Assembly: GCF_011806455.1 (NCBI RefSeq) | Contig: NZ_JAATOT010000005.1 | Location: 186,001-250,000 of the forward strand | Origin: Celeribacter sp. HF31 | Lineage (GTDB): Bacteria > Pseudomonadota > Alphaproteobacteria > Rhodobacterales > Rhodobacteraceae | DNA length: 64,000 bases | Direction: 5' to 3' | Shown: one piece after another, positions 1 through 64,000 of the stretch | Layout: each line of letters opens with the position of its first letter | How positions within the stretch are numbered: position 1 is the first letter of the stretch | Translations under genes and position numbers: made by a program | The notes under the pieces: generated by a model | What the model was told of the DNA's origin: nothing | Seen by the model: only the letters and a program-made list of their open reading frames with translations | The model's database searches: none

Positions 1-457
1 CGGTCAGATCGTCCGGGGTCTCGACGGAGACAACGTCATTGTATTTCTCGGATTGGGAACAACCGCCACCTTCAGAAGTACAATATTCCCAGGTGAATTT
101 CACATCTTCGGAGGTGAACGGCGTGCCGTCCGACCACATAAGACCGTCCTTGAGTTTCCAGGTGATGGTCATCAGGTCTTCGGAAACGCCACCGTTTTCG
201 ACGGTCGGAACGGATTCGGCCAGGAACGGCACCATCGCGCCGGTTTCATCGTAACGCGCCAGCGGTTCCAGCACGAGAGACGCGGATTCGAGCTCTTTGG
301 TGCCGCCCGACAGATAGGGGTTCATCGTCGACGGGGCTTGGTAATAGATGATGTTGACATGGCCGTCGGCTCCGCGTTCGGCGAAGGCGGCGGGCGCCAT
401 AGACAATGCGGCGACGGTGCCCAGAACAGTGCCCATCAGGGCAGTCTTGAGTTTCAT
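1..457 (-). CDS. Peptide ABC transporter substrate-binding protein, N-terminal part (cut by window edge)
   Basis: The gene runs leftwards out of the window; only about 152 N-terminal residues are present. It starts with a Sec signal peptide (MKLKTALMGTVLGTV, then a hydrophobic stretch ending AFA). The mature part contains the family-5 solute-binding-protein pattern: a YYQAPSTMNPYL stretch, a LLEPLARYDE-like segment and DGTPFTSEDVKFTWEY. This family binds peptides or similar solutes in the periplasm for an importer of the Dpp/Opp type. The ATG at 457 is preceded by AAGGAGAGG. It is divergent from a double-domain Dpp/Opp ATPase at 917, so both probably belong to one uptake system whose permeases lie outside the window. 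The exact substrate cannot be read from this fragment. Confidence 0.85.
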   Translation of the reverse strand, partial: MKLKTALMGTVLGTVAALSMAPAAFAERGADGHVNIIYYQAPSTMNPYLSGGTKELESASLVLEPLARYDETGAMVPFLAESVPTVENGGVSEDLMTITWKLKDGLMWSDGTPFTSEDVKFTWEYCTSEGGGCSQSEKYNDVVSVETPDDLT

Positions 458-543
458 TATAACAACCTCTCCTTGTTGAACCGGCTTCGGGCCTCTGCCT
501 GAACTTCATTGTTTCAGGGCTTGGACCAGTGCGTGAACCGCAC

Positions 544-572
544 ATTTTAAGGTTTCCCGCCGGACGTGTCTT
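544..572 (-). promoter_or_regulatory. Candidate sigma-70 promoter for the substrate-binding protein gene
   Basis: On the minus strand AAGACA and TAAAAT are separated by 17 bp (4/6 and 5/6 to consensus). Transcription would start near 537, leaving a leader of about 80 nt. This is a pattern match only. Confidence 0.4.
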
Positions 573-660
573 AACTCATTCCTCTTTATCGAACCTGACG
601 CAACCTGTGCGAGTGGACTTGCTGAGGGCAAGGCGACTCGCCGGGCTGCGCGGCTATAAA

Positions 661-676
661 TTTATCGAATGATAAA
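661..676. promoter_or_regulatory. Perfect 6-bp inverted repeat, candidate operator
   Basis: TTTATC, four bases, GATAAA. It lies between two divergently transcribed transport genes, about 120 bp from each candidate promoter. No cognate regulator gene is visible nearby. Confidence 0.3.
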
Positions 677-786
677 AACTTAGGCGAAGCAAGGCGGTTT
701 CTCTGAGAAAATTGGCAGACCGCCCATATCGTTACGTTATCCTTGCATGCGGTTTCAGCGAATGCTCGTATTTCAGACAAACCGAT

Positions 787-815
787 TTGACAGTTCCAGC
801 GCGGCAGGCATAGCG
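787..815 (+). promoter_or_regulatory. Weak candidate promoter for the ATPase/amidohydrolase operon
   Basis: A perfect TTGACA at 787-792 is followed, at 16-17 bp, only by poor -10 matches (CATAGC or ATAGCG). The -35 element is convincing, the -10 is not. Confidence 0.25.
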
Positions 816-916
816 TCGAGGAAAAGGTCCTCATGACAGATCCATGGGGACGGTTCTTGCCGCTTTTGAGCCGCACGAGGACCGATCTCAATTCACCATG
901 ACCCGAAAGGCGATCC

Positions 917-2785
917 ATGCTCGATACCACTCCCGATACGCAACAAGACACGCCTGAAGCCCGTGCCCTGATCGACGTGTCGCATCTCAGGGTCGAATTC
1001 CCGACCCGGGGCGGGACGGTTGTGGGGGTCAAGGACGTGTCCTTCACCATCGCGCCGGGGGAGACGCTCTGCGTGGTCGGAGAATCGGGTTCGGGCAAAT
1101 CCGTGTCTTCTCTGGCGATCATGCGGCTCATCGAATTCGGCGGCGGCAAGATCGCCGAGGGCGACATCAAGCTGCGCAAGGGCGAGCAGATCATCGACCT
1201 GACAGCGATGAACCCGGAAAAAATGCGGGCGCTCCGCGGTAATGACATCGGCATGATCTTTCAGGAGCCGATGACTTCGCTCAATCCGGTGTTCACCATC
1301 GAACGCCAGCTTTGCGAGGGGCTGCGGGTTCATAAGGGCATGACCAAAGATCAGGCCCGCGCGCGCGCCATCGAGTTGATGAAAGACGTGCGCATTCCCG
1401 AACCGGAACGCCGTCTGAGCCAGTACCCGCACGAGCTGTCCGGCGGTATGCGCCAGCGCGTGATGATCGCCATGGCGATGGCCTGTGAGCCGAAACTGCT
1501 GATCTGCGACGAACCCACGACGGCGCTCGATGTGACGATTCAGGCGGAGATTCTGGCGCTCATCGACCGGCTGAAACGCGAACATGGCACCGCCGTTCTG
1601 TTCATCACCCATGACATGGCGGTGGTGGCGCAAATGGCCGACCGCGTTTTGGTGATGTTCCGTGGCGACGTGGTCGAAGAGGGCCGTGTCGAAGAGATTT
1701 TCGAGACCCCGAAAGAGGAATACACCAAGGCGCTTCTGGCCGCCGTGCCGAAACTGGGCGAGATGACCGGCAAGCCCGCGCCCGAACCGATGCGTCTGAT
1801 CGGTGTGCCGCAGGGCGAGATCAAACCCGTGCCCTACGCGCCCGAAGGCAGCGCGCCTGTGTTAGAGGTCAAGAACCTCGTCACGCGCTTCCCCGTGAAG
1901 GCGGGGTTGTTGCGCAAGACGGTCGCCAATGTGCATGCCGTCGAGGATGTGTCTTTCTCGATCAAGCCGGGAGAAACCCTGTCTCTGGTGGGCGAAAGCG
2001 GTTGTGGCAAATCGACCTGCGGGCGCTCTGTGCTGCGCCTGGTGGAGCCGCAAGCGGGGTCAATCCTTTTGGACGGCAAAGAGGTGCTCGACCAAGGTCC
2101 GGGCGATCTGCGCCGCTTGCGTCAGGACATGCAGATGATCTTTCAGGATCCTTTCGCGTCGCTGAACCCGCAGGTGCGCCTTGTGGATCAGGTGGCCGAA
2201 CCGCTGCGCAATTATGGCCTCGCCCATGGCTCCGAGGTGACCGACCGCGTCGCCAATCTGTTCGACCGGGTCGAGCTGCCGCGCTCTTTCATGAAACGCT
2301 ATCCGCACGAACTTTCGGGCGGGCAACGCCAACGGATCGCCATCGCCCGCGCGCTTTCGATCAACCCGAAGCTGGTGATCGCCGACGAAGCCGTCTCTGC
2401 GCTCGATGTGTCGGTGCAGGCGCAGGTGGTGAACCTGTTGATGGAGCTTCAGGCCGAGTTGGGCATCGCCATGCTCTTCATCAGCCACGACATGGCCGTG
2501 GTCGAACGCGTCAGCCACCACACGGCGGTGATGTATCTGGGCCGCATCGTAGAGATTGGCCCACGTCAGGCCGTGTTCGAGAACCCGCAGCACGACTATA
2601 CGAAATCGCTTATGCTGGCCGTGCCGATCGCCGATCCGCGCAACAAGAAGATCAGTTCGAACCTCTCGTTCAAACCGATCCCCTCGCCGATCTTCCCGGC
2701 GGATCACACGCCCGCCAAATCCACCTACCGCGAAGTGGCGAAAGACCACTTCGTCTTGGAGCCCATCGAGGGCTTTACCTATTGA
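917..2785 (+). CDS. Dipeptide/oligopeptide ABC transporter, fused double ATP-binding protein
   Basis: A 622-residue protein with two complete Dpp/Opp-type ATPase domains in one chain (a DppD-DppF or GsiA-like fusion). Domain 1 has Walker A GESGSGKS, signature LSGGMRQRV and a Walker B ending CDEP. Domain 2 has [17 protein letters not shown] and ADEA. Each is followed by the oligopeptide-type C-terminal extension that ends a domain ([11 protein letters not shown] and [11 protein letters not shown]). It should drive import of peptides or amide compounds through two membrane subunits not in this window. The ATG has AAGG just upstream. The M20 amidohydrolase follows after 39 bp, and the substrate-binding protein gene is divergent, so all three probably serve uptake and hydrolysis of one class of substrate. 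Confidence 0.9.
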
Positions 2786-2824
2786 ACGTCACCGCGTTCC
2801 GACCTGACCAGAAAAGAGACTGAC

Positions 2825-3988
2825 ATGCCCATCAAGAACCGCCTTGCCGAATTGTTGCCGGAAATCACCGCATGGCGTCGCGATATTCACGAAAACCCCG
2901 AGCTGATGTTCGAGCTGCCGCGCACCTCGAAAAAAGTCGCGGACCTGCTGCGCGAGTTTGGCTGTGACGAGGTGGTCGAAGGCATGGCCAAGACCGGCGT
3001 TGTGGGCGTGATCAAAGGCAAATCGGATAGCAAAGGCCGCACCATTGGCTTGCGCGCCGATATGGACGCGCTGCCGATCCTGGAGGAAACCGGGTCGGAA
3101 TTTGCCTCGAAAAACCCGGGCGTGATGCATGCCTGCGGCCATGACGGCCACACTGCGATGCTCTTGGGGGCGGCGAAATATCTCTGCGAGACCCGCAATT
3201 TCGACGGCACGGCGGTGGTGATTTTCCAACCCGCCGAAGAGGGCGGCGGCGGAGGTCGTGTGATGTGCGAAGAGGGGTTGATGGAGCGCTTTGGCATCGA
3301 CGAGGTCTACGGCATGCACAATTGGCCGAACCTGCCGACGGGCACTTTCGCGATCCGTCCTGGCCCGTTCTTTGCCGCCGCCGACGAGTTCGACATCGTG
3401 GTGCGTGGCAAGGGCGGACATGCCGCCAAACCGCATGAGGCCGTCGACAGCACGGTGACCGCCGCGCATCTCGTGCTTGCTCTGCAATCCATCGCCTCGC
3501 GCAATGTGGACCCGACGAAACAGGTGGTCGTCTCTGTCTGTACGGTGGAGAGCTCGTCCAAGGCGCATAACGTCCTGCCGGCGACCGTGTCTTTGAAAGG
3601 CACGGTGCGGACGCTTGACGGAGAGGTCCGCGATCAGGCGCAGGAGCGTCTTGAGGCAATCTGTGCCGGGGTGGGGGCCACCTATGGGGCTGAGATCGAG
3701 GTCGATTACCATCGCGGCTACCCGGTCATGGTGAACCACGATCAGGAAACCGAATACGCCATCGAGGCGGCCACGAAGGTGGCTGGCGGGTGCGAAGAAT
3801 ACCCGCTCGTCATGGGCGGCGAAGATTTCGCTTACATGTTAGAGGAACGCCCCGGCGCCTATATCATCGTCGGCAACGGCCCCGGCGCGCCGGTGCATCA
3901 CCCGAAATACATGTTCAACGACGAGGCCCTGCCTGCGGGCTGTTCGTGGTATGCTGAAATGGTGGAAAGCCGTCTGCCTGCGGCGTGA
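2825..3988 (+). CDS. M20 family amidohydrolase (HipO/AmhX-like)
   Basis: A 387-residue M20D peptidase-family enzyme. The metal-binding signature MHACGHDGHT sits at residues 101-110 (C104 and H106 are likely ligands), the catalytic and metal glutamates are at 138-139 (PAEEG), and HNWP (about 165) and the C-terminal VHHPKYMFND supply further histidines. The family hydrolyses N-acyl amino acids, hippurate-like amides or indole-3-acetyl conjugates in the cytoplasm. It follows the peptide ABC ATPase in the same direction, so it probably hydrolyses the imported substrate. The precise substrate is not deducible. A 3' repeat element and a terminator follow directly. Confidence 0.87.
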   Translation: MPIKNRLAELLPEITAWRRDIHENPELMFELPRTSKKVADLLREFGCDEVVEGMAKTGVVGVIKGKSDSKGRTIGLRADMDALPILEETGSEFASKNPGVMHACGHDGHTAMLLGAAKYLCETRNFDGTAVVIFQPAEEGGGGGRVMCEEGLMERFGIDEVYGMHNWPNLPTGTFAIRPGPFFAAADEFDIVVRGKGGHAAKPHEAVDSTVTAAHLVLALQSIASRNVDPTKQVVVSVCTVESSSKAHNVLPATVSLKGTVRTLDGEVRDQAQERLEAICAGVGATYGAEIEVDYHRGYPVMVNHDQETEYAIEAATKVAGGCEEYPLVMGGEDFAYMLEERPGAYIIVGNGPGAPVHHPKYMFNDEALPAGCSWYAEMVESRLPAA

Positions 3989-3990
3989 CC

Positions 3991-4016
3991 CTGAGTATTT
4001 CCGGCACAAAGGAAAC
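3991..4016 (+). repeat. 3'-end element, copy 1 (GAGTATTT ... CAAAGGAAAC)
   Basis: The copy begins 3 nt after the amidohydrolase stop codon, in sense orientation. It reads GAGTATTT, then CCGGCA, then CAAAGGAAAC. A rho-independent terminator follows. Four similar copies occur elsewhere in the window. Confidence 0.65.
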
Positions 4017-4021
4017 CAAAA

Positions 4022-4051
4022 AGGAGCGCTCCCAGTTGGGGGCGCTTTTTT
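4022..4051 (+). terminator. Bidirectional rho-independent terminator
   Basis: The stem AGCGCTCCC / GGGGGCGCT closes a short AGTT loop, with TTTTTT on the plus side and a matching AAAAA run on the other. It sits between the convergent amidohydrolase and moaA genes and can serve both. Confidence 0.8.
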
Positions 4052-4069
4052 ATGAGGCGCGAAGGGGCT

Positions 4070-5083
4070 TCATCCGCCGGTATGACTCATATGCCGCGAG
4101 ACCTGACCGTCGGGTTTTTGCCGTGAATAGTCGAAATCATGGCCTTTGGGTTTGCGCAGAATGGCCGCTTCGATGGCATGGATCAGCGGCGTATCGTCGT
4201 CGGGAGACGCGCGCAGGACGTCGCGGAGCGAGGCATTGTCTTCCTGGCCCAAACACATGAACAGCTCTCCCGTACAGGTCATCCGCACGCGGTTGCAGCT
4301 TTCACAGAACTCATGCGAGAGCGGCGTGATGAAGCCGATCTTTTGCCCGGTCTCCTCAACGCGGACATAGCGTGCTGGCCCGCCCGTGCTTTCCGGCAGA
4401 TCGGTGAGGGTAAAGCGCTCCGCCAAGGTGCTGCGCATGTCCTTGAGCGACCAATATTGCCCGACGCGGTCCTCGTTGCCGATGTCGCCCATCGGCATGA
4501 CCTCGATAAAGGTCTGGTCCATATCCTCGCGCGCGCACCAGTCGATCAGCGTGAACAATTCGTCCTCGTTGAAGCCTTTGAGCGCGACCGTGTTGATCTT
4601 GACCCGGAGCCCTGCGTTGCGCGCTGCCTCGATGCCGCGTAGGACCTGATCGAGGCGGCCCCAACGGGTCACGCGTTGGAATTTCGCCGCATCCAGCGTG
4701 TCGAGCGAGACGTTGATCCGGCGCACGCCAGCCGCATAGAGATCGCCGGCAAAGCGCTCCAGTTGCGAGCCGTTTGTCGTCAGGGTCAGTTCACGCAAAG
4801 CGCCGCTTTCGAGGTGACGCGACATGGCGTTGAAAAACGTCATGATCCCGCGCCGCACCAAAGGTTCACCGCCGGTGATCCGCAGCTTCTCGACGCCGAG
4901 CCCGATGAAGGTAGAGCACATGCGGTCCAGCTCTTCGAGCGTCAGCAATTCCTTTTTCGGCAGGAACGTCATGTTTTCCGACATGCAATAGACACAGCGA
5001 AAATCGCAGCGATCCGTGACCGACACACGCAGGTAGGTGATCGGACGGGCGAAAGGGTCGATGAGGCGGGGTGCGTTGGACAT
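4070..5083 (-). CDS. moaA: GTP 3',8-cyclase MoaA (molybdenum cofactor biosynthesis)
   Basis: A radical SAM enzyme for the first step of molybdopterin synthesis, turning GTP into 3',8-cyclo-7,8-dihydro-GTP. With the ATG at 5083 it is 337 residues. The SAM-binding [4Fe-4S] cysteines are C26, C30 and C33 (CDFRCVYC), and the C-terminal cluster motif is C260, C263 and C277, the known Cx2Cx13C spacing. The ITGGEPLVR motif is present and the chain ends in the family's Gly-Gly tail (SHTGG). A TTG 36 bases upstream would add 12 Pro/Arg-rich residues; I prefer the ATG because it gives the usual family length. No other moa gene is adjacent. Confidence 0.93.
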
Positions 5084-5124
5084 GACCGGTAATCTAGGGC
5101 GCGGGGGGCGGGCTGCCAAGCGAT

Positions 5125-5775
5125 TTAGTCAGACTTTGTGCGCGATTGGACCACGCGCCGCACCATGCCGGCGCGTTTGCGATCATGTTTGCCGAGGCTC
5201 TTGAGCCAGCTGTCGGCCATGCGCGACACATCCTTGTCCGGGTCCTGCAACGCATAGGTCAGCCAATAGAGCACATCGTCGATGGCGTTCACCTCGTCCT
5301 CCGTCGGATGGGCGAGTTTCGCCAGGGGCAGGGACAGTCCCAAAGCCGCACGACGATCCAGCGCGCGTTCGGATTTGGCCAGCTCATGCACCACGGCCAT
5401 GCGCGACAGATCGACAGAAATGCGACGCGCCCCGGCGCCCGCAAGCGCATCCAATTCGGCCCAGGTGTCGGCTTCAGAAATCCAAACACAGATCTGATCC
5501 CAGATGGCGGCATCGTCGGCAATGCGCGCCTGTGTCAAAAGTTTCGCGGCCATCAGTCGGGCCTCGAATACCGGCTGTTCCCAGAGCGCGCGTGCCAGAT
5601 CGAGACGTTCGGGAAAGCTCACGTCCTGACGCCATTCGCGCGCAAAATTCTCCAGCACTTGGGGCGGAACCCCGAGAGCCTCCGAACGGCCAGCGCGGCT
5701 GCTGAGCGCAGACGCCTTTTCCGGGTCGGCGGAGAGCCGCAGGGTTTCCAGGACCGTTTCGGGAGTGATCGACAT
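5125..5775 (-). CDS. AlkD-like DNA alkylation repair / HEAT-repeat protein
   Basis: A 216-residue all-helical protein. The N-terminal layout (residues 1-50: [21 protein letters not shown]) and the later helices ([23 protein letters not shown]) recall AlkD-family alkylpurine DNA glycosylases, built from HEAT-like repeats, and a [11 protein letters not shown]-like segment follows. If that is right, it removes bulky or positively charged alkylated bases. I cannot assign the AlkD catalytic residues with confidence, so a catalytically dead HEAT protein remains possible. The ATG at 5775 is preceded by AAAGGG. The gene lies 41 bp upstream of moaA in the same direction and is divergent from the secreted protein at 5839. 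Confidence 0.6.
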
Positions 5776-5838
5776 CTTTTTGCCCTTTTGATGAGGTATC
5801 GCTTGATCAGCCAAAACCACAAGAGAGCCAAAGGGACA

Positions 5839-6627
5839 ATGAAAAACCTTATCAAACTGCTGTTGACTGCCTCCGCTTTTGCCTACGCGATGCCCATCGT
5901 GACGGCCGATTTCGCTGGTTTGAGTGGCGCAGAAGCGCGCAATGCGAATGCCAATGGCGGCAATTCCGGCAACTCCGGCGGACATGGAAATTCGGGGAAT
6001 CGCGGCAATTCCGGCAATCGGGATCAGTCGACGGGCGGCACCCATGGGAATGCCGGCACTGCGGGAAATCCAAGAGGCAAACCGCTGGCTTCCGCGCTCA
6101 AGTCCCTGAATTCCCTGCGGCGCAACCCGAATGGCATCATGAATTCCTCGGACCCGAAAATGGTGCCGATCAAGGCGTATCTCAACGCCGTGGCCGAGTA
6201 TGAGACCGCCGAGGATGCCTTGAATGCGGCCAGTGCGGCCTATGCGGACAGCTATGCCGATCTCGCGGCCGCCGCGGCGGCGCTGGGCCTGTCGTCCGAT
6301 CCGGCGAGCTGGGGGGCTGAGATTGACCAGTTGAATGCCGATCTTGCCGCGAATCCAGTGGCGGAAGGTGAGCCCGGCTACCAGGACTATCTCGATCAAC
6401 TGGCCGCTGTAGAGCAGGCACAGGCGGATTACGACCAGGCTTTGGCGGACAAGGCCGTGCTCGATGCGGCGGTAGAAGATGTGGCGGATGCAGAAGGCGC
6501 GATTTCAGACGAGGCTCTGATCGACGCGATCGTGGCGGCTCAGAATGCCACCGGCAATGGGCCGATCACGGCGGATGATGTGACGCCGGAGATGCTGGAT
6601 TACGCCAAATCCAAACTCGGGGTCTGA
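5839..6627 (+). CDS. Secreted Gly/Asn-rich protein of unknown function
   Basis: I do not recognise a family. The 262-residue product has a signal peptide-like start (MKNLIKLLLTASAFAYAMP), then at residues 35-75 a low-complexity block of NSGN, GNSGNRGNS and GNAGTAGN repeats, then a helical, Ala/Asp-rich region with heptad-like spacing (residues 110-220) that could form a coiled coil. It contains no cysteine in the mature part that I can see. The ATG follows AAAGGGA. Only 63 bp separate it from the divergent AlkD-like gene, so the promoters are close or overlapping. Composition suggests an exported, extended or surface-associated protein; no enzymatic role is implied. Confidence 0.7.
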   Translation: MKNLIKLLLTASAFAYAMPIVTADFAGLSGAEARNANANGGNSGNSGGHGNSGNRGNSGNRDQSTGGTHGNAGTAGNPRGKPLASALKSLNSLRRNPNGIMNSSDPKMVPIKAYLNAVAEYETAEDALNAASAAYADSYADLAAAAAALGLSSDPASWGAEIDQLNADLAANPVAEGEPGYQDYLDQLAAVEQAQADYDQALADKAVLDAAVEDVADAEGAISDEALIDAIVAAQNATGNGPITADDVTPEMLDYAKSKLGV

Positions 6628-6657
6628 GCCTTTCCCCCCGAGTCAGAGACCCACGTC

Positions 6658-6690
6658 GAAGCCGCCCCGCATTTGGGGCGGCTTCTTTTT
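6658..6690 (+). terminator. Rho-independent terminator
   Basis: The stem GAAGCCGCCCC / GGGGCGGCTTC is followed by TTTTT. It terminates the secreted-protein gene and lies between it and the convergent glmS. Confidence 0.85.
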
Positions 6691-6695
6691 GAGCG

Positions 6696-8519
6696 TTATT
6701 CGACCGTCACCGATTTCGCCAGATTGCGCGGCTGGTCGACATCCGTGCCCTTGGCGACCGCGGTGTGATAGGCGATGAGCTGGGCCGGGATGGCGTAAAG
6801 AAGGGGCGCGAAAAAGTCCGGCACTTCGGGCATTTGCACCGCTTGCCAGACCCCGTCGGAGGCCACTTCGAGGCCCTTTTTGTCCGACACCAAAAGCACC
6901 TTGCCGCCGCGCGCCATGACCTCTTGCATGTTCGACACGGTCTTGTCGAACAGCGCGTCATGCGGCGCGAAAACGATCACGGGCGTGTGGCTGTCGATGA
7001 GCGCGATGGGTCCGTGTTTCAATTCGCCCGATGCATAACCTTCGGCATGTATATAGCTGATTTCCTTGAGTTTAAGGGCGCCCTCAAGGGCCAGGGGATA
7101 CATCGGGCCACGGCCCAGGAACAGCACGTCCTTGGCCTCGGACAGCTCGTTGGAGACGGCGTTGAGATGTTCGTCCAGATCGAGCGCACGGGTCAAAAGC
7201 CCCGGCAGGGTGCGCAGCTCTGAGAGGCGTTTGGCCAGCGTCGCATCGTCGATCTGACCGCGTTGATGGGCGGCCTCCAGCGCCAAAAGTGCGAGCACCG
7301 TGAGCTGACAGGAGAAGGCCTTGGTCGAGGCCACGCCGACCTCGACACCCGCCAAAATCGGCAGGGCGATGTCGCTTTCGCGCGCGATGGAGCTTTCCGC
7401 GACGTTGACGACAGAGACGATCTTGTCGGCCTTGCCGGACATGTATCGCAGCGCCGCCAAAGTGTCGGCGGTCTCGCCCGATTGGCTGACGAAAATCGCC
7501 AATGTCCGGGGGGCGACGGGCGGCTCGCGGTATCGGAACTCGGAGGCCACGTCGATCTCGACCGGAATGCGCGCCACCTGTTCGAGCCAGTATTTCGCCG
7601 TGTAACAGGCGTAATAGGCCGTGCCGCAGGCGACCATGATGATCCGGTCAAAGGCGGTGAAATCGAGGCCCGGATCGGGCAACACGATGCCGGTGTCATC
7701 GGCGTTGAGGTAATAGGCGAGTGCTTCGGAAATCACCGTCGGCTGTTCAGCGATTTCTTTCGCCATGAAGTGTTTGTGCCCGGCTTTTTCAATGCGGGCG
7801 GCGTTCAAGGCGATGGTACGCCGCGCACGTTGCACCTGCGCGCCGGTCTCATCGAAAATCTCGAGGCTCTCGCGGGTGATCACCGCCCGGTCGCCTTCGT
7901 CGAGATAGGTGACCTGATCGGTCATGGGCGCAAGCGCGATGGCGTCGGAGCCGACGAACATCTCGCCCTTGCCGTGCCCGATGGCCAGCGGCGAGCCCTT
8001 GCGCGCGGCGACCAAAAGGTCCTCTTCGCCGTCGAACAGGAAACAGAGCGCAAACGCGCCTTCGAGCGTGTTGATGGTGGCCATGGCGGCCTCCACAGGC
8101 GTTTTGCCGGCATCCATGAAGCTCTGGCAGAGAAGGACGACGGTTTCCGTGTCCGTCTGGGTCACGAAGTTATAGCCTTTTTGGCCAAGCTCTTCGCGCA
8201 GCTCACGGAAATTCTCGATGATGCCGTTGTGGACAACGGCGACGGGACCGGCCTTGTGCGGGTGGGCGTTGACCACGGAGGGCGCGCCGTGCGTGGCCCA
8301 GCGGGTGTGACCTATGCCGGATTTGCCCGCGAGCGGCTCATGCACCAACAAATCGGACAGGTTCACCAACTTGCCGACCGCACGCCGACGGTCCAGCTTG
8401 CCCTTCGACACGGTGGCGATCCCGGCGCTGTCATAGCCGCGATATTCCAGCCGTTTGAGCGCCTCAACGAGGATCGGCGCCGCTTCGTGATTTCCCAAAA
8501 CCCCTACAATACCGCACAT
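6696..8519 (-). CDS. glmS: Glutamine--fructose-6-phosphate aminotransferase (isomerizing)
   Basis: A 607-residue enzyme, close to the E. coli length. It makes glucosamine-6-phosphate from fructose-6-phosphate and glutamine, the entry step of peptidoglycan and LPS amino-sugar synthesis. The N-terminal glutaminase domain begins MCGIVGVLG (Cys2 is the nucleophile after Met removal). Two SIS sugar-isomerase domains follow (VACGTAYYA, SQSGETADT, RGPMYPLALEGALKLKE), and the chain ends in the conserved AKSVTVE. The start lies 1 bp after the glmU stop, so the two are translated from one mRNA. I saw no glmS ribozyme-like leader, and there is no room for one. Confidence 0.96.
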   Translation of the reverse strand: MCGIVGVLGNHEAAPILVEALKRLEYRGYDSAGIATVSKGKLDRRRAVGKLVNLSDLLVHEPLAGKSGIGHTRWATHGAPSVVNAHPHKAGPVAVVHNGIIENFRELREELGQKGYNFVTQTDTETVVLLCQSFMDAGKTPVEAAMATINTLEGAFALCFLFDGEEDLLVAARKGSPLAIGHGKGEMFVGSDAIALAPMTDQVTYLDEGDRAVITRESLEIFDETGAQVQRARRTIALNAARIEKAGHKHFMAKEIAEQPTVISEALAYYLNADDTGIVLPDPGLDFTAFDRIIMVACGTAYYACYTAKYWLEQVARIPVEIDVASEFRYREPPVAPRTLAIFVSQSGETADTLAALRYMSGKADKIVSVVNVAESSIARESDIALPILAGVEVGVASTKAFSCQLTVLALLALEAAHQRGQIDDATLAKRLSELRTLPGLLTRALDLDEHLNAVSNELSEAKDVLFLGRGPMYPLALEGALKLKEISYIHAEGYASGELKHGPIALIDSHTPVIVFAPHDALFDKTVSNMQEVMARGGKVLLVSDKKGLEVASDGVWQAVQMPEVPDFFAPLLYAIPAQLIAYHTAVAKGTDVDQPRNLAKSVTVE

Positions 8520-8520
8520 T

Positions 8521-9873
8521 TTACTGCCCTTTTTGCTTTTTGGCCTTCAAAGACTTTAACTTTTCGAACATTCGCACCGCGAGCATCGGTTTGTTCACCT
8601 GTTTCGCCCGCGCGATCGCCAAAGCCCCCGGCTCGATGTCGGAGGTGATCACAGAGCCGCTCGCGGTCATGGCTTCGTCACCCACCGTCACGGGCGCGAC
8701 CAGCATGGTGTTCGACCCGATGAACGCATTGCGGCCAACGATGGTGCGATGTTTGAACACGCCGTCATAGTTACAGGTGATCGTGCCCGCGCCCACATTG
8801 GTGCCGTCGCCAATGTCGGCATCGCCAATGTAACTCAGGTGGTTCACCTTGGTGCCTTCGCCGATCTGGGCGTTTTTCACTTCGACGAAATTGCCGATAT
8901 GCGCGTTGTTCGCCAGCTCCGCACCGGGGCGCAGGCGGGCGAAGGGACCGACGGTCGAGCCCATCGAGACATGGCAGCCCTCGAAGTGGCTGAACGCGCG
9001 GATGCGTGTCAGGGACTCCACGGTCACACCGGGACCAAAGATGACGTTGGGCTCCACCACCGTGTCGCGTCCGATATAGGTGTCGAGTGAGAAGAACACC
9101 GTCTCAGGCGCCATCAAAGTGACGCCATTTTCAAGCGCGTCTGCTCGTTTCATGGTCTGGAAAATGCCTTCGGCACGGGCCAGTTCCGCACGGGTGTTGA
9201 CGCCCAGCGTTTCGGATTCGTCACAGGCGACAGCGGTCGCCGTTTTGCCGGTCTTCCAAGCAATTTCAACGATATCCGGCAGGTAATATTCCCCCGCTGC
9301 ATTGTCGTTTCCGACCTGTTCGAGCAACTCGAAGAGCACGGTGGCGTCGGCGGCCACGAGGCCCGAGTTACAAAACGTAATCGCGCGCTCGGCCTCGGTC
9401 GCGTCCTTGAACTCGACAATGCGGGTGAGCGTGTCGCCCTCCATCACCAGCCGCCCGTAACGCGCCGGATCTTTGGCCTCAAATCCCAGCACGACCACAT
9501 CGGCGGACTTGCGCGCCTCTGCCATGCGCAGGATCGTGTCCTCGGAAATGAAGGGCGTATCGCCGAAGAGCACGATGGCGTCGCCCTCGAAGCCCTCAAG
9601 CGCCGCTTTCGCCTGCAACACTGCGTGCGCTGTGCCGAGTTGGTCTTCCTGGCGGGCAATTACGATGTCTTCGTCGATCTTTGCGGCCTCCGTGGCCACC
9701 TGATCGCCGCCATGACCCACGACCAAGACCGTGCGTTCCGGGTTCAAAGCCGCGCCCGAGGCGAGCGCATGCGCGAACATCGGCGCGTTGCCGATCGGGT
9801 GGAGGACCTTGGGCAGGTCGGAGTTCATCCGTGTGCCTTGCCCGGCGGCCAAGAGAATGAGGGCTGTTGCCAT
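8521..9873 (-). CDS. glmU: Bifunctional N-acetylglucosamine-1-P uridyltransferase / glucosamine-1-P acetyltransferase
   Basis: A 450-residue cytoplasmic enzyme that acetylates GlcN-1-P and couples it to UTP, giving UDP-GlcNAc. The N-terminal nucleotidyltransferase domain carries LAAGQGTRM and K at PKVLHP. The C-terminal half is a left-handed beta-helix of hexapeptide repeats (about residues 250-430), with the acetyltransferase region around HIGNFVEVKN and NYDGVFKH. It is the first gene of a two-gene operon with glmS. A 164-bp gap separates it from the divergent HAD gene at 10038. Confidence 0.96.
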   Translation of the reverse strand: MATALILLAAGQGTRMNSDLPKVLHPIGNAPMFAHALASGAALNPERTVLVVGHGGDQVATEAAKIDEDIVIARQEDQLGTAHAVLQAKAALEGFEGDAIVLFGDTPFISEDTILRMAEARKSADVVVLGFEAKDPARYGRLVMEGDTLTRIVEFKDATEAERAITFCNSGLVAADATVLFELLEQVGNDNAAGEYYLPDIVEIAWKTGKTATAVACDESETLGVNTRAELARAEGIFQTMKRADALENGVTLMAPETVFFSLDTYIGRDTVVEPNVIFGPGVTVESLTRIRAFSHFEGCHVSMGSTVGPFARLRPGAELANNAHIGNFVEVKNAQIGEGTKVNHLSYIGDADIGDGTNVGAGTITCNYDGVFKHRTIVGRNAFIGSNTMLVAPVTVGDEAMTASGSVITSDIEPGALAIARAKQVNKPMLAVRMFEKLKSLKAKKQKGQ

Positions 9874-10037
9874 GGTGTTCGTCCCGATCTGCTCTTTTCT
9901 TTATCTGTTTGCCGTTTTACCCATGATGCACCAAGCCGCAAGGGTTGTGGCATCACAGTTTCTGACGCGAGATTACAGTTGTGGGCGGGGAGCCGCCCAG
10001 AACCGGCGCGATTGGGGCCGCAGGAGGCCAAAACACT

Positions 10038-10703
10038 ATGAAAACCGTTATTTTCGATCTCGACGGGACGCTCGCGGACACTTCCGCCGATTTGATCGCC
10101 GCGGCCAATGCCTGTTTCCGGGGCCTGGGATACGGCGATGTGTTGGACGCGCAAGCGGACGCCCATACGGCCTTTCGCGGCGGGCGGGCGATGCTGACGC
10201 TCGGGTTTTCTCGGGTGAAACCGGGGTTTTCCGAGGATGATGTGATGACGCAATATCCGGTGTTGCTGGAGGCTTATGCCGAGGACATCGACACCCACAC
10301 GCGGCTTTACGAGGGCGCGGTGGAGGCCATCGAGGCGCTGCGCAGCGGGGGCTATGCGGTGGGCGTTTGCACCAACAAGCCCGAAGATTTGGCGGATCGG
10401 TTGCTCACGCGGTTGGGCGTGCGCGACCTGTTCGGATCTATGATCGGGGCGAAGACGGTCGGTGTCTCGAAACCCGATCCGAAGCCCTATCTGGCCGCCG
10501 TCGAAGAGGCTGGCGGCGTGCTGACGCAGTCCTTCCTCGTGGGCGATACCGAAACGGATCGTTCGACCGCCAAGGCGGCGGGGGTGCCCTGTGCCTTGGT
10601 GACCTTCGGACCCGATGGCGATGGGGTGAAACGGTTGGAGCCGGAGGCGTTGCTAACGCATTACAATGACTTGGGTCGTTTGACGCGGGAGTTGATCGGA
10701 TGA
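10038..10703 (+). CDS. gph: HAD-family phosphoglycolate phosphatase-like hydrolase
   Basis: A 221-residue HAD hydrolase. Motif I is DLDGTLADTSAD at residues 6-17 (nucleophile D6), motif II is VCTNKPED, and motifs III/IV are KPDPKPYL and VGDTETD. The cap insertion after motif I and the overall pattern fit phosphoglycolate phosphatase, which salvages 2-phosphoglycolate from DNA repair or photorespiratory side reactions; substrate range within HAD cannot be fixed from sequence alone. The ATG at 10038 has a good AGGAGG upstream, so longer in-frame starts were rejected. It overlaps the DegT gene by 4 bp (ATGA), implying translational coupling. Confidence 0.8.
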   Translation: MKTVIFDLDGTLADTSADLIAAANACFRGLGYGDVLDAQADAHTAFRGGRAMLTLGFSRVKPGFSEDDVMTQYPVLLEAYAEDIDTHTRLYEGAVEAIEALRSGGYAVGVCTNKPEDLADRLLTRLGVRDLFGSMIGAKTVGVSKPDPKPYLAAVEEAGGVLTQSFLVGDTETDRSTAKAAGVPCALVTFGPDGDGVKRLEPEALLTHYNDLGRLTRELIG

Positions 10704-11890
10704 GCGACGAGGTTTTTAGAGGCAATTTCACCCAACAGGAACCGATCCCGGAAGAGGCCATCGCGGCCGCTGTTGCGGTGATGCGTTCGGGACGGCTGCA
10801 CCGCTACAACACCGCGCCGGGGGAGGCGGGGGAGGTTGCCCTGCTTGAAGAGGAGTTTGCGGCTTACACGGGGGCGAAATATTGTCTTGCCGTGGCCTCG
10901 GGCGGTTATGCTCTGGGGTGCGCCTTGCGTGCGCTGGAGGTCCAGCCCGGTGCGCCGGTTTTGACCAACGCCTTCACGCTCGCGCCTGTGCCCGGCGCGA
11001 TTGCGAGCGTGGGCGCCAAGCCCGTGTTTGTCGGCGTGACCGAGGGGCTGGTGATTGATCTCGATGATCTTCAGGTGAAGATCGCTGAGACGGGCGCCAA
11101 GGTTTTGATGCTGTCCCACATGCGCGGTCATATCGTCGATATGGATGCGCTGATGTACATCTGTAACGGCGCGGGCGTGGCGGTCATTGAGGATTGCGCG
11201 CATACCATGGGCGCGCATTGGGACGGGGTGCCGTCGGGCCGGCATGGCGTGGTCGGTTGCTATTCGACGCAGACCTATAAACATATCAATTCGGGCGAAG
11301 GCGGGTTCCTGATCACCGATGATGACGAGATCGCCGCGCGGGCCATCATGTTGTCGGGATCGTACATGTTATATGGCAAGCACCTGGCCGGTCCTAGCCC
11401 GGATGTGTTCGAAAAGGTCAAATATACCACGCCGAATGTCTCGGGTCGGATGGACCATCTCAGGGCCGCGATCCTGCGGGTGCAGCTGCGGAGCCTGGAG
11501 GCGCAGGTCGAAAACTGGAACGCGCGCTATCGTGTGGTCGAGGAGGGGCTGCGGGACACGCCGGGTCTGACGTTGATCGACCGACCGCAACAGGAACATT
11601 ACGTCGGCTCGTCGTTTCAATTCCTGCTGATGGATTGGGCCGACGCCAAGATCGAAGCGCTGGTCGCCGCCTGTCTCAAACGCGGGGCCGAGCTGAAATG
11701 GTTCGGCGCGCCGGAGCCGACGGCCTTTACCTCGCGTTACGAGAGCTGGCGCTACGCCGAGCCGCAGAGCCTGCCGGACAGCGACCGGGTGCTGCGCGCG
11801 ATCATGGATATGCGCCTGCCGCTGACTTTCAGTCTTGAGGATTGCGCGATGCTGGCGCGGATCATTCGCGATGAGGTGCAGAACCTGTAA
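10700..11890 (+). CDS. DegT/DnrJ/EryC1-family PLP aminotransferase
   Basis: A 396-residue fold-type I PLP enzyme of the family that makes amino-sugars and related compounds. The internal-aldimine lysine is K194 in TYKHINSGEGG, the family signature region; D165 in IEDCAHTMG should hold the PLP pyridine nitrogen, and VASGGYALGCAL binds the phosphate. It overlaps the HAD phosphatase by 4 bp. No other nucleotide-sugar or O-antigen genes surround it, so its product is unclear: surface glycan, antibiotic-type amino-sugar or other small metabolite are all open. Confidence 0.8.
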   Translation: MSDEVFRGNFTQQEPIPEEAIAAAVAVMRSGRLHRYNTAPGEAGEVALLEEEFAAYTGAKYCLAVASGGYALGCALRALEVQPGAPVLTNAFTLAPVPGAIASVGAKPVFVGVTEGLVIDLDDLQVKIAETGAKVLMLSHMRGHIVDMDALMYICNGAGVAVIEDCAHTMGAHWDGVPSGRHGVVGCYSTQTYKHINSGEGGFLITDDDEIAARAIMLSGSYMLYGKHLAGPSPDVFEKVKYTTPNVSGRMDHLRAAILRVQLRSLEAQVENWNARYRVVEEGLRDTPGLTLIDRPQQEHYVGSSFQFLLMDWADAKIEALVAACLKRGAELKWFGAPEPTAFTSRYESWRYAEPQSLPDSDRVLRAIMDMRLPLTFSLEDCAMLARIIRDEVQNL

Positions 11891-11928
11891 CGCCGCGCCT
11901 ACCCTTAATTTTAAAAGGATTTTTTGAC

Positions 11929-12639
11929 ATGACATGGGCGTTGATTGAACCCGGATTTGGTGGCGATTATTGGCCGGAAGTGGAAATGAAGGCCTATGAC
12001 GAGGTTTTGGCGGACTATTGGCGTAATGAGATTTCTGACGAGGACAAAAAAGAGCGCTTTCAAGCGATCTCAACATATGAGCATTTTGTCGCTTTGAAGT
12101 TTTCAAAAGAGATCGGGACCAGCCCGTTTGGACGCGTGTTGACCCCGCTTTTGGAGCATGAAGCGCCGACTGTTGTCGAGGCGCAGAAGAGCTACAAGAA
12201 CCTGGCCTCAATGATCCGCATTGGTCATTGGGCGGTGGATGAAGCGCTTAAGGCGATCATCGAAGAGATTGAGCCGGGCGTGCATCAGTTCTGGCCGGTG
12301 ACCATCACCATGCCGCGGGGCAAGACCTATCCCAAAGAATATTATGTCATGGTGATTGGCACATTCCTCGACAGTTTTCGGCCCGAGGCCTGTGCTGAGG
12401 GGCTTGTGACGCGAACTGTCAAAAACGAGCACTTCCACTTTAACGAGATCAAGCTTGCGATGAAAAAGGCAGATTATGCCGGTTTGGCGTTTTCCAAAGC
12501 TGCGATTGGAGATCACCATTTATGGCGGGAAAGGACCCTGCGTAGCTGGCCGGAATTTATGATGTCCGACAAGCTGAAAGAGGCGATTGATGCCGCCGGT
12601 CTGCGGATGCCCAAGCTTTATCCGGTGAAAGATGTGTGA
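11929..12639 (+). CDS. Imm11/DUF1629-like protein (possible orphan immunity protein)
   Basis: A 236-residue soluble protein with no signal peptide. The middle (IEEIEPGVHQFWPVTI, about residues 112-127) and the C-terminus (HHLWRERTL, then MMSDKLKEAIDAAGLRMPKL) match what I know of the Imm11/DUF1629 family, immunity proteins of polymorphic toxin systems. No toxin gene is adjacent; the preceding gene is a DegT aminotransferase 38 bp upstream. Base composition is visibly lower in GC than its neighbours (29 of 60 bases in 11941-12000), which suggests transfer. The ATG follows AAAAGGA. Family assignment is from memory of the pattern; the immunity role is inference. Confidence 0.55.
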   Translation: MTWALIEPGFGGDYWPEVEMKAYDEVLADYWRNEISDEDKKERFQAISTYEHFVALKFSKEIGTSPFGRVLTPLLEHEAPTVVEAQKSYKNLASMIRIGHWAVDEALKAIIEEIEPGVHQFWPVTITMPRGKTYPKEYYVMVIGTFLDSFRPEACAEGLVTRTVKNEHFHFNEIKLAMKKADYAGLAFSKAAIGDHHLWRERTLRSWPEFMMSDKLKEAIDAAGLRMPKLYPVKDV

Positions 12640-12817
12640 GGGCTGGGGGGCCCCGAACTCTGCACAACTGGCAGCTTTCCGACTAAAAAACTAAGGAAAA
12701 ACCTCTCGAATCGTGCGACTGTTGAAATTTCCGCCGCAGCGCCGCAAAATCGGATGGACGGATCAAAAAAACTTGCCACCCCCCTTGAAACATGGGGCTT
12801 TCTCACGCTGGCGTTGG

Positions 12818-12846
12818 TTGACCATAGTGTCGCAGGGGGCTAAACC
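12818..12846 (+). promoter_or_regulatory. Candidate promoter of the nuo operon
   Basis: TTGACC at 12818-12823, a 17-bp spacer, then TAAACC at 12841-12846. Transcription would start near 12853, about 75 nt upstream of nuoA. The -35 is good (5/6) and the -10 weak, as is usual in GC-rich alphaproteobacteria. The 287-bp gap before nuoA contains no gene. Confidence 0.4.
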
Positions 12847-12926
12847 ACGACAAGCTAGCAAAGCAGCGCGCCTGCGATCGCCTGACATCCGTCCCGCGAA
12901 GAAGCGCGCCTATCAAGGAGCCGCTC

Positions 12927-13292
12927 GTGGAAGTCTTGCTTCGGGAATATCTCCCTATCGTCATTTTCCTCGGCCTCGCCATCGTGCTGGGTCTTGTGTT
13001 CATCTTCGCAGCTCTCATCCTCGCCGTTCGCAATCCCGACCCTGAGAAAGTGTCGGCCTATGAGTGCGGATTCAACGCATTCGACGACGCGCGGATGAAA
13101 TTCGACGTGCGGTTCTACCTCGTGTCGATCCTGTTCATCATTTTCGATCTCGAAATCGCTTTCCTGTTTCCCTGGGCCGTCGCGTTCAAGGACATCGGGA
13201 TCGTGGGCTTCTGGTCGATGATGGTGTTCCTCGCTGTGCTGACCGTGGGCTTTGCCTATGAATGGAAGAAAGGGGCGCTGGAATGGGCGTGA
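12927..13292 (+). CDS. nuoA: NADH-quinone oxidoreductase subunit A
   Basis: A 121-residue membrane subunit of complex I with three transmembrane helices (about residues 8-30, 62-84 and 89-110). The conserved loop [21 protein letters not shown] contributes to the quinone-site region. Translation starts at GTG, with AAGGAG six bases upstream. It is the first gene of the long nuo unit and overlaps nuoB by 10 bp. Confidence 0.95.
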
Positions 13293-13816
13293 CGACCGGA
13301 GCCAACACCGCAGGTGTGGACAAGGAGCATTCCACGCAGGTTCTCAACAAGGAACTGCAGGACAAGGGCTTTTTGCTGACCTCCACGGAAGACATCATCA
13401 ACTGGGCGCGCACCGGGTCGCTGCACTGGATGACCTTTGGTCTCGCCTGCTGCGCTGTCGAGATGATGCATACGTCGATGCCGCGTTACGACCTTGAGCG
13501 GTACGGTACGGCCCCGCGCGCCTCTCCGCGCCAGTCCGACCTGATGATCGTCGCGGGCACGCTGACCAATAAAATGGCGCCGGCGCTGCGCAAGGTTTAC
13601 GACCAGATGCCGGAGCCGCGTTACGTGATCTCCATGGGGTCCTGCGCCAACGGTGGTGGCTATTATCACTACAGCTATTCGGTGGTGCGCGGCTGTGACC
13701 GCATCGTGCCTGTGGACGTCTATGTCCCCGGCTGCCCGCCGACCGCAGAGGCGCTGATGTACGGCATTCTGCAGCTGCAACGCAAAATCCGCCGCACCGG
13801 CACGATCGCCCGCTAA
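13283..13816 (+). CDS. nuoB: NADH-quinone oxidoreductase subunit B
   Basis: A 177-residue peripheral-arm subunit that holds cluster N2, the last [4Fe-4S] cluster before ubiquinone. The ligands are the tandem C56-C57 (GLACCAVEM), C121 (GSCANGG) and C151 (PGCPPT). I chose the ATG at 13283 rather than 13262: an AGGGG stretch lies about 8 bases upstream of it, and the N-terminus then resembles other Rhodobacteraceae NuoB proteins. The gene overlaps the end of nuoA. Confidence 0.95.
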
Positions 13817-13828
13817 GGAGAGCATGAG

Positions 13829-14428
13829 ATGAGCGAAGCCCTCCAAGAACTTGCTGCGCATATCGAGATCAAGCGTCCGAACGATGTGTTGAAAACCGAG
13901 GTGGCTTACGGTGAGCTGACCGTCACGGTCACCTCCGCAGGCATCGTCGATTTCGTCGAGTTTCTGAAGACCGACAGCACCTGTAAATTCTCCTCTCTGG
14001 TGGACATCACGGCGGTCGATCATCCGAGCCGCGATCAGCGGTTCGATGTGGTCTATCACTTCCTGTCGATGTACCAGAACCAGCGTATCCGCGTCATTGC
14101 GTCGGTGCGCGAAGAGGAAACCATCCCGTCGATCATCGCCGTCCACCCCTCCGCGGGCTGGTTCGAACGTGAGACTTTCGACATGTTCGGGATCATTTTC
14201 TCCGGTCACCCGGACCTGCGGCGCCTGCTGACGGATTACGGTTTCCGTGGCTACCCGCTGCGCAAGGATTTCCCGGCGACGGGCTACACCGAAGTGCGCT
14301 ATGACGAAGAGCTGAAGCGCGTCGTCTACGAGCCGGTGAGCCTGGTGCAGGAATACCGCCAGTTCGATAACCTTTCCCCGTGGGAAGGCGCGAAATACAT
14401 CCTTCCCGGCGACGAGAAGGGAGCCTGA
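13829..14428 (+). CDS. nuoC: NADH-quinone oxidoreductase subunit C
   Basis: A 199-residue 30-kDa subunit of the peripheral arm. It carries the family motif [20 protein letters not shown], then [14 protein letters not shown]. It is separate from nuoD, unlike the NuoCD fusion of enterobacteria. Translation starts at an ATG with TAAGGAGA upstream, 12 bp after nuoB. Between it and nuoD lies an unrelated sulfotransferase gene. Confidence 0.95.
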
Positions 14429-14429
14429 T

Positions 14430-15326
14430 GTGAGCGGCGATCCGGCCATCATGATCTGCGTTGGCGCGACCAAAGCGGGCACCAGCTCGCTTTATCGCTA
14501 TTTGCACGATCACCCGGATTGCCACCTGCGCTCGATCAAGGAATTGCATTATTTCGACACGGTCGAGAACAACGACTACGCGTTTCAATTCGACGTTTTC
14601 TCGCGGCTGCGCGCGGATTTGGTCCGGCGCCAGGACATTGCGCGGAGCAACGCCAATCTTTGGAAAGTCACCAATCTCGAACGCCAGATCATGGATGTCG
14701 ATGAAATGGTGCGCATTCTGGAGCTGGGCGAAGAGGGGGTCTCGGACTATCTCTTCTACCTGCTGGACGGGATTGGCGACAAGAAGCTCGCGGGCGACAT
14801 AACGCCGGGCTACGGGTTGCTCTCCGAGGACCGGCTGCGCGACATGGCACATATGGCGCCGGACGTGCGGTTCGTGTTCATGATGCGCGATCCGGTGGAC
14901 CGGCTCTGGTCGCATGTGCGGATGCAGGCCTCGCGCCAGCGCCGCCCCGGCGAAGAGGTCGCGGTCAAGGCCAAGCGGATCATGAATCGTGTGGTCAATC
15001 GCGATCTGGAAAAACACATTGCGCCGCGTGGCGACTACGAAGGCATCGTGGAAAAGCTCAAACGCGCGGTGCCCGAAGACAAGCTTTTGGTGGGCTTCAC
15101 CGAGGATCTTTTGACGGGCGAAGGGCTTCAGAGCCTCTGCGCCTTTCTGGGGATCGCGGCCAAGCCCGTGGAAAAAGAACCGCACTCCCATAAGGGCGTG
15201 AAACTGCAACTGAGTGACAAGCAACGGCATGAGGCGGCGCGCTTTCTGGCCCCGCAGTATGCCTATGTGGAAAAGACCTTTGGCGAGCTGCCCGCGCGGT
15301 GGCAAGCGAATATGGCGAGGATCTGA
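14430..15326 (+). CDS. PAPS-dependent sulfotransferase family protein inside the nuo operon
   Basis: A 298-residue cytosolic sulfotransferase-fold protein. The 5'-phosphosulfate loop is GATKAGTSSLYRYL (residues 12-25, K15 the expected PAPS contact), and the 3'-phosphate motif is FMMRDPVDRLWSH (about 149-161). The family moves sulfate from PAPS to a hydroxyl or amine of a carbohydrate, lipid or small molecule. It begins at GTG one base after the nuoC stop, with AAGGGA upstream, and its stop abuts the nuoD start, so it must be co-transcribed with nuo. Nothing known links sulfotransfer to complex I; the acceptor is unknown. Confidence 0.82.
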   Translation: MSGDPAIMICVGATKAGTSSLYRYLHDHPDCHLRSIKELHYFDTVENNDYAFQFDVFSRLRADLVRRQDIARSNANLWKVTNLERQIMDVDEMVRILELGEEGVSDYLFYLLDGIGDKKLAGDITPGYGLLSEDRLRDMAHMAPDVRFVFMMRDPVDRLWSHVRMQASRQRRPGEEVAVKAKRIMNRVVNRDLEKHIAPRGDYEGIVEKLKRAVPEDKLLVGFTEDLLTGEGLQSLCAFLGIAAKPVEKEPHSHKGVKLQLSDKQRHEAARFLAPQYAYVEKTFGELPARWQANMARI

Positions 15327-16571
15327 ATGATGGACGGCGACATCCGGCAAAACACCTATGACGATGGGTCGCATGACGCGACGGACGGTGAACAGAAGAT
15401 CCGGAATTTCAACATCAACTTCGGGCCCCAGCACCCTGCGGCCCACGGTGTGTTGCGGATGGTTCTGGAGCTGGACGGCGAGATCGTGGAACGGGCCGAC
15501 CCGCATATCGGGCTGTTGCACCGCGGCACCGAAAAGCTGATGGAAAACCGCACCTATCTGCAAAACCTGCCGTATCTCGACCGCCTCGATTACGTGGCGC
15601 CGATGAACCAGGAACATGCCTGGTGTCTGGCGATCGAACGTCTGGCCGGTGTCGAAGTGCCGCGCCGCGCGTCTTTGATCCGCGTGCTCTATTCCGAGAT
15701 CGGCCGTGTGCTGAACCACCTCCTGAACGTCACCACCGGCGCGATGGACGTGGGCGCTTTGACGCCGCCGCTTTGGGGCTTTGAAGAGCGTGAAAAGCTC
15801 ATGATCTTCTACGAGCGCGCTTGCGGTGCCCGTCTGCACTCCGCCTATTTCCGCCCGGGTGGCGTCCATCAGGACCTGCCGCCGGAGCTGATAGACGATA
15901 TCGAGGCCTGGGCCGACGCTTTCCCGAAGGTTCTCGACGACATTCACTACCTGATTTCCGACAACCGCATCTTCAAACAGCGGACTGTCGACATCGGTCT
16001 GATCACCGAACAGGAAGCGCTCGACTGGGGCTTCTCCGGCGTGATGGTGCGGGGCTCCGGCATGGCCTGGGACCTGCGTCGCAGCCAGCCTTATGAGTGC
16101 TACGACGAGTTCGATTTCCAGATCCCCGTCGGCACCAATGGCGACTGCTACGACCGCTACATGGTGCGGATGCAGGAGATGACCGAGGCGACGAAGATCA
16201 TCAAACAATGTGTGGCCAAGCTGCGTGAACCGGAAAATCAGGGCGATGTTCTGGCCCGTGGCAAACTCACACCGCCGAAGCGCAAGGATATGAAGACCTC
16301 GATGGAGGCGCTTATCCACCACTTCAAACTCTACACCGAAGGGTTCAAACTGCCCGAGGGTGAGGTCTACGCCGCAGTCGAAGCGCCGAAGGGCGAGTTT
16401 GGCGTCTACCTCAATTCGGACGGCTCGAACAAACCCTACCGCGCGAAACTGCGCGCGCCGGGCTACCTTCACTTGCAGGCGATGGATCACATGGCGAAAG
16501 GTCACCAGCTGGCCGACGTCTCCGCCCTCATCGCCACCATGGACATCGTTTTCGGGGAGGTCGACCGTTGA
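15327..16571 (+). CDS. nuoD: NADH-quinone oxidoreductase subunit D
   Basis: A 414-residue 49-kDa subunit, evolved from the large subunit of [NiFe] hydrogenases, forming much of the ubiquinone pocket with NuoB. Visible motifs are [14 protein letters not shown] near the N-terminus, [29 protein letters not shown] and the C-terminal [10 protein letters not shown]. The ATG follows the sulfotransferase stop directly; a second ATG one codon later is an alternative. The last bases overlap the start of the small lipoprotein gene. Confidence 0.96.
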
Positions 16572-17026
16572 CGACCATCACGATCTCTCGGTCAGGTGTT
16601 GCTGCGGGTATCATGCTGTGCATGTTGGCGGGCTGTGTAGAGGATACCTCTGTGCCCCGTGAAACATATACTCTGAACCGAGCGGTTCCTCAGCCTGCCG
16701 CCGGGACAATACCTGAGCGTGAGCCTTGGCAATTGTGCAAGTTACCAGAGGACCTCTGTCGGAAGGCGGTTGCGCTACGGTACGAGAACAATGTTGCTCC
16801 CGAGGGAACGCGTGAGCTTGTAGTGGCGCTGGAAGAGGCGAACATAGAAGCCTACAAGACCTGTGAACGGCCCATGAATATGTCACGTGTGAATGCATCT
16901 CCGAAAGGTGGCATGAAGCTCGTGCATACTGGCTTCAGCCAAGGAGCCACAGGGATTTCGATTGCTTTTGCTAATGAAACAGATTGCGCTGGGCCACGCC
17001 CCGGTGGAACTTTTGGAATAAGGTAA
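16568..17026 (+). CDS. Small predicted lipoprotein between nuoD and nuoE
   Basis: A 152-residue product of unknown family. The N-terminus is a lipoprotein signal peptide: a short basic-polar start, a hydrophobic core ([10 protein letters not shown]) and lipobox LAGC with C23. The mature part has three further cysteines (57, 63 and about 97) plus one near the end. It starts at TTG, the only reasonable start before the lipobox, overlapping the nuoD stop by 4 bp. Base composition is less GC-rich than nuoD and nuoE. A lipoprotein here would sit on the periplasmic face, the opposite side from the complex I peripheral arm, so its place in the operon is notable but unexplained. Confidence 0.7.
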
Positions 17027-17035
17027 GGACGTTCT

Positions 17036-18238
17036 ATGCTACGCCGTCTCTATCACGAACAACCCGCCTCTTTCGAATTCACGCCCGCGAACCTCGCCTG
17101 GGCTGAGGGGCAGATCGCGAAATATCCCGAAGGGCGTCAGCAATCGGCGGTTATCCCGCTGTTGTGGCGCGCGCAAGAGCAAGAGGGCTGGCTCACCAAA
17201 CCGGCCATCGAATATATCGCCGACATGCTGGGCATGGCCGATATTCGCGTGCTTGAGGTCGCGACCTTCTACTTCATGTTCCAACTGCAACCTGTTGGGT
17301 CTGTTGCGCATATTCAGGTTTGCGGCACAACGACCTGCATGATTTGCGGCTCGGGCGACATCATTTCGGTCTGCAAAGAGAAAATCGCGCCGACGCAGCA
17401 CACGCTGTCGGCGGATGGCAAGTTTTCCTGGGAAGAGGTCGAGTGCCTTGGTGCTTGCGCCAACGCGCCGATGGCTCAGATCGGCAAGGACTATTACGAA
17501 GACCTCACGGCTGAGAATTTCTCCAAGCTTCTGGACGATATGGCCGCAGGCACTGTGCCGGTGCCGGGCTCGCAACAGGGGCGCTATTCGTCGGAGCCCG
17601 CCGGTGGGCCGAATGTGCTGGCCGACTACAAAGGCACGGGCGCGCAGTATAATGGCTCCGTGCAGATCGCCATGGACGTCGGTGACACGCTCAAGCGCAT
17701 CGACGGCACCGAAGTGCCGCTTTTGACGCCTTGGATTTCCAAAGGCGCGGGGCATGGTGGCGCGGGCAAATCCGTGCCGAAACCGGCGCCGACGCCGAAA
17801 TCCGCCGTGCAACAGGCGGCAGAAAAGAAAGCCTCGGACAAGCTCGAAGCCAAACCTGCGGCGAACACGCCCGCGTCGGACACCGGCGTGACCAAACAGC
17901 AAGCTGATGCCAAATCCAAGGCCCAGCCGGTCTCCAAAGCCGAACCCGTCGAAGGTGAGGTCGCGGAGAAGAAACCGCGCACCATGAAAGCGCCGCGCAA
18001 AGCGGGTGCCGATGATCTGAAAAAGCTCAAAGGCGTGGGTCCGAAGCTTGAGCAGACGCTCAACGAGCTGGGCTTTTGGCATTTCGATCAGGTGGCGAAA
18101 TGGACGGCGGAAGAGATCGCCTGGGTCGATGCGCGGCTGAAGTTCAAAGGCCGGATCCAACGCGATGGCTGGATTGACCAGGCCAAAATCCTCGCCGAAG
18201 GCGGAGAGACCGAATTTTCGAAACGTGCGAAATACTGA
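17036..18238 (+). CDS. nuoE: NADH-quinone oxidoreductase subunit E with C-terminal helix-hairpin-helix extension
   Basis: A 400-residue version of the 24-kDa subunit (about 165-240 in most bacteria). Residues 1-160 are the thioredoxin-like domain with cluster N1a ligands C96, C101, C137 and C141. After about residue 225 comes a Lys/Ala/Pro-rich linker, and residues 325-400 form a helix-hairpin-helix-type domain ([14 protein letters not shown], then [12 protein letters not shown] and EFSKRAK). Extended NuoE proteins are known in Rhodobacteraceae. The tail is strikingly similar to that of the next gene's product. The ATG follows AAGGTAAGGAC. Confidence 0.94.
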
Positions 18239-18309
18239 GACGAAAAGCTCGAGAGGCCAAAGAAATCGGCCCGAATGAGTGATCAACAGGGATATTTCAG
18301 GAGTACCAC

Positions 18310-19026
18310 ATGACGGACGCACAGCAGGGCAAAACGCCCAAGATCGGATTGATCGCCGCGATTTGCGGTGTGATCGCCTTTTTGGCACTGATGTGGATCG
18401 CGGGCTATTCGACGGCGGCCTCGGTGATCGTTGGTGTTCTCGTGGCGCTTTTGGTCGCGATCCTGCTGTGGATCGGTTGGTACGAAGAGGCGACGGAGGC
18501 AAATGTTGGCCACCCCGAAGCCGATGTCAGCGCCTCTGGCCTGATGGCAACTTCGGGCATTGGCGATGAGCCGGTGTCGGCGGCGGATGAGATTGCGATT
18601 GAGCCGCACGCAGCGGACACCCGCGAGGTGCGCTCGAAAGCTGCGGCGGCGACGCCGGAGGCCCATCCGGTCGATGACGCACCGGTCGAGCCGGTTGCGG
18701 AACCGGTCGAAGAGGTCGAAGAAAAAACGGAGGCCGCCCCGGTTGCTTTCGCGTCTGTCCCGGACGCCGCGGTCGCGGCAGTGCCCGACGATCTGAAGTC
18801 GATCAAAGGCGTCGGGCCGAAAATCGAAGTGCAGCTGCACGCGCGGGGGATCACCACCTTTGCACAGGTGGCGGCGCTGAGCGCAGATGAGATCGAAGCC
18901 CTGGGCGCGGCCCTCAAAGGCACCTCGGCGGCGCAGCTGACGAAATGGGCCGAACAGGCCAAAATCCTCGCCGCGGGCGGGGACACGGAATTCTCGAAAC
19001 GCGTCAAGGATGGCGATGTTTACTGA
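18310..19026 (+). CDS. Two-helix membrane protein with C-terminal helix-hairpin-helix domain
   Basis: A 238-residue protein. Two transmembrane helices are at about residues 11-31 and 36-57, then an acidic Ala/Pro/Glu-rich linker (60-155), then a helix-hairpin-helix domain from about 161 (DDLKSIKGVGPKIE, QVAALSADEI, WAEQAKILAAGGDTEFSKR). This last domain matches the tail of the NuoE encoded just upstream almost segment for segment. Such domains usually bind DNA non-specifically, but here one copy is tethered to the membrane and the other to complex I, so a protein-protein or assembly role is at least as likely. The family is unnamed to me. Confidence 0.75.
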   Translation: MTDAQQGKTPKIGLIAAICGVIAFLALMWIAGYSTAASVIVGVLVALLVAILLWIGWYEEATEANVGHPEADVSASGLMATSGIGDEPVSAADEIAIEPHAADTREVRSKAAAATPEAHPVDDAPVEPVAEPVEEVEEKTEAAPVAFASVPDAAVAAVPDDLKSIKGVGPKIEVQLHARGITTFAQVAALSADEIEALGAALKGTSAAQLTKWAEQAKILAAGGDTEFSKRVKDGDVY

Positions 19027-19037
19027 GGAGTAAGGAA

Positions 19038-19259
19038 ATGGTGCCTGACAAGGACCAGCATTTGGCGAAAAAGGCGCGCATGGTCGCCGTCGTGATCGCC
19101 GTGACGATGTTGGTCTGGTTGGGGGCTCAATGGTTGGGTGGGAAACTCGGATTGCCGTCGCGCTACGCGTTTCTCCTCGATCTTGCCGCTTTGGCCGGGT
19201 TCGTCTGGTCGTTTGTGGTGATGTATCAGATTTGGCGTGACACGCGCCGGAAAGACTGA
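19038..19259 (+). CDS. Small two-helix membrane protein, DUF5337-like
   Basis: A 73-residue protein with two predicted transmembrane helices (about 14-33 and 43-64) and basic ends (HLAKKAR and WRDTRRKD). It resembles the small DUF5337 proteins that I recall from rhodobacterial nuo clusters. The ATG at 19038 follows GAGGAGTAAGGAA, a strong ribosome site, 11 bp after the preceding stop; nuoF begins 13 bp later. Function unknown; size and position suggest an accessory or assembly protein of complex I. Confidence 0.65.
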
Positions 19260-19272
19260 AGGGACAAGAGCG

Positions 19273-20571
19273 ATGCTCAAGGATCAGGATCGGATCTTTA
19301 CCAACCTCTACGGCATGAATGACCGTAGCCTTGCGGGCGCCAAAAAGCGCGGGCATTGGGATGGCACGGCGGGCATTCTCGCCAATGGACGCGACTGGAT
19401 CATCGACCAGATGAAGGCTTCGGGCCTGCGTGGTCGTGGTGGCGCGGGCTTCCCGACGGGTCTCAAATGGTCCTTCATGCCGAAAGAAAGCGATGGTCGC
19501 CCGGCGTACCTCGTGATCAACGCCGACGAATCCGAGCCCGCGACCTGTAAGGACCGCGAAATCATGCGCCACGACCCGCACACGCTGGTCGAAGGCGCGC
19601 TGATTGCCGGCTTCGCGATGAACGCGGTGGCCGCCTATATCTACATTCGCGGCGAATATATCCGCGAGAAAGAGGCGCTTCAGGCCGCGATCGACGAGGC
19701 ATATGACGCCGGTCTCATTGGCCGCAACGCCTGCAAATCCGGCTATGATTTCGACATCTACCTGCACCATGGGGCAGGGGCCTATATCTGTGGCGAGGAA
19801 ACCGCCCTCATCGAGTCTCTCGAAGGCAAAAAGGGCATGCCCCGGATGAAACCGCCCTTCCCGGCGGGCGCAGGTCTTTACGGTTGCCCGACCACGGTGA
19901 ACAACGTCGAATCCATCGCCGTCGTGCCGACGATCCTGCGGCGCGGTGCGGAATGGTTCGCCTCCTTTGGCCGCCCGAACAACGCGGGCACCAAACTCAT
20001 GGCGCTGACCGGCCACGTCAACACGCCCTGCGTGTTCGAGGAAGAAATGTCGATGTCCGTGCGCGAGATCATCGAGAAACACGGCGGCGGCATTCGTGGC
20101 GGCTGGGACAATCTGAAAGCCATCATTCCGGGCGGGGCGTCCTGTCCTGTTCTGCCGAAAGAAGCGCTGGAAGACGCGATTTTCGACTTCGACTGGATGC
20201 GGGAGAACAAGTCTTCCTTTGGCACCGGCTGTATGATCGTGATGGACAATTCCGTCGATGTCGTCAAAGCGGTCTGGCGTCTGTCGGCGTTTTTCAAACA
20301 CGAAAGCTGCGGTCAATGTACGCCGTGCCGCGAAGGCACCGGCTGGATGATGCGCGTGATGGACCGTCTGGTGACGGGTGACGCGGAAATCGAAGAGATC
20401 GACATGTTGCTCGATGTGACGAAACAGGTCGAAGGCCATACCATCTGTGCGCTGGGGGATGCGGCGGCTTGGCCGATCCAGGGTCTGATCCGTCACTTCC
20501 GCGATGACATCGAAGAGCGCATCAAAATCAAGAAAACCGGTCGCCTCTCTGCGGCGTTTGCGGCGGAGTGA
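19273..20571 (+). CDS. nuoF: NADH-quinone oxidoreductase subunit F
   Basis: A 432-residue 51-kDa subunit with FMN, NADH site and cluster N3. The nucleotide-binding stretches are [14 protein letters not shown] and [19 protein letters not shown]; the N3 ligands lie in [12 protein letters not shown] plus a downstream cysteine (HTICALGD). It takes hydride from NADH and passes electrons into the iron-sulfur chain, working with NuoE. The ATG at 19273 was chosen on alignment with the family start [11 protein letters not shown]. Confidence 0.96.
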
Positions 20572-20573
20572 GA

Positions 20574-20762
20574 ATGTGGCGTTTGGTCGGATTAAAATGT
20601 CCTTGTTGCGGTCACGTTCCGTATTTCGCATTCGCGAAATGCCGGGTCTGTGGCTATGCGACACTGTCATTCTCGTCCGATCCAAAGCGTTGGATGCTCT
20701 TTCTTGGAATCGTGGTTCTGTTTCTTGTGGCCATGGGGCTATTTTCAGGGAGGGATTTTTAG
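20574..20762 (+). CDS. Zinc-ribbon membrane microprotein
   Basis: A 62-residue protein with two zinc knuckles near the N-terminus (C9-P-C-C12 and C23-R-V-C26), then one transmembrane helix at about 40-59 (MLFLGIVVLFLVAMGLF). The knuckle layout recalls the N-terminus of DUF983 proteins but the chain is much shorter. It starts 2 bp after the nuoF stop (a GTG 6 bases earlier is possible), and its stop codon abuts the start of the DUF3291 gene. GC content is noticeably lower than in nuoF. Function unknown. Confidence 0.6.
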   Translation: MWRLVGLKCPCCGHVPYFAFAKCRVCGYATLSFSSDPKRWMLFLGIVVLFLVAMGLFSGRDF

Positions 20763-21248
20763 ATGTTCCTTGCTGAACTCAACATCGGGCGGCTTGTGGC
20801 CGAACCCGGGGATGCGCGCGTGGCCGAGTTCATGGGCGCGCTCGACAAGATCAACGGCCTGGGCAAACGCATGCCGGGGTTCGTGTGGATGGCCGAGGGC
20901 TCGGGCGAGCCGGGAACAGGCAATACCGAAAACAACATCGGTGACGATCCGAAATTCGTCGCCAATCTCACCGTGTGGGAAGACGTTGAAAGCCTTGAGC
21001 ATTTCGTTTTCAACACGGTGCACAAGAAATTCTACGACCGTCGCGCGGAGTGGTTCGAGCTGATGGCCGACCAGCATTTCGTGATGTGGTACGTGGAACC
21101 CGGGCACAAGCCCACCTTGGACGAGGCGCTCGAACGTCTTGCCTATAAAGAAAAACATGGGGACAGCGATCAGGCCTTTGGCTGGTCGTACATCAAAGAG
21201 GCCAAGCTTTTCCGCGAGAAAAGCTGTCGGCCCGTTGCTGCGGAGTAG
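20763..21248 (+). CDS. DUF3291 family protein
   Basis: A 161-residue soluble protein with the DUF3291 look: MFLAELNIGRL at the start, GFVWM, LTVWEDVESLEHFVFNTVH and WYVEPGHKPTLDEALERL. The fold expected is a ferredoxin-like dimeric barrel, as in antibiotic-monooxygenase/EthD relatives, but the family has no settled function. The start immediately follows the stop of the zinc-ribbon gene, so the two are coupled within the nuo unit. Confidence 0.75.
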   Translation: MFLAELNIGRLVAEPGDARVAEFMGALDKINGLGKRMPGFVWMAEGSGEPGTGNTENNIGDDPKFVANLTVWEDVESLEHFVFNTVHKKFYDRRAEWFELMADQHFVMWYVEPGHKPTLDEALERLAYKEKHGDSDQAFGWSYIKEAKLFREKSCRPVAAE

Positions 21249-21252
21249 TCCC

Positions 21253-21675
21253 ATGACATTGACCAAACATATCGCCCCCCCAATTGCCCTCGCTCTTGCC
21301 TTGACCGCCGGTGCTGCCGCTGCGGCGGAGCTGCCGCCACTGCGCGAGGTGCAAGAGATCGACCGGAACATGCTCTGGGCTGGCCTTGCCGTCGAAGTGT
21401 CGGACGAATGCCCGACCATCGAGGTGCGCAAGCTCAAAGGTGTTTCCTTCCTCTGGGGCCTGAAAAACAAGGCGTCCTCGATGGGCTACACGGATGACGA
21501 AATCCGCGCCTATGTCGAAAGCGACGATGAAGAAGCCCGCATTCGCCGTCTCGGCGAGGCCTATGTGCGGCAAGCCGGGTTCGATCCGAAAACCCCCGAA
21601 GGTCTCTGTGCCTTTGGCGAGGCGGAGATTGCACGCGGGTCGATCATCGGCTCTTTCCTGAGGAGCACGAAATGA
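21253..21675 (+). CDS. Secreted DUF5333-like protein A
   Basis: A 140-residue exported protein. The signal peptide is residues 1-24 (hydrophobic LALALTAGAAAAAE, cleavage after AAA). The mature domain is helical and has two cysteines, one early (DECPTIEVRK) and one late (GLCAFGEAEIARGSIIGSFL). It matches the next gene's product in layout and in the C-terminal motif, and resembles DUF5333 proteins of Rhodobacteraceae as I remember them. It overlaps the next gene by 4 bp. The two cysteines would probably form a disulfide in the periplasm. Confidence 0.65.
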   Translation: MTLTKHIAPPIALALALTAGAAAAAELPPLREVQEIDRNMLWAGLAVEVSDECPTIEVRKLKGVSFLWGLKNKASSMGYTDDEIRAYVESDDEEARIRRLGEAYVRQAGFDPKTPEGLCAFGEAEIARGSIIGSFLRSTK

Positions 21676-22067
21676 TCCGCACCACGACATATGCGGCGCT
21701 GCTCGCGCTGATGGCCACGCCGGTACTCGCGCAGGACATTACGACAGACGAAGAAATCAGCGCCGTGCTCGTCGACAATATGATTGTCACGGAACTGACG
21801 ACGATTTGCCCCAAACTGGCGCCGCGCCCGGCACGCGTGAACAAACAGGCGCAAGAGATGATGGGCGTGATCACGACCAAGGGCTATGGGCCAGAAGACA
21901 TTCAATCGCTGCAAGACCCGGCGTTTCTCGCCACGCTTGCTGCGAAATCGGAAAGCTTCTTTGCCGCCAACGGCATTGAAAAACGGGATACGGAGGCGAT
22001 GTGCGCCTTCGGCAAAGCGCAGATTGCGAAGCGGACGCCGCTTGGCAAGCTCATGAAGAACAGGTGA
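21672..22067 (+). CDS. Secreted DUF5333-like protein B
   Basis: A 131-residue exported protein with a signal peptide (ALLALMATPVLAQ, cleavage near residue 20). Like the preceding product it has one early cysteine (TTICPKLAPR) and one late cysteine in a shared motif (AMCAFGKAQIAKRTPLGKL). The early-Cys, helical middle and CAFG late motif make the two clear tandem paralogues. It overlaps the first by 4 bp (ATGA) and ends 6 bp before nuoG. Function unknown. Confidence 0.65.
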   Translation: MIRTTTYAALLALMATPVLAQDITTDEEISAVLVDNMIVTELTTICPKLAPRPARVNKQAQEMMGVITTKGYGPEDIQSLQDPAFLATLAAKSESFFAANGIEKRDTEAMCAFGKAQIAKRTPLGKLMKNR

Positions 22068-22073
22068 TGCAGA

Positions 22074-24092
22074 ATGGCAGATAAGCGCAAAATCATCATT
22101 GACGGGACCGAGATCGAAGTCGATCCGGCCATGACGATCCTCCAGGCCTGTGAAGTGGCCGGGATCGAAGTGCCGCGGTTCTGCTATCACGAACGGCTGT
22201 CCATCGCGGGCAACTGCCGCATGTGTCTGGTCGAGGTCGTGGGCGGCCCGCCGAAACCGGCGGCGTCTTGCGCGATGCAGGTGAAAGACATGCGCCCGGG
22301 GCCGGAAGGCCAGCCACCGGTGGTGAAAACCAATTCGCCGATGGTGAAAAAGGCGCGCGAGGGGGTGATGGAGTTTCTCCTGATCAACCACCCGCTCGAT
22401 TGCCCGATCTGTGACCAGGGCGGCGAATGCGACCTGCAAGACCAGGCCATGGCTTACGGCGTCGATTTTTCGCGCTACCGCGAACCGAAGCGGGCCTCTG
22501 AGGAGTTGAACCTCGGGCCGCTCGTCGGCACCGCGATGACGCGCTGTATTTCCTGCACCCGCTGCGTGCGCTTCACGACCGAGGTCGCGGGCATCACCCA
22601 GATGGGCCAGACGGGCCGTGGCGAAGACAGCGAAATCACCAGCTATCTCAACGAAACGCTGGCCTCCAACCTTCAGGGCAACATCATCGATCTTTGCCCG
22701 GTCGGTGCGCTGACCTCGAAACCCTATGCCTTCACCGCCCGTCCGTGGGAGCTGACCAAGACCGAAACCATCGACGTGATGGACGCGCTCGGGTCCAATA
22801 TTCGCGTCGACACCAAAGGCCGCGAAGTGATGCGCATCCTTCCGCGCAACCATGACGAGGTGAACGAAGAGTGGATTTCCGACAAGACCCGCTTCATCTG
22901 GGACGGTCTGAAACGCCAGCGCATCGACACGCCCTACATCCGCAAGAACGGCAAGCTGACCAAGGCCACTTGGGCCGAGGCGCTCTCTGCGGCCGCGACT
23001 GCGATGAAGGGCAAGAAAGTTGCCGGTCTTGTCGGCGATCTCGCCCCCGTCGAGGCGATCTATGCTTTGAAAGGTCTGGTCGAAGGTCTGGGCGGCCATG
23101 TCGAGTGCCGTGTGGATGGCGCGAAACTGCCCGCCGGCAACCGCGGCGTTTACGCGGGCACCGCGACCATCGCCGACATTGACGACGCGAAATACATTCA
23201 GTTGATCGGCTCCAACCCGCGCGAGGAAGCGCCGGTGCTGAACGCCCGTATCCGCAAGGCTTGGGCCAAGGGCGCCAAAGTCGGTCTCGTCGGCCAAGCC
23301 GTTGATCTGACCTACGATTACGCGCATGTCGGCACCGACCGCGCGGCGCTCGAAAGCCTTCTGGGCCACAACTATGGCGATGTGCTGGATCAGCCGTCGC
23401 TGGTGATTGTCGGCGCCGGTGCGATCAACGAAGCCGATGGCGAAGCGGTTCTGGCGACAGCTCAGAAACTGTGCGAGGCCACTGGCTCGAAACTCATGGT
23501 GCTCCACACCGCCGCATCCCGCGTGGGGGCGATGGATGTGAATGCCGTGACCGAAGGTGGGCTTGACGCCGCGACGAATGGGGCAGAGGTGATCTACAAC
23601 CTCGGCGCCGATGAGGTCGAAATTGCCGACGGTCCTTTCGTGATCTACCAGGGGTCGCACGGCGATCTGGGCGCGCACCGCGCCGATGTGATCCTGCCCG
23701 GCGCTGCCTATACCGAAGAAAACGGTCTTTTCGTGAACCTCGAAGGGCGTCCGCAACTGGCACTCCGTGCGGCTTTCCCGCCGGGCGAGGCGAAAGAGAA
23801 CTGGGCGATCCTGCGTGCCCTCTCTGCTGAACTGGACGCGACGCTGCCCTACGACTCGCTCGCGCAACTGCGCAACGCTTTGATCAATGACGTGCCGCAT
23901 CTGGCGCAGATCGACGGGGTGCCCGAGAACGACGTGGTCGCATTGCCGGAGAAATCGCTGGGCAAGGCCTCTTTCCGAAACGCGGTCAAGGATTTCTACC
24001 TGACGAACCCGATCGCGCGCGCCTCCGTTTTGATGGCCGAGCTCTCCGCCATGGCGAAAGCCCGCGCCGAGACGCCGGTGGCCGCCGAGTGA
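22074..24092 (+). CDS. nuoG: NADH-quinone oxidoreductase subunit G
   Basis: A 672-residue 75-kDa subunit carrying clusters N1b, N4 and N5. The N-terminal 2Fe-2S domain contains [20 protein letters not shown] and SCAMQ; N5 lies in [22 protein letters not shown]4 lies in [10 protein letters not shown] plus a later DLCPVGALT. The rest is the molybdopterin-oxidoreductase-like domain without cofactor. The length fits the Paracoccus-type subunit rather than the longer E. coli one. The next gene starts within its stop codon (TGATG). Confidence 0.95.
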
Positions 24093-24511
24093 TGGCGCTG
24101 AGCGGGGCACATATGGCCGCTCTCGGGCTGGTGGCGGTGGGTTTGTCCGGCTGTGACAAGACCTGCTGCGCCGCGTCCGAGGCGGATGTGTCGCGCGCGG
24201 CGGCCTCCGAGTATCTCGGGGTCGAGACCCGTCTTTTGGACGGCGATCTGGTGAATTTTCTCGTCTCCGCCAAGGGAGATGGGGCGAAAACGAACGTGGT
24301 GGCCTATGCCGATTGTGCGGCCGCCCAATATGCGCTGATCCGGGGTTTCGGGTTTGCGCGACATGTGCGGACAAATGTCGCACAAGAGGCTGGAATTTGG
24401 CGCGCGGATGCTGTTTACACCATCTCGCCAGCGCTCCCCGAAGGTTTGCGCAAGCTCGACGCAGAAGTCGTCGTCGCAAACTGTCGGGACAACGGAATAC
24501 CGACGGTGTGA
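24092..24511 (+). CDS. Small predicted lipoprotein between nuoG and nuoH
   Basis: A 139-residue product with a lipoprotein signal: hydrophobic AALGLVAVGL and lipobox LSGC at about residues 18-21, followed by a CDKTCCA cluster with further cysteines. A cysteine also occurs mid-chain (ADCAAA) and near the C-terminus (ANCRDNG). No family is recognised. The ATG overlaps the nuoG stop (TGATG), and nuoH starts 11 bp after its stop. It is the second lipoprotein gene in this nuo unit; the two are not obviously related in sequence. Confidence 0.65.
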   Translation: MALSGAHMAALGLVAVGLSGCDKTCCAASEADVSRAAASEYLGVETRLLDGDLVNFLVSAKGDGAKTNVVAYADCAAAQYALIRGFGFARHVRTNVAQEAGIWRADAVYTISPALPEGLRKLDAEVVVANCRDNGIPTV

Positions 24512-24522
24512 AAGGCTGAAAA

Positions 24523-25560
24523 ATGGTCGAATTTTTCACGACAACTAATCTGGGGATCTTCCTGCTCACCCTTGGGCAGATTTTGTTGGTCCTCGTGCCA
24601 CTCTTCGTGGCGCTCGCCTTCCTGATGTATGGCGACCGGAAAATCTGGGCGGCTGTCCAGATGCGCAAAGGCCCCAACATCGTTGGCATTTTCGGCCTCT
24701 TGCAGTCCTTCGCGGACTTTATCAAATACCTTGTGAAAGAGGTGGTTGTGCCGGCAGGGGCGGATAAATTCGTCTTTTACCTCGCGCCGATGATCACCTT
24801 TATCACGGCTGCTATCGCCTGGGCGGTGATCCCATGGAACGATGGCTGGGTGATCTCCGACATCAACATCGCGATCCTCTATATCTTCGCTGTCTCGTCC
24901 CTTGAGGTCTACGGCGTGATCATGGGCGGTTGGGCGTCGAACTCGAAATATCCTTTCCTCGGTTCGCTCCGTTCCGCAGCCCAGATGATTTCCTACGAGG
25001 TTTCGATCGGCCTCATCATCATCGGCGTGGTTCTGTCCTCGGGCTCCATGAACTTTGGCGACATCGTCGCAGCGCAAGACGGCAAGGGCATCTTTAGCTG
25101 GTACTGGCTGCCGCATTTCCCGATGGTCTTCCTGTTCTTTGTGTCTGCCTTGGCGGAAACCAACCGCCCGCCGTTCGATTTGCCCGAGGCAGAATCGGAA
25201 CTCGTGGCCGGTTACCAAGTGGAATATTCCTCGACGCCGTTCCTTCTCTTCATGATGGGCGAGCTGATGGCCGTCGTTTTGATGTGCGCGCTGGTGTCGA
25301 TCCTGTTCTTCGGCGGCTGGAACTCCCCGGTCGAATTCCTGCCCGACGGCATCCTGTGGCTGATCCTCAAGATGCTGATCGCGTTCTTCGTCTTCTCGAT
25401 GGTGAAAGCCATCGTGCCGCGTTACCGCTACGACCAGTTGATGCGCATCGGTTGGAAAGTCTTCCTGCCGCTGTCGCTGGGCTGGGTCGTTTTGGTCGCG
25501 TTCTTTGCTCAATACGGTGCGTTCTGGGGAACCTATGCGCGCTGGACCGTTGGAGGCTAA
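24523..25560 (+). CDS. nuoH: NADH-quinone oxidoreductase subunit H
   Basis: A 345-residue membrane subunit with eight or so transmembrane helices, forming the ubiquinone entrance at the junction of the two arms. Conserved segments are [48 protein letters not shown] and [21 protein letters not shown], the last holding the acidic loop near the quinone site. It starts 11 bp after the lipoprotein gene; nuoI follows 3 bp after its stop. Confidence 0.97.
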
Positions 25561-25563
25561 CTG

Positions 25564-26055
25564 ATGGCTCTCGATTACACCCGCGCCGCCAAGTATTTCC
25601 TGATGATGGACATCTGGGCCGGCTTTAAAATCGGTCTGCGGTATTTCTTCGCGCCCAAGGCGACGATCAACTACCCGCATGAAAAAGGGCCTCTGTCCCC
25701 GCGTTTCCGGGGCGAGCACGCGCTGCGTCGTTACCCGAACGGCGAGGAACGCTGCATTGCCTGTAAGCTTTGCGAAGCGATCTGCCCGGCGCAGGCCATC
25801 ACCATTGATGCCGAACCGCGGATCGACGGCTCGCGCCGCACCACGCGCTACGACATCGACATGACGAAATGCATCTACTGTGGCTTCTGTCAGGAAGCCT
25901 GTCCGGTGGACGCCATCGTCGAAGGCCCGAATTTCGAATTCTCCACCGAAACCCGCGAAGAGCTGTTCTACGACAAGGAGAAACTCCTTGCGAATGGCGA
26001 AATGTGGGAGGCGGAGATCGCCCGCAACCTCGAATTGGATGCACCGTACCGATGA
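25564..26055 (+). CDS. nuoI: NADH-quinone oxidoreductase subunit I
   Basis: A 163-residue ferredoxin-like subunit with clusters N6a and N6b. The two motifs are C64-C67-C70-C74 ([12 protein letters not shown]) and C103-C106-C109-C113 ([12 protein letters not shown]). It hands electrons to N2 in NuoB. The gene overlaps the start of the CMD-like gene by 4 bp. Confidence 0.97.
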
Positions 26056-26459
26056 GTGATTTCACCAAGCTTTTCGAACAGATGATGGAGCAGAGCCACA
26101 AAATGGCCTCTGCTTGGAATCCGGCGATGGAGACCTTTCAGGTGCCGGCGTTCGACAAGCTTTGGCCGACCATGTCCAAGGATTGGATGGAGATGGTCTG
26201 GGGGACGACCTTCAACAAGGACGGGCTCGATGCGAAAACACGTCTTCTCGTGGTGGTCGCCGGGCTGACCGTGCTTGGCGCGCAGGCCGAAGCCCCGTTC
26301 AAACTCACCGTGCGCCATGCTCTTGAGGCAGGTGCCACCGAGAAAGAGATCGCGGAAGTGATTTATCAGATGTCGATGATGGGCGGTGTGCCCGCCATGA
26401 CGAAGGCACTTGAGCTGGCTCAGGCCGTCTTCAACGAAAAGCAGGAGGGCAGTGAATGA
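26052..26459 (+). CDS. Carboxymuconolactone decarboxylase-like (CMD/AhpD-type) protein
   Basis: A 135-residue all-helical protein. The segment [27 protein letters not shown], then [26 protein letters not shown], is the classic CMD core pattern. AhpD relatives use a CxxC pair for peroxidase activity; I see no cysteine in this core, so a redox role like AhpD is unlikely and the function is open. It overlaps nuoI and nuoJ by 4 bp each, which implies translational coupling to complex I subunits. Confidence 0.75.
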
Positions 26460-27070
26460 CTGTCGCAGATTACGCATTTTACCTTTTCGCCATCGTGATG
26501 CTGGTGGCCGGGGTGTTCACGGTTGTGTCGCGCAACCCGGTGCACTCCGTGCTCTGGCTGATCGTCACCTTCCTGACCGCCTCCGGGCTGTTCGTCCTGT
26601 TGGGCGCGGAATTCGTCGCGATGCTTTTGGTCATCGTCTACGTCGGCGCGGTGATGGTGCTGTTCCTCTTCGTCGTCATGATGCTCGACGTCGATTTCGC
26701 GGAGCTCAAGGCGGGCATGGCGAAATACCTGCCCTTTGCGCTTTTGATCGGTGTGGTGCTGTTGCTTCAGATGGGCTTTGCCTTTGGCGACTGGCACTCG
26801 GCTGAGGGCGCCGAGGCGCTGCGCCGCTCCGTGACGCCGGATGCCGCCGAGGTGCACAACACCGCCGCTCTGGGCCAGCTCATGTATGACGATTACCTGA
26901 TGCTCTTCCAACTGGCGGGTCTGATCCTTTTGGTCGCCATGATCGGGGCCATCGTCCTGACGCTGCGCCACCGCTCTGACGTCAAGCGCCAGAACGTGCT
27001 GAAACAGATGTATCGCAAGCCCGAAGAGTCTTTCGAAATGAAAGACATCAAACCGGGGCAGGGGCTTTAA
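26456..27070 (+). CDS. nuoJ: NADH-quinone oxidoreductase subunit J
   Basis: A 204-residue membrane subunit with five transmembrane helices. The conserved third-helix region, [25 protein letters not shown], contains the pi-bulge helix that moves during turnover. An intervening hydrophilic loop is rather long, and the C-terminal tail is polar. The gene starts within the CMD-like gene; 89 bp without a gene separate it from nuoK. Confidence 0.95.
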
Positions 27071-27159
27071 GCCTGACGTGAATGACCGGGGCGAGGTCTT
27101 CCCGCGCCCCGAGGACAAAGGCCGCAAAAGCGGCGAGAGAGAAAGAACTGAGGGACGAC

Positions 27160-27465
27160 ATGGTCGGACTTGAACATTACCTGACAGTGGCCGCGGCGCT
27201 GTTTGTCATCGGCATCTTCGGGCTCTTTTTGAACCGGAAGAACATCATCATCATCCTGATGTCGATCGAGATGATCCTGCTGTCGGTCAATATCAACCTT
27301 GTCGCCTTCTCCTCCTTCCTGGGGGATCTTACGGGACAGATTTTCACGATGCTTGTGCTGACCGTGGCCGCCGCCGAGGCCGCCATCGGGTTGGCCATCC
27401 TCGTGAGCTTCTTCCGCAACCGCGGCACGATCGACGTCGAAGACGTCAACGTGATGAAAGGGTAA
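27160..27465 (+). CDS. nuoK: NADH-quinone oxidoreductase subunit K
   Basis: A 101-residue, three-helix membrane subunit, exactly the usual family length with the ATG at 27160 (GAGGGA upstream). Two glutamates in membrane helices belong to the central proton path: one in [10 protein letters not shown], one in [13 protein letters not shown] longer in-frame start upstream would add a basic, non-conserved extension and is rejected. Confidence 0.96.
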
Positions 27466-27471
27466 GGGCAA

Positions 27472-29589
27472 ATGGAAACGATCATCCTCTTCGCGCCGCT
27501 GGTCGGTGCCCTCGTCGGCGGCTTTGGCTGGCGTGTGATCGGCGAGAAGCCCGCGCAATATTTGACCACGGGTCTTTTGTTTCTGGCCGCCATTCTGTCG
27601 TGGATCGTGTTCCTCACTTTTGATGGCACGACCGAGCATGTGACGATCCTGCGCTGGATCGAAAGCGGGTCTCTGTCCGTCGATTGGGGCATCCGTGTGG
27701 ACCGTTTGACGACGATCATGCTGATCGTGGTGAACACGGTTTCTGCGCTCGTGCACCTCTACTCTCTGGGCTACATGGCGCATGACGAGAACTTCGGCGA
27801 CGACGAGCCCTACCGCGCGCGCTTCTTTGCCTATCTCTCTCTCTTCACCTTCACCATGTTGATGCTGGTGACCTCCGACAACCTGATCCAGATGTTCTTT
27901 GGCTGGGAAGGCGTGGGTCTGGCCTCCTATCTGCTGATCGGGTTCTACATCAAGAAACCTTCCGCCGGTGCCGCTTCGATGAAGGCCTTCATCGTCAACC
28001 GTGTCGGTGACTTCGGCTTTATCCTCGGCATGGCCGGTCTGTTCCTTTTGACCGACAGCGTGCGCTTTGACGATGTGTTTGCCGCAGGCCCGATGCTGGC
28101 GGATACCTCGCTGCATTTCCTCTGGACCGAATGGAACGCCGCCAACCTTCTGGCTTTCCTTTTGTTCGTCGGTGCGATGGGCAAATCGGCGCAGCTTTTC
28201 CTGCACACCTGGTTGCCGGACGCGATGGAAGGCCCGACGCCTGTGTCGGCGCTCATCCACGCCGCGACCATGGTGACTGCGGGCGTCTTCCTCGTCTGCC
28301 GCATGTCGCCGATCTTTGAATATGCGCCGCAGACCCAGATGTTTGTCATCTACATTGGTGCGACCACGGCGTTTTTCGCCGCCACCGTCGGTCTGGTGCA
28401 AAACGATATCAAACGCGTGATCGCCTATTCGACCTGTTCGCAGCTCGGCTACATGTTCGTGGCCGCAGGCGCGGGCGCTTACGGCCCGGCGATGTTCCAC
28501 CTTTTGACGCACGCCTTCTTCAAAGCCATGCTCTTTTTGGGCGCGGGCTCGGTCATCACCGCGATGCACCACGAACAGGACATGCGCAACTACGGGAACT
28601 TGCGTAAAAAGATCCCCTTCACCTTCTGGATGATGATCATCGGCACGCTGGCGATCACCGGCGTTGGCATCCCGCTCACGCATTTCGGGTTTGCGGGCTT
28701 CCTGTCGAAAGACGCAATCGTCGAGAGTGCCTATGCCTCCGGTGTCGGCTATGCCTTCTGGATGCTGGTCATCGCGGCGCTGTTCACGTCCTTCTATTCG
28801 TGGCGCCTGATTTTCATGACCTTCTTCGGCAAGGCGCGCGGCGATCATCATGCGCATGATCATGCGCACGAAAGCCCGCTTGTCATGCTGGTGCCGATCG
28901 GGACGCTGTCCTTGGGTGCGATCTTTGGCGGCATGATCTGGTACAACAGCTTCTTCGGCGATCATGATAAATTTACTGAGTTTTTCGCCCTGCCGCATCA
29001 CGCGGAGGTCGAGATGGCTGAGGGTCATGGTGAGGGTTCGGGCGAAGCTGCTGCGGACACCCATGCGGTGGCGGCTGATACCGTCGCTGAGACCGCCACT
29101 GACACCCACGGCGAAGAGGCTACGCACGGCATGGCTCCGCAAGGCGCGATCTTCCTCGCCGCTGACAACACCGTTCTGGACGACGCCCACCACGCGCCGA
29201 CATGGGTCAAGGTGTCGCCCTTCATCGCCATGGTGCTTGGCTTCCTGATCGCCCTTTGGTTCTACATCTGGAAACCGGAAACGCCCGCGAAACTGGCGAA
29301 AAGCCAGCCCGTCGCCTATCAGTTTCTGCTGAACAAATGGTATTTCGACGAGCTCTATAACGCGATCTTCGTGCGTCCCGTTCTGGCCCTTGGCCGCTTC
29401 CTCTGGAAACGCGGCGACGAAGGCACCATTGATGGCGGGATCAACGGTCTTGCGCTTGGCATCGTGCCCTTCTTCACCCGCCTTGCTGGCCGGGCGCAGT
29501 CGGGCTTCATCTTCACTTACGCTTTTAGCATGGTTCTGGGGATTGTGATCTTGGTAACCTGGATGTCGATCGGCGGGGGGGCACACTGA
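27472..29589 (+). CDS. nuoL: NADH-quinone oxidoreductase subunit L
   Basis: A 705-residue Mrp-antiporter-type proton pump subunit at the far end of the membrane arm, with the C-terminal lateral helix. Core motifs include [42 protein letters not shown] and a key lysine/histidine region near [15 protein letters not shown]. It is longer than the E. coli protein (613). The extra length is mostly a His-rich stretch at about residues 453-466 ([10 protein letters not shown]) and an acidic His/Thr/Ala-rich stretch at about 505-557. It overlaps nuoM by 1 bp. Confidence 0.96.
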
Positions 29590-31121
29590 TGGATAACGTG
29601 CTTTCTATCGTCACCTTCCTTCCGACAATGGCCGCCCTCGTGCTCGCGCTGATCCTGCGCGGCGAGGATGCGGTGGCTCAACTCAACGCAAAACGTGTGG
29701 CGCTCTTGGCGACCGTGGTCACCTTTGTGATCTCGCTCTTCATCCTCTTTGGCTTTGATGCCGACAACACCGGGTTCCAGATGGTCGAAGAGGCCGACTG
29801 GATCATGGGGCTCAAGTACAAGATGGGCGTCGATGGCATTTCGGTGCTCTTCGTGATGCTCACCACCGCGCTCATGCCGCTGGTGATCTGGTCCGCATGG
29901 GATGTGAAAACCCGCGTCAAGGAATACATGATCGCTTTCCTCCTGTTGGAAACGCTCATGCTCGGCGTGTTCTGTGCGCTCGATCTGATGCTCTTCTACC
30001 TCTTCTTCGAGGCAGGCCTCATTCCGATGTTCCTGATCATCGGCATCTGGGGCGGCAAGAACCGCATCTACGCCGCGTTCAAGTTCTTCCTCTACACCTT
30101 CCTGGGCTCCGTCCTGATGCTCGTCGCCATGGTCGCCATGTATATCGACGCGGGCACCACCGACATCGTGCAGCTCATGGCACATGACTTCTCGTCCGAG
30201 ACCATTCAGGTGCTGGGCTTCAACATCATCGGCGGGTTCCAGACCTTGGCCTTCCTCGCCTTCTTCGCCTCTTTCGCGGTGAAGATGCCGATGTGGCCGG
30301 TGCACACTTGGTTGCCCGACGCCCACGTTCAGGCGCCGACCGCCGGTTCTGTGGTTCTGGCTGCGATTTTGCTGAAAATGGGCGGCTACGGCTTCCTGCG
30401 CTTCTCGCTTCCGATGTTCCCGGTGGCCTCCGCCAACCTCGCCGATTTCATCATGGTGCTGTCGGTCATCGCCATTGTCTACGCGTCGCTCGTCGCCCTG
30501 GTGCAGAGCGATATGAAAAAGCTGATCGCCTACTCCTCGGTCGCCCACATGGGCTACGTCACGGCGGGTATCTTTACCTTCAATCAACAGGGTCTCGATG
30601 GCGCGATCTTCCAGATGATCTCCCACGGGTTCGTCTCCGGCGCGCTCTTCCTTTGTGTGGGCGTGATCTACGACCGGATGCACACCCGTGAGATCGACGC
30701 CTTCGGCGGCCTCGTGAACAAGATGCCGGCCTACGCGCTCGTCTTCATGTTCTTCACCATGGCGAACATCGGCCTTCCGGGCACCTCCGGCTTCATCGGA
30801 GAATTCCTGACGATCCTCGGTATGTTCCAGGCCAACACCTGGATCGCTCTGGTCGCCGCCTCCGGTGTGATCTTCTCCGCCTGTTACGCGCTGTGGCTCT
30901 ACCGCCGCGTCGTTCTGGGCGATCTGATCAAGGAAAGCCTCAAGACGATCAAGGACATGACCCCGCGCGAGAAATGGATCTTTGCACCGCTCGTGGCGAT
31001 GACGCTCCTCTTGGGGGTCTACCCGGCGCTGGTGCTCGATCTGATCGGACCGTCTGTGACCGCGCTTCTCGACAACTATCACGCTGCTCTGCCGATGATG
31101 GCAGACGTCGCCACCCACTAA
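29589..31121 (+). CDS. nuoM: NADH-quinone oxidoreductase subunit M
   Basis: A 510-residue antiporter-like proton-pumping subunit with about 14 transmembrane helices. Visible motifs are [22 protein letters not shown] (with the conserved glutamate), [20 protein letters not shown] and the [12 protein letters not shown] helix. It sits between NuoL and NuoN in the membrane arm. The ATG shares a base with the nuoL stop. Confidence 0.96.
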
Positions 31122-31134
31122 AGGACACCGGGAT

Positions 31135-32571
31135 ATGACCTCTACTGACTTTTCCATCGTCCTGCCGGAAGTTCTCCTGGCCATCTACGGCATGGCGGCG
31201 CTCCTGTTCGCCGTCTACACCGGCAAGGACAAACTCGCGGCTCTGATCACCTGGGTGACCGCCGCGGTCTTCGTCATCATCGCGCTGATGATCGGCCTGG
31301 GCGGCGAGGGCTCTCGTGTCGCGTTCGGCGGCATGTTCATCGACGATGCGTTTTCGCGCTTCGGCAAAGTGGGCGTGCTTCTCGCGGGTGCTGCCGTGCT
31401 CGTGATGTCTTATGACTTCCTGGACAAACGCGGCTTCGCCAAATTCGAATACCCGATCCTCGTGCTGTTCTCGACGATCGGCATGATGGTCATGGTGTCT
31501 GCGGGCGACCTGATGGCGCTCTATCTCGGCCTCGAACTGATGTCCCTGGCGCTCTACGTCATCGCCTCCTTCCGTCGCGACAGTGTGAAATCCACCGAAG
31601 CGGGCCTCAAGTATTTCGTGCTTGGCTCCCTGTCCTCTGGCTTGCTGCTCTATGGCTCGTCCTTGGTCTACGGCTTCTCCGGCACCACCTCTTTCGCGGG
31701 CATCATCTCCGTCGTGCAAGATGACGTGCCTGTGGGCGTGCTCTTTGGCCTGGTCTTCGTGATGACCGGCCTCGCGTTCAAGGTCTCCGCCGTGCCGTTC
31801 CACATGTGGACCCCGGACGTCTACGAAGGCGCACCGACGCCGACCACCGCCTTCTTTGCCACCGCGCCGAAACTTGCCGCCATGGGCCTCTTCGCCCGCG
31901 TGCTGCATGACGCCTTCGGCGGCATCGTCGGCGACTGGCAACAGGTTCTGGCCGTCATCGCCGTGGCCTCCATGTTCTTGGGCGCCATCGCCGGGATCGG
32001 TCAGAAGAACATCAAACGTCTGATGGCCTATTCCTCGATCTCCCACATGGGGTTCGCGCTCATGGGCTTGGCGGCTGGCAATGCCGAGGGCGTGCAATCC
32101 GCGATGATCTACATGGCGATCTATGTGACGATGAACATCGGCACCTTCGCCTTCATCATGACGATGGAGCGGGACGGCAAACCTGTCACCGACATCTCCG
32201 CGCTGAACCTCTACTGGCGCAATTCTCCGACGAAAGCGCTGGCCCTTTTGGTCCTGATGTTCTCGCTCGCGGGTGTGCCGCCGATGCTCGGTTTCTTCGG
32301 GAAGCTGGCGGTGCTTCAGGCCGCTTGGGGCGCAGGTCTCGTCTATCTCGCCGTCTTCGGTGTGATCGCCTCCGTGATCGGCGCGTTCTACTACCTGCGC
32401 ATCGTCTACTACATGTACTTCGGCGCCGAGACCGAGCCGCTCGACAAGGTGTCGAGCCCCGTGACCTTCGCGCTTCTGACCCTCTCCGCTCTGATCATGC
32501 TTGTCGGCATCGTCAACATGTTCGGCGTCGAGGGTATGGCGGCGCTTGCGGCGGATGCGCTGGTCAAGTGA
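31135..32571 (+). CDS. nuoN: NADH-quinone oxidoreductase subunit N
   Basis: A 478-residue antiporter-like subunit, last of the complex I set. Typical segments are [61 protein letters not shown] and [18 protein letters not shown]. Its stop codon overlaps the GTG start of birA, so transcription evidently continues into the next three genes. Confidence 0.96.
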
Positions 32572-33320
32572 GCCCCGCTGCTGCACGTCATACATGGCCC
32601 GCAGGCGTAGGACGTACCGTCCTCGCATCTGTGGACAGCACCATGTCGGAGGCCGCGCGTGTCGCGGCCTCTTCCACATTTCCGCAATGGATCATGGCCC
32701 AGACCCAGACGGCGGCGCACGGTCGTCGCGGGCGCCCTTGGACCATGCCGGAGGGCAATTTCGCCGCGACCCTGTTGATGTTCCCGCAGGAACGTCCCGA
32801 ACTCGTCGCGCTGCGCAGTTTCGTGGCCTCTCTGGCGCTCTATGACGCCTTCGTGTCCGTGACCGGCCGCTCCGATCCGTTTTCGCTCAAATGGCCCAAC
32901 GACGTGCTGTTGAACGGTGGCAAGGTCGCGGGCATCCTGTTGGAGCGCGGCGCCTCGCATCTGGCCATCGGCATCGGCATCAACCTCGCCGAAGCGCCGC
33001 CTCTGTCCATGGTGGAAGAGGGCGCAACACCGCCCGTGTCCCTGGCGCATGAGACCGGTGCCTTGGTGGCGCCTGAGGAATTCCTCGACCTGCTCGCACC
33101 CGCCTACGCCCATTGGGAGGCGCAATTCACCACCTACGGTTTTGCCCCGATCCGCGAGGCCTGGTTGGCGCGTGCGGCGCGTCTAGGCAGTGAAATTCGC
33201 GCGCGGACGATGCGCGAGACCCATCACGGCACGTTTGAGACCGTAGATGCCTTTGGCAATCTCGTGCTGGCCACCTCCAAGGGCAAGCTCACCATCCCAG
33301 CCGCAGAGGTCTATTTCTGA
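32568..33320 (+). CDS. birA: Biotin--[acetyl-CoA-carboxylase] ligase
   Basis: A 250-residue biotin protein ligase, which activates biotin with ATP and attaches it to the biotin carboxyl carrier protein. Motifs are [25 protein letters not shown] (the biotinyl-AMP-binding loop) and [19 protein letters not shown]. It lacks the N-terminal DNA-binding domain of E. coli BirA, so it cannot repress a biotin operon in the same way. Translation starts at GTG overlapping the nuoN stop by 4 bp. Linkage to nuoN is common in alphaproteobacteria. Confidence 0.92.
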
Positions 33321-34099
33321 TGCTTCTCTGTATCGACACCGGCAACACCAACACCGTCTTTTCCATCTGGAACGGAAGCGCGTTCATCGCCACATGGCGC
33401 ACCTCGACCGAGCACCAGCGCACGGCGGATCAGTATTACGTCTGGCTCTCGACGCTGATGAATTTCCAAAAGATCGAGGCGGACATCACCGAGGTGATCA
33501 TCTCCTCGACCGTGCCGCGTGTGGTGTTCAACCTGCGGGTTCTGGCGAACCGCTATTTCAACTGTCGGCCGCTTGTGGTCGGCAAGCCGGAATGCCTCTT
33601 GCCGCATATGCCGCGTGTCGACGAGGGCACCACTGTCGGTCCCGACCGTCTTGTGAACTCCGCAGGCGCCTTTGATCGCTTTGGTGGCGATCTCATCGTG
33701 GTGGATTTCGGTACGGCGACCACCTTCGACGTGGTGGCGGAGGACGGGGCTTATGTCGGCGGCGTGATTTCCCCCGGTGTGAACACCTCGCTCGAAAGCC
33801 TCCACCTCAAAGCCGCCGCTTTGCCGCATGTCGATGTCACCATGCCCGAGAAGGTCATCGGCACCAACACGGTCGCCTGTATGCAATCGGGGGTGTTTTG
33901 GGGCTATATTGGTCTCGTGCGTGAGACATGTAACCGCATCAAGGCCGAATATGGCCGTCCGATGCAGGTGATTTCGACCGGAGGCCTTGCGCCGCTCTTC
34001 GATCAGGGTCACAAACTCTTTGACCATTTCGATGAATTTCTGACCATTCACGGCCTCGTCGTGATCCATAATTATAATAAGGACATGGGTAACCTATGA
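33320..34099 (+). CDS. coaX: Type III pantothenate kinase
   Basis: A 259-residue CoaX-type kinase, first step of coenzyme A synthesis. The ASKHA phosphate-1 motif is DTGNTNTVF at residues 5-13, and phosphate-2 is VVDFGTATTFDVV. It also carries the substrate region GPDRLVNSAGAF and the C-terminal STGGLAPLF. It starts in the birA stop codon and overlaps rnj by 4 bp. Confidence 0.95.
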   Translation: MLLCIDTGNTNTVFSIWNGSAFIATWRTSTEHQRTADQYYVWLSTLMNFQKIEADITEVIISSTVPRVVFNLRVLANRYFNCRPLVVGKPECLLPHMPRVDEGTTVGPDRLVNSAGAFDRFGGDLIVVDFGTATTFDVVAEDGAYVGGVISPGVNTSLESLHLKAAALPHVDVTMPEKVIGTNTVACMQSGVFWGYIGLVRETCNRIKAEYGRPMQVISTGGLAPLFDQGHKLFDHFDEFLTIHGLVVIHNYNKDMGNL

Positions 34100-35757
34100 G
34101 CGACCGTCTTCTCTATCTTCCTCTGGGGGGCGCCGGCGAGATCGGCATGAACTGCTATGTCTATGGCTACGGGCCTGCGGATCAGGAACGTTTCATCGTC
34201 GTCGATCTGGGCGTCACCTTCCCCTCGATGGATGGCACGCCGGGCGTCGATCTGATCTTCGCCGATGTCGCCTGGCTCGAGGAGCGCAAGGACCGCATCG
34301 ACGGCATTTTCATCACCCACGCGCACGAAGATCACGTCGGTGCCGTCGGCCACCTCTGGCCGCGTCTGGACGCGCCGATCTATGCCCGCGCGTTTACCGC
34401 CCATCTGGCGCGTTTGAAATTCGAAGAGCACGGCCATGACGAGTTGCAGATCAAAACCGTCTCCGCCTGGCCCGAACAGATCACTGTCGGCCCCTTCACC
34501 GTGGGCTTCGTGCCGATCTCCCACTCGATCCCGGAATCCTCCGCCCTTGTGATCGACAGCCCGGCGGGCCGCGTGATCCACACCGGCGACTTCAAGACGG
34601 ATGAAAACCCGGTGGTGGGCGAGCCGTTCGACCGGGCCCTGTTCGAAGAGATTTCCAAGAACGGCGTCAAAGCGCTGGTCTGCGATTCCACCAATGTCTT
34701 CTCGCCCAATCCGGGCCGCTCTGAATCCGAAGTGATCGGCCCGCTGACCGAGCTTATTTCCTCGCTCGACGGCATGGTGGCGGCGACCACATTTGCCTCG
34801 AACATCGCGCGGGTGAAAACCCTGGCCGAAGCCGGCTCGAAAGCCGGGCGTTCCGTCGTCCTTCTGGGCCGCGCCATGCGCCGGATGATCACGGCGGCGA
34901 TCGAGACCGGCATCATCTCCGATTTTCCGAAAACCGTGTCGCCGGAAAACGCCGCCGATATTCCGCATGAGAACCTCATGCTGCTCACGACCGGGTCGCA
35001 GGGCGAACATCGTGCGGCCACCGCACAGCTTTCCCGCGGCAAATACCTTGGCCTCAAGATGGCCGAGGGGGATACGATGATTTTCTCCTCGAAAACCATC
35101 CCCGGCAATGAGGTCTCCGTCGGTCGCATCCTCAATGCGTTCTCGGAAATGGGCGTCGAGACGATCTCTGGCCGTGATGAGATTCACGTCTCTGGTCACG
35201 CCAACCGCCCCGATCTGGCGCTGATGCATGAGATCGTCAAACCGCAGGTCGTGATCCCGATGCATGGCGAACACCGCCACCTGCGCGAACATGCGAAACT
35301 GGCCGACTCCAATGGTTTCCAATCCATCGTGGCGCCGAACGGTGTCGGCGTGGATCTCTCCGGCAATGCCCCACGCGTGGTCGACTATATCGAAACCGGC
35401 CGCACCTATCTCGATGGCTCGATCCAGATCGGCGCGCTCGATGGCATCGTGCGCGACCGTATCCGCATGGCCTTGAACGGCCTCGTCGTGGCCACGGTGA
35501 TCATCGAAGATGACGAGCCGCTGGGCGATTGCTGGTGCGAGCTGCGCGGTCTGCCGGAAACCGGCCTGTCGCGCGCGCCTCTCAATGAGGTGCTCGAAGA
35601 GGATGTGAACCAGTTCCTGATGCGCGCCAAGCCCAAGACCCTGTCCGATGACGACAAGCTCGAAGAGGAAATGCGCCGCATCATCCGCCGCACGACCCAA
35701 GAAGAAGTCGGCAAAAAGCCCGAGGTCCAGATCATCATCTCGCGCCTGTCGAGCTGA
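34096..35757 (+). CDS. rnj: Ribonuclease J
   Basis: A 553-residue metallo-beta-lactamase/beta-CASP ribonuclease. The zinc motif THAHEDHVGAVGH lies at about residues 73-85, followed by HTGDFKTDENP, and the beta-CASP part includes LTTGSQGEHRAATAQLS and SGHANRPDLALMHEIVKPQ. RNase J has 5'-3' exo- and endonuclease activity in RNA maturation and decay. It is the last gene of the nuo unit; the terminator at 35885 follows after about 130 bp, with a near-palindrome between. Confidence 0.95.
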   Translation: MSDRLLYLPLGGAGEIGMNCYVYGYGPADQERFIVVDLGVTFPSMDGTPGVDLIFADVAWLEERKDRIDGIFITHAHEDHVGAVGHLWPRLDAPIYARAFTAHLARLKFEEHGHDELQIKTVSAWPEQITVGPFTVGFVPISHSIPESSALVIDSPAGRVIHTGDFKTDENPVVGEPFDRALFEEISKNGVKALVCDSTNVFSPNPGRSESEVIGPLTELISSLDGMVAATTFASNIARVKTLAEAGSKAGRSVVLLGRAMRRMITAAIETGIISDFPKTVSPENAADIPHENLMLLTTGSQGEHRAATAQLSRGKYLGLKMAEGDTMIFSSKTIPGNEVSVGRILNAFSEMGVETISGRDEIHVSGHANRPDLALMHEIVKPQVVIPMHGEHRHLREHAKLADSNGFQSIVAPNGVGVDLSGNAPRVVDYIETGRTYLDGSIQIGALDGIVRDRIRMALNGLVVATVIIEDDEPLGDCWCELRGLPETGLSRAPLNEVLEEDVNQFLMRAKPKTLSDDDKLEEEMRRIIRRTTQEEVGKKPEVQIIISRLSS

Positions 35758-35798
35758 TCTGAGCGCCTTAAGGCAGCGTCACTGTCTTCATCTTTCTT

Positions 35799-35833
35799 CG
35801 GCGTTAAGGTTAATCTGATTAAGGTTAACGCCG
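35799..35833. repeat. 35-bp interrupted palindrome after rnj
   Basis: The arms CGGCGTTAA and TTAACGCCG pair perfectly; after a GG/GG mismatch, TTAATC pairs with GATTAA around a single T. The same stretch contains GGTTAA twice as a direct repeat. There is no T-run after it, so it is not a standard terminator. It starts 41 bp after the rnj stop. Confidence 0.6.
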
Positions 35834-35856
35834 AGGAGAGAGCTTAACAGGCCGCC

Positions 35857-35884
35857 GTTTCCTTTGCTGCCACAAATACTCAAA
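35857..35884 (-). repeat. 3'-end element, copy 2
   Basis: On the minus strand: GAGTATTT, GTGGCAG, CAAAGGAAAC. It lies 55 nt downstream of the DEAD-box helicase stop, just beyond that gene's terminator, in sense orientation to the helicase. Confidence 0.65.
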
Positions 35885-35915
35885 AGAAAACCCGCGCTCT
35901 CAGGCGCGGGTTTTT
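35885..35915. terminator. Bidirectional rho-independent terminator
   Basis: The stem AAACCCGCGC / GCGCGGGTTT has a 6-nt loop, with TTTTT on the plus side and TTTTC on the minus side. It lies between convergent rnj and the helicase gene and can stop both. Confidence 0.85.
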
Positions 35916-35938
35916 CAATTCTGGGTCTGGCTTGAGGT

Positions 35939-37402
35939 TTATCCCGCCTGACGCTCGTCAAAGCTCAGCGCAATGAAAGAGGGAAGGTGGTCGCCAAGGC
36001 CCACGACCTTGTCATCCTCTTTGCGGCCACGGCCACGACGATGTTGCGGTTTCTGGTCTGAGCTGTGGTCGGATTTGGGCTCCGGCTTAGGCTCCGATTT
36101 CGGCGGCGTGGTGCTGCGATCCTGTTGAGCCTCTTCCGCTTGATCCGCGGTTTTGACCTCATCCGATTTGTCCGACCGACGACGGCGCGAGCGGGTGCGT
36201 TTCGGCTTGTCAGACGTTGCTTCGTCGCTCGCCGGGGCCTCTTCCGTAACGGTCCCAAGCGGGTTCTCCAAACGCGGAATTTCCTTGGCGATCAGGGCTT
36301 CGACATCGGCGAAATTCTTTTCATCGCGCGGCTCGCAGATCATGATTGCCTTACCGTCACGTCCGGCGCGGCCCGTGCGGCCGATGCGGTGCACATAGTC
36401 CTCGGCATGGCCCGGCACGTCGAAGTTGAACACATGGGTGACAGAGGACACATCAAGCCCGCGCGCCGCCACGTCAGAGGCCACGAGGATCTTGATCTCG
36501 CCATTGCGGAATTTCTCCAGTGTGGCGTTCCGTTGGCTCTGGTCCAGATCGCCATGGATCGGCGAGGCCTGATACCCGTATTTGTTCAAGGACTTGGAAA
36601 CGATGTCCACATCCGTCTTGCGGTTGCAGAAGATGATGCCGTTTTGCAGCTTGTCGCCCTCGGCGTCGATCAGCGCGCGCAGAAGTTTGCGTTTTTCACT
36701 GGCCGCACGATCGCGGCGCGAGCCTTTGAACATCACCACGCTTTGCGCGATGTTCTCGCCCGACGTCGCCTGACGCGCCACTTCGATGCGGGCAGGCGCC
36801 GAGAGGAAAGTGTTGGTGATCCGCTCGATCTCCGGTGCCATGGTGGCGGAGAAGAACAGCGTCTGGCGGGTGAACGGCGTCAGGCCGAAGATGCGTTCGA
36901 TGTCGGGAATGAACCCCATATCGAGCATCCGGTCGGCCTCGTCCACCACCATGACTTTCACGTCCGACAGGATCAGCTTGCCACGCTCGAAATGGTCGAG
37001 CAAACGCCCGGGCGTCGCGATCAGCACATCGACACCCTTGTCGATCAGAGCGTCTTGCTCCTTGAAGCTCACGCCACCGATCAACAGCGCCTTCGTCAGC
37101 TTCATGTATTTGGTGTATTGATCGAAATTCTCGGCCACCTGAGCCGCCAGCTCACGCGTCGGGCAGAGCACGAGAGAGCGCGGCATCCGTGCACGTGCAC
37201 GACCACGGGCCAGGTTGGTGATCATCGGCAGAACGAAAGAGGCGGTTTTGCCTGTCCCGGTCTGGGCGATGCCCAAAACGTCTTTGCCTTCGAGCGCGGG
37301 CGGAATGGCGCCGGCCTGAATGGGGGTCGGGCTCTCGTAACCCGCATCTTCAACGGCTTTGAGAACTTTGGGGGCGAGATTGAGATCGGTGAACTTGGTC
37401 AA
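35939..37402 (-). CDS. DEAD-box ATP-dependent RNA helicase (RhlE-like)
   Basis: A 487-residue RNA helicase. Q motif YESPTPIQ, motif I AQTGTGKT, Ia PTRELAAQ, II DEAD (VVDEADRMLDMGF), III SAT, V ARGLDV and VI HRIGRTGRAGR are all present. The C-terminal ~90 residues are a basic, disordered tail (KPKRTRSRRRR, HRRGRGRKE), typical of RNA-binding extensions. I chose the TTG at 37402, which has AAAGGC upstream and begins at the conserved LTKFTDLNL; a longer start at 37510 would add an unconserved leader. It probably remodels rRNA or mRNA, for example in ribosome assembly or at low temperature. Confidence 0.88.
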   Translation of the reverse strand: MTKFTDLNLAPKVLKAVEDAGYESPTPIQAGAIPPALEGKDVLGIAQTGTGKTASFVLPMITNLARGRARARMPRSLVLCPTRELAAQVAENFDQYTKYMKLTKALLIGGVSFKEQDALIDKGVDVLIATPGRLLDHFERGKLILSDVKVMVVDEADRMLDMGFIPDIERIFGLTPFTRQTLFFSATMAPEIERITNTFLSAPARIEVARQATSGENIAQSVVMFKGSRRDRAASEKRKLLRALIDAEGDKLQNGIIFCNRKTDVDIVSKSLNKYGYQASPIHGDLDQSQRNATLEKFRNGEIKILVASDVAARGLDVSSVTHVFNFDVPGHAEDYVHRIGRTGRAGRDGKAIMICEPRDEKNFADVEALIAKEIPRLENPLGTVTEEAPASDEATSDKPKRTRSRRRRSDKSDEVKTADQAEEAQQDRSTTPPKSEPKPEPKSDHSSDQKPQHRRGRGRKEDDKVVGLGDHLPSFIALSFDERQAG

Positions 37403-37736
37403 ATTGTGCCTTTCGCGATGTTGCGGCTGTGAAGTGGCCGCAAAACCCCGCGCGGCCCGCCCGGCCATATTGCCGAGGCGTCTTTGGCCGCCCTCATACG
37501 CTTCAATCACGAAAAGGTCAAGGAATGCTGCATTTACGGGGGTAAAGCGTTTTTCTTTCTATCGGAGGCAGGAAAAACAAAAACGCAGTGCAACATTTAA
37601 ACCTTGTGAGCGCCGCACACTAAATCTGTGCTCAGATTCAATGCGAAACGCATTAAAGCCCGTCAAGGAACCTTTCGGCAGGCCATTTCGTTACCAAAGA
37701 CACCCACATCACCGTCTCAGGAAAAGGAGCCGCGAT
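37403..37736. other. Divergent intergenic region between helicase and osmC
   Basis: These 334 bases hold no credible gene. The middle part is AT-rich. Two perfect inverted repeats lie side by side at 37623-37638 and 37640-37654, about 85-115 bp upstream of osmC; see the separate entries. Confidence 0.5.
37623..37654. promoter_or_regulatory. Two adjacent perfect inverted repeats upstream of osmC
   Basis: AATCTG-TGCT-CAGATT (37623-37638) is followed one base later by AATGCG-AAA-CGCATT (37640-37654). Both have 6-bp perfect arms. They are good candidates for regulator sites or mRNA hairpins controlling osmC, though neither matches the operator sequences of OhrR or OxyR that I know. Confidence 0.4.
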
Positions 37737-38156
37737 ATGATCAAGAAATACGGGACCGCCGAATGGCATGGAGGTTTGAAAGAAGGCAAGGGGATGATTT
37801 CGACCCAGAGCGGGGCGCTCTCCGATCAACCCTATGGTTTCAACACGCGGTTCGAGGATAAGCCGGGCACCAATCCGGAGGAGTTGATCGGCGCCGCGCA
37901 TGCCGGATGTTTCTCGATGGCGCTCTCCAATATCTTGGGCGAGGACAGCATCGTGCCAGATAAAATCGAGACGCGTTCGACCATTTTTCTCTCGATGGAG
38001 GACGGCCCGAAAGTTGTCCGCGCCCATCTTGATGTAAAGCTCTCGGCTCAGGCGGATGAGGCCGCGCTCAAGGCTGCGGCCGAGAAGGCCGAAAAGGGGT
38101 GCCCGATCTCGCAACTGCTGGATTGCGAAATCACCATGGATTTGGACATTCTCTGA
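37737..38156 (+). CDS. osmC: OsmC peroxiredoxin
   Basis: A 139-residue organic hydroperoxide reductase. It closely resembles E. coli OsmC in layout (QPYGFNTRFE, GTNPEELIGAAHAGCFSMALS). The two redox cysteines are C58 and C122 (GCPISQLL). The family reduces organic peroxides with dihydrolipoyl or similar thiols in the cytoplasm. The ATG follows AAAAGGAG. It is monocistronic: a terminator follows 11 bp after its stop. Confidence 0.93.
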   Translation: MIKKYGTAEWHGGLKEGKGMISTQSGALSDQPYGFNTRFEDKPGTNPEELIGAAHAGCFSMALSNILGEDSIVPDKIETRSTIFLSMEDGPKVVRAHLDVKLSAQADEAALKAAAEKAEKGCPISQLLDCEITMDLDIL

Positions 38157-38167
38157 TGTTCGACGAT

Positions 38168-38197
38168 AAAACGCCGCCTCTATTGGGGCGGCGTTTT
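38168..38197 (+). terminator. Rho-independent terminator
   Basis: The stem AAAACGCCGCC / GGCGGCGTTTT closes a 7- to 8-base loop. It ends osmC and may also serve the convergent gene at 38226. Confidence 0.85.
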
Positions 38198-38225
38198 GGT
38201 AATATTGTTAATGGATTGAAGGGCT

Positions 38226-38672
38226 TCAAGAGCCGGTAATGACGGCATTTTCAAGCACGGCCGCCTGCCAGGTTTCCGGGTCCAGAACCGGCATCATATC
38301 GCCCTTGATGGTCACGCGCGCTCCTTCTTCGAGACCCTGGATCGGGCTATTCAGGCTCACCTGCACGGAGGCGCCATGTTCGCCGCTGCCGCAGAACGGG
38401 CAAAGCCCCATGTCGGAGACAAGGATCAGTTCGAGGATGTCCTCGCCCGGTGTCAGAGGTACGGCATAGCCCGTCAATTCCATGCCCTTCACGCCGTTTT
38501 TCAACCGCTCGGGAAAGCCCTTTTTGACCTCATAGGTGGTTTCCGTGACCACCTCGTCAATCGTGATGCCTTTCAAAAGATCCCAGCCGGGCGCCTCCGC
38601 GAAAACGGGGAAAGCAGTGGCGGACAGGCCTGCGGTCATGCTGGCAGTCAAGGCGAGGCGGCTGACGGACAT
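38226..38672 (-). CDS. Exported DUF3299-like protein
   Basis: A 148-residue product with a signal peptide (ALTASMTAGLSATAFPVFAEA). The mature domain has MELTGYAVPL, then LILVSDMGLCPFCG and VTIKGDMMPV, the pattern I associate with DUF3299 periplasmic proteins. The CPFC pair (about residues 92-95) could bind a metal or form a disulfide. The ATG follows GGAG. Function unknown. It is convergent with osmC. Confidence 0.6.
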   Translation of the reverse strand: MSVSRLALTASMTAGLSATAFPVFAEAPGWDLLKGITIDEVVTETTYEVKKGFPERLKNGVKGMELTGYAVPLTPGEDILELILVSDMGLCPFCGSGEHGASVQVSLNSPIQGLEEGARVTIKGDMMPVLDPETWQAAVLENAVITGS

Positions 38673-38805
38673 GGGATCTCCATTCGTTGCAGAATTTGGT
38701 GCAATATGTTTAATCTTTCCGGCATCATAACGACTTGTGCCGGGTTGGCATCCTTAAATTTCCACATTGGCAAAATTTTGCTTTGCGCGTCTGACAGGCC
38801 CTATT

Positions 38806-39402
38806 TCACAGACCAAAAATCAAAAGCAAGATGCCGGGCAGCAACAACAAAAGTGCCGCGATAATCCACACACCATCTCGACCGGTCAACCCAATGCCAA
38901 GCGCGATGAGCGGAAGCGCGAGGGCGATGGGCAGTCCGGGAATGAAGCCGACAAGGATCATGCCGAGGCCGCAAAGCGCCGTCAGAACCGCGAAAATCCG
39001 CGCGGGGCCGCGACCGGTGACAAGCCCTGTCAGGCGTTCATGCACGAAAGGCGCGAGTTTGGCGGCAAAGGCTTGGGCTTTGTGACTGCCGCTGCGCAGT
39101 GTGTCGGCGGAGACCGTGCGATCCCGCAGCCAGCGCGGCACCCAAAGCCCGCGTTTGCCCCGAAGCGTTTGCGCTGACAAGAGGATCAAAAGGCCCCCCG
39201 CAATGGCGGGCAGGCCGGGGATCGAGCCGACAAAGGTCACAAGCATGCCGGTGAGCACGTAAAACGGCCCCACGCCACGCGATTCCATGGTTTTCACCAG
39301 CTTGCCGATGGACAGCTTTTGCTGCGTCTCGGTGAGGCTGTCGAGATCGCCAAACATCTCTGTCAGGTGATCCTCGTTCTCCGAATTTCCGTCGTCACTC
39401 AT
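38806..39402 (-). CDS. exoD: ExoD-family membrane protein
   Basis: A 198-residue membrane protein of the ExoD family, named for an exopolysaccharide-defective and alkali-sensitive mutant of Sinorhizobium. The N-terminal part is acidic; the hydrophobic part has four or so helices with repeated VGSIPGLPAIAGGLLILL and VGFIPGLPIALALPLIALG segments, an internal duplication. The start is the ATG at 39402; the ribosome site is weak, and one 36 bases upstream is possible. It lies downstream of prfC past a hairpin. Its biochemical role is not known. Confidence 0.75.
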   Translation of the reverse strand: MSDDGNSENEDHLTEMFGDLDSLTETQQKLSIGKLVKTMESRGVGPFYVLTGMLVTFVGSIPGLPAIAGGLLILLSAQTLRGKRGLWVPRWLRDRTVSADTLRSGSHKAQAFAAKLAPFVHERLTGLVTGRGPARIFAVLTALCGLGMILVGFIPGLPIALALPLIALGIGLTGRDGVWIIAALLLLLPGILLLIFGL

Positions 39403-39444
39403 GCCCGAACCCTGCGTTCCCTCATGAAGAGGACGCATGACAGC

Positions 39445-39473
39445 CTAAAAGGTTCCAAAGCGGAGCCTTTTGA
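39445..39473 (-). terminator. Terminator-like hairpin after prfC
   Basis: AAAAGGTTCC pairs with GGAGCCTTTT with one G-U pair around AAAGC; a TTTT run lies on the minus side. It would terminate or attenuate prfC transcription before exoD. Confidence 0.65.
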
Positions 39474-39475
39474 GA

Positions 39476-41083
39476 TCAGACCATCATCTCTTTCGTGGCC
39501 GACAGCGTGAGCTCAGGATAATCGCGCTCGATGCGGTCGATGTCCCATTGCAGACGCGTCAGAAACACCGGATCGCCATCGTGATCGTAGGAAATATGCT
39601 GTTTGTTCGCGTTGATAAACTTGTCCAATTCCAACTTCGGACCGGTCACCCAGCGCGCAGAAGTGAATTGAGATGCATCAAATCGAACAGGCAGCCCGTA
39701 TTCCAACTCGATCCGGCTGGCCAGCACTTCGAACTGAAGCGCGCCGACCACGCCGACGATAAACCCGGAGCCGATGGCTGGTTTGAACACCTTGGCCGCA
39801 CCTTCTTCGGCGAATTGCATCAGCGCCTTTTCGAGGTGTTTCGCTTTCATCGGATCGCCCGCGCGCACGCCTTGCAAAAGCTCAGGCGCGAAAGACGGGA
39901 TGCCGGTCACGCGGATGTCCTCGCCCTCGGTCAACGTGTCGCCGATGCGCAGCTGGCCATGGTTCGGAATGCCGATGATGTCGCCGGCCCAGGCCTCTTC
40001 GGCCAACTCCCGGTCAGAGGCCAGAAACAGCACCGGGTTCGAGATCGCCATCGGTTTTTTCGAGCGCACATGGGTGAGTTTCATGCCACGTTTGAAATGC
40101 CCCGCGGCCAGACGGACAAAAGCCACGCGGTCGCGGTGTTTTGGGTCCATATTGGCCTGCACCTTGAACACATAGCCCATGACCTTGGTCTCTTCGGGGC
40201 TGATGTCGCGCGGCGAAGCCTTTTGCGGCTGCGGCACGGGGCCGTATTTGGCGATGCCGTCCATCAGCTCTTGCACACCAAAAGAGTTGATCGCGGAGCC
40301 GAACCAAATCGGCGTCAGCGTCCCGTCAAGAAACGCCTGACGATCAAACGGCGGCAACAACTCACGCGCCATCTCCAGCTCTTCCTTGAGCTGTTCCAGC
40401 AGGTGCTCTGGCACATGCTCGGCCAGCTTCGGATCGTCCAGACCCGCAATCTTGATGCTCTCCGCCACCTTGTTGCGGTCGGCACGGTCCATCAGTTCGA
40501 GGCGGTCATTGAGCACGTCATAACAGCCCAAAAAATCCCGCCCGACGCCAATCGGCCAAGAGGCCGGCGTCACGTCAATTGCGAGATTCTCTTGAATTTC
40601 ATCAATGATCTCAAGCGTATCGCGGCTCTCGCGGTCCATCTTGTTACAAAACGTCAGGATCGGCAGATCGCGCATCCGGCAGACTTCAAAGAGTTTCTGC
40701 GTCTGGCTTTCCACGCCCTTCGCGCCGTCGATCACCATGATCGCCGCATCCACCGCTGTGAGCGTGCGGTAGGTGTCCTCGGAAAAATCCGAGTGGCCGG
40801 GCGTGTCGACAAGGTTGAACCGATAGCCCGAAAAATCGAAGGACATCGCAGAGGCCGACACGGAAATCCCGCGGTCCTTTTCCATTTGCATGAAGTCCGA
40901 CCGCGTCCGCCGCGCTTCGCCTTTCGCGCGCACCTGACCGGCCATCTGAATCGCGCCCCCATAAAGCAGGAACTTCTCCGTCAACGTCGTCTTACCGGCG
41001 TCCGGGTGCGAGATGATGGCGAAGGTCCGGCGACGGGCAATCTCCGGCGGCAATTCGGGGGCGTTATGGCTACGATCCAACAT
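39476..41083 (-). CDS. prfC: Peptide chain release factor 3
   Basis: A 535-residue translational GTPase. G1 is SHPDAGKTT, the switch regions are GISVSASAMSF and DTPGHSDFSEDTYRTL, and G4 is NKMDRESRD. It removes class 1 release factors from the ribosome after termination. Length and C-terminal domain (LQFEVLASRIELEYGL, ARWVTG) are normal for the family. The ATG at 41083 starts the family's usual N-terminus. Confidence 0.95.
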   Translation of the reverse strand: MLDRSHNAPELPPEIARRRTFAIISHPDAGKTTLTEKFLLYGGAIQMAGQVRAKGEARRTRSDFMQMEKDRGISVSASAMSFDFSGYRFNLVDTPGHSDFSEDTYRTLTAVDAAIMVIDGAKGVESQTQKLFEVCRMRDLPILTFCNKMDRESRDTLEIIDEIQENLAIDVTPASWPIGVGRDFLGCYDVLNDRLELMDRADRNKVAESIKIAGLDDPKLAEHVPEHLLEQLKEELEMARELLPPFDRQAFLDGTLTPIWFGSAINSFGVQELMDGIAKYGPVPQPQKASPRDISPEETKVMGYVFKVQANMDPKHRDRVAFVRLAAGHFKRGMKLTHVRSKKPMAISNPVLFLASDRELAEEAWAGDIIGIPNHGQLRIGDTLTEGEDIRVTGIPSFAPELLQGVRAGDPMKAKHLEKALMQFAEEGAAKVFKPAIGSGFIVGVVGALQFEVLASRIELEYGLPVRFDASQFTSARWVTGPKLELDKFINANKQHISYDHDGDPVFLTRLQWDIDRIERDYPELTLSATKEMMV

Positions 41084-41165
41084 GCGCGTTCATATACGCG
41101 TGGGCGTCATTCCCGGCAATGGGCAAACACACATGACTCAGAACCTGCGCGATGTGCGGCGCCAT

Positions 41166-41192
41166 GTTTCCTTTGCTGCCAGAAATACTCAA
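41166..41192 (-). repeat. 3'-end element, copy 3
   Basis: On the minus strand: GAGTATTT, CTGGCAG, CAAAGGAAAC. The TGA stop codon of the Hint-domain gene overlaps its first bases (TTGAGTATTT). It lies in sense orientation. Confidence 0.65.
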
Positions 41193-42232
41193 TTCCCCGA
41201 GGCGGACCGCAACACCTCCGCCGCCACGGAGGGCTCCAACATCCCGTCGCGCAGCTCAAACGCCCGGGGCGTCTCGGGGAATGTGTGACCGGGCGAGAGT
41301 TTTGCCTGAATATCCGCCGGGAGGAACGGCTTTACCCGCCCGTCCACGAACATGCTTTCGGCGGCGATGCCCTCGGCGTAGATGATCTCGTGGCTGTCGA
41401 AAAGCACCTGAAAATAATCCACGAAACCGCCTTCGCTCTGAATGACATTCTGGCCGTTCACCAACAGCTTGGCCTTGACCAGAACCTCGGCGCGTCCGGC
41501 GCGCACGGCATCGCGGCGTTGGTAGATGAAAATCCGGTGATGCGGCGAGACGACGAGATCGTGGGCGTTGTTCAAAGCGCCCTTTTTGATCACGATCGGG
41601 GCAAAGGCCCCGGTCGCGCGCACGGTTTGCGCGCCGATCCAGCGCACTTGTTGCGGGCCGTGATCGCGGGTCAGAACCCGATCGCCGACGGCCAGCTCTT
41701 CGATAGGTTTTTGCATGCCGTTGGCCAGCGTGATCCGCGTGCCGCGGGTGAAAGCGACACAGGCCACATCCGACAATCGGGTGCGCGCCGTGTCTTCGTC
41801 AACCTTGACCAGCGCATATTCGAGATCCGGCTTGAGCGGCGCGAAGGGCAGGAAAAACGTCTCTTCGATCAAGCCGTTCGCGTCGGTTTCCACGATCACA
41901 AGCACTTCGACCGTACCGCCCGACGCGGCCATGAAGGTCGCGACGCAATCGAGGTGCAGCGCATGAGAAACGCGGCCAAGTTCTGAGCCTTCTGCGACGC
42001 TCAGCATCTCGTTTTCGACCATGATAGACAGGCGGCTGCGAACCGCCTCTTGGCGCAGTTGATAGTTGTCGGCCAGTTCCATTTCGGACGCGTGCGACAG
42101 ACCGTCTCCGAGGTTCACGCCATTGGTGACGCGAAAATCTCGACCGCAATAGACCGCAAGGCTTTGCAGCGGCAGGCCGGTTTGACCATCCGCTTGCCGG
42201 GACATGGAAATGCCGTTCCCCTTCGTCGTCAT
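41189..42232 (-). CDS. Hint-domain protein
   Basis: A 347-residue protein with a Hint (Hedgehog/intein-like) domain starting at C158 (CVAFTRGTRITLANG), followed by PIEELAVGDRVLTRDHGPQQVRWIG and a C-terminal part with SPHHRIFI. Such Hint_2 proteins in Rhodobacteraceae often carry hemolysin-type repeats or are secreted; here I see no RTX repeats and no signal peptide. C158 is conserved as the nucleophile position, so self-cleavage is possible. The ATG at 42232 has GGAG upstream. Function unknown. Confidence 0.75.
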   Translation of the reverse strand: MTTKGNGISMSRQADGQTGLPLQSLAVYCGRDFRVTNGVNLGDGLSHASEMELADNYQLRQEAVRSRLSIMVENEMLSVAEGSELGRVSHALHLDCVATFMAASGGTVEVLVIVETDANGLIEETFFLPFAPLKPDLEYALVKVDEDTARTRLSDVACVAFTRGTRITLANGMQKPIEELAVGDRVLTRDHGPQQVRWIGAQTVRATGAFAPIVIKKGALNNAHDLVVSPHHRIFIYQRRDAVRAGRAEVLVKAKLLVNGQNVIQSEGGFVDYFQVLFDSHEIIYAEGIAAESMFVDGRVKPFLPADIQAKLSPGHTFPETPRAFELRDGMLEPSVAAEVLRSASGN

Positions 42233-42585
42233 TCTGCGCTCCGACCCCCCGTTACGCTTGATTTACCACCCCTGTGCCGACGCTTTGGCGTTGGACTCGT
42301 TCTCAGCGATCTCAAGGGCATAAATATGCAGGACCTCACGTCCAATGTACAGAGAGACAGCCCAGAAGCACGCATCACCGGGTCTTGATCTTTAACATTT
42401 CTAATCTCTCCCGAAACAATGGCATGATTTGGGCGGGACTGGTGTAATTTTTGGCAAAGCGGTGAGAGGGGCCGAGCGGGGCAGACCTCTCACGCAAGGA
42501 GGAAGAAGACGAGGCTGGTCCTTGAAAAACAGGGCGGCTACAAACGTCCCCAAAGACAGATCGCGACAGCACGAAGGAGACGGGA
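42233..42585. other. Divergent intergenic region upstream of the SDR-arsM set
   Basis: These 353 bases lie between the Hint gene and the SDR gene. I find no convincing small gene. An 8-bp inverted repeat GTGAGAGG / CCTCTCAC (42462-42469 and 42486-42493) with a 16-nt loop lies about 95 bp upstream of the SDR start, and a good GAAGGAG precedes that start. Confidence 0.4.
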
Positions 42586-43365
42586 ATGGATCTTGGCATC
42601 GAAGGCAAAAAGGCGCTGGTGTGCGCGTCCTCCAAAGGGCTGGGCCTCGGCTGCGCCCGCGCGCTGGCAGAGGCAGGTGTCGATCTGGTGATGAACGCGC
42701 GGGGGGCCGAATTGCTCGAGGCCGAGGCCCAGAGGATTCGCGATGCCTTCGGCGTCAAAGTCGTCACGGTGGCTGCCGATGTGACCACCGAAGAGGGCCG
42801 CGCCGCCATCCTCAAAGAGGCAGAGGGCGCCGATATTCTGGTGAACAACGCAGGCGGCCCGCCCGCCGGCATGTGGACCGATTGGGAGCGCGACGACTTT
42901 ATCAGTGCGCTCGATTCGAACATGCTGGCCCCCATTGCGCTGATCAAGGCGCTGGTGCCGGGCATGATAGATCGCGGCTGGGGCCGGGTGGTCAACATCA
43001 CCTCCGTTGCGGTGAAATCGCCGCTGGGTCAATTGGGTCTCTCGAATTCGGCGCGTGCGGGGCTGACGGGCTATGTCGCGGGCACCTCGCGTCAAATCGC
43101 GGCCTCCGGCGTTGTGATGAACAACCTTTTGCCCGGTTTCCACGCCACGGATCGCATGACCGGCATGGACAAGACGCTCGCCGACAGCCGCGGCACCGCG
43201 CCCGAAGAAATCACCGCCGAGCGCGCCAAATCGGTGCCCGCCGGGCGCTATGGCACCATCGAGGAATTCGGCGCCACCTGTGCCTTCATGTGTTCGCAAT
43301 ATGCGGGCTTTATGGTCGGCCAGAACGTGCTTTTGGATGGCGGCCAATTCAATTCGACTTTCTGA
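42586..43365 (+). CDS. SDR-fold protein with altered catalytic motif
   Basis: A 259-residue Rossmann-fold short-chain dehydrogenase relative. The nucleotide-binding CASSKGLGLG and NNAG are present and the catalytic-type serine is S140 (VVNITS). The usual YxxxK thirteen residues later is replaced by S153-N-S-A-R157. This occurs in a known subset of SDR proteins, often annotated as 3-oxoacyl-ACP reductase-like. Either an unusual mechanism or a non-reductase role is implied. The ATG follows GAAGGAG. The arsM gene lies 21 bp downstream. Confidence 0.8.
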   Translation: MDLGIEGKKALVCASSKGLGLGCARALAEAGVDLVMNARGAELLEAEAQRIRDAFGVKVVTVAADVTTEEGRAAILKEAEGADILVNNAGGPPAGMWTDWERDDFISALDSNMLAPIALIKALVPGMIDRGWGRVVNITSVAVKSPLGQLGLSNSARAGLTGYVAGTSRQIAASGVVMNNLLPGFHATDRMTGMDKTLADSRGTAPEEITAERAKSVPAGRYGTIEEFGATCAFMCSQYAGFMVGQNVLLDGGQFNSTF

Positions 43366-43386
43366 GACGAAATAGGGGAGAGGGCC

Positions 43387-44442
43387 ATGAGCCACGCGGA
43401 TGTTCAGGACTATTACGGCAAGGTGTTGCGGGGCTCTGAAGACCTGAAAACCAACGCCTGTTGCTCGCCCGATGATCTTTCGGCGGAGTTGAAATCCGCG
43501 CTGTCCAACATCCACGACGAGGTGCTGAGCCGCTATTACGGCTGTGGGTTGATCGCGCCGGATGTGTTGGAGGGTGCGCGGGTTTTGGACCTTGGCTCAG
43601 GGTCTGGCCGCGATGTCTATGCTCTGGCGCAATTCGTGGGCGAAAATGGCTTTGTCGTCGGCGTCGATATGACCGAGGAACAACTCGTCGTTGCCCGCCG
43701 TCATCAGGATTGGCACGCCGACCGCTTCGGCTATGCGCAGTCCAATGTCGCGTTTCATCAGGGGTACATCGAAAAGCTCGATGAGCTGCCGCTGGAAGAC
43801 GCCAGCTTCGATGTGATCGTGTCCAACTGTGTGCTCAATCTGGCGATGGACAAGCCCGTCGTGCTGCGTGAGGCCTATCGTCTCTTGAAACCAGGCGGAG
43901 AGATGTATTTCTCCGATGTCTACGCCGACCGGCGGGTGCCGGAGGCGCTCAGGGCCGATCCGGTGCTCTATGGCGAATGCCTCTCCGGTGCGCTTTATTG
44001 GAATGATTTCGAATATATGGCCCGTGCGGCGGGGTTCGCCGATCCGCGTCTGGTGACCCACCGCGCGTTGACGGTCGAGAACCCGGAGCTGGAGGCCAAA
44101 GTCGCACCGATCAAGTTTATTTCCGCCACCTATCGCCTGTTCAAACTCGATCTCGAACCGGAATGCGAAGACTACGGTCAGGCGGTGATCTACAAAGGCA
44201 CCGTCCCCGGCGCGCCGCATGAATTCGTGTTGGACGGTGGTCATGTGATCGAGACCGGCCGGGTTTTCCCGGTCTGTGGCAACACGTTCAAAATGCTGGC
44301 CGACACACGCTTTGCACCGCATTTTGAGTTTATTGGCGATTTTTCCACCCATTACGGCATTTTCGCAGGCTGCGGCGGGACCAGCCCCTTTGATAGCCTG
44401 TCGGACAGCGGCGCGCCCGCATCCTCCGGTGGCTGTTGCTAA
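43387..44442 (+). CDS. arsM: Arsenite S-adenosylmethionine methyltransferase (ArsM-like)
   Basis: A 351-residue SAM methyltransferase. The SAM site is VLDLGSGSGRDVY (residues 67-79). Cysteines C25-C26 lie near the N-terminus, and C148 (VSNCVLNL) and C198 (YGECLSGALYW) are 50 apart, the same spacing as C174/C224 of the well studied algal ArsM. These bind As(III) for methylation and volatilisation. A C-terminal SGGCC tail adds two cysteines. The ATG has GAGAGGG upstream. No arsR, arsB or arsC is in the window, so the assignment rests on the protein alone. Confidence 0.88.
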   Translation: MSHADVQDYYGKVLRGSEDLKTNACCSPDDLSAELKSALSNIHDEVLSRYYGCGLIAPDVLEGARVLDLGSGSGRDVYALAQFVGENGFVVGVDMTEEQLVVARRHQDWHADRFGYAQSNVAFHQGYIEKLDELPLEDASFDVIVSNCVLNLAMDKPVVLREAYRLLKPGGEMYFSDVYADRRVPEALRADPVLYGECLSGALYWNDFEYMARAAGFADPRLVTHRALTVENPELEAKVAPIKFISATYRLFKLDLEPECEDYGQAVIYKGTVPGAPHEFVLDGGHVIETGRVFPVCGNTFKMLADTRFAPHFEFIGDFSTHYGIFAGCGGTSPFDSLSDSGAPASSGGCC

Positions 44443-44498
44443 GGCGGCGCTTGCCTGTTAGGGAAGTTGAGAATTTTCGTCAGACAAAGCTCCCGCCC

Positions 44499-45581
44499 GT
44501 GACCGACCCGCGCCTGGAAATCCGCAACATTCGCCGCCGCTTTCAGGGCCGCGATGTGGTGTCCGATGTCTCGCTCAAGGTGATGCCGGGGCAGGTGACC
44601 TGTCTTTTGGGGCCGTCGGGCTGTGGCAAATCCACGACTTTGCGCATCATCGCGGGCGTCGATATGCAGGACGCAGGCGAGATTTATGTCGATGGGCAAC
44701 TGGTCTGCGACACCGTATTTCGGGTCCCGCCAGAACAACGGTCCATCGGTTTGATGTTCCAGGATTTTGCGCTTTTCCCACATTTGAGCGTCTCGGAGAA
44801 CGTGAGCTTTGGCTTAAAAGGCCACAAATCCGACAAACGCGCGCGTGTCGAGGAACTGCTGGACAAGGTCGAGCTTCTGTCCGCCATCGACAAATTCCCG
44901 CATGAATTGTCAGGTGGCGAACAACAGCGGATCGCGCTCGCCCGCGCCTTGGCACCGCGACCGTCGATCATGTTGATGGATGAGCCCTTTTCCGGTCTGG
45001 ATGAACGTCTCAAGGACGACATTCGCGACAGCACTTTGGATGTGTTGAAATCCGAAAACACTGCCGTTTTGCTCGTCACCCATGAGCCACACGAGGCCAT
45101 GCGCATGGCCGATGAGATCGCGCTGATGCGCGACGGCAAAATCGTGCAACAAGGCGCGCCCTACAACATTTACAACGCTCCCGTGGACCGTAAGGCGGCG
45201 GCGTTTTTCAGCGATATCAATGTGATCCGGGGCACGGTGCAGAAGCTTGCCGTGACCACGGCTTTCGGCGAATTCCTCTGTCCCGGTCAGCCCGATGATG
45301 CCGAGGTCGAGATTGTCATCCGCCCGCAACACCTGCGCATCGATTTTGATCGCGAAGGTCGCGGCCCCAATCCGACGCCGCAATACGGCACGCCCGCACG
45401 CGCGGTGGTGCAGCGGGCGCGGTTCATGGGGCGCGAAAGCCTTGTGGAGTTCAAAATGGAGTTCGACGGATCGGTTTTGAAAGCCACGGTGCCCTCGGTG
45501 TTCCTGCCGAAGCCAGGGACCGCCATGTGGCTGATGATGCGTCGGGATCGCTGTTTCGTGTTCCCCACAAAAGCCGCCTAA
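44499..45581 (+). CDS. FbpC/PotA-type ABC transporter ATP-binding protein (orphan)
   Basis: A 360-residue importer ATPase of the ferric iron/polyamine type. Walker A is LGPSGCGKST, the signature is LSGGEQQR, Walker B is LMDEP, followed by SGLDERLKDDI and H-loop THEPHEA. A C-terminal TOBE-like region follows (RPQHLRIDFD, ARFMGRESLVEF). No permease or binding-protein gene is adjacent. The start is uncertain: GTG at 44499 gives the family's usual N-terminus; a TTG at 44436, overlapping arsM, is possible. It is convergent with the WYL regulator, with an 18-bp gap. Confidence 0.8.
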   Translation: MTDPRLEIRNIRRRFQGRDVVSDVSLKVMPGQVTCLLGPSGCGKSTTLRIIAGVDMQDAGEIYVDGQLVCDTVFRVPPEQRSIGLMFQDFALFPHLSVSENVSFGLKGHKSDKRARVEELLDKVELLSAIDKFPHELSGGEQQRIALARALAPRPSIMLMDEPFSGLDERLKDDIRDSTLDVLKSENTAVLLVTHEPHEAMRMADEIALMRDGKIVQQGAPYNIYNAPVDRKAAAFFSDINVIRGTVQKLAVTTAFGEFLCPGQPDDAEVEIVIRPQHLRIDFDREGRGPNPTPQYGTPARAVVQRARFMGRESLVEFKMEFDGSVLKATVPSVFLPKPGTAMWLMMRRDRCFVFPTKAA

Positions 45582-45592
45582 GTCTTTCCTGC

Positions 45593-45618
45593 GAAAGGTT
45601 TATTGGAAAGGTTTATTG
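45593..45618. repeat. Perfect 13-bp tandem duplication at the WYL regulator 3' end
   Basis: GAAAGGTTTATTG occurs twice in direct succession. The second unit carries the stop codon of the minus-strand WYL gene; with one unit the frame would read on through about five further codons. Confidence 0.8.
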
Positions 45619-46325
45619 GCCTTTTGATAGGCGATGAACTCGGTCAGCGTCTTGCCCGGTTCGTCTTTGAACTGCGCGCCTGTGTCGATCACAGTCTCGA
45701 TGCGGTCGACTCGAAATGTCCGAAATCCTGCGCGTTTCTCGCACCAGGCGCTCATGGTCCAAACCCGCCCCCAATAGTCCAGTTGCAAAGGCCGTACGAG
45801 CCGTGTGGAGCTCTCTCCCGTGAGCGAAAGATAGGTGATGCGGAGCACTTTGCGGTCGCGCACGGCCTGGCGCAAAAGCGGCATATGCCGAAATCCTGCG
45901 CGGGCGTCGGCGAAAGCGAAAGGATGCACCGCATGGCCCCAACCGGCGGCGGGCGGGCCGGTGTTTTCCGGCAGAACCGCGTCAATCTTCGCGGCCAAAC
46001 TTTGCGCGTTTTCAGAGAGTTCCGGGTCCGTCGCCTCGCCCAAAATGGCCACCGCGAGATGCAGCGCTTCCAATTCGCCCATGGTCAGGTTCATCGGCGG
46101 CAAGGTGATCGGCGCGGTGATCATATAGCCGACGCCCCGCTCGCCCTCGACCGGCACGCCGGAAGCCTTGAGTGTCGCCATATCGCGCCAGATCGTGCGC
46201 TCGGAGACCTCGACACGCTCGGCCAAATCGCGGGCTTTGTGCAGCTTGCCGTCACGCAGAATCTGGATGAGATCGAACAGGCGGTCGCTGCGCCGGATGC
46301 CGGTTTGTTTGCGACCGCCTGCCAT
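45600..46325 (-). CDS. YafY-type HTH transcriptional regulator with WYL domain
   Basis: A 241-residue regulator. Residues 13-60 form a winged helix (RSDRLFDLIQILRDG, LAERVEVSERTIWRDMATLKASG), and the C-terminal part contains the WYL ligand-sensing domain (LRITYLSLTGESSTRLVRPLQLDYWGRVWTMSAWCE). WYL domains sense nucleic acid or small-molecule ligands. It follows a 108-residue gene by 3 bp, and the pair is preceded by a perfect inverted repeat at 46698-46727, so autoregulation is likely. Its stop lies in a tandem duplication. Confidence 0.85.
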   Translation of the reverse strand: MAGGRKQTGIRRSDRLFDLIQILRDGKLHKARDLAERVEVSERTIWRDMATLKASGVPVEGERGVGYMITAPITLPPMNLTMGELEALHLAVAILGEATDPELSENAQSLAAKIDAVLPENTGPPAAGWGHAVHPFAFADARAGFRHMPLLRQAVRDRKVLRITYLSLTGESSTRLVRPLQLDYWGRVWTMSAWCEKRAGFRTFRVDRIETVIDTGAQFKDEPGKTLTEFIAYQKANKPFQ

Positions 46326-46328
46326 GAC

Positions 46329-46655
46329 TTATGCCACCATATCCGTCACGTTGCGATGGAGTGCGACCTGTGCGTGGGCCATTTTCACGCTCTCGCGGGA
46401 GACCAGAGCCATGAAGGCCTGCGCCTCGGGCGCGGCCATAAAGCCCGCATCGGCGGATTTGGCCGCCGCCTCATTGGCCCAGACGTAATCCTCGCGCCAA
46501 AGGCCGGTCTCATCACAAGACAGCGTGCGGGCGCAAAGCCCCTCGCACCGGTCGAGGTACCCATCGAGGCCACGGGCCACGGTCATGAACTCTGCGTCGC
46601 TGACGCCGTCGTTCAGGCGAAATGTAACAGTTTCAAGGATTTGAATGTCAGTCAT
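46329..46655 (-). CDS. Small protein co-transcribed with the WYL regulator
   Basis: A 108-residue soluble protein. The layout MTDIQILETVTFRLNDGVSD, FMTVARGLDGYL and LWREDYVWANEAAAKSADAGF suggests a dimeric alpha/beta-barrel (antibiotic-monooxygenase-like) fold. I cannot name a family with certainty. Translation starts at an ATG with GGAGAG upstream; the WYL gene follows after 3 bp. Such small barrel proteins next to WYL regulators may be the regulated target or a detoxifying enzyme; the function is open. Confidence 0.6.
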   Translation of the reverse strand: MTDIQILETVTFRLNDGVSDAEFMTVARGLDGYLDRCEGLCARTLSCDETGLWREDYVWANEAAAKSADAGFMAAPEAQAFMALVSRESVKMAHAQVALHRNVTDMVA

Positions 46656-46697
46656 CGTTTCTCTCCGATTCGGTTTCGATGATCTGAGAATGAGGCT

Positions 46698-46727
46698 CTT
46701 CAACTGACATAAACCTGTCAGTTGAAG
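46698..46727. promoter_or_regulatory. Perfect 12-bp inverted repeat, candidate WYL regulator operator
   Basis: CTTCAACTGACA, six bases, TGTCAGTTGAAG, with no mismatch. It lies 43 bp upstream of the small barrel-protein gene and about 148 bp upstream of tatA on the other strand. The position and symmetry suit autoregulation by the WYL regulator of the same operon. Confidence 0.6.
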
Positions 46728-46874
46728 ATTTCCAGCCCGCCAACCCGCGCCAATGTTGTGCAACGGGGCCGCAGGCGCGATTTTGCGCTTTTCCTCCCCG
46801 AACGAGCGCCCTAATCCTAATCTCCGAGAGTTGTGATGGGCCCGATGCGTGCCCCGTGAAAAATGGAGAGACAC

Positions 46875-47090
46875 ATGCTCAACAACATCGGCCTTCCGGG
46901 CCTCCTGCTCATCGCCGTCGTGGTTCTGGTTCTCTTTGGCCGCGGCAAGATTTCCGGTCTCATGGGCGAGGTCGGCAAAGGCATCACGTCGTTTAAAAAA
47001 GGCGTGGCCGAGGGCACCAAAGAGATCGAAGACGAAGCTGCCGAAGTCGCCAAGGACGTCACCCCCGAGGAGGAGAAAGACAAGGTCTGA
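46875..47090 (+). CDS. tatA: Sec-independent protein translocase subunit TatA
   Basis: A 71-residue subunit forming the export pore for folded proteins. One N-terminal transmembrane helix ([16 protein letters not shown]) is followed by an [17 protein letters not shown] amphipathic helix and an acidic tail. The start at 46875 has GGAGAG four to five bases upstream; an ATG at 46863 is possible but has no good ribosome site. It is the first gene of tatABC. Confidence 0.93.
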
Positions 47091-47160
47091 GACCTGTTTT
47101 TCTCGATTGGGTTGGGGGCTTTGGCCCCTCAGACGTGGCATTTAGACAAGGCGGTGCGAG

Positions 47161-47628
47161 ATGTTTGACATCGGCATGTCAGAACTGTTGATCATCGGGG
47201 TCGTGGCGTTGATCGTCGTCGGCCCCAAAGATTTGCCGGGGATGTTCCGCACGCTCGGGCGGTTCACGGCGCGGGCGAAATCCATGGCGCGCGAGTTCTC
47301 CCGCGCGATGGAAGCGGCGGCGGACGAGAGCGGTATGAAAGAGGCGTCCGAGGCTTTGAAGGGGGCTGCGAACCCGAAGAAATTCGGTCTCGATAAGCTC
47401 AACGAAGCGGCGGACACCTTCGAGAAGTGGGACCCGATGAAGGCCGCTGACGGCAAGGCGGCCCCGAAAACGGACAAGTTGCAAAAAGACGAGTTGAGCC
47501 CGGAACGTGCCGAGGCGGCCAAGAAAATTTCGGATGCGGCAGCGAAAAAGGCGACCGAGCGGCTCCAGGCCGAATTGGATGCCGAGGCGTCGGACAAGGC
47601 GACTGAGAAGAAGGGCGGCGACGCATGA
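47161..47628 (+). CDS. tatB: Sec-independent protein translocase subunit TatB
   Basis: A 155-residue TatB: MFDIGMSELLIIGVVALIVVGPKDLP at the start with the conserved glutamate and Gly-Pro hinge, then an amphipathic helix and a charged, Ala/Lys-rich tail. With TatC it forms the receptor for twin-arginine signal peptides. It overlaps tatC by 4 bp and is 70 bp from tatA. Confidence 0.94.
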   Translation: MFDIGMSELLIIGVVALIVVGPKDLPGMFRTLGRFTARAKSMAREFSRAMEAAADESGMKEASEALKGAANPKKFGLDKLNEAADTFEKWDPMKAADGKAAPKTDKLQKDELSPERAEAAKKISDAAAKKATERLQAELDAEASDKATEKKGGDA

Positions 47629-48515
47629 GCGACAGCGATATCGAAGACAGCAGCGCGCCCTTGATCGAGCATTTGGCGGAGCTGCGCACACGGATCATTC
47701 GCGCGGTGCTGGCCTTTGTCGTTGGCATGGTGATCTGCTTTGCGGTTGCCGGTCCGATCCTCGATTTCCTCCTGGTGCCGATCGAAAAGAGCATGCGCGC
47801 CTTGGGCAACCCGAACCCGGTGATGCAATACACCGCGCCGCAGGAATATTTCTTCACGCTCATTCGCATCTCCATGGTCGGCGGTCTGGCGATTTCCTTC
47901 CCGGTGATCGCCTATCAGCTCTGGCGTTTCGTCGCGCCGGGGCTTTACCGCAATGAAAAGAATGCGTTTTTGCCCTTCCTGATCGCCTCTCCGGTGCTCT
48001 TCCTGATGGGCGCGGCCTTCGCGCAATATGTGGTTGTGCCGCTGGCGATGACCTTTTTCCTTGGTTTCGCCGATCTGCCGTCATTCGTGGGCGCGCTGGT
48101 CACCAACGGCGGTGACGTGGCGGCGGCCTCGACCGACACGGGCATCGACATCGTCTTCAACGGCAAGGTCAACGAAAGCCTTGATATCACGTTGAAAATG
48201 ATCGTGGCCTTCGGGCTGTGTTTCCAACTTCCTGTGCTTTTGACCCTGATGGGCAAGGCTGGTCTTGCGACGGCGCGCGGCCTGCGGGCGACCCGGAAAT
48301 ACGCCGTCGTGGGCATCCTGACCGTCGCCGCCTTGGTGACGCCGCCGGATGTGACGACCCAGCTGATCCTCTTCGTTGTGGTTTACGGCCTCTACGAAGT
48401 CTCGATCTTCCTCGTCGCGCGTGTCGAAAAGAAACGCACCGAAGAGCTGCGCGCCGCTGGCGTGTTGGACGAGGACGAAGACCTGTTTGCCGAGTTCGAC
48501 GAAGATGACAAGTAA
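47625..48515 (+). CDS. tatC: Sec-independent protein translocase subunit TatC
   Basis: A 296-residue, six-helix membrane protein and the signal-peptide receptor of the Tat system. The family motif HLAELRTRIIRAVLAF is near the N-terminus, followed by FVAPGLYRNEKNAFLPF. The C-terminal tail is acidic and longer than in E. coli (DEDEDLFAEFDEDD). It starts within tatB and overlaps the DUF815 ATPase gene by 11 bp. Confidence 0.95.
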   Translation: MSDSDIEDSSAPLIEHLAELRTRIIRAVLAFVVGMVICFAVAGPILDFLLVPIEKSMRALGNPNPVMQYTAPQEYFFTLIRISMVGGLAISFPVIAYQLWRFVAPGLYRNEKNAFLPFLIASPVLFLMGAAFAQYVVVPLAMTFFLGFADLPSFVGALVTNGGDVAAASTDTGIDIVFNGKVNESLDITLKMIVAFGLCFQLPVLLTLMGKAGLATARGLRATRKYAVVGILTVAALVTPPDVTTQLILFVVVYGLYEVSIFLVARVEKKRTEELRAAGVLDEDEDLFAEFDEDDK

Positions 48516-49347
48516 GACCCTGAAACGCATTGCCGAGGCCCTCGAACGCATGGCCCCGGCGCCTCTGGCCGCGCCCGATTTCGATCACGCAGACGCCTAT
48601 GTCTGGCACACGGAACCCGATGCGTTGCAGCCGGTCAAAACGGTCTCGCGGGTCGATATTTCGCTCCTCGTCGGGGTGGATCGCTCTCGGGACACGCTTC
48701 TGGAAAACACTCTGCAATTCGCCCGTGGCTTGCCGGCCAACAACGCGCTCCTGTGGGGCGCGCGCGGGATGGGGAAATCCTCTCTGGTCAAATCCGTCCA
48801 TGCGGCGGTGAATGCCGAAGGCCTGCCGCTCAAGATCGTCGAGATGCAGCGCGAAGACCTGCCCACTGTGGCGCGTCTTTTGAACCTCTTGCGCAGCTCC
48901 GAGCATCGCTTTCTGCTGTTCTGCGACGACCTGTCGTTCAGCCATGACGACCAGCATTACAAATCGCTCAAAGCGGTGCTCGACGGCGGTATCGAAGGCC
49001 GCCCGGACAATGTGCTGTTCTACGCCACCTCCAATCGCCGTCACCTGATGCCGCGCGATATGATCGAGAACGAGCGCAGCTCCGCGATCAACCCGTCGGA
49101 GGCGACCGAGGAAAAGGTTTCTCTGTCGGACCGCTTCGGGCTTTGGCTTGGTTTTCACCCCTGTTCTCAGGACGAATATCTCGAGATGATCCGAGGCTAT
49201 TGTCGGGAATATGGCGTCGAAGTCGAGGAAGAGACGCTCCGCGCCGAGGCCATCGAATGGCAAGCGACGCGTGGGTCTCGTTCAGGCCGTGTGGCCTGGC
49301 AGTTCTTTACCGATCTGGCGGGGCGTCAGGGCGTCAAGCTGGGCTGA
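48505..49347 (+). CDS. DUF815-family AAA+ ATPase
   Basis: A 280-residue ATPase. Walker A is WGARGMGKSSLVKS (about residues 92-105), Walker B is LLFCDDLSF, and sensor-type ATSNRRHL follows, with the family core RFLLFCDDLSFSHDDQHYKSLKAVLDGG. DUF815 proteins are conserved in alphaproteobacteria but lack an assigned function. It overlaps tatC, so it is co-expressed with the Tat genes; a direct link to export is inference only. It is convergent with the nlpD-like gene. Confidence 0.8.
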   Translation: MTSKTLKRIAEALERMAPAPLAAPDFDHADAYVWHTEPDALQPVKTVSRVDISLLVGVDRSRDTLLENTLQFARGLPANNALLWGARGMGKSSLVKSVHAAVNAEGLPLKIVEMQREDLPTVARLLNLLRSSEHRFLLFCDDLSFSHDDQHYKSLKAVLDGGIEGRPDNVLFYATSNRRHLMPRDMIENERSSAINPSEATEEKVSLSDRFGLWLGFHPCSQDEYLEMIRGYCREYGVEVEEETLRAEAIEWQATRGSRSGRVAWQFFTDLAGRQGVKLG

Positions 49348-49367
49348 GCCTACGGTTCTAAATAGCG

Positions 49368-49397
49368 AAAACGGGAAGGCCAAACCTCCCCGTTTCC
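49368..49397. terminator. Terminator-like hairpin between convergent genes
   Basis: CGGGAAGG pairs with CCTCCCCG (one G-U on the minus RNA) around CCAAA. AAAA/TTTT lies on the minus side, GTTTCC on the plus side. It serves the convergent DUF815 and nlpD-like genes. Confidence 0.65.
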
Positions 49398-49419
49398 TTT
49401 GCTGTTACAAATACTCAAA
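49392..49419 (-). repeat. 3'-end element, copy 4
   Basis: On the minus strand: GAGTATTT, GTAACAG, CAAAGGAAAC, beginning 6 to 8 nt after the nlpD-like stop codon, sense orientation, and running straight into the terminator stem. Confidence 0.65.
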
Positions 49420-49424
49420 TCCCG

Positions 49425-50606
49425 TCAGTTCAGATAAGGCGTCGGGTCGACCGTCTGGGTGCCTTTGAACACCATGAACTGCAAGGCGTTGAATTCGTTG
49501 GCGGTCACCTTGGCGATGGTCTGGCCACGTTTCACGCTGTCGCCTTTCTTCACCGCAATGTCGTCGATAAAGCTATAGGCCGTCTGCAAGCCGCCGCCGT
49601 GATCCACGACCATGATTTTCACGCCATCGGCATTGGTGGAGATCAGCTTCACCGTACCGTCTTTCGCGGCTTTCACCGGCGTGCCGGAGGTGGCGGCGAA
49701 GAGGATGAATTTCGATTTCGTCTTGTCGTAATCGCGGATGATTGCGCCCGAGACGGGTTTGGCCATTTCCGAGGTGGTCGAAGTTTGCGTCGCGCCGAGA
49801 TCCGCCGCCGGTTTGGTCGTCGCGGGTGCGGGTTTGGCGGCATCCGGGTCGGGCAGGGGCTCGGAGGCCGAGGGCGGTGTGGGCGTCGGCGTGCCTTGGC
49901 CCGGCTGTGTCTCGGACGCTTGCACGGTCACTTCGGAGGCTTTCACCGGGATCAGCAGATAACGGCCTTCCTCGACGGAGAGATCGGAATCGAGGCCGTT
50001 CCAATCCGCCAGAGCGCGCACGGAGATGCCGTAGGTGCGGGCGATGGAATAGGCGGTTTCGCCGCGTTTGACCTGGTGGCGCACCGGCTCCATGCCCTCG
50101 ATCGGGTCGGAGGCTTTGGCCTGCGTCATCGTGGTGGTGGTCGTCTGGCCGCTTCCAGCGTTGCTCAGCCCCTCTTCGGCGAGCGCCGTGATGTCGATCC
50201 GCTCGCCCGAGGCGATGGTGCCTGCGCGGGTGGCGGCGGAGGTGCCGTCTATGCGGCGCGGGAGCGCGATCACCTCGCCTTCGCGCAGGGTGACGTCATC
50301 GGTGATGCCATTGTAGCGCGCCAACTCGTTCACAGACAGGCCGGTGCGGTTCGCGACATCGGCGATGGTGTCACCCCGTTTGGCGACGGCGACCTGATAA
50401 TTCGGATAAGAGATGATGCCCTGCGCGTTCGGCGTCGGTTTCGAAATGGTTTTGGCTTCCGAGGCCGCAGGTGCCGTGGAAAACGCATCGGTCATGCCAC
50501 GCAGATCGAAATCGATCGGCTTGTCACAGGCGTTCAGCGCCAAAACGGCACAGCCCATCATCGCAAGTCCGGCACGGCGGGTCTCAAACGTCGAAAAAAT
50601 CGTCAT
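49425..50606 (-). CDS. nlpD: NlpD-like lipoprotein with LysM repeats and degenerate M23 domain
   Basis: A 393-residue lipoprotein. The lipobox is LNAC (C27). Two LysM domains bind peptidoglycan (about residues 70-115 and 170-215: YQVAVAKRGDTIADVANRTG, HQVKRGETAYSIARTYG). A Pro/Thr-rich linker precedes a C-terminal LytM/M23 domain from about 280. There the metal residues are missing: the usual first His-x3-Asp region reads FILFAATSGTPVKAA, and the last HxH reads LQFMVF. This matches NlpD-type amidase activators rather than active endopeptidases. It follows surE-pcm, the classic order. Confidence 0.85.
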   Translation of the reverse strand: MTIFSTFETRRAGLAMMGCAVLALNACDKPIDFDLRGMTDAFSTAPAASEAKTISKPTPNAQGIISYPNYQVAVAKRGDTIADVANRTGLSVNELARYNGITDDVTLREGEVIALPRRIDGTSAATRAGTIASGERIDITALAEEGLSNAGSGQTTTTTMTQAKASDPIEGMEPVRHQVKRGETAYSIARTYGISVRALADWNGLDSDLSVEEGRYLLIPVKASEVTVQASETQPGQGTPTPTPPSASEPLPDPDAAKPAPATTKPAADLGATQTSTTSEMAKPVSGAIIRDYDKTKSKFILFAATSGTPVKAAKDGTVKLISTNADGVKIMVVDHGGGLQTAYSFIDDIAVKKGDSVKRGQTIAKVTANEFNALQFMVFKGTQTVDPTPYLN

Positions 50607-50675
50607 CTCACTCTGTCCTCAATGGCGGGGGATATCCCCTTCGGTCCCTCTCTGACGGAGGTGTCTAAAACTCGG

Positions 50676-51317
50676 TCACTCCTGACCCATCCCCTCGACG
50701 AGGGGCACGAAACGCACGGCGCGCAGTTCTTCGTAATCGAAACCGTCCTCGAGCCGCGTCACCTTGATCAGGCTTTGCACGGCGTCGGACTGACCGACCG
50801 GCAAGACCATGATACCGCCAGTTTTCAACTGCGCCAAGAGGGGCCCGGGAGGGTCCTCTGCCGCGGCGGTCACAAGAATGCGATCAAAAGGCGCCTGATC
50901 GGGCAGGCCGAATGAGCCATCGGCAGACATCGAGGTGATGTTGACGATGCCCAGACGGTCAAAGACGGCCTGCGCCTCGCGCACCAGACGGGCATAGCGA
51001 TCCACCGTGTAGACCCGGCGGGCAAGCTGGCTCAGCACGGCGGCCTGATAGCCCGAGCCTGTGCCGACCTCGAGCACCTTGTCGCGCGGTTGCACATCGA
51101 GCGCCTGGGTCATCAGCCCCACCACGGAGGGTTGCGAAATGGTCTGGCCGCAGGCGATGGGCAGCGGCATGTCCTCATAGGCGCGCTCGGCGAACAGGCC
51201 TTTGACGAAATCGCCCCGGTCGATCTTTTCCATGGCCTGAAGCGTGCGCTGATCCGTCACGCCCTTGGAACGGAGCGTGAAGAGATATTGCATTTTGGCT
51301 TCAGGGGTCATGGCCAT
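50676..51317 (-). CDS. pcm: Protein-L-isoaspartate O-methyltransferase
   Basis: A 213-residue SAM methyltransferase that repairs isoaspartyl residues in damaged proteins. Motifs are [30 protein letters not shown] (SAM site) and [23 protein letters not shown]. The start ATG overlaps the surE stop by one base. Length and order with surE are typical. Confidence 0.95.
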
Positions 51318-52099
51318 CAGAGCGCACGCTCCAGATCTTTGATCATGTCATGCGCAGTCAGGTCGGCGCGCATCGGCGTCACTGAAATATGGCCTTCGAG
51401 ATTGGCGGTCACGTCGGTGTCAGGACCGGTGTCGACGGATTGCTCGGAGCCGCGCACCCACAGGAATCGCCGCCCGGTGGGGGAAACCTGGCCCTCCATC
51501 ACAAAGCCCGGGGTTTTGCGACGGCCTTGGCGCGCGACCGTGATGTCTTTCACGTCAGAGGCCGGGATCGGTGGGAAATTTACATTATAAAACAGGCGGT
51601 AAACGTCGTCTTCGCCCCAAGGAGCCTTGTCCAGAAGATGCCGGATCACGCGGGCGCCGTGTTGGGCCGCGGCCTCGAACGGGTCTTCGGCCTCATAGTT
51701 GTGCGGGCCGAGGAATTGCGACAGGGCGATGGCTTTCACACCCTGCAACGCGGCCTCCATGGCACCGCCGATGGTGCCCGAGTACATCACGTTTTCGCCC
51801 GCATTGTTGCCACGATTGACGCCGGAGAGCACCAGATCGGGACGCGCGGGCAGGATGTCGTGCAGGCCTGCCAAGACGCAATCCGCAGGCGAGCCCTCGG
51901 CGGCCCAGCGACGCGGGCCAAGCTCGGAAATCATCGTGGGGCTGGCGTAGGAAATGCAATGGCCGACGCCGGATTGCTCAAACGCCGGTGCGACGACCCA
52001 GACCTCGCCCTCGGGACCGGCAATTTCAGCCGCGATGGCCTCTAAGGTTTTCAGACCCGGCGCGTTGATGCCGTCGTCATTGGTGATCAGGATGCGCAT
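51317..52099 (-). CDS. surE: 5'/3'-nucleotidase SurE
   Basis: A 260-residue metal-dependent nucleotidase. The acidic metal site is [15 protein letters not shown] at the N-terminus (D8-D9), with the catalytic stretch [25 protein letters not shown] in the middle. It dephosphorylates nucleoside monophosphates and supports stationary-phase survival. The ATG at 52099 is the family start; a longer in-frame extension upstream was rejected. Confidence 0.95.
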
Positions 52100-52186
52100 G
52101 GGCTCGCTTTCTCTTGTGTTGCCTATGTCCTTAAAGCAGGCTGGGAATCGCGGCAAGTCGCCCGCCTGATCTGAGAGGAAAAACCT

Positions 52187-52576
52187 ATGGGAAAACCTGT
52201 TTTGGACGCCGTTGCGGTCACGGCAACCGATATGGAGCGGGCGATGGCGTTCTATACGCTCTTGGGCTTCGACTTTGAGGGCGGCTTTATGACCGAGGAT
52301 CACGTCGAACCGGTGCGGGCGCCCGGAGAGCCGCGTTTGATGATCGATCATGCCAGCCTGATGGAAAAACTGACGGGCGAAGCGCCGCGCGCGCCGAACC
52401 ATTCCTGCTTTGCGCTCTTGTGCGACAATCCGGCGGAGGTGGATGCCATAGCCAAGATGGTCGAAGAGGCAGGATTTGCGGTGCTCACCCAGCCTTGGGA
52501 TGCGTTTTGGGGGCAACGATATGCGACCGTGGCGGACCCGGATGGCTACCGGGTAGACCTGTTTGCGCCTCTGTGA
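52187..52576 (+). CDS. VOC-family (glyoxalase-like) protein
   Basis: A 129-residue vicinal-oxygen-chelate fold protein: [22 protein letters not shown] at the start and [19 protein letters not shown] at the end, the two halves of a typical beta-alpha-beta-beta-beta module pair. Members act as glyoxalases, fosfomycin-resistance enzymes or dioxygenases; the residues seen do not settle which. The ATG follows GAGAGG. It is divergent from surE. Confidence 0.75.
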
Positions 52577-52703
52577 GGACGGGCTTTGAGTCCAGAGAGG
52601 ACATTGGCCACGAGGGTGTGCGCCTGACCGCCGGGACAGTCTGGCGCACGCCTGGCGCCTTCGGCTTGTTTTCGGGCGGTGGCGCTTCGTTCAAACGACA
52701 GCT

Positions 52704-52722
52704 TTGTCCGCAAAGCGGACAA
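52704..52722. repeat. Perfect 8-bp inverted repeat between convergent genes
   Basis: TTGTCCGC, AAA, GCGGACAA. It lies between the VOC gene and the convergent SDR gene, where a terminator would be expected, but no T-run follows on either strand. Confidence 0.45.
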
Positions 52723-52745
52723 TGCGTCGCCGCTAGCAGAGGGCT

Positions 52746-53414
52746 TTAGAGCAGCCCCGCCTCTTTCAACAGCCGCGGGGCCTCGTCGCGCGGATGCGTC
52801 AGCGTCGCTTTGTCCTCACCCGGAAAGAACCGTGCGCGGGTGGCGGTGGGCATGGGGTTGGGCGATAGGATGTGGACGCGGGGGGCTTTGCTCATCGCGG
52901 AGGTCTCCGCCTGCCAGCTTTTCGCCATGGCGATCTGCGCGGCTTTTGAGGCACCATAGGCGCCAAAGAATTTCTCGCCCGCGTGGTTGTCCTCGAAAAA
53001 CAGCGCCTCACCCGGCGCGTCGCCCATGGTCAAGAGCGGCGAGATCATCGGGATCAGCTTGCCGGTCGCGATGACATTGGTGGTCATCGTGCGGTCGAAA
53101 TCTTTCGGGTCCATGTGATCGGCGGGGGACAAAAGTTGAGCGTAAACAGCGGTATGCGCCCAGAGGTCCAAGTGGCCCCAACGGTCGTAAATGCCGCGAC
53201 AGAGATGCGCCATGGCGTCCGGGTTGGTGACATCCATCGGCGCCAGGGTGGCCTGACCGCCCTTGGCCTTGATCCGGTCGTCGAGCTCTTCGAGCGCGCC
53301 TGTGGTCTTGGCGACGGCGACGATGTGATAGTCGGGCGCCAGAGCCTCGGCGAGGAAAAAGCCAAGGCCGCGCGAGGCGCCGGTGATGAGGGCGATTTTT
53401 GGGATCTCTGTCAT
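52746..53414 (-). CDS. Short-chain dehydrogenase/reductase
   Basis: A 222-residue classical SDR. TGASRGLG (nucleotide site) is near residue 13 and YGASKAAQ carries the catalytic Tyr and Lys. It lies downstream of purF and a small unknown gene on the same strand. Substrate unknown. The ATG at 53414 gives the family's usual start; the longer frame upstream adds a non-conserved leader. Confidence 0.85.
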   Translation of the reverse strand: MTEIPKIALITGASRGLGFFLAEALAPDYHIVAVAKTTGALEELDDRIKAKGGQATLAPMDVTNPDAMAHLCRGIYDRWGHLDLWAHTAVYAQLLSPADHMDPKDFDRTMTTNVIATGKLIPMISPLLTMGDAPGEALFFEDNHAGEKFFGAYGASKAAQIAMAKSWQAETSAMSKAPRVHILSPNPMPTATRARFFPGEDKATLTHPRDEAPRLLKEAGLL

Positions 53415-53445
53415 GGGATTTGTGTGGCGGTTGCCCGGCGCGGCG

Positions 53446-53964
53446 TCAAGAGGATTTGAGCGCGCTGCGCTCAAGCGTCCCGGTGGCTTCGTAAAGATCA
53501 ATCAACTGATCGAGGGAGATGTCTTTCGCCTCGGCGCTGATCGCTTCGGGACGCGCGGTGCCGTCGCCGAACCCGAGCGTCACCTGACTGCCCTGAACTG
53601 CCAGAGGCGAGAGATCGTTGGCCAGTGTTGCAGGCGTCGAGTCGGGGACAGCGCCGCCGTCCAAAAGGTCGAGATAGGCATAGAACACCGCGTGCGGCAC
53701 CTCGACCCAAAGCGCCACCATCAGCGCCTCGTCCGAGCCGCGCAGCGGCAGGGAAAGCGTGGCGCGCAGGAACCGCCGATCTTTGAGACGGCACAGCTCA
53801 GAGGCCAGTTGGTCGTCGCCCGCTTTGACAAAGGGGGCCTCGCCACGCGCTTCATGCGGCCAGTCGGAGGGGTGATCGAAGCCGATGTCGATCAGCCCGC
53901 CGAACGGGCCGTCCGGGTCCATGAGCGCGCGCCAGCGCGGGTCGAGATCAAGCAGGGAGGCCAA
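53446..53964 (-). CDS. DUF2199-like protein of unknown function
   Basis: A 172-residue soluble protein. The central part RRFLRATLSLPLRGSDEALMVALWVEV recalls DUF2199, but the cysteine-rich start of that family is absent, so the call is tentative. Translation apparently begins at a TTG 3 bp after the purF stop; the next in-frame ATG would remove 14 residues. It sits between purF and an SDR gene. Confidence 0.5.
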   Translation of the reverse strand: MASLLDLDPRWRALMDPDGPFGGLIDIGFDHPSDWPHEARGEAPFVKAGDDQLASELCRLKDRRFLRATLSLPLRGSDEALMVALWVEVPHAVFYAYLDLLDGGAVPDSTPATLANDLSPLAVQGSQVTLGFGDGTARPEAISAEAKDISLDQLIDLYEATGTLERSALKSS

Positions 53965-53967
53965 GGT

Positions 53968-55473
53968 TCAGCACGCGAGCGAGGAGGTGGCTTTTTCGAC
54001 GCCTTTGTCTTTCATCTTCTCGCTGACACGCGAGGAGGTCTCCAAAGAGGCGAGGTATTCCGGTGAGACGCCCGTGACATATTCGCCGTTGAAACAGGAG
54101 CAATCAAAGGCCTCGATCTCCGGGTTGCCCTCTTTGGCGGCCCAGATGAGGTCTTCGAGCTTTTGATAGATCAGACCGTCGGCGTTGAGATAGTCACAGA
54201 TTTCCTCAACGCTGCGGTTGTTGGCGACCAGCTCTTCTTTCGTGGGCATGTCGATGCCGTAGACATTGGCGTATTTCACCGGCGGGGAGGCCGAGGCGAT
54301 GTAGACCTTCTTGGCGCCGGCTTCGCGACACATCTGGACGATCTTCTTGATCGTATTGCCGCGCACGATGCTGTCGTCGACCAAAAGGATATTGCGCCCC
54401 TTCATCTCCAATTCCATCGCGTTCAACTTGCGACGCACGGACTTTTGACGCTCGCTCTGGCCCGGCATGATGAAGGTCCGGCCCACATAGCGGTTTTTCA
54501 CCAGACCCTCGCGGTAGCGAATGCCGGTGATGTTGGAGACCTCAAGCGCCGCAGGACGTGCGCTGTCCGGCACCGGGATGATCGCGTCGATCTCGAACCC
54601 GCTGTCGAGGATTTGCTGTGCCAGCGTCTGACCCATGCGGAGCTGGGTTTTGTAGACGGAGATGCCGTCGAGCATGCTGTCGGGACGGGCGAGATAGACA
54701 TATTCGAAAATACAGGGCGTCAGCTTGCCCTCAACACATTGGCGTTTGTGCATATTGCCGTCGAGGTCGATCAGGATCGCCTCGCCCGGGGCCATGTCGC
54801 GGATTTTCTCGAAGCCGTTGATGCCAAAGGCCACGTCCTCAGACGCAAAGGAATATTCATCGCCTGCGTCGGTTTCGCGTTTTGCGACAGAGAGCGGGCG
54901 GATGCCATGCGGATCGCGGAAGGCCAAAAGGCCGACGCCCGCGATCAGACAGATCACGGAATAGGCGCCCTGCACCCGCTCCATGGTCATTTTTACACCA
55001 GCCAGAATGTTGCGCACCGGATCGTCGGTGCCGTTCACCTTGATGGCGTCAGAGACCTTGTCTGCCAGCACGTTCAACAGGATTTCACTGTCGGAGGTGG
55101 TGCGCAGATGGCGGGAATACTTGCCGACCACCTTGGCGCGCTGCTCTTCGGTGTTGGTGATATTGCCGTTGTGCACGAGGTAGATGCCGTAGGGCGCATT
55201 GACGAAGAACGGTTGGGCCTCTGCGGCCGAAAGCGAGCCCGCGGTGGGGTAGCGCACATGGCCAAGCCCGAGACGGCCCAGAAGGTTCGGCGCATCCTGC
55301 GGACCGAACACGTCTTTCACAAGGCCGGAGCCTTTGCGTTCGCGGAAAAACTCGCCGTCATAGGTCACAATGCCCGAGGCGTCCTGACCCCGATGCTGAA
55401 GCATCAAAAGCCCGTCGTAGAGCTCCGCAAAGACATCGTTCGTCCGGCTCGCGATCCCAAAAATCCCGCACAT
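53968..55473 (-). CDS. purF: Amidophosphoribosyltransferase
   Basis: A 501-residue enzyme for the first committed step of purine synthesis (PRPP plus glutamine to phosphoribosylamine). Cys2 in MCGIFGIAS is the glutaminase nucleophile, with no propeptide. The phosphoribosyltransferase motif is ILLVDDSIVRGNTIKKIV, and VPDSARPAALEVS and NRYVGRTFIMP are also conserved. Two cysteines near the C-terminus (DCSCFNGEYVTG) could belong to a 4Fe-4S cluster as in some relatives, though others of that set are not obvious. Confidence 0.95.
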   Translation of the reverse strand: MCGIFGIASRTNDVFAELYDGLLMLQHRGQDASGIVTYDGEFFRERKGSGLVKDVFGPQDAPNLLGRLGLGHVRYPTAGSLSAAEAQPFFVNAPYGIYLVHNGNITNTEEQRAKVVGKYSRHLRTTSDSEILLNVLADKVSDAIKVNGTDDPVRNILAGVKMTMERVQGAYSVICLIAGVGLLAFRDPHGIRPLSVAKRETDAGDEYSFASEDVAFGINGFEKIRDMAPGEAILIDLDGNMHKRQCVEGKLTPCIFEYVYLARPDSMLDGISVYKTQLRMGQTLAQQILDSGFEIDAIIPVPDSARPAALEVSNITGIRYREGLVKNRYVGRTFIMPGQSERQKSVRRKLNAMELEMKGRNILLVDDSIVRGNTIKKIVQMCREAGAKKVYIASASPPVKYANVYGIDMPTKEELVANNRSVEEICDYLNADGLIYQKLEDLIWAAKEGNPEIEAFDCSCFNGEYVTGVSPEYLASLETSSRVSEKMKDKGVEKATSSLAC

Positions 55474-55826
55474 ATCAGTCGCTCCAATTCGTCGTCGCTG
55501 CGATCTCTGCCGTCATGGTCAGAGAGGCCAATGGGGCTGGGCCCCGGTCATGGTGAGTTGAGAAGCTCTCAGTCGAGAGGGTGCACCTGTTCCGACGCAA
55601 TCCAATACGCCAAGCTCAAAGGTATAGGTCTGGGGCGAAAGGCGCATCCAGCCGGGCTCCGAATCCTGTCACGGGTGTCTTGCCCTTCCTTTAAGGCCTA
55701 TCAAAGCCAGTGTCACGAAAGGATCACATAAAGCGTTTCTTAAAAATTGCAGGGGCGCGTTGATCGTGGTGGCGCAACGAAAAAGGCGACCCGAAAGGCC
55801 GCCTTTGCAAGTCTATGATGCCGCGC
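55474..55826. other. Intergenic region upstream of purF
   Basis: 353 bases without a credible gene, between the purF start and the 3' end of cvpA. The cvpA terminator occupies 55780-55806. No promoter strong enough to name is seen; purF probably has its own in this stretch. Confidence 0.45.
55780..55806 (-). terminator. Terminator after cvpA
   Basis: On the minus strand AAAGGCGGCC / GGTCGCCTTTTT form an imperfect stem with a TTTC loop and a T-run, 20 bp after the cvpA stop. Confidence 0.65.
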
Positions 55827-56381
55827 TTACTGCGTGCAGGTGGAGACCAGCGCCTCATAGCGCTGCGTGATCCAATCCGGCGCATCGTCCGGCAGGCTCT
55901 CGTCGATCTTGTCTTGGGAACGGGCAAAGACCTTGGCCGTGCGGGAGTTTTCCAGCACCTCGATGGGATCGCCGGTGGAGACGCGGTCCACCACGACCAG
56001 AGCGATGGCGACCAGAACGATGCCTCTGAGCACGCCGAACAGGAACCCAAGCCCCTGATCGATGCCGCCCAGTGCAGAGCGTTGCACAGCGGAAGAAAAC
56101 AGCGGCGTGAAGACCGAGACAACGATGAGCGCCAGTGCGAAGACCGCGAAGAACCCGGTGATCACCGACAATTCGCAAGAGCCCGCGATGTAATCGCCTA
56201 AGTACGGCACTTCTTTCACCAGCGGCACGGCTTTCGGCGCAAACATATAGCCCAGAATCGCCGCCACGATCCAACCGGCGATCGCCATGCCCTCGCGCAC
56301 AAATCCGCGGCTATAGGCAAGAATGGCAGAGACAATGATGACCAGCGCCACGATGCCGTCGATAATAGTAAAGCCGTCCAT
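55827..56381 (-). CDS. cvpA: CvpA family protein
   Basis: A 184-residue membrane protein with four transmembrane helices, similar to CvpA, which is linked to colicin V production in E. coli and often found next to purF. The start is the ATG at 56381 (MDGFTIIDG), with GAAGGA upstream; a longer in-frame start is rejected. Order radA, cvpA, purF is usual in Rhodobacteraceae. Its biochemical role is not known. Confidence 0.88.
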   Translation of the reverse strand: MDGFTIIDGIVALVIIVSAILAYSRGFVREGMAIAGWIVAAILGYMFAPKAVPLVKEVPYLGDYIAGSCELSVITGFFAVFALALIVVSVFTPLFSSAVQRSALGGIDQGLGFLFGVLRGIVLVAIALVVVDRVSTGDPIEVLENSRTAKVFARSQDKIDESLPDDAPDWITQRYEALVSTCTQ

Positions 56382-56564
56382 GGCACGTCCTTCGTCAAAA
56401 CTCACTTGCCGTTCCGTCAGGAAAGGCTCGCCGGTGAAGAACCAAGTTTTGAGAATTTGTTCAACCTTTTTCCCGCCTTTTTCGCCGAGTTGCGGTAAAA
56501 AAGCTGGCATGTGGCGAGGTGAACCGCGTTTGCTCTGCTCCAGAGTGTGGTTTTGCCCGGCGCC

Positions 56565-57935
56565 TCACCCCGCACCAAAGACCTCGCCGACAAAGCCCAC
56601 GAGATCGCTCATCAAGCGCATTTCCATACCGCTTTTCTCACCTGCTTTCGATTGCGCAGGCGCGATGGCGGAGGCAAAGCCAAGCTTCTTGGCCTCTTTC
56701 AGCCGGTTCTCTGTCTGCCCGACCGGCCGCAAACTGCCGGACAGCGACAACTCGCCGAAAACGACGCAGTCTTTCGGCAAAGCCGCATCCTCGCGCGCCG
56801 ACAAAAGCGCTGCCGCCACGGCCAGATCGGCGGCGGGTTCGGACACTTTCATCCCGCCCGCGACGTTGAGATAGACATCCAACCCCGCGAAGGGAATGCC
56901 ACAGCGCGCTTCCAACACGGCAAGGATCATTGCCAGACGAGAGCCGTCCCAGCCCACCACCGTCCGCCGCGCTTGCGCGTGGGGCGAGGGGGCGACAAGG
57001 GCCTGAAATTCCACCAAAACCGGACGGGTGCCTTCGATGCCCGCAAAGACCACCGATCCCGGCGCCGGCTGATCGCGTTCGGACAGAAACAGCGCCGAAG
57101 GATTCGTCACCTCGGACAATCCATCGCCGGTCATCTCGAAGACACCGATCTCATGCGCCGGACCGAAACGGTTCTTCACCGCGCGCAAGAGCCGGAACTG
57201 ATGCCCGCGCTCGCCCTCGAAATAGAGCACCGTGTCGACCATATGCTCGACCACACGCGGCCCGGCCAACTGACCCTCCTTGGTCACATGGCCCACAAGC
57301 ACCACGGAAACGCCGCGCGTCTTGGCGAATGTGGTCAATTCATGCGCCGCCGCGCGCACCTGAGACACAGAGCCGGGCGCGCTTTCGACATTGTCGGCCC
57401 ACATGGTCTGGATCGAGTCGATGATCACCAGATCCGGCTCTTCCTTCTCCAGTGTCGTCAAAATATCGCGCAGATTGGTTTCGGCACCCAGTTGCACATT
57501 GGCCTCAGCCAGCCCCAGACGTTGCGCGCGCATGCGCACCTGCGCGCTGGCTTCCTCGCCGGAAATATAGATGACCTTGAGCCCCGCGCCCGCAAATCGC
57601 GCTGCCGCCTGCAACAAAAGCGTCGATTTGCCGATCCCTGGATCGCCGCCGACCAAGATGGCCGAGGCGGGCACAAGACCCCCGCCCAACACCCGGTCAA
57701 ACTCTTCCATCCCCGAAGAGGTGCGCGGCGGGGGGCTTTCCTTGGTCGAGAGTTTTGAGAGCGGAATTTCCTTGCCCCGCATCCCGCCCAGCGTCTTTTT
57801 CGTGGGCCCCGCCGCGGAGAGCGGCTTTTCCTCGACAATCGTGTTCCACTCGCCACAGCCATCACAGCGCCCCGACCATTTGGTCGTCACCGCCCCGCAA
57901 TTGGAGCACACGAAATTCTTCTGCGCCTTGGCCAT
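56565..57935 (-). CDS. radA: DNA repair protein RadA
   Basis: A 456-residue RecA-like ATPase that helps process recombination intermediates. The N-terminal zinc finger is C10-C13-C24-C27. Walker A is GGDPGIGKST, the KNRFG motif (KNRFGPAHEIGVFEM) is intact, and a C-terminal Lon-protease-like domain follows. It lies in the run pqiA-like, radA, cvpA, purF. Confidence 0.95.
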   Translation of the reverse strand: MAKAQKNFVCSNCGAVTTKWSGRCDGCGEWNTIVEEKPLSAAGPTKKTLGGMRGKEIPLSKLSTKESPPPRTSSGMEEFDRVLGGGLVPASAILVGGDPGIGKSTLLLQAAARFAGAGLKVIYISGEEASAQVRMRAQRLGLAEANVQLGAETNLRDILTTLEKEEPDLVIIDSIQTMWADNVESAPGSVSQVRAAAHELTTFAKTRGVSVVLVGHVTKEGQLAGPRVVEHMVDTVLYFEGERGHQFRLLRAVKNRFGPAHEIGVFEMTGDGLSEVTNPSALFLSERDQPAPGSVVFAGIEGTRPVLVEFQALVAPSPHAQARRTVVGWDGSRLAMILAVLEARCGIPFAGLDVYLNVAGGMKVSEPAADLAVAAALLSAREDAALPKDCVVFGELSLSGSLRPVGQTENRLKEAKKLGFASAIAPAQSKAGEKSGMEMRLMSDLVGFVGEVFGAG

Positions 57936-57997
57936 TCTGCTGCCTTTAAATTGTTCTTGCTTCGTTCTAATCCGCCGTGCGCGTCTTCCGCAAGCAC

Positions 57998-58444
57998 TCA
58001 GGTCTTTTTCTTGGTAAAAATACTCAAGCCGAGGCTCACAAGCACGCAGAGCGTAAACAGATAAAGCCCCCAGCCCACTTCAAGCCGTCCCACCCCGATG
58101 CCTTTCGCGACCGTGATATAGATCGCGATCAGGAACACATCCGCCATGGCCAACCGCCCAAGGTGATAGAGCCAGGGCTTCACACGCTCTGACAGGTTGT
58201 CAGACAGGCGGCCGGACAGCAGGCCCTCCATCGCTAAAACTTTCCCAATCGGGGCCAAAATCGCGAAAAACACCACGACAAGCGCCAAAAACTTGTCCTT
58301 TTCCCACAATGCGCCGATCCCAGAGAGAACCGAGATTTCCGACAGGGCAAACAGCGGCAACAGCCCCGCCTTCAACAAAGGCGCGGCCCAGGCGATGGGA
58401 AAGAGGATCAAAAGCGACAGGTTGAGAAGGCGCAGCTTGCTCAT
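57998..58444 (-). CDS. Paraquat-inducible protein A family membrane protein
   Basis: A 148-residue PqiA-domain protein with four transmembrane helices (about 5-25, 50-70, 95-115 and 120-140). The conserved second part, FPIAWAAPLLKAG, VLAMEGLLSGR and LYHLGRLAMADVFLIA, fits PqiA domains. It is a single domain, against two in E. coli PqiA. The gene overlaps the mlaF-like gene by 4 bp. PqiA and Mla systems both deal with membrane lipid transport, so shared function is reasonable. Its last codons form the 3'-end element. Confidence 0.8.
   Translation of the reverse strand: MSKLRLLNLSLLILFPIAWAAPLLKAGLLPLFALSEISVLSGIGALWEKDKFLALVVVFFAILAPIGKVLAMEGLLSGRLSDNLSERVKPWLYHLGRLAMADVFLIAIYITVAKGIGVGRLEVGWGLYLFTLCVLVSLGLSIFTKKKT
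58004..58028 (-). repeat. 3'-end element, copy 5, inside a coding 3' end
   Basis: On the minus strand: TTGAGTATTTTTACCAAGAA, then AAAG. It is a more divergent copy than the other four. It encodes the last residues (LSIFTKKKT) of the PqiA-like protein, right up to the stop. Confidence 0.5.
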
Positions 58445-59190
58445 CGCAGTGTTTCAATCGGCCCCTCGGCGGAGCCGGTGATGAACTGTTTGAGATAGGG
58501 ATCATCCGCGCTGTCCATCTCGGCCACGGGGCCAAACCAGCGGATTTTGCCCCGGTGCAGCATCGCCACCTTGTCGGCAATCGCACGCACGGAGGTCATG
58601 TCATGGGTGATCGTCACGGCGGTCGCGCCCATCTCGACGACGATTTCGCGGATCAATTCGTTGATCACTCCCGCCATGATCGGGTCGAGGCCGGTGGTGG
58701 GTTCGTCAAAGAAAATGATCTCAGGATCGGCGGCGATGGCACGCGCCAGCCCCACGCGTTTCTGCATCCCGCCCGAGAGTTCGGCGGGGAAGAGATCGGC
58801 CACATCGGGCCCAAGCCCCACGCGGCGCAGCTTTTCGATAGCGATCTCGCGCGCTTCCGCTTTCGGACGCTTGAGCGACCCACGCAAGAGGCGAAAGGCC
58901 ACGTTTTGCCAGACCGGAAGACTGTCAAACAGCGCAGCCCCTTGGAACAACATGCCGAACCGGGCGAGGAACGCATCGCGGTCGCCGGTCGCAGTGATGT
59001 CTTCGCCACCCACTTTGATCGTGCCTTGATCCGGCGTGATAAGCCCGAGAATGCATTTCAGCGTCACCGATTTCCCGGTGCCCGAGCCGCCGATGATCAC
59101 ACAGCTTTCGCCGCGCGCGACATTCAGATCGACGCCACGCAAAATCTCTTTGGACCCAAAGGCTTTATGGACATTCTCTAGGCTGATCAT
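58441..59190 (-). CDS. MlaF-like ABC transporter ATP-binding protein
   Basis: A 249-residue ATPase of the retrograde phospholipid transport (Mla) type. Walker A is IGGSGTGKSVT, the signature LSGGMQKRVGLARA, Walker B IIFFDEPTTGLDP. The MKR-type signature and TTGLDPIMAGVI are typical of MlaF. The ATG at 59190 starts [12 protein letters not shown]. It overlaps both neighbours by 4 bp. No MCE (mlaD) or mlaC gene lies in the window. Confidence 0.87.
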   Translation of the reverse strand: MISLENVHKAFGSKEILRGVDLNVARGESCVIIGGSGTGKSVTLKCILGLITPDQGTIKVGGEDITATGDRDAFLARFGMLFQGAALFDSLPVWQNVAFRLLRGSLKRPKAEAREIAIEKLRRVGLGPDVADLFPAELSGGMQKRVGLARAIAADPEIIFFDEPTTGLDPIMAGVINELIREIVVEMGATAVTITHDMTSVRAIADKVAMLHRGKIRWFGPVAEMDSADDPYLKQFITGSAEGPIETLR

Positions 59191-59975
59191 GTGCTGAAAA
59201 ACGCCTGTGTCAAAAGGAAGTTGGCCGCGAGGATCAAGACGGCTGCGGCCACCACGGAGGATTTCGTCGCACGCCCCACGCCCTGTGCGCCCCGGCCCGA
59301 GTTCATGCCGAAATAACACCCCATCAGCGTCGCGATCACGCCAAAGGCCGCGCCCTTGACGAGCGAGGAAATGATGTCAGAGGCCTCGAGAAAGTCGACG
59401 GTGTTCTTGAGGTAGGTCGCGGGGTTGAACCCCAGAGATTGCGTCGAGACGAACCAACCGCCGAAGACGCCAATCGTGTCGCCCACGGCCACGAGCAAAG
59501 GCACGGTGACGAGACCGGCAAAGACGCGTGGCGCGGTGAGATATTTCATCGGATCGGTCGAGAGTGTGACCAATGCGTCGATCTGCTCCGTGACCTTCAT
59601 CGTGGCAATCTCGGCGGCAATCGACGAGGTCACGCGCGCGGCCATCATCAGGCCGACCATGACGGGGCCCAGCTCGCGCACGACCCCCAAGGCGACGATC
59701 TGCGGCACGACCTGTTCGGCGGAGAAGCGCGAGCCACCGGCATAGATTTGCAACGCCAAAGCGCCGCCGGTGAAAATCGCGGTCAGCCCCACAACGGGGA
59801 GCGACAGATAGCCCACCGTCATCAAAGAATGCAGGAATTCGCGGCCGTAAAAAGGCGGCGTGATGATGTGGCGAAAGGCCGAAAGCGCAAACAAGGCCAC
59901 CCGCCCGACGCTGGCCAAAGCGGCCAAAACCGCCGCGCCAAGAGCGGCCAGAGGGCGGGTCAAAATCGCCGTCAT
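59187..59975 (-). CDS. MlaE-like ABC transporter permease
   Basis: A 262-residue inner-membrane protein of the MlaE/DUF140 family. It carries the family segments [32 protein letters not shown] and [16 protein letters not shown] with the conserved glutamates, and five or so transmembrane helices. With the MlaF-like ATPase it forms the core of a phospholipid transporter that keeps outer membrane lipid asymmetry. It overlaps alr and mlaF-like by 4 bp each. Confidence 0.88.
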
Positions 59976-61012
59976 CCGATGTAGCGGCGCTGATACCGCG
60001 CCCCCAGAGAGGTCAGGATTTCATAGCCGATGGTCTGGCCAATGGTGGCCAAATCGTCCGGCGTTTGATGGGCACACAAGAGATCAAGCGCGCGCGGCAC
60101 ATGATCGAGATGGGTGATGTCCACGGTGATCAGGTCCATCGAGACACGGCCCACGAGCGGGCAGGGGGTCGCGCCGTCGAACAACACTGCCTTGTTGGAA
60201 AACAGCCGCGTGATGCCGTCGGCATAGCCCGCCGAAACGGTGGCGATGCGTGACGGCACGTCGGCGGTCCAGCTGTTCGAATAGCCGACGGTTTCGCCGG
60301 GCATGACATCGCGGGTCTGGATCACCGGGCATTCGAGTTTCACGACCGGTTTGCCGTCCTCATAGGGAAAGCCGCCATAAAGCCCGATGCCGGGGCGGAC
60401 CAGATCGAAATGGTAGTCGGGGCCCAGTAACAATCCGCCGGTCGCGGAGAGCGCACGGGGCACTTTGACCCCATCGGTCATCGCGCGAAAGGCCGCCAGT
60501 TGTTGTGCATTCATCGGGTGATCCGGTTCGTCGGAACAGGCGAGGTGGCTCATGATCAGGGCGGGATTCGCCTTTATGACCAATGCTTTGACCGCATCCC
60601 ATTCGGCAGGCTCAAGGCCCAGACGGTTCATGCCGGTGTCAAGCTGAATGCCAAAAGGCGCGCCGGGCAGGGCCTCGAAATGGCGGGTGATCTGGTCGAG
60701 AGAATTGAGCATCGGCACCAGATTCATGTCGCAGATCATATCCGTGTCGCCCGCCATGTGGCCAGAGAAAACGCCGATCCAGGGCGTCGGCCCCACGGCT
60801 TGGCGCAGGGTCACGCCTTCTTCGGCGGCGGCGACGAAAAACTTTTTGACGCCGGCTTTCATCAAGGCGCGCGCGGCTTTGGCGACACCCAACCCATAGG
60901 CGTCGGCCTTCAAGACAGCGGCGGTTTCCACCGCGTCAGAGGAGAGCTTGTCGAGGGCGCGCCAATTGTCGGCCAGTGCCCCGAGATCGATTTGTAGAAC
61001 TGAAGTACCCAT
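59972..61012 (-). CDS. alr: Alanine racemase
   Basis: A 346-residue PLP enzyme giving D-alanine for peptidoglycan. The PLP lysine is K35 in [11 protein letters not shown]. The catalytic tyrosine region is [10 protein letters not shown], with [14 protein letters not shown] near the C-terminus. The ATG at 61012 is preferred on family length; no strong ribosome site is visible. It lies between dnaB and the Mla-like genes and overlaps the permease gene by 4 bp. Confidence 0.93.
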
Positions 61013-61080
61013 GTCGATGTATTTGACGGTGCGCGCCGGGAGTCGCAAGACGAAAGGACGCGCGCCTGACCCTTTAGACG

Positions 61081-62637
61081 TTATTCGTAATCGTAATTGT
61101 TGTAGCGGTCGGCGGCGAGGTTGCCAAAGCGGGTGAACTCCGCCTCAAAACTCAACTCGACCGTGCCGATCGGACCGTGACGCTGTTTGCCGAGGATGAC
61201 CTCGGCCTTGGCGTGCAGGCGCTCCATGTCGGCCATCCACTTTTCCATCGCCTCGAGGTTGTCGTCATCCGGCTTTTCACGCTCTTTGTAATATTCGCCA
61301 CGGTACACGAACATCACCACGTCGGCGTCCTGCTCGATGGAGCCGGATTCGCGCAAATCCGAGAGCTGCGGGCGTTTGTCGTCGCGGGACTCCACCGTCC
61401 GCGAGAGCTGCGACAGCGCGATCACCGGGATGTTCAACTCTTTCGCGATGGCTTTGAGCCCCATGGAAATTTCGCCGATTTCCTGCACCCGGTTGCCTTC
61501 GGTCCGGGACGTGCCGCGCACAAGCTGCAGGTAGTCGACGATCAAAAGATCGAGCCCATGGGTCCGCTGCAAGCGCCGAGCACGGGCCGCAAGCTGCGAG
61601 ATCGGGATCGAGGGCGTGTCGTCGATATAAAGCGGACAGCTTTCCAGCGTCTTGGCGGCATCGACGAAGCGACGGAATTCGTCCTCGGTCATGTCACCTT
61701 GGCGGATCTTGTGCGAGGAAATCTCGGAGGCCTCGGCCAGAATACGCGCCGCCAATTGTTCGGCGCTCATTTCGAGCGAGTAAAATCCCACGACACCGCC
61801 CTCGACGGCGCCTTGGCGCCCGTCGGGGAGCTGGCCCTTTTTGTAGGATTTCGCAATGTTGAAGGCGATGTTGGTCGCAAGCGAGGTTTTCCCCATCGAG
61901 GGACGCCCCGCAAGAATGATCAAGTCGGAGGGGTGCAGGCCCCCCATTTTCTTATCGAGATCAATGAGTTTCGTTTCAATCCCCGCCATGCCGCCGCCGC
62001 GCTCATAGGCGGCGTTGGCGTTCAGCACGGCCTGGGTGACGGCGGAGAGAAACGACGTGAACCCCGTTTCTCCCTTGCCCTGTTCGGCGAGGCCGTAGAG
62101 GCGCTGTTCGGCGGCGACGATCTGTTCGCTCGGGTCCCGGGTGTCCGACCCCGATGAGGCCGCGCCCGCGATTTCATTGCCCAGCTCGATGAGCTGGCGG
62201 CGCAGGAACAGGTCATAAATCAGCTGCGCGTAGTCGCGCACCGCGTAGGTCGAGATCGCCGAGGCGGCGAGACGTGCGAGATAGGCCGTGCCGCCCAGCT
62301 CCTGGAGGCCGACATGGTCCTCCATATAGGCCTTGAGCGTCACCGGCGAGGCCAGCATGTTTTTCGAAATCCGCTCGGCGGCTTTTTCGAAAATATCCTT
62401 GTGGACCGGGTCATAGAAATGATCCGGCGCGATGATCGACACGATCTTGTCGAAGACATCGTTGTTGGTCAGAAGCGCACCAAGAAGCTGTTGTTCCGCC
62501 TCGATATTATGCGGCACGGCGCCCGCGTAAGAGGTGATCACAGAGGTGCCATTGCCGCCAGTCTCCGTGCCCGATGCGGCATCGGCACCGGTGGATTTCT
62601 CCCCGCGGTGGCTGTCGAGTTTGGCGATTTCACTCAT
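61081..62637 (-). CDS. dnaB: Replicative DNA helicase DnaB
   Basis: A 518-residue hexameric helicase of the replisome. The N-terminal collar domain ([15 protein letters not shown]) is followed by the RecA-like domain with Walker [13 protein letters not shown], the Walker B region [10 protein letters not shown] and a C-terminal [21 protein letters not shown]. It starts at an ATG with AGAGGG upstream. A perfect DnaA box lies about 97 bp upstream. Confidence 0.95.
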
Positions 62638-62733
62638 GTTTTCTGCCCTCTTTTTATGATCCGCGAGTCGCGTGTTGCTCTCGGATTTGAGTGTCTTAAA
62701 CCACCCGGGCAGGGCACCGCAAAATGTATATTT

Positions 62734-62742
62734 TGTGGATAA
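62734..62742 (-). promoter_or_regulatory. Perfect DnaA box upstream of dnaB
   Basis: TTATCCACA on the minus strand, the exact consensus for DnaA binding. It lies about 97 bp upstream of dnaB and partly overlaps an AT-rich palindrome CAAAAT-GTAT-ATTTTG (62720-62735). No cluster of boxes is present, so this is not an origin; DnaA control of dnaB is possible. Confidence 0.55.
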
Positions 62743-62776
62743 CTCTGCGGGTCGGGCTAAGCCTGCGCGATGCAAA

Positions 62777-62804
62777 GAAAAACGCCGCCCGCTGGGGCGA
62801 CGTT
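62777..62804 (-). terminator. Terminator after pyrE
   Basis: On the minus strand AACGTCGCCC / GGGCGGCGTT form a stem around CAGC, followed by TTTTTCTTT. It separates pyrCE from dnaB. Confidence 0.75.
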
Positions 62805-62839
62805 GAAATTTTGAGCAGGGGCTGAGGCACGGGAGGCGC

Positions 62840-63520
62840 TCAGTCTTTCTTATGCTTTTCCTGCCAGGCGCGCGGTGCGCCGAGGAAATGTTCGACTTCG
62901 GCCAACGTGCTGGCGTCGAAGATTTTCTGTTTCTTCGCCTCGGCCAGAACGTCCCACCAGGTGCACAGGCTGATGAGCTTTACCCCGTGATCGCCCAGCG
63001 TCTTTTCCGTCTCCGGGAAGATGCCGTAGTAGAAAATCACCGCCGTCCAGCCACAGCTCGCGCCCGTCTCACGGATCGCATCGACGAAGGACAGTTTCGA
63101 GCCGCCGTCGGTGGTCAGATCCTCGACCAACAACACGCGTTCGCCCTCAGACATAGCGCCTTCGATCCGGGCGTTCCGGCCGTAGCCCTTCGGTTTCTTC
63201 CGAACATAGCTCATCGGCAGGCCAAGACGTTCGGCCACCATGGCGGCGAACGGAATGCCTGCGGTTTCGCCACCGGCGATGTTGTCAAAGGCCTCGAAGC
63301 CAGCCTGACGCATGATCTGCACCGCCATGAAATCCATCAGCGTCGAACGAATGCGCGGATAGGAAATCAGCTTGCGACAATCGATATAGGTCGGCGAGGG
63401 CAGGCCGGAGGCGAGGATATACGGGTCCTCGGGGCGGAAATTCACCGCACCGATTTCCAACAGCATGCGCGCCGTCAGACGGGCGATTTCGGTCTCATCG
63501 GGGAAGGACGAAGGGATCAT
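62840..63520 (-). CDS. pyrE: Orotate phosphoribosyltransferase
   Basis: A 226-residue enzyme that joins orotate to PRPP in UMP synthesis. The PRPP motif is [18 protein letters not shown], and the N-terminal region [14 protein letters not shown] and the [17 protein letters not shown] loop hold the catalytic lysines. It follows pyrC by 23 bp on the same strand, a short pyrimidine operon. A terminator follows. Confidence 0.95.
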
Positions 63521-63543
63521 GGTCAGCCTCTCTTAAGCCAGAA

Positions 63544-64000
63544 CTACGCTTCCACGCTCCAGTGGAGCGGCATTTGCGGGTCGAACACCGTCACCGGCCC
63601 GTTGGCCGTGTCGATTTTCGCGGGATATTGCACCGGCGTGCCTTTGCGCAGCGTGATCGTCGCCTCGTTGAGCGGCAGCCCGTAGAAATTCGGCCCGTTC
63701 ATCGAGGTGAAGGCCTCAAGCTTGTCCAGCGCGCCCTCGGCCTCGAAGACCTCGGCGAGGATCGACATGGTGTTCGTCGCGGTGAAACAGCCGGCACAGC
63801 CGCAGGCGCTTTCCTTGTCGCCATCGAGGTGCGGCGCGCTGTCGGTGCCCAGAAAATAGCTCGGATCGCCCGAGGTCGCGGCCTCTACCAAAGCCAGACG
63901 GTGGGTCTCGCGTTTCGCCACCGGCAGGCAGTAGTAATGCGGCTTGATCCCGCCCACGAGGATGTGGTTGCGGTTGATCACCAGATGGTGCGTCGTGATC
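63544..64000 (-). CDS. pyrC: Dihydroorotase, C-terminal part (cut by window edge)
   Basis: About 151 C-terminal residues of a class II dihydroorotase, the third step of UMP synthesis. Visible are [15 protein letters not shown] (with a zinc-site histidine), [27 protein letters not shown] (here [10 protein letters not shown]) with the catalytic Asp, and GCAGCFTA. The 5' part lies beyond the window. It precedes pyrE. Confidence 0.93.

Follow-up and report, generated by a model that had tools for sequence, protein, structure and literature searches.

The ten genes lying between the complex I subunit genes nuoC and nuoJ in Celeribacter sp. HF31 probably represent a layer accreted in the nuo operon of the Rhodobacteraceae, and not a complex I subunit set. 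According to this reading, a compact ancestral operon would have received stepwise insertions at a limited number of junctions (C/D to J/K, named after the flanking nuo genes); the genes for DUF5337, the CMD-fold protein, lipoprotein 2 and DUF5333 are near-fixed at set positions, those for the sulfotransferase and DUF3291 are patchy, and those for lipoprotein 1 and the zinc-ribbon microprotein unique. The extra products would be made from the nuo message beside the membrane, at levels that scale with respiratory capacity. They may act in the membrane or the periplasm, in some cases on different energy-converting complexes, but would not belong stably to complex I. The split between a fixed tier and cargo, together with the unlikely subunit status of five extras, provides a short list of candidate genes, and the tie of one extra to a photosystem subunit offers a concrete alternative, namely an action on other energy complexes.

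Organization of the nuo cluster

The window, i.e. the whole stretch of 64,000 nucleotides that was analysed, contains the following features:

12927..32571, + strand: nuoA-nuoN, 14 core complex I genes (ORFs and blastp core matches)
14430..15326, + strand: sulfotransferase (Sulfotransfer_3), variable tier, C/D junction (Pfam 2.6e-10)
16568..17026, + strand: lipoprotein 1, orphan, D/E junction (lipobox LAGC, GC3 0.53)
17036..18238, + strand: nuoE with C-terminal HhH tail (400 aa, NCBIfam PRK12373 1e-177)
18310..19026, + strand: HhH membrane protein, protein-O-like, E/F junction (HHH_5 4.4e-7)
19038..19259, + strand: DUF5337, two predicted TM segments, fixed tier, E/F junction (PF17272 2.2e-33)
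20574..20762, + strand: zinc-ribbon/1-TM microprotein, orphan, F/G junction (GC3 0.53)
20763..21248, + strand: DUF3291, variable tier, F/G junction (PF11695 2.1e-43)
21253..21675, + strand: DUF5333 copy a, fixed tier, F/G junction (PF17267 5.4e-38)
21672..22067, + strand: DUF5333 copy b, tandem paralogue of copy a (PF17267 4e-25)
24092..24511, + strand: lipoprotein 2, fixed tier, G/H junction (lipobox Cys C21)
26052..26459, + strand: CMD-fold protein, fixed tier, I/J junction (PF02627 6.2e-18)

All ten extra ORFs reported by the first-pass annotation were found where it had placed them, and they do abut or overlap their neighbours, with distances of -4 to +13 nt except for the 71 nt preceding the HhH gene. 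The matches to Sulfotransfer_3, HHH_5, DUF5337, DUF3291, DUF5333 (twice) and CMD all lie above the Pfam gathering cut-off, while the Pfam search returned no family for the two lipoproteins and a sub-threshold match only for the zinc-ribbon protein. The GC3 of both orphans contrasts with the 0.69-0.85 observed elsewhere in the cluster. Three extras had been assigned to the membrane, in agreement with the TM segments predicted for the HhH, DUF5337 and zinc-ribbon proteins (the hydropathy rule also flags CMD, which is taken as false). Three others had been placed on the periplasmic side: exported-looking proteins are indeed present, but there are four of them, the two lipobox lipoproteins and both DUF5333 copies (copy b by inspection only).

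In the light of the tight gene packing, co-expression of the extras from a single uninterrupted nuoA-N transcript is plausible. The sole + strand promoter-like match in 12500-32400 lies at 12722-12750, upstream of nuoA, although the three such matches on both strands are not above chance (shuffle mean 5.7). Terminator-like matches amount to 29, compared to 18.6 in shuffles (sd 4.0), and several are found on the + strand within the cluster.

Probable insertion within the Rhodobacteraceae

As an outgroup, 36 operon loci of alphaproteobacteria outside the Rhodobacteraceae were compared, nearly all of them compact. The seven profile-searchable extra families were absent at these junctions in all 36 loci (34-36 scorable per junction), and this count of 0 of 34-36 reflects more than chance. 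They are likewise absent from four deep members of the family (L134, L135, L138 and L142). From the outgroups, the ancestral nuo operon would itself have been compact. In family loci, gaps of at least 150 nt were recorded at E/F (76/76), F/G (79/81), G/H (72/82) and I/J (75/80), compared to A/B (2/59), B/C (6/66), K/L (2/77), L/M (2/77) and M/N (0/75), and to 0-2 per junction in the outgroups; the insertions lie at a subset of junctions between C/D and J/K, and only rarely at A/B, B/C, K/L, L/M or M/N. Judged from these operons, the fixed-tier genes are additions made within the Rhodobacteraceae, each kept at one junction. In G459, a deep family genome, DUF5333 adjoins nuoG although the locus showed neither lipoprotein 2 nor CMD, so that no clean order of gain emerges. 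Synteny alone cannot separate function from inheritance.

The comparison of nuo operons across the family, proposed in the first-pass annotation, separates the extras into a fixed and a variable tier, and the members vary independently of each other, which does not agree with the single set that had been suggested. The number of changes on the tree, with the shuffled mean in brackets, is 5 (20.1) for CMD, 9 (26.8) for lipoprotein 2, 11 (22.3) for DUF5333 and 5 (9.7) for DUF5337; it is 19 (29.6) for HhH, 12 (15.7) for the sulfotransferase and 23 (26.9) for DUF3291. Free variation between relatives, which was said to speak against a functional set, largely applies to the sulfotransferase and DUF3291, to the orphans by their absence elsewhere and in part to HhH, but not to DUF5337, CMD, lipoprotein 2 and DUF5333. 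Predicted envelope proteins represent 23/41 insert families versus 51/239 background ORFs, according to a crude hydropathy rule applied to crude gene calls and with CMD counted as TM.

The fixed tier

One explanation, possible although rather unlikely, is that the fixed tier is a family-specific set for complex I biogenesis or maintenance, acting transiently and absent from the mature enzyme. Its genes hold fixed positions by subunit genes, but other families and the deep family members bear the enzyme without them. Of the 199 family genera, 185 carry DUF5337 (as a single copy, with one exception) and 146 carry lipoprotein 2, which lies directly 3' of nuoG in 129/129 compared genomes. Among the genera having NuoG, the reference for these counts (199/199), lipoprotein 2 is missing from 53 and DUF5333 (found in 151/199) from 48. 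With regard to such counts, it should be mentioned that a family-specific assembly factor need not be universal. CMD was detected in 77 of 99 scorable family operons. Invariant cysteines, C53 and C119 in DUF5333 (alignment, 54 rows) and C75/C131 besides the lipobox C21 in lipoprotein 2 (55 rows, of 68 found), are in line with a biogenesis role. Where the operon is split, in G449 and G430, the G-N half retains both lipoprotein 2 and CMD, which is what their position alone predicts, but DUF5333 accompanies A-F in one of the two genomes and G-N in the other. Finally, the fixed four are under purifying selection, with median dN/dS values of 0.32-0.56 versus 0.09-0.26 for the core (single pairs reach 1.86, and dS is near saturation), but at the protein level they change, in the median, 2.1-4.7 times as much as NuoG; their distances follow those of NuoG with a rho of 0.26-0.44 (core 0.27-0.52). 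The retention of the four at set sites and their dN/dS would also fit a complex I helper, an observation that goes against accretion.

Further characterization of these proteins relied on structural models and profiles. In a fold search against the PDB, no match of the DUF5333 model (pLDDT 90.7) had an E-value below 6, and the best match of the lipoprotein 2 model (pLDDT 85.7) has an E-value of 0.037; no function can be deduced from these results. AhpD-type proteins have a CxxC motif. Since its 49-row consensus contains no conserved Cys, the CMD protein is not of this type; it matches the gamma-carboxymuconolactone decarboxylase fold 2af7 at 2.4e-12. The proposal that recurrent lipoprotein-like families at F/G and D/E are diverged DUF5333 or lipoprotein 2 was not supported: the best profile probabilities, each obtained with lipoprotein 2, are 55, 53 and 38% over 50, 94 and 24 columns, respectively. 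The 8-locus F/G family, with the 94-column match, is possibly a diverged lipoprotein 2.

The variable tier and the orphans

The sulfotransferase gene is present in 17/81 scorable family operons and the DUF3291 gene in 32/95, while lipoprotein 1 and the zinc-ribbon protein occur at this locus only, among 81. Sulfotransferase relatives with less than 60% identity lie on 9 plasmid records. The sulfotransferase distances correlate with those of NuoG about as in the fixed families (rho 0.31) and its tree changes match the minimum over 500 shuffles, so that this gene is not freely shuttling. No plasmid match was obtained by tblastn for lipoprotein 1, lipoprotein 2 or the zinc-ribbon protein, and a PHROGs search with five extras gave no match.

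It is conceivable, but again less than probable, that the extras are purely hitchhiking in a strongly expressed essential operon and have functions unrelated to it. The cargo of family operons is indeed varied (sulfotransferases, methyltransferases, a GFA-family protein), insertions of 8.1 and 12.5 kb occupy F/G in G347 and G464 (genes read from N-termini only), and DUF3291 carries little tree signal, its distances not following NuoG (rho -0.06; core 0.27-0.52). Hitchhiking by itself nevertheless leaves unexplained that the same four families are fixed, that the inserts are biased towards the envelope and that protein-O is found in RC-LH1.

Relation to complex I

At the same junctions as in HF31, the operon of P. 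denitrificans DSM 413 (L023) contains HhH, DUF5337, DUF5333, lipoprotein 2 and two CMD-profile ORFs. The 2.3 A structure of the enzyme from another strain is described, in the parts of the report consulted, as comprising the 14 core subunits with NDUFS4, NDUFS6, NDUFA12 and PIMT (PMC11522691), and none of these five extras is listed there. In the same line, HhH, DUF5337, DUF5333, lipoprotein 2 and CMD match no chain of 8qby, 9g83, 9g9y, 9g9z and 9gae, by profiles or sequences; this test covered these five extras; the genes for the sulfotransferase, lipoprotein 1, zinc-ribbon and DUF3291 carried no label in the P. denitrificans operon. The supernumerary-subunit set suggested earlier thereby fails its best available test, and the structure and sequence comparisons make stable complex I subunit status unlikely for these five proteins. 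Loosely bound supernumerary subunits, lost in detergent, would be compatible with the small membrane and lipoprotein types and with the purification of the P. denitrificans enzyme before imaging, but the absence of chain matches to these five extras and the assignment, in the portion of the report seen, of the further densities to CI-PIMT and an artefactual complex III contact (PMC11522691) render this very improbable. For mass spectrometry of the P. denitrificans preparation, the main-text portion seen names contaminants and PIMT, several additional proteins being mentioned (PMC8115037), and a passage on R. sphaeroides Tn-seq names only the 14 nuo genes (PMC5513736).

Comparison with known systems

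For the extra frames in complex I operons of the Paracoccus and Rhodobacter types, a literature search retrieved no function, apart from protein-O in RC-LH1; it also gave no paper on DUF5333, and no mention of DUF5337 among the matches listed. Protein-O physically belongs to the RC-LH1 photosystem of Dinoroseobacter shibae as one of its subunits. It is encoded between nuoE and nuoF, has an N-terminal two-helix membrane hairpin and a C-terminal HhH domain, and its function is called unknown by the RC-LH1 authors (8YY9). The HhH gene studied here (18310-19026) also lies between nuoE and nuoF and codes for two N-terminal TM segments predicted from hydropathy, which may form a comparable hairpin, followed by a C-terminal HhH domain. 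By phmmer, its product matches 8yy9_O at 1.5e-19 over 152-238, almost entirely through the HhH domain (the hairpin region contributes 6.8 bits only), and 9wqv_a at 2.1e-7 over 14-223. As the HhH domain is common to NuoE, the domain match alone does not prove orthology with protein-O. A Cys pair closing the hairpin is absent here but present in 28/51 relatives, including P. denitrificans. Searching 23 photosynthesis-cluster proteins against 1.59 of 3.60 Mb (44%) of the genome, with no positive control, gave no convincing match, the one bchM match being weak (74 aa).

The HhH gene occurs in 50/90 scorable family operons, and the NuoE tail domain in 63/76 family NuoE (domain-restricted scan). Replacement of a lost NuoE tail by the HhH protein was considered and rejected: both are present in 40/76, the tail only in 23, the stand-alone protein only in 6 and neither in 7. 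The likeness between tail and stand-alone domains (0.605) is the same as that among stand-alone domains (0.604), the value among tails being 0.643; within one operon it is slightly higher than between operons and reaches 0.633, a value attained by 0/2000 shuffles (41 operons). This cross-type and within-operon likeness supports a tentative and, in our view, unlikely reading, in which the HhH domains of NuoE and of the protein-O-like protein would be a shared docking module and the operon would encode a co-localisation system and not complex I subunits. It is equally speculative that complex I and other energy-converting complexes, RC-LH1 in phototrophs and others in non-phototrophs, would be tethered to a common partner.

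The extra frames of the Paracoccus denitrificans nqo cluster are named 'URF' (unidentified reading frames). Compared to that cluster, HF31 adds the sulfotransferase, lipoprotein 1, the zinc-ribbon protein, DUF3291 and a second DUF5333, and it keeps the HhH tail of NuoE, whereas the P. denitrificans NuoE (239 aa) is devoid of it. Unlike the extras, the alphaproteobacterial complex I accessory proteins NDUFS4, NDUFS6 and NDUFA12 are encoded outside the nuo-bearing contig (C9), on the HF31 contigs C8, C8 and C5, respectively.

The nuo operon of Celeribacter sp. HF31

The ten non-nuo genes that the first-pass annotation had described between nuoC and nuoJ are all present, and the nuo cluster that contains them, nuoA-N on the + strand, is complete. 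Coordinates in the window:

11929-12639: immunity-like protein of the Imm11 family, ahead of the nuo genes
12722-12750, + strand: single promoter-like match upstream of nuoA (consensus scan), by itself no evidence of function
12927-32571, + strand: nuoA-N cluster with the ten extras
17036-18238, + strand: nuoE (400 aa)

With X/Y denoting the junction between nuoX and nuoY, the extras encode a sulfotransferase (C/D), lipoprotein 1 (D/E), an HhH protein and DUF5337 (E/F), a zinc-ribbon protein, DUF3291 and two DUF5333 proteins (F/G), lipoprotein 2 (G/H) and a CMD protein (I/J). Seven of them exceed the Pfam cut-off, namely the sulfotransferase, HhH, DUF5337, DUF3291, both DUF5333 and CMD proteins. 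Intergenic distances at the extras range from -4 to +13 nt, with the exception of 71 nt upstream of the HhH gene. Terminator-like matches in the consensus scan (29 versus 18.6 in shuffles, some of them on the + strand inside the cluster) are by themselves no evidence of function. Since the GC3 of lipoprotein 1 and the zinc-ribbon gene is 0.53, versus 0.69-0.85 in the remaining cluster genes, and both are absent from the other 80 nuoG-centred family loci (the best 80 of at least 589 confirmed), these two genes are probably recent arrivals. Elsewhere in the genome, a second Complex1_51K match (contig 5, 31017-31532, in a 524 aa frame) possibly belongs to a formate dehydrogenase or hydrogenase subunit.

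Occurrence within the Rhodobacteraceae

The family sample consisted of 80 named loci around nuoG, the best 80 of at least 589 confirmed, annotated together with the window; each junction was counted, window included, in the loci having both flanking core genes. In this sample, DUF5337 occurs at E/F in 72/72 loci, CMD at I/J in 70/76, lipoprotein 2 at G/H in 64/78, and DUF5333 under the non-exclusive labels "a" in 61/77 and "b" in 9/77. HhH is found at E/F in 46/72, DUF3291 at F/G in 26/77, the sulfotransferase at C/D in 17/65, lipoprotein 1 in 1/71 and the zinc-ribbon gene in 1/77. Genome-wide, 199 family genera gave NuoG in 199, DUF5337 in 185 (single copy in all but one), DUF5333 in 151 and lipoprotein 2 in 146, a few of these matches being weak or partial. 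Lipoprotein 2 lies at most 600 nt 3' of nuoG in all 129 genomes compared of the 146, and DUF5337 on the same strand, 1.5-6.5 kb upstream of nuoG, in 115 of the 117 compared of the 185; the two exceptions, genomes G449 and G430, have operons split at F/G. The comparison of nuo operons across the family proposed in the first-pass annotation gives a divided answer. The association of DUF5337, lipoprotein 2, CMD and DUF5333 (the fixed families) with the operon is real and family-wide. HhH takes an intermediate place, and four of the ten extras have a patchy distribution or are confined to the window.

Insertion sites and operon breaks

Gaps of at least 150 nt between successive nuo genes in 84 family loci besides the window
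Frequent: E/F, 76 of 76; F/G, 79 of 81; G/H, 72 of 82; I/J, 75 of 80
Intermediate: D/E, 40 of 75; C/D, 34 of 67; H/I, 25 of 80; J/K, 19 of 80
Rare: A/B, 2 of 59; B/C, 6 of 66; K/L, 2 of 77; L/M, 2 of 77; M/N, 0 of 75

F/G is also the site of the observed breaks, with splits in G449 (loci L170 and L171) and G430 (L172, L173 and L003); at the same junction, G347 has acquired 8.1 kb and G464 12.5 kb of inserted DNA. Since DUF5333 is kept by the nuoA-F half in G449 versus the nuoG-N half in G430, the extras do not travel as a single set. ORFs with an identical N-terminus are present in both halves in G449, and our guess is that they represent a mobile element. The N-termini alone of the ORFs in the two long insertions (loci L174 and L175) suggest transport and oxidoreductase genes.

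Distribution outside the family and on the NuoG tree

None of the seven profile-searchable extra families was found in 36 loci from other alphaproteobacterial families, nearly all of which are compact: at any one junction, 0-2 of them show a gap reaching 150 nt. The genome-wide search outside the family covered DUF5337 and lipoprotein 2: among 289 genomes of the class, DUF5337 exceeded the cut-off in five and lipoprotein 2 matched in four, all in the family, and two partial DUF5337 matches below the cut-off came from other families. Twenty more family genomes, a biased set mostly picked for missing DUF5337 or lipoprotein 2, include compact operons in which every extra is missing (L134, L135, L138, L142) and intermediates with only DUF5337, HhH or DUF3291. 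In the deep genome G459 (L139), from the same set, DUF5333 adjoins nuoG, but lipoprotein 2 and CMD are absent. When all 141 loci were placed on one NuoG tree, built by a quick method with the mixture off, the fixed families changed state about half as often as with shuffled labels or less, compared to 0.64x for HhH, 0.76x for the sulfotransferase and 0.85x for DUF3291; gain and loss are counted together here, and the presumed direction of change is taken from the outgroups.

Nature and evolution of the inserts

A majority predicted envelope class was obtained for 23 of 41 insert families (9 labelled, plus 32 clusters each in at least two loci, some of which may be spurious ORFs). In the background, taken by simple ORF picking from 400 kb of the genome that contains the window and limited to lengths of 50-300 aa, 51 of 239 ORFs fell in this class (Fisher p 1.2e-5). 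The rule applied is crude and scores CMD as TM. Of the single ORFs reaching 50 aa, 102 in all, 39 were given the same class. Small lipoprotein-like families recur at F/G in 27, 14 and 8 loci, and at D/E in 22. The Paracoccus versions of lipoprotein 2 (e.g. L023 12022-12798) are longer, at about 250-260 aa versus 139 aa in the window, and include an additional region at the N-terminus. Protein change in the extras runs at 2-5 times the rate of NuoG, and the seven families tested have a median dN/dS of 0.27-0.56, versus 0.09-0.26 for core genes; single pairs exceed 1 in most extras, with dS near saturation. Their distances correlate with those of NuoG (rho 0.26-0.44) as do those of core genes (0.27-0.52), with the exception of DUF3291 (rho -0.06).

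Relation to complex I

The suggestion of a supernumerary-subunit set is not supported by P. denitrificans DSM 413, whose operon (L023) carries HhH, DUF5337, DUF5333, lipoprotein 2 and CMD, and whose NuoG is identical to chain 8qby_G across 659 residues. The complex I of another strain of this species is described in PMC11522691 as 14 core subunits with NDUFS4, NDUFS6, NDUFA12 and CI-PIMT. No chain of 8qby, 9g83, 9g9y, 9g9z or 9gae matched the profiles of lipoprotein 2, DUF5337, DUF5333 and CMD, or the sequences of HhH and lipoprotein 2 from P. denitrificans. The extras are therefore unlikely to form a set of stable complex I subunits, though some of the fixed four may assist its assembly. For the P. 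denitrificans preparation, PMC8115037 mentions further proteins, identified at varying levels of confidence and given in its supplement. In R. sphaeroides, the 14 nuo genes were essential on LB by Tn-seq, and the extras go unmentioned in that passage (PMC5513736). The genes for NDUFS4, NDUFS6 and NDUFA12 in this Celeribacter genome map to contigs 8, 8 and 5, whereas the nuo operon is on contig 9. Two CMD-profile ORFs stand between nuoI and nuoJ in P. denitrificans (L023 14246-14920).

The NuoE tail, the HhH protein and protein-O

The window NuoE ends in a linker and a C-terminal HhH domain resembling that of the HhH protein. Below the cut-off, this tail also partially matches the NCBIfam models L21, S2 and phasin PhaH, as they are named. 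Such a tail is present in 63/76 family NuoE versus 2/35 outgroup NuoE, and together with the stand-alone protein in 40/76 family loci. Among 41 operons with both, domain likeness is 0.605 across types, 0.604 among stand-alone proteins and 0.643 among NuoE tails. The two domains are closer within an operon (0.633) than between operons (0.605), the within-operon value being reached in 0/2000 shuffles, genome relatedness not being removed. This is a small effect, since a domain's own partner has a median rank of 16/41. The likeness hints at a shared constraint on the tail and the HhH protein, on account of which the domain might, with low probability, be a shared docking module.

Protein-O, a 239 aa novel subunit of the D. 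shibae RC-LH1 encoded between nuoE and nuoF, has a C-terminal domain resembling that of NuoE, and a role in RC-LH1 assembly was suggested for it (PMC12079452). Its chain 8yy9_O is matched by the HhH proteins of the window (1.5e-19) and of P. denitrificans (2.3e-19). Because this score comes almost entirely from the HhH domain, also present in NuoE, the case for orthology to protein-O also depends on gene position and protein architecture. An N-terminal hydrophobic region occurs in 51/56 stand-alone HhH proteins, with Cys at both its ends in 28 of the 51, including P. denitrificans but not the window copy. Both proteins also match 9wqv_a (2.1e-7 and 6e-16, respectively), named "NADH:ubiquinone oxidoreductase 41 kd complex i subunit"; since no 9wqv chain is among the 26 NuoG-like PDB sequences found, that entry probably lacks complex I. 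P. denitrificans is not known to be phototrophic. In the window's genome, 23 photosynthesis-cluster proteins gave no convincing match in the 1.59 of 3.60 Mb sampled as 20 kb stretches (gaps up to about 40 kb, no positive control), a weak 74 aa bchM match being probably another methyltransferase. Genes of the protein-O type thus probably extend beyond phototrophs, and their product may be a membrane factor of broader use, of which the role in RC-LH1 is one instance.
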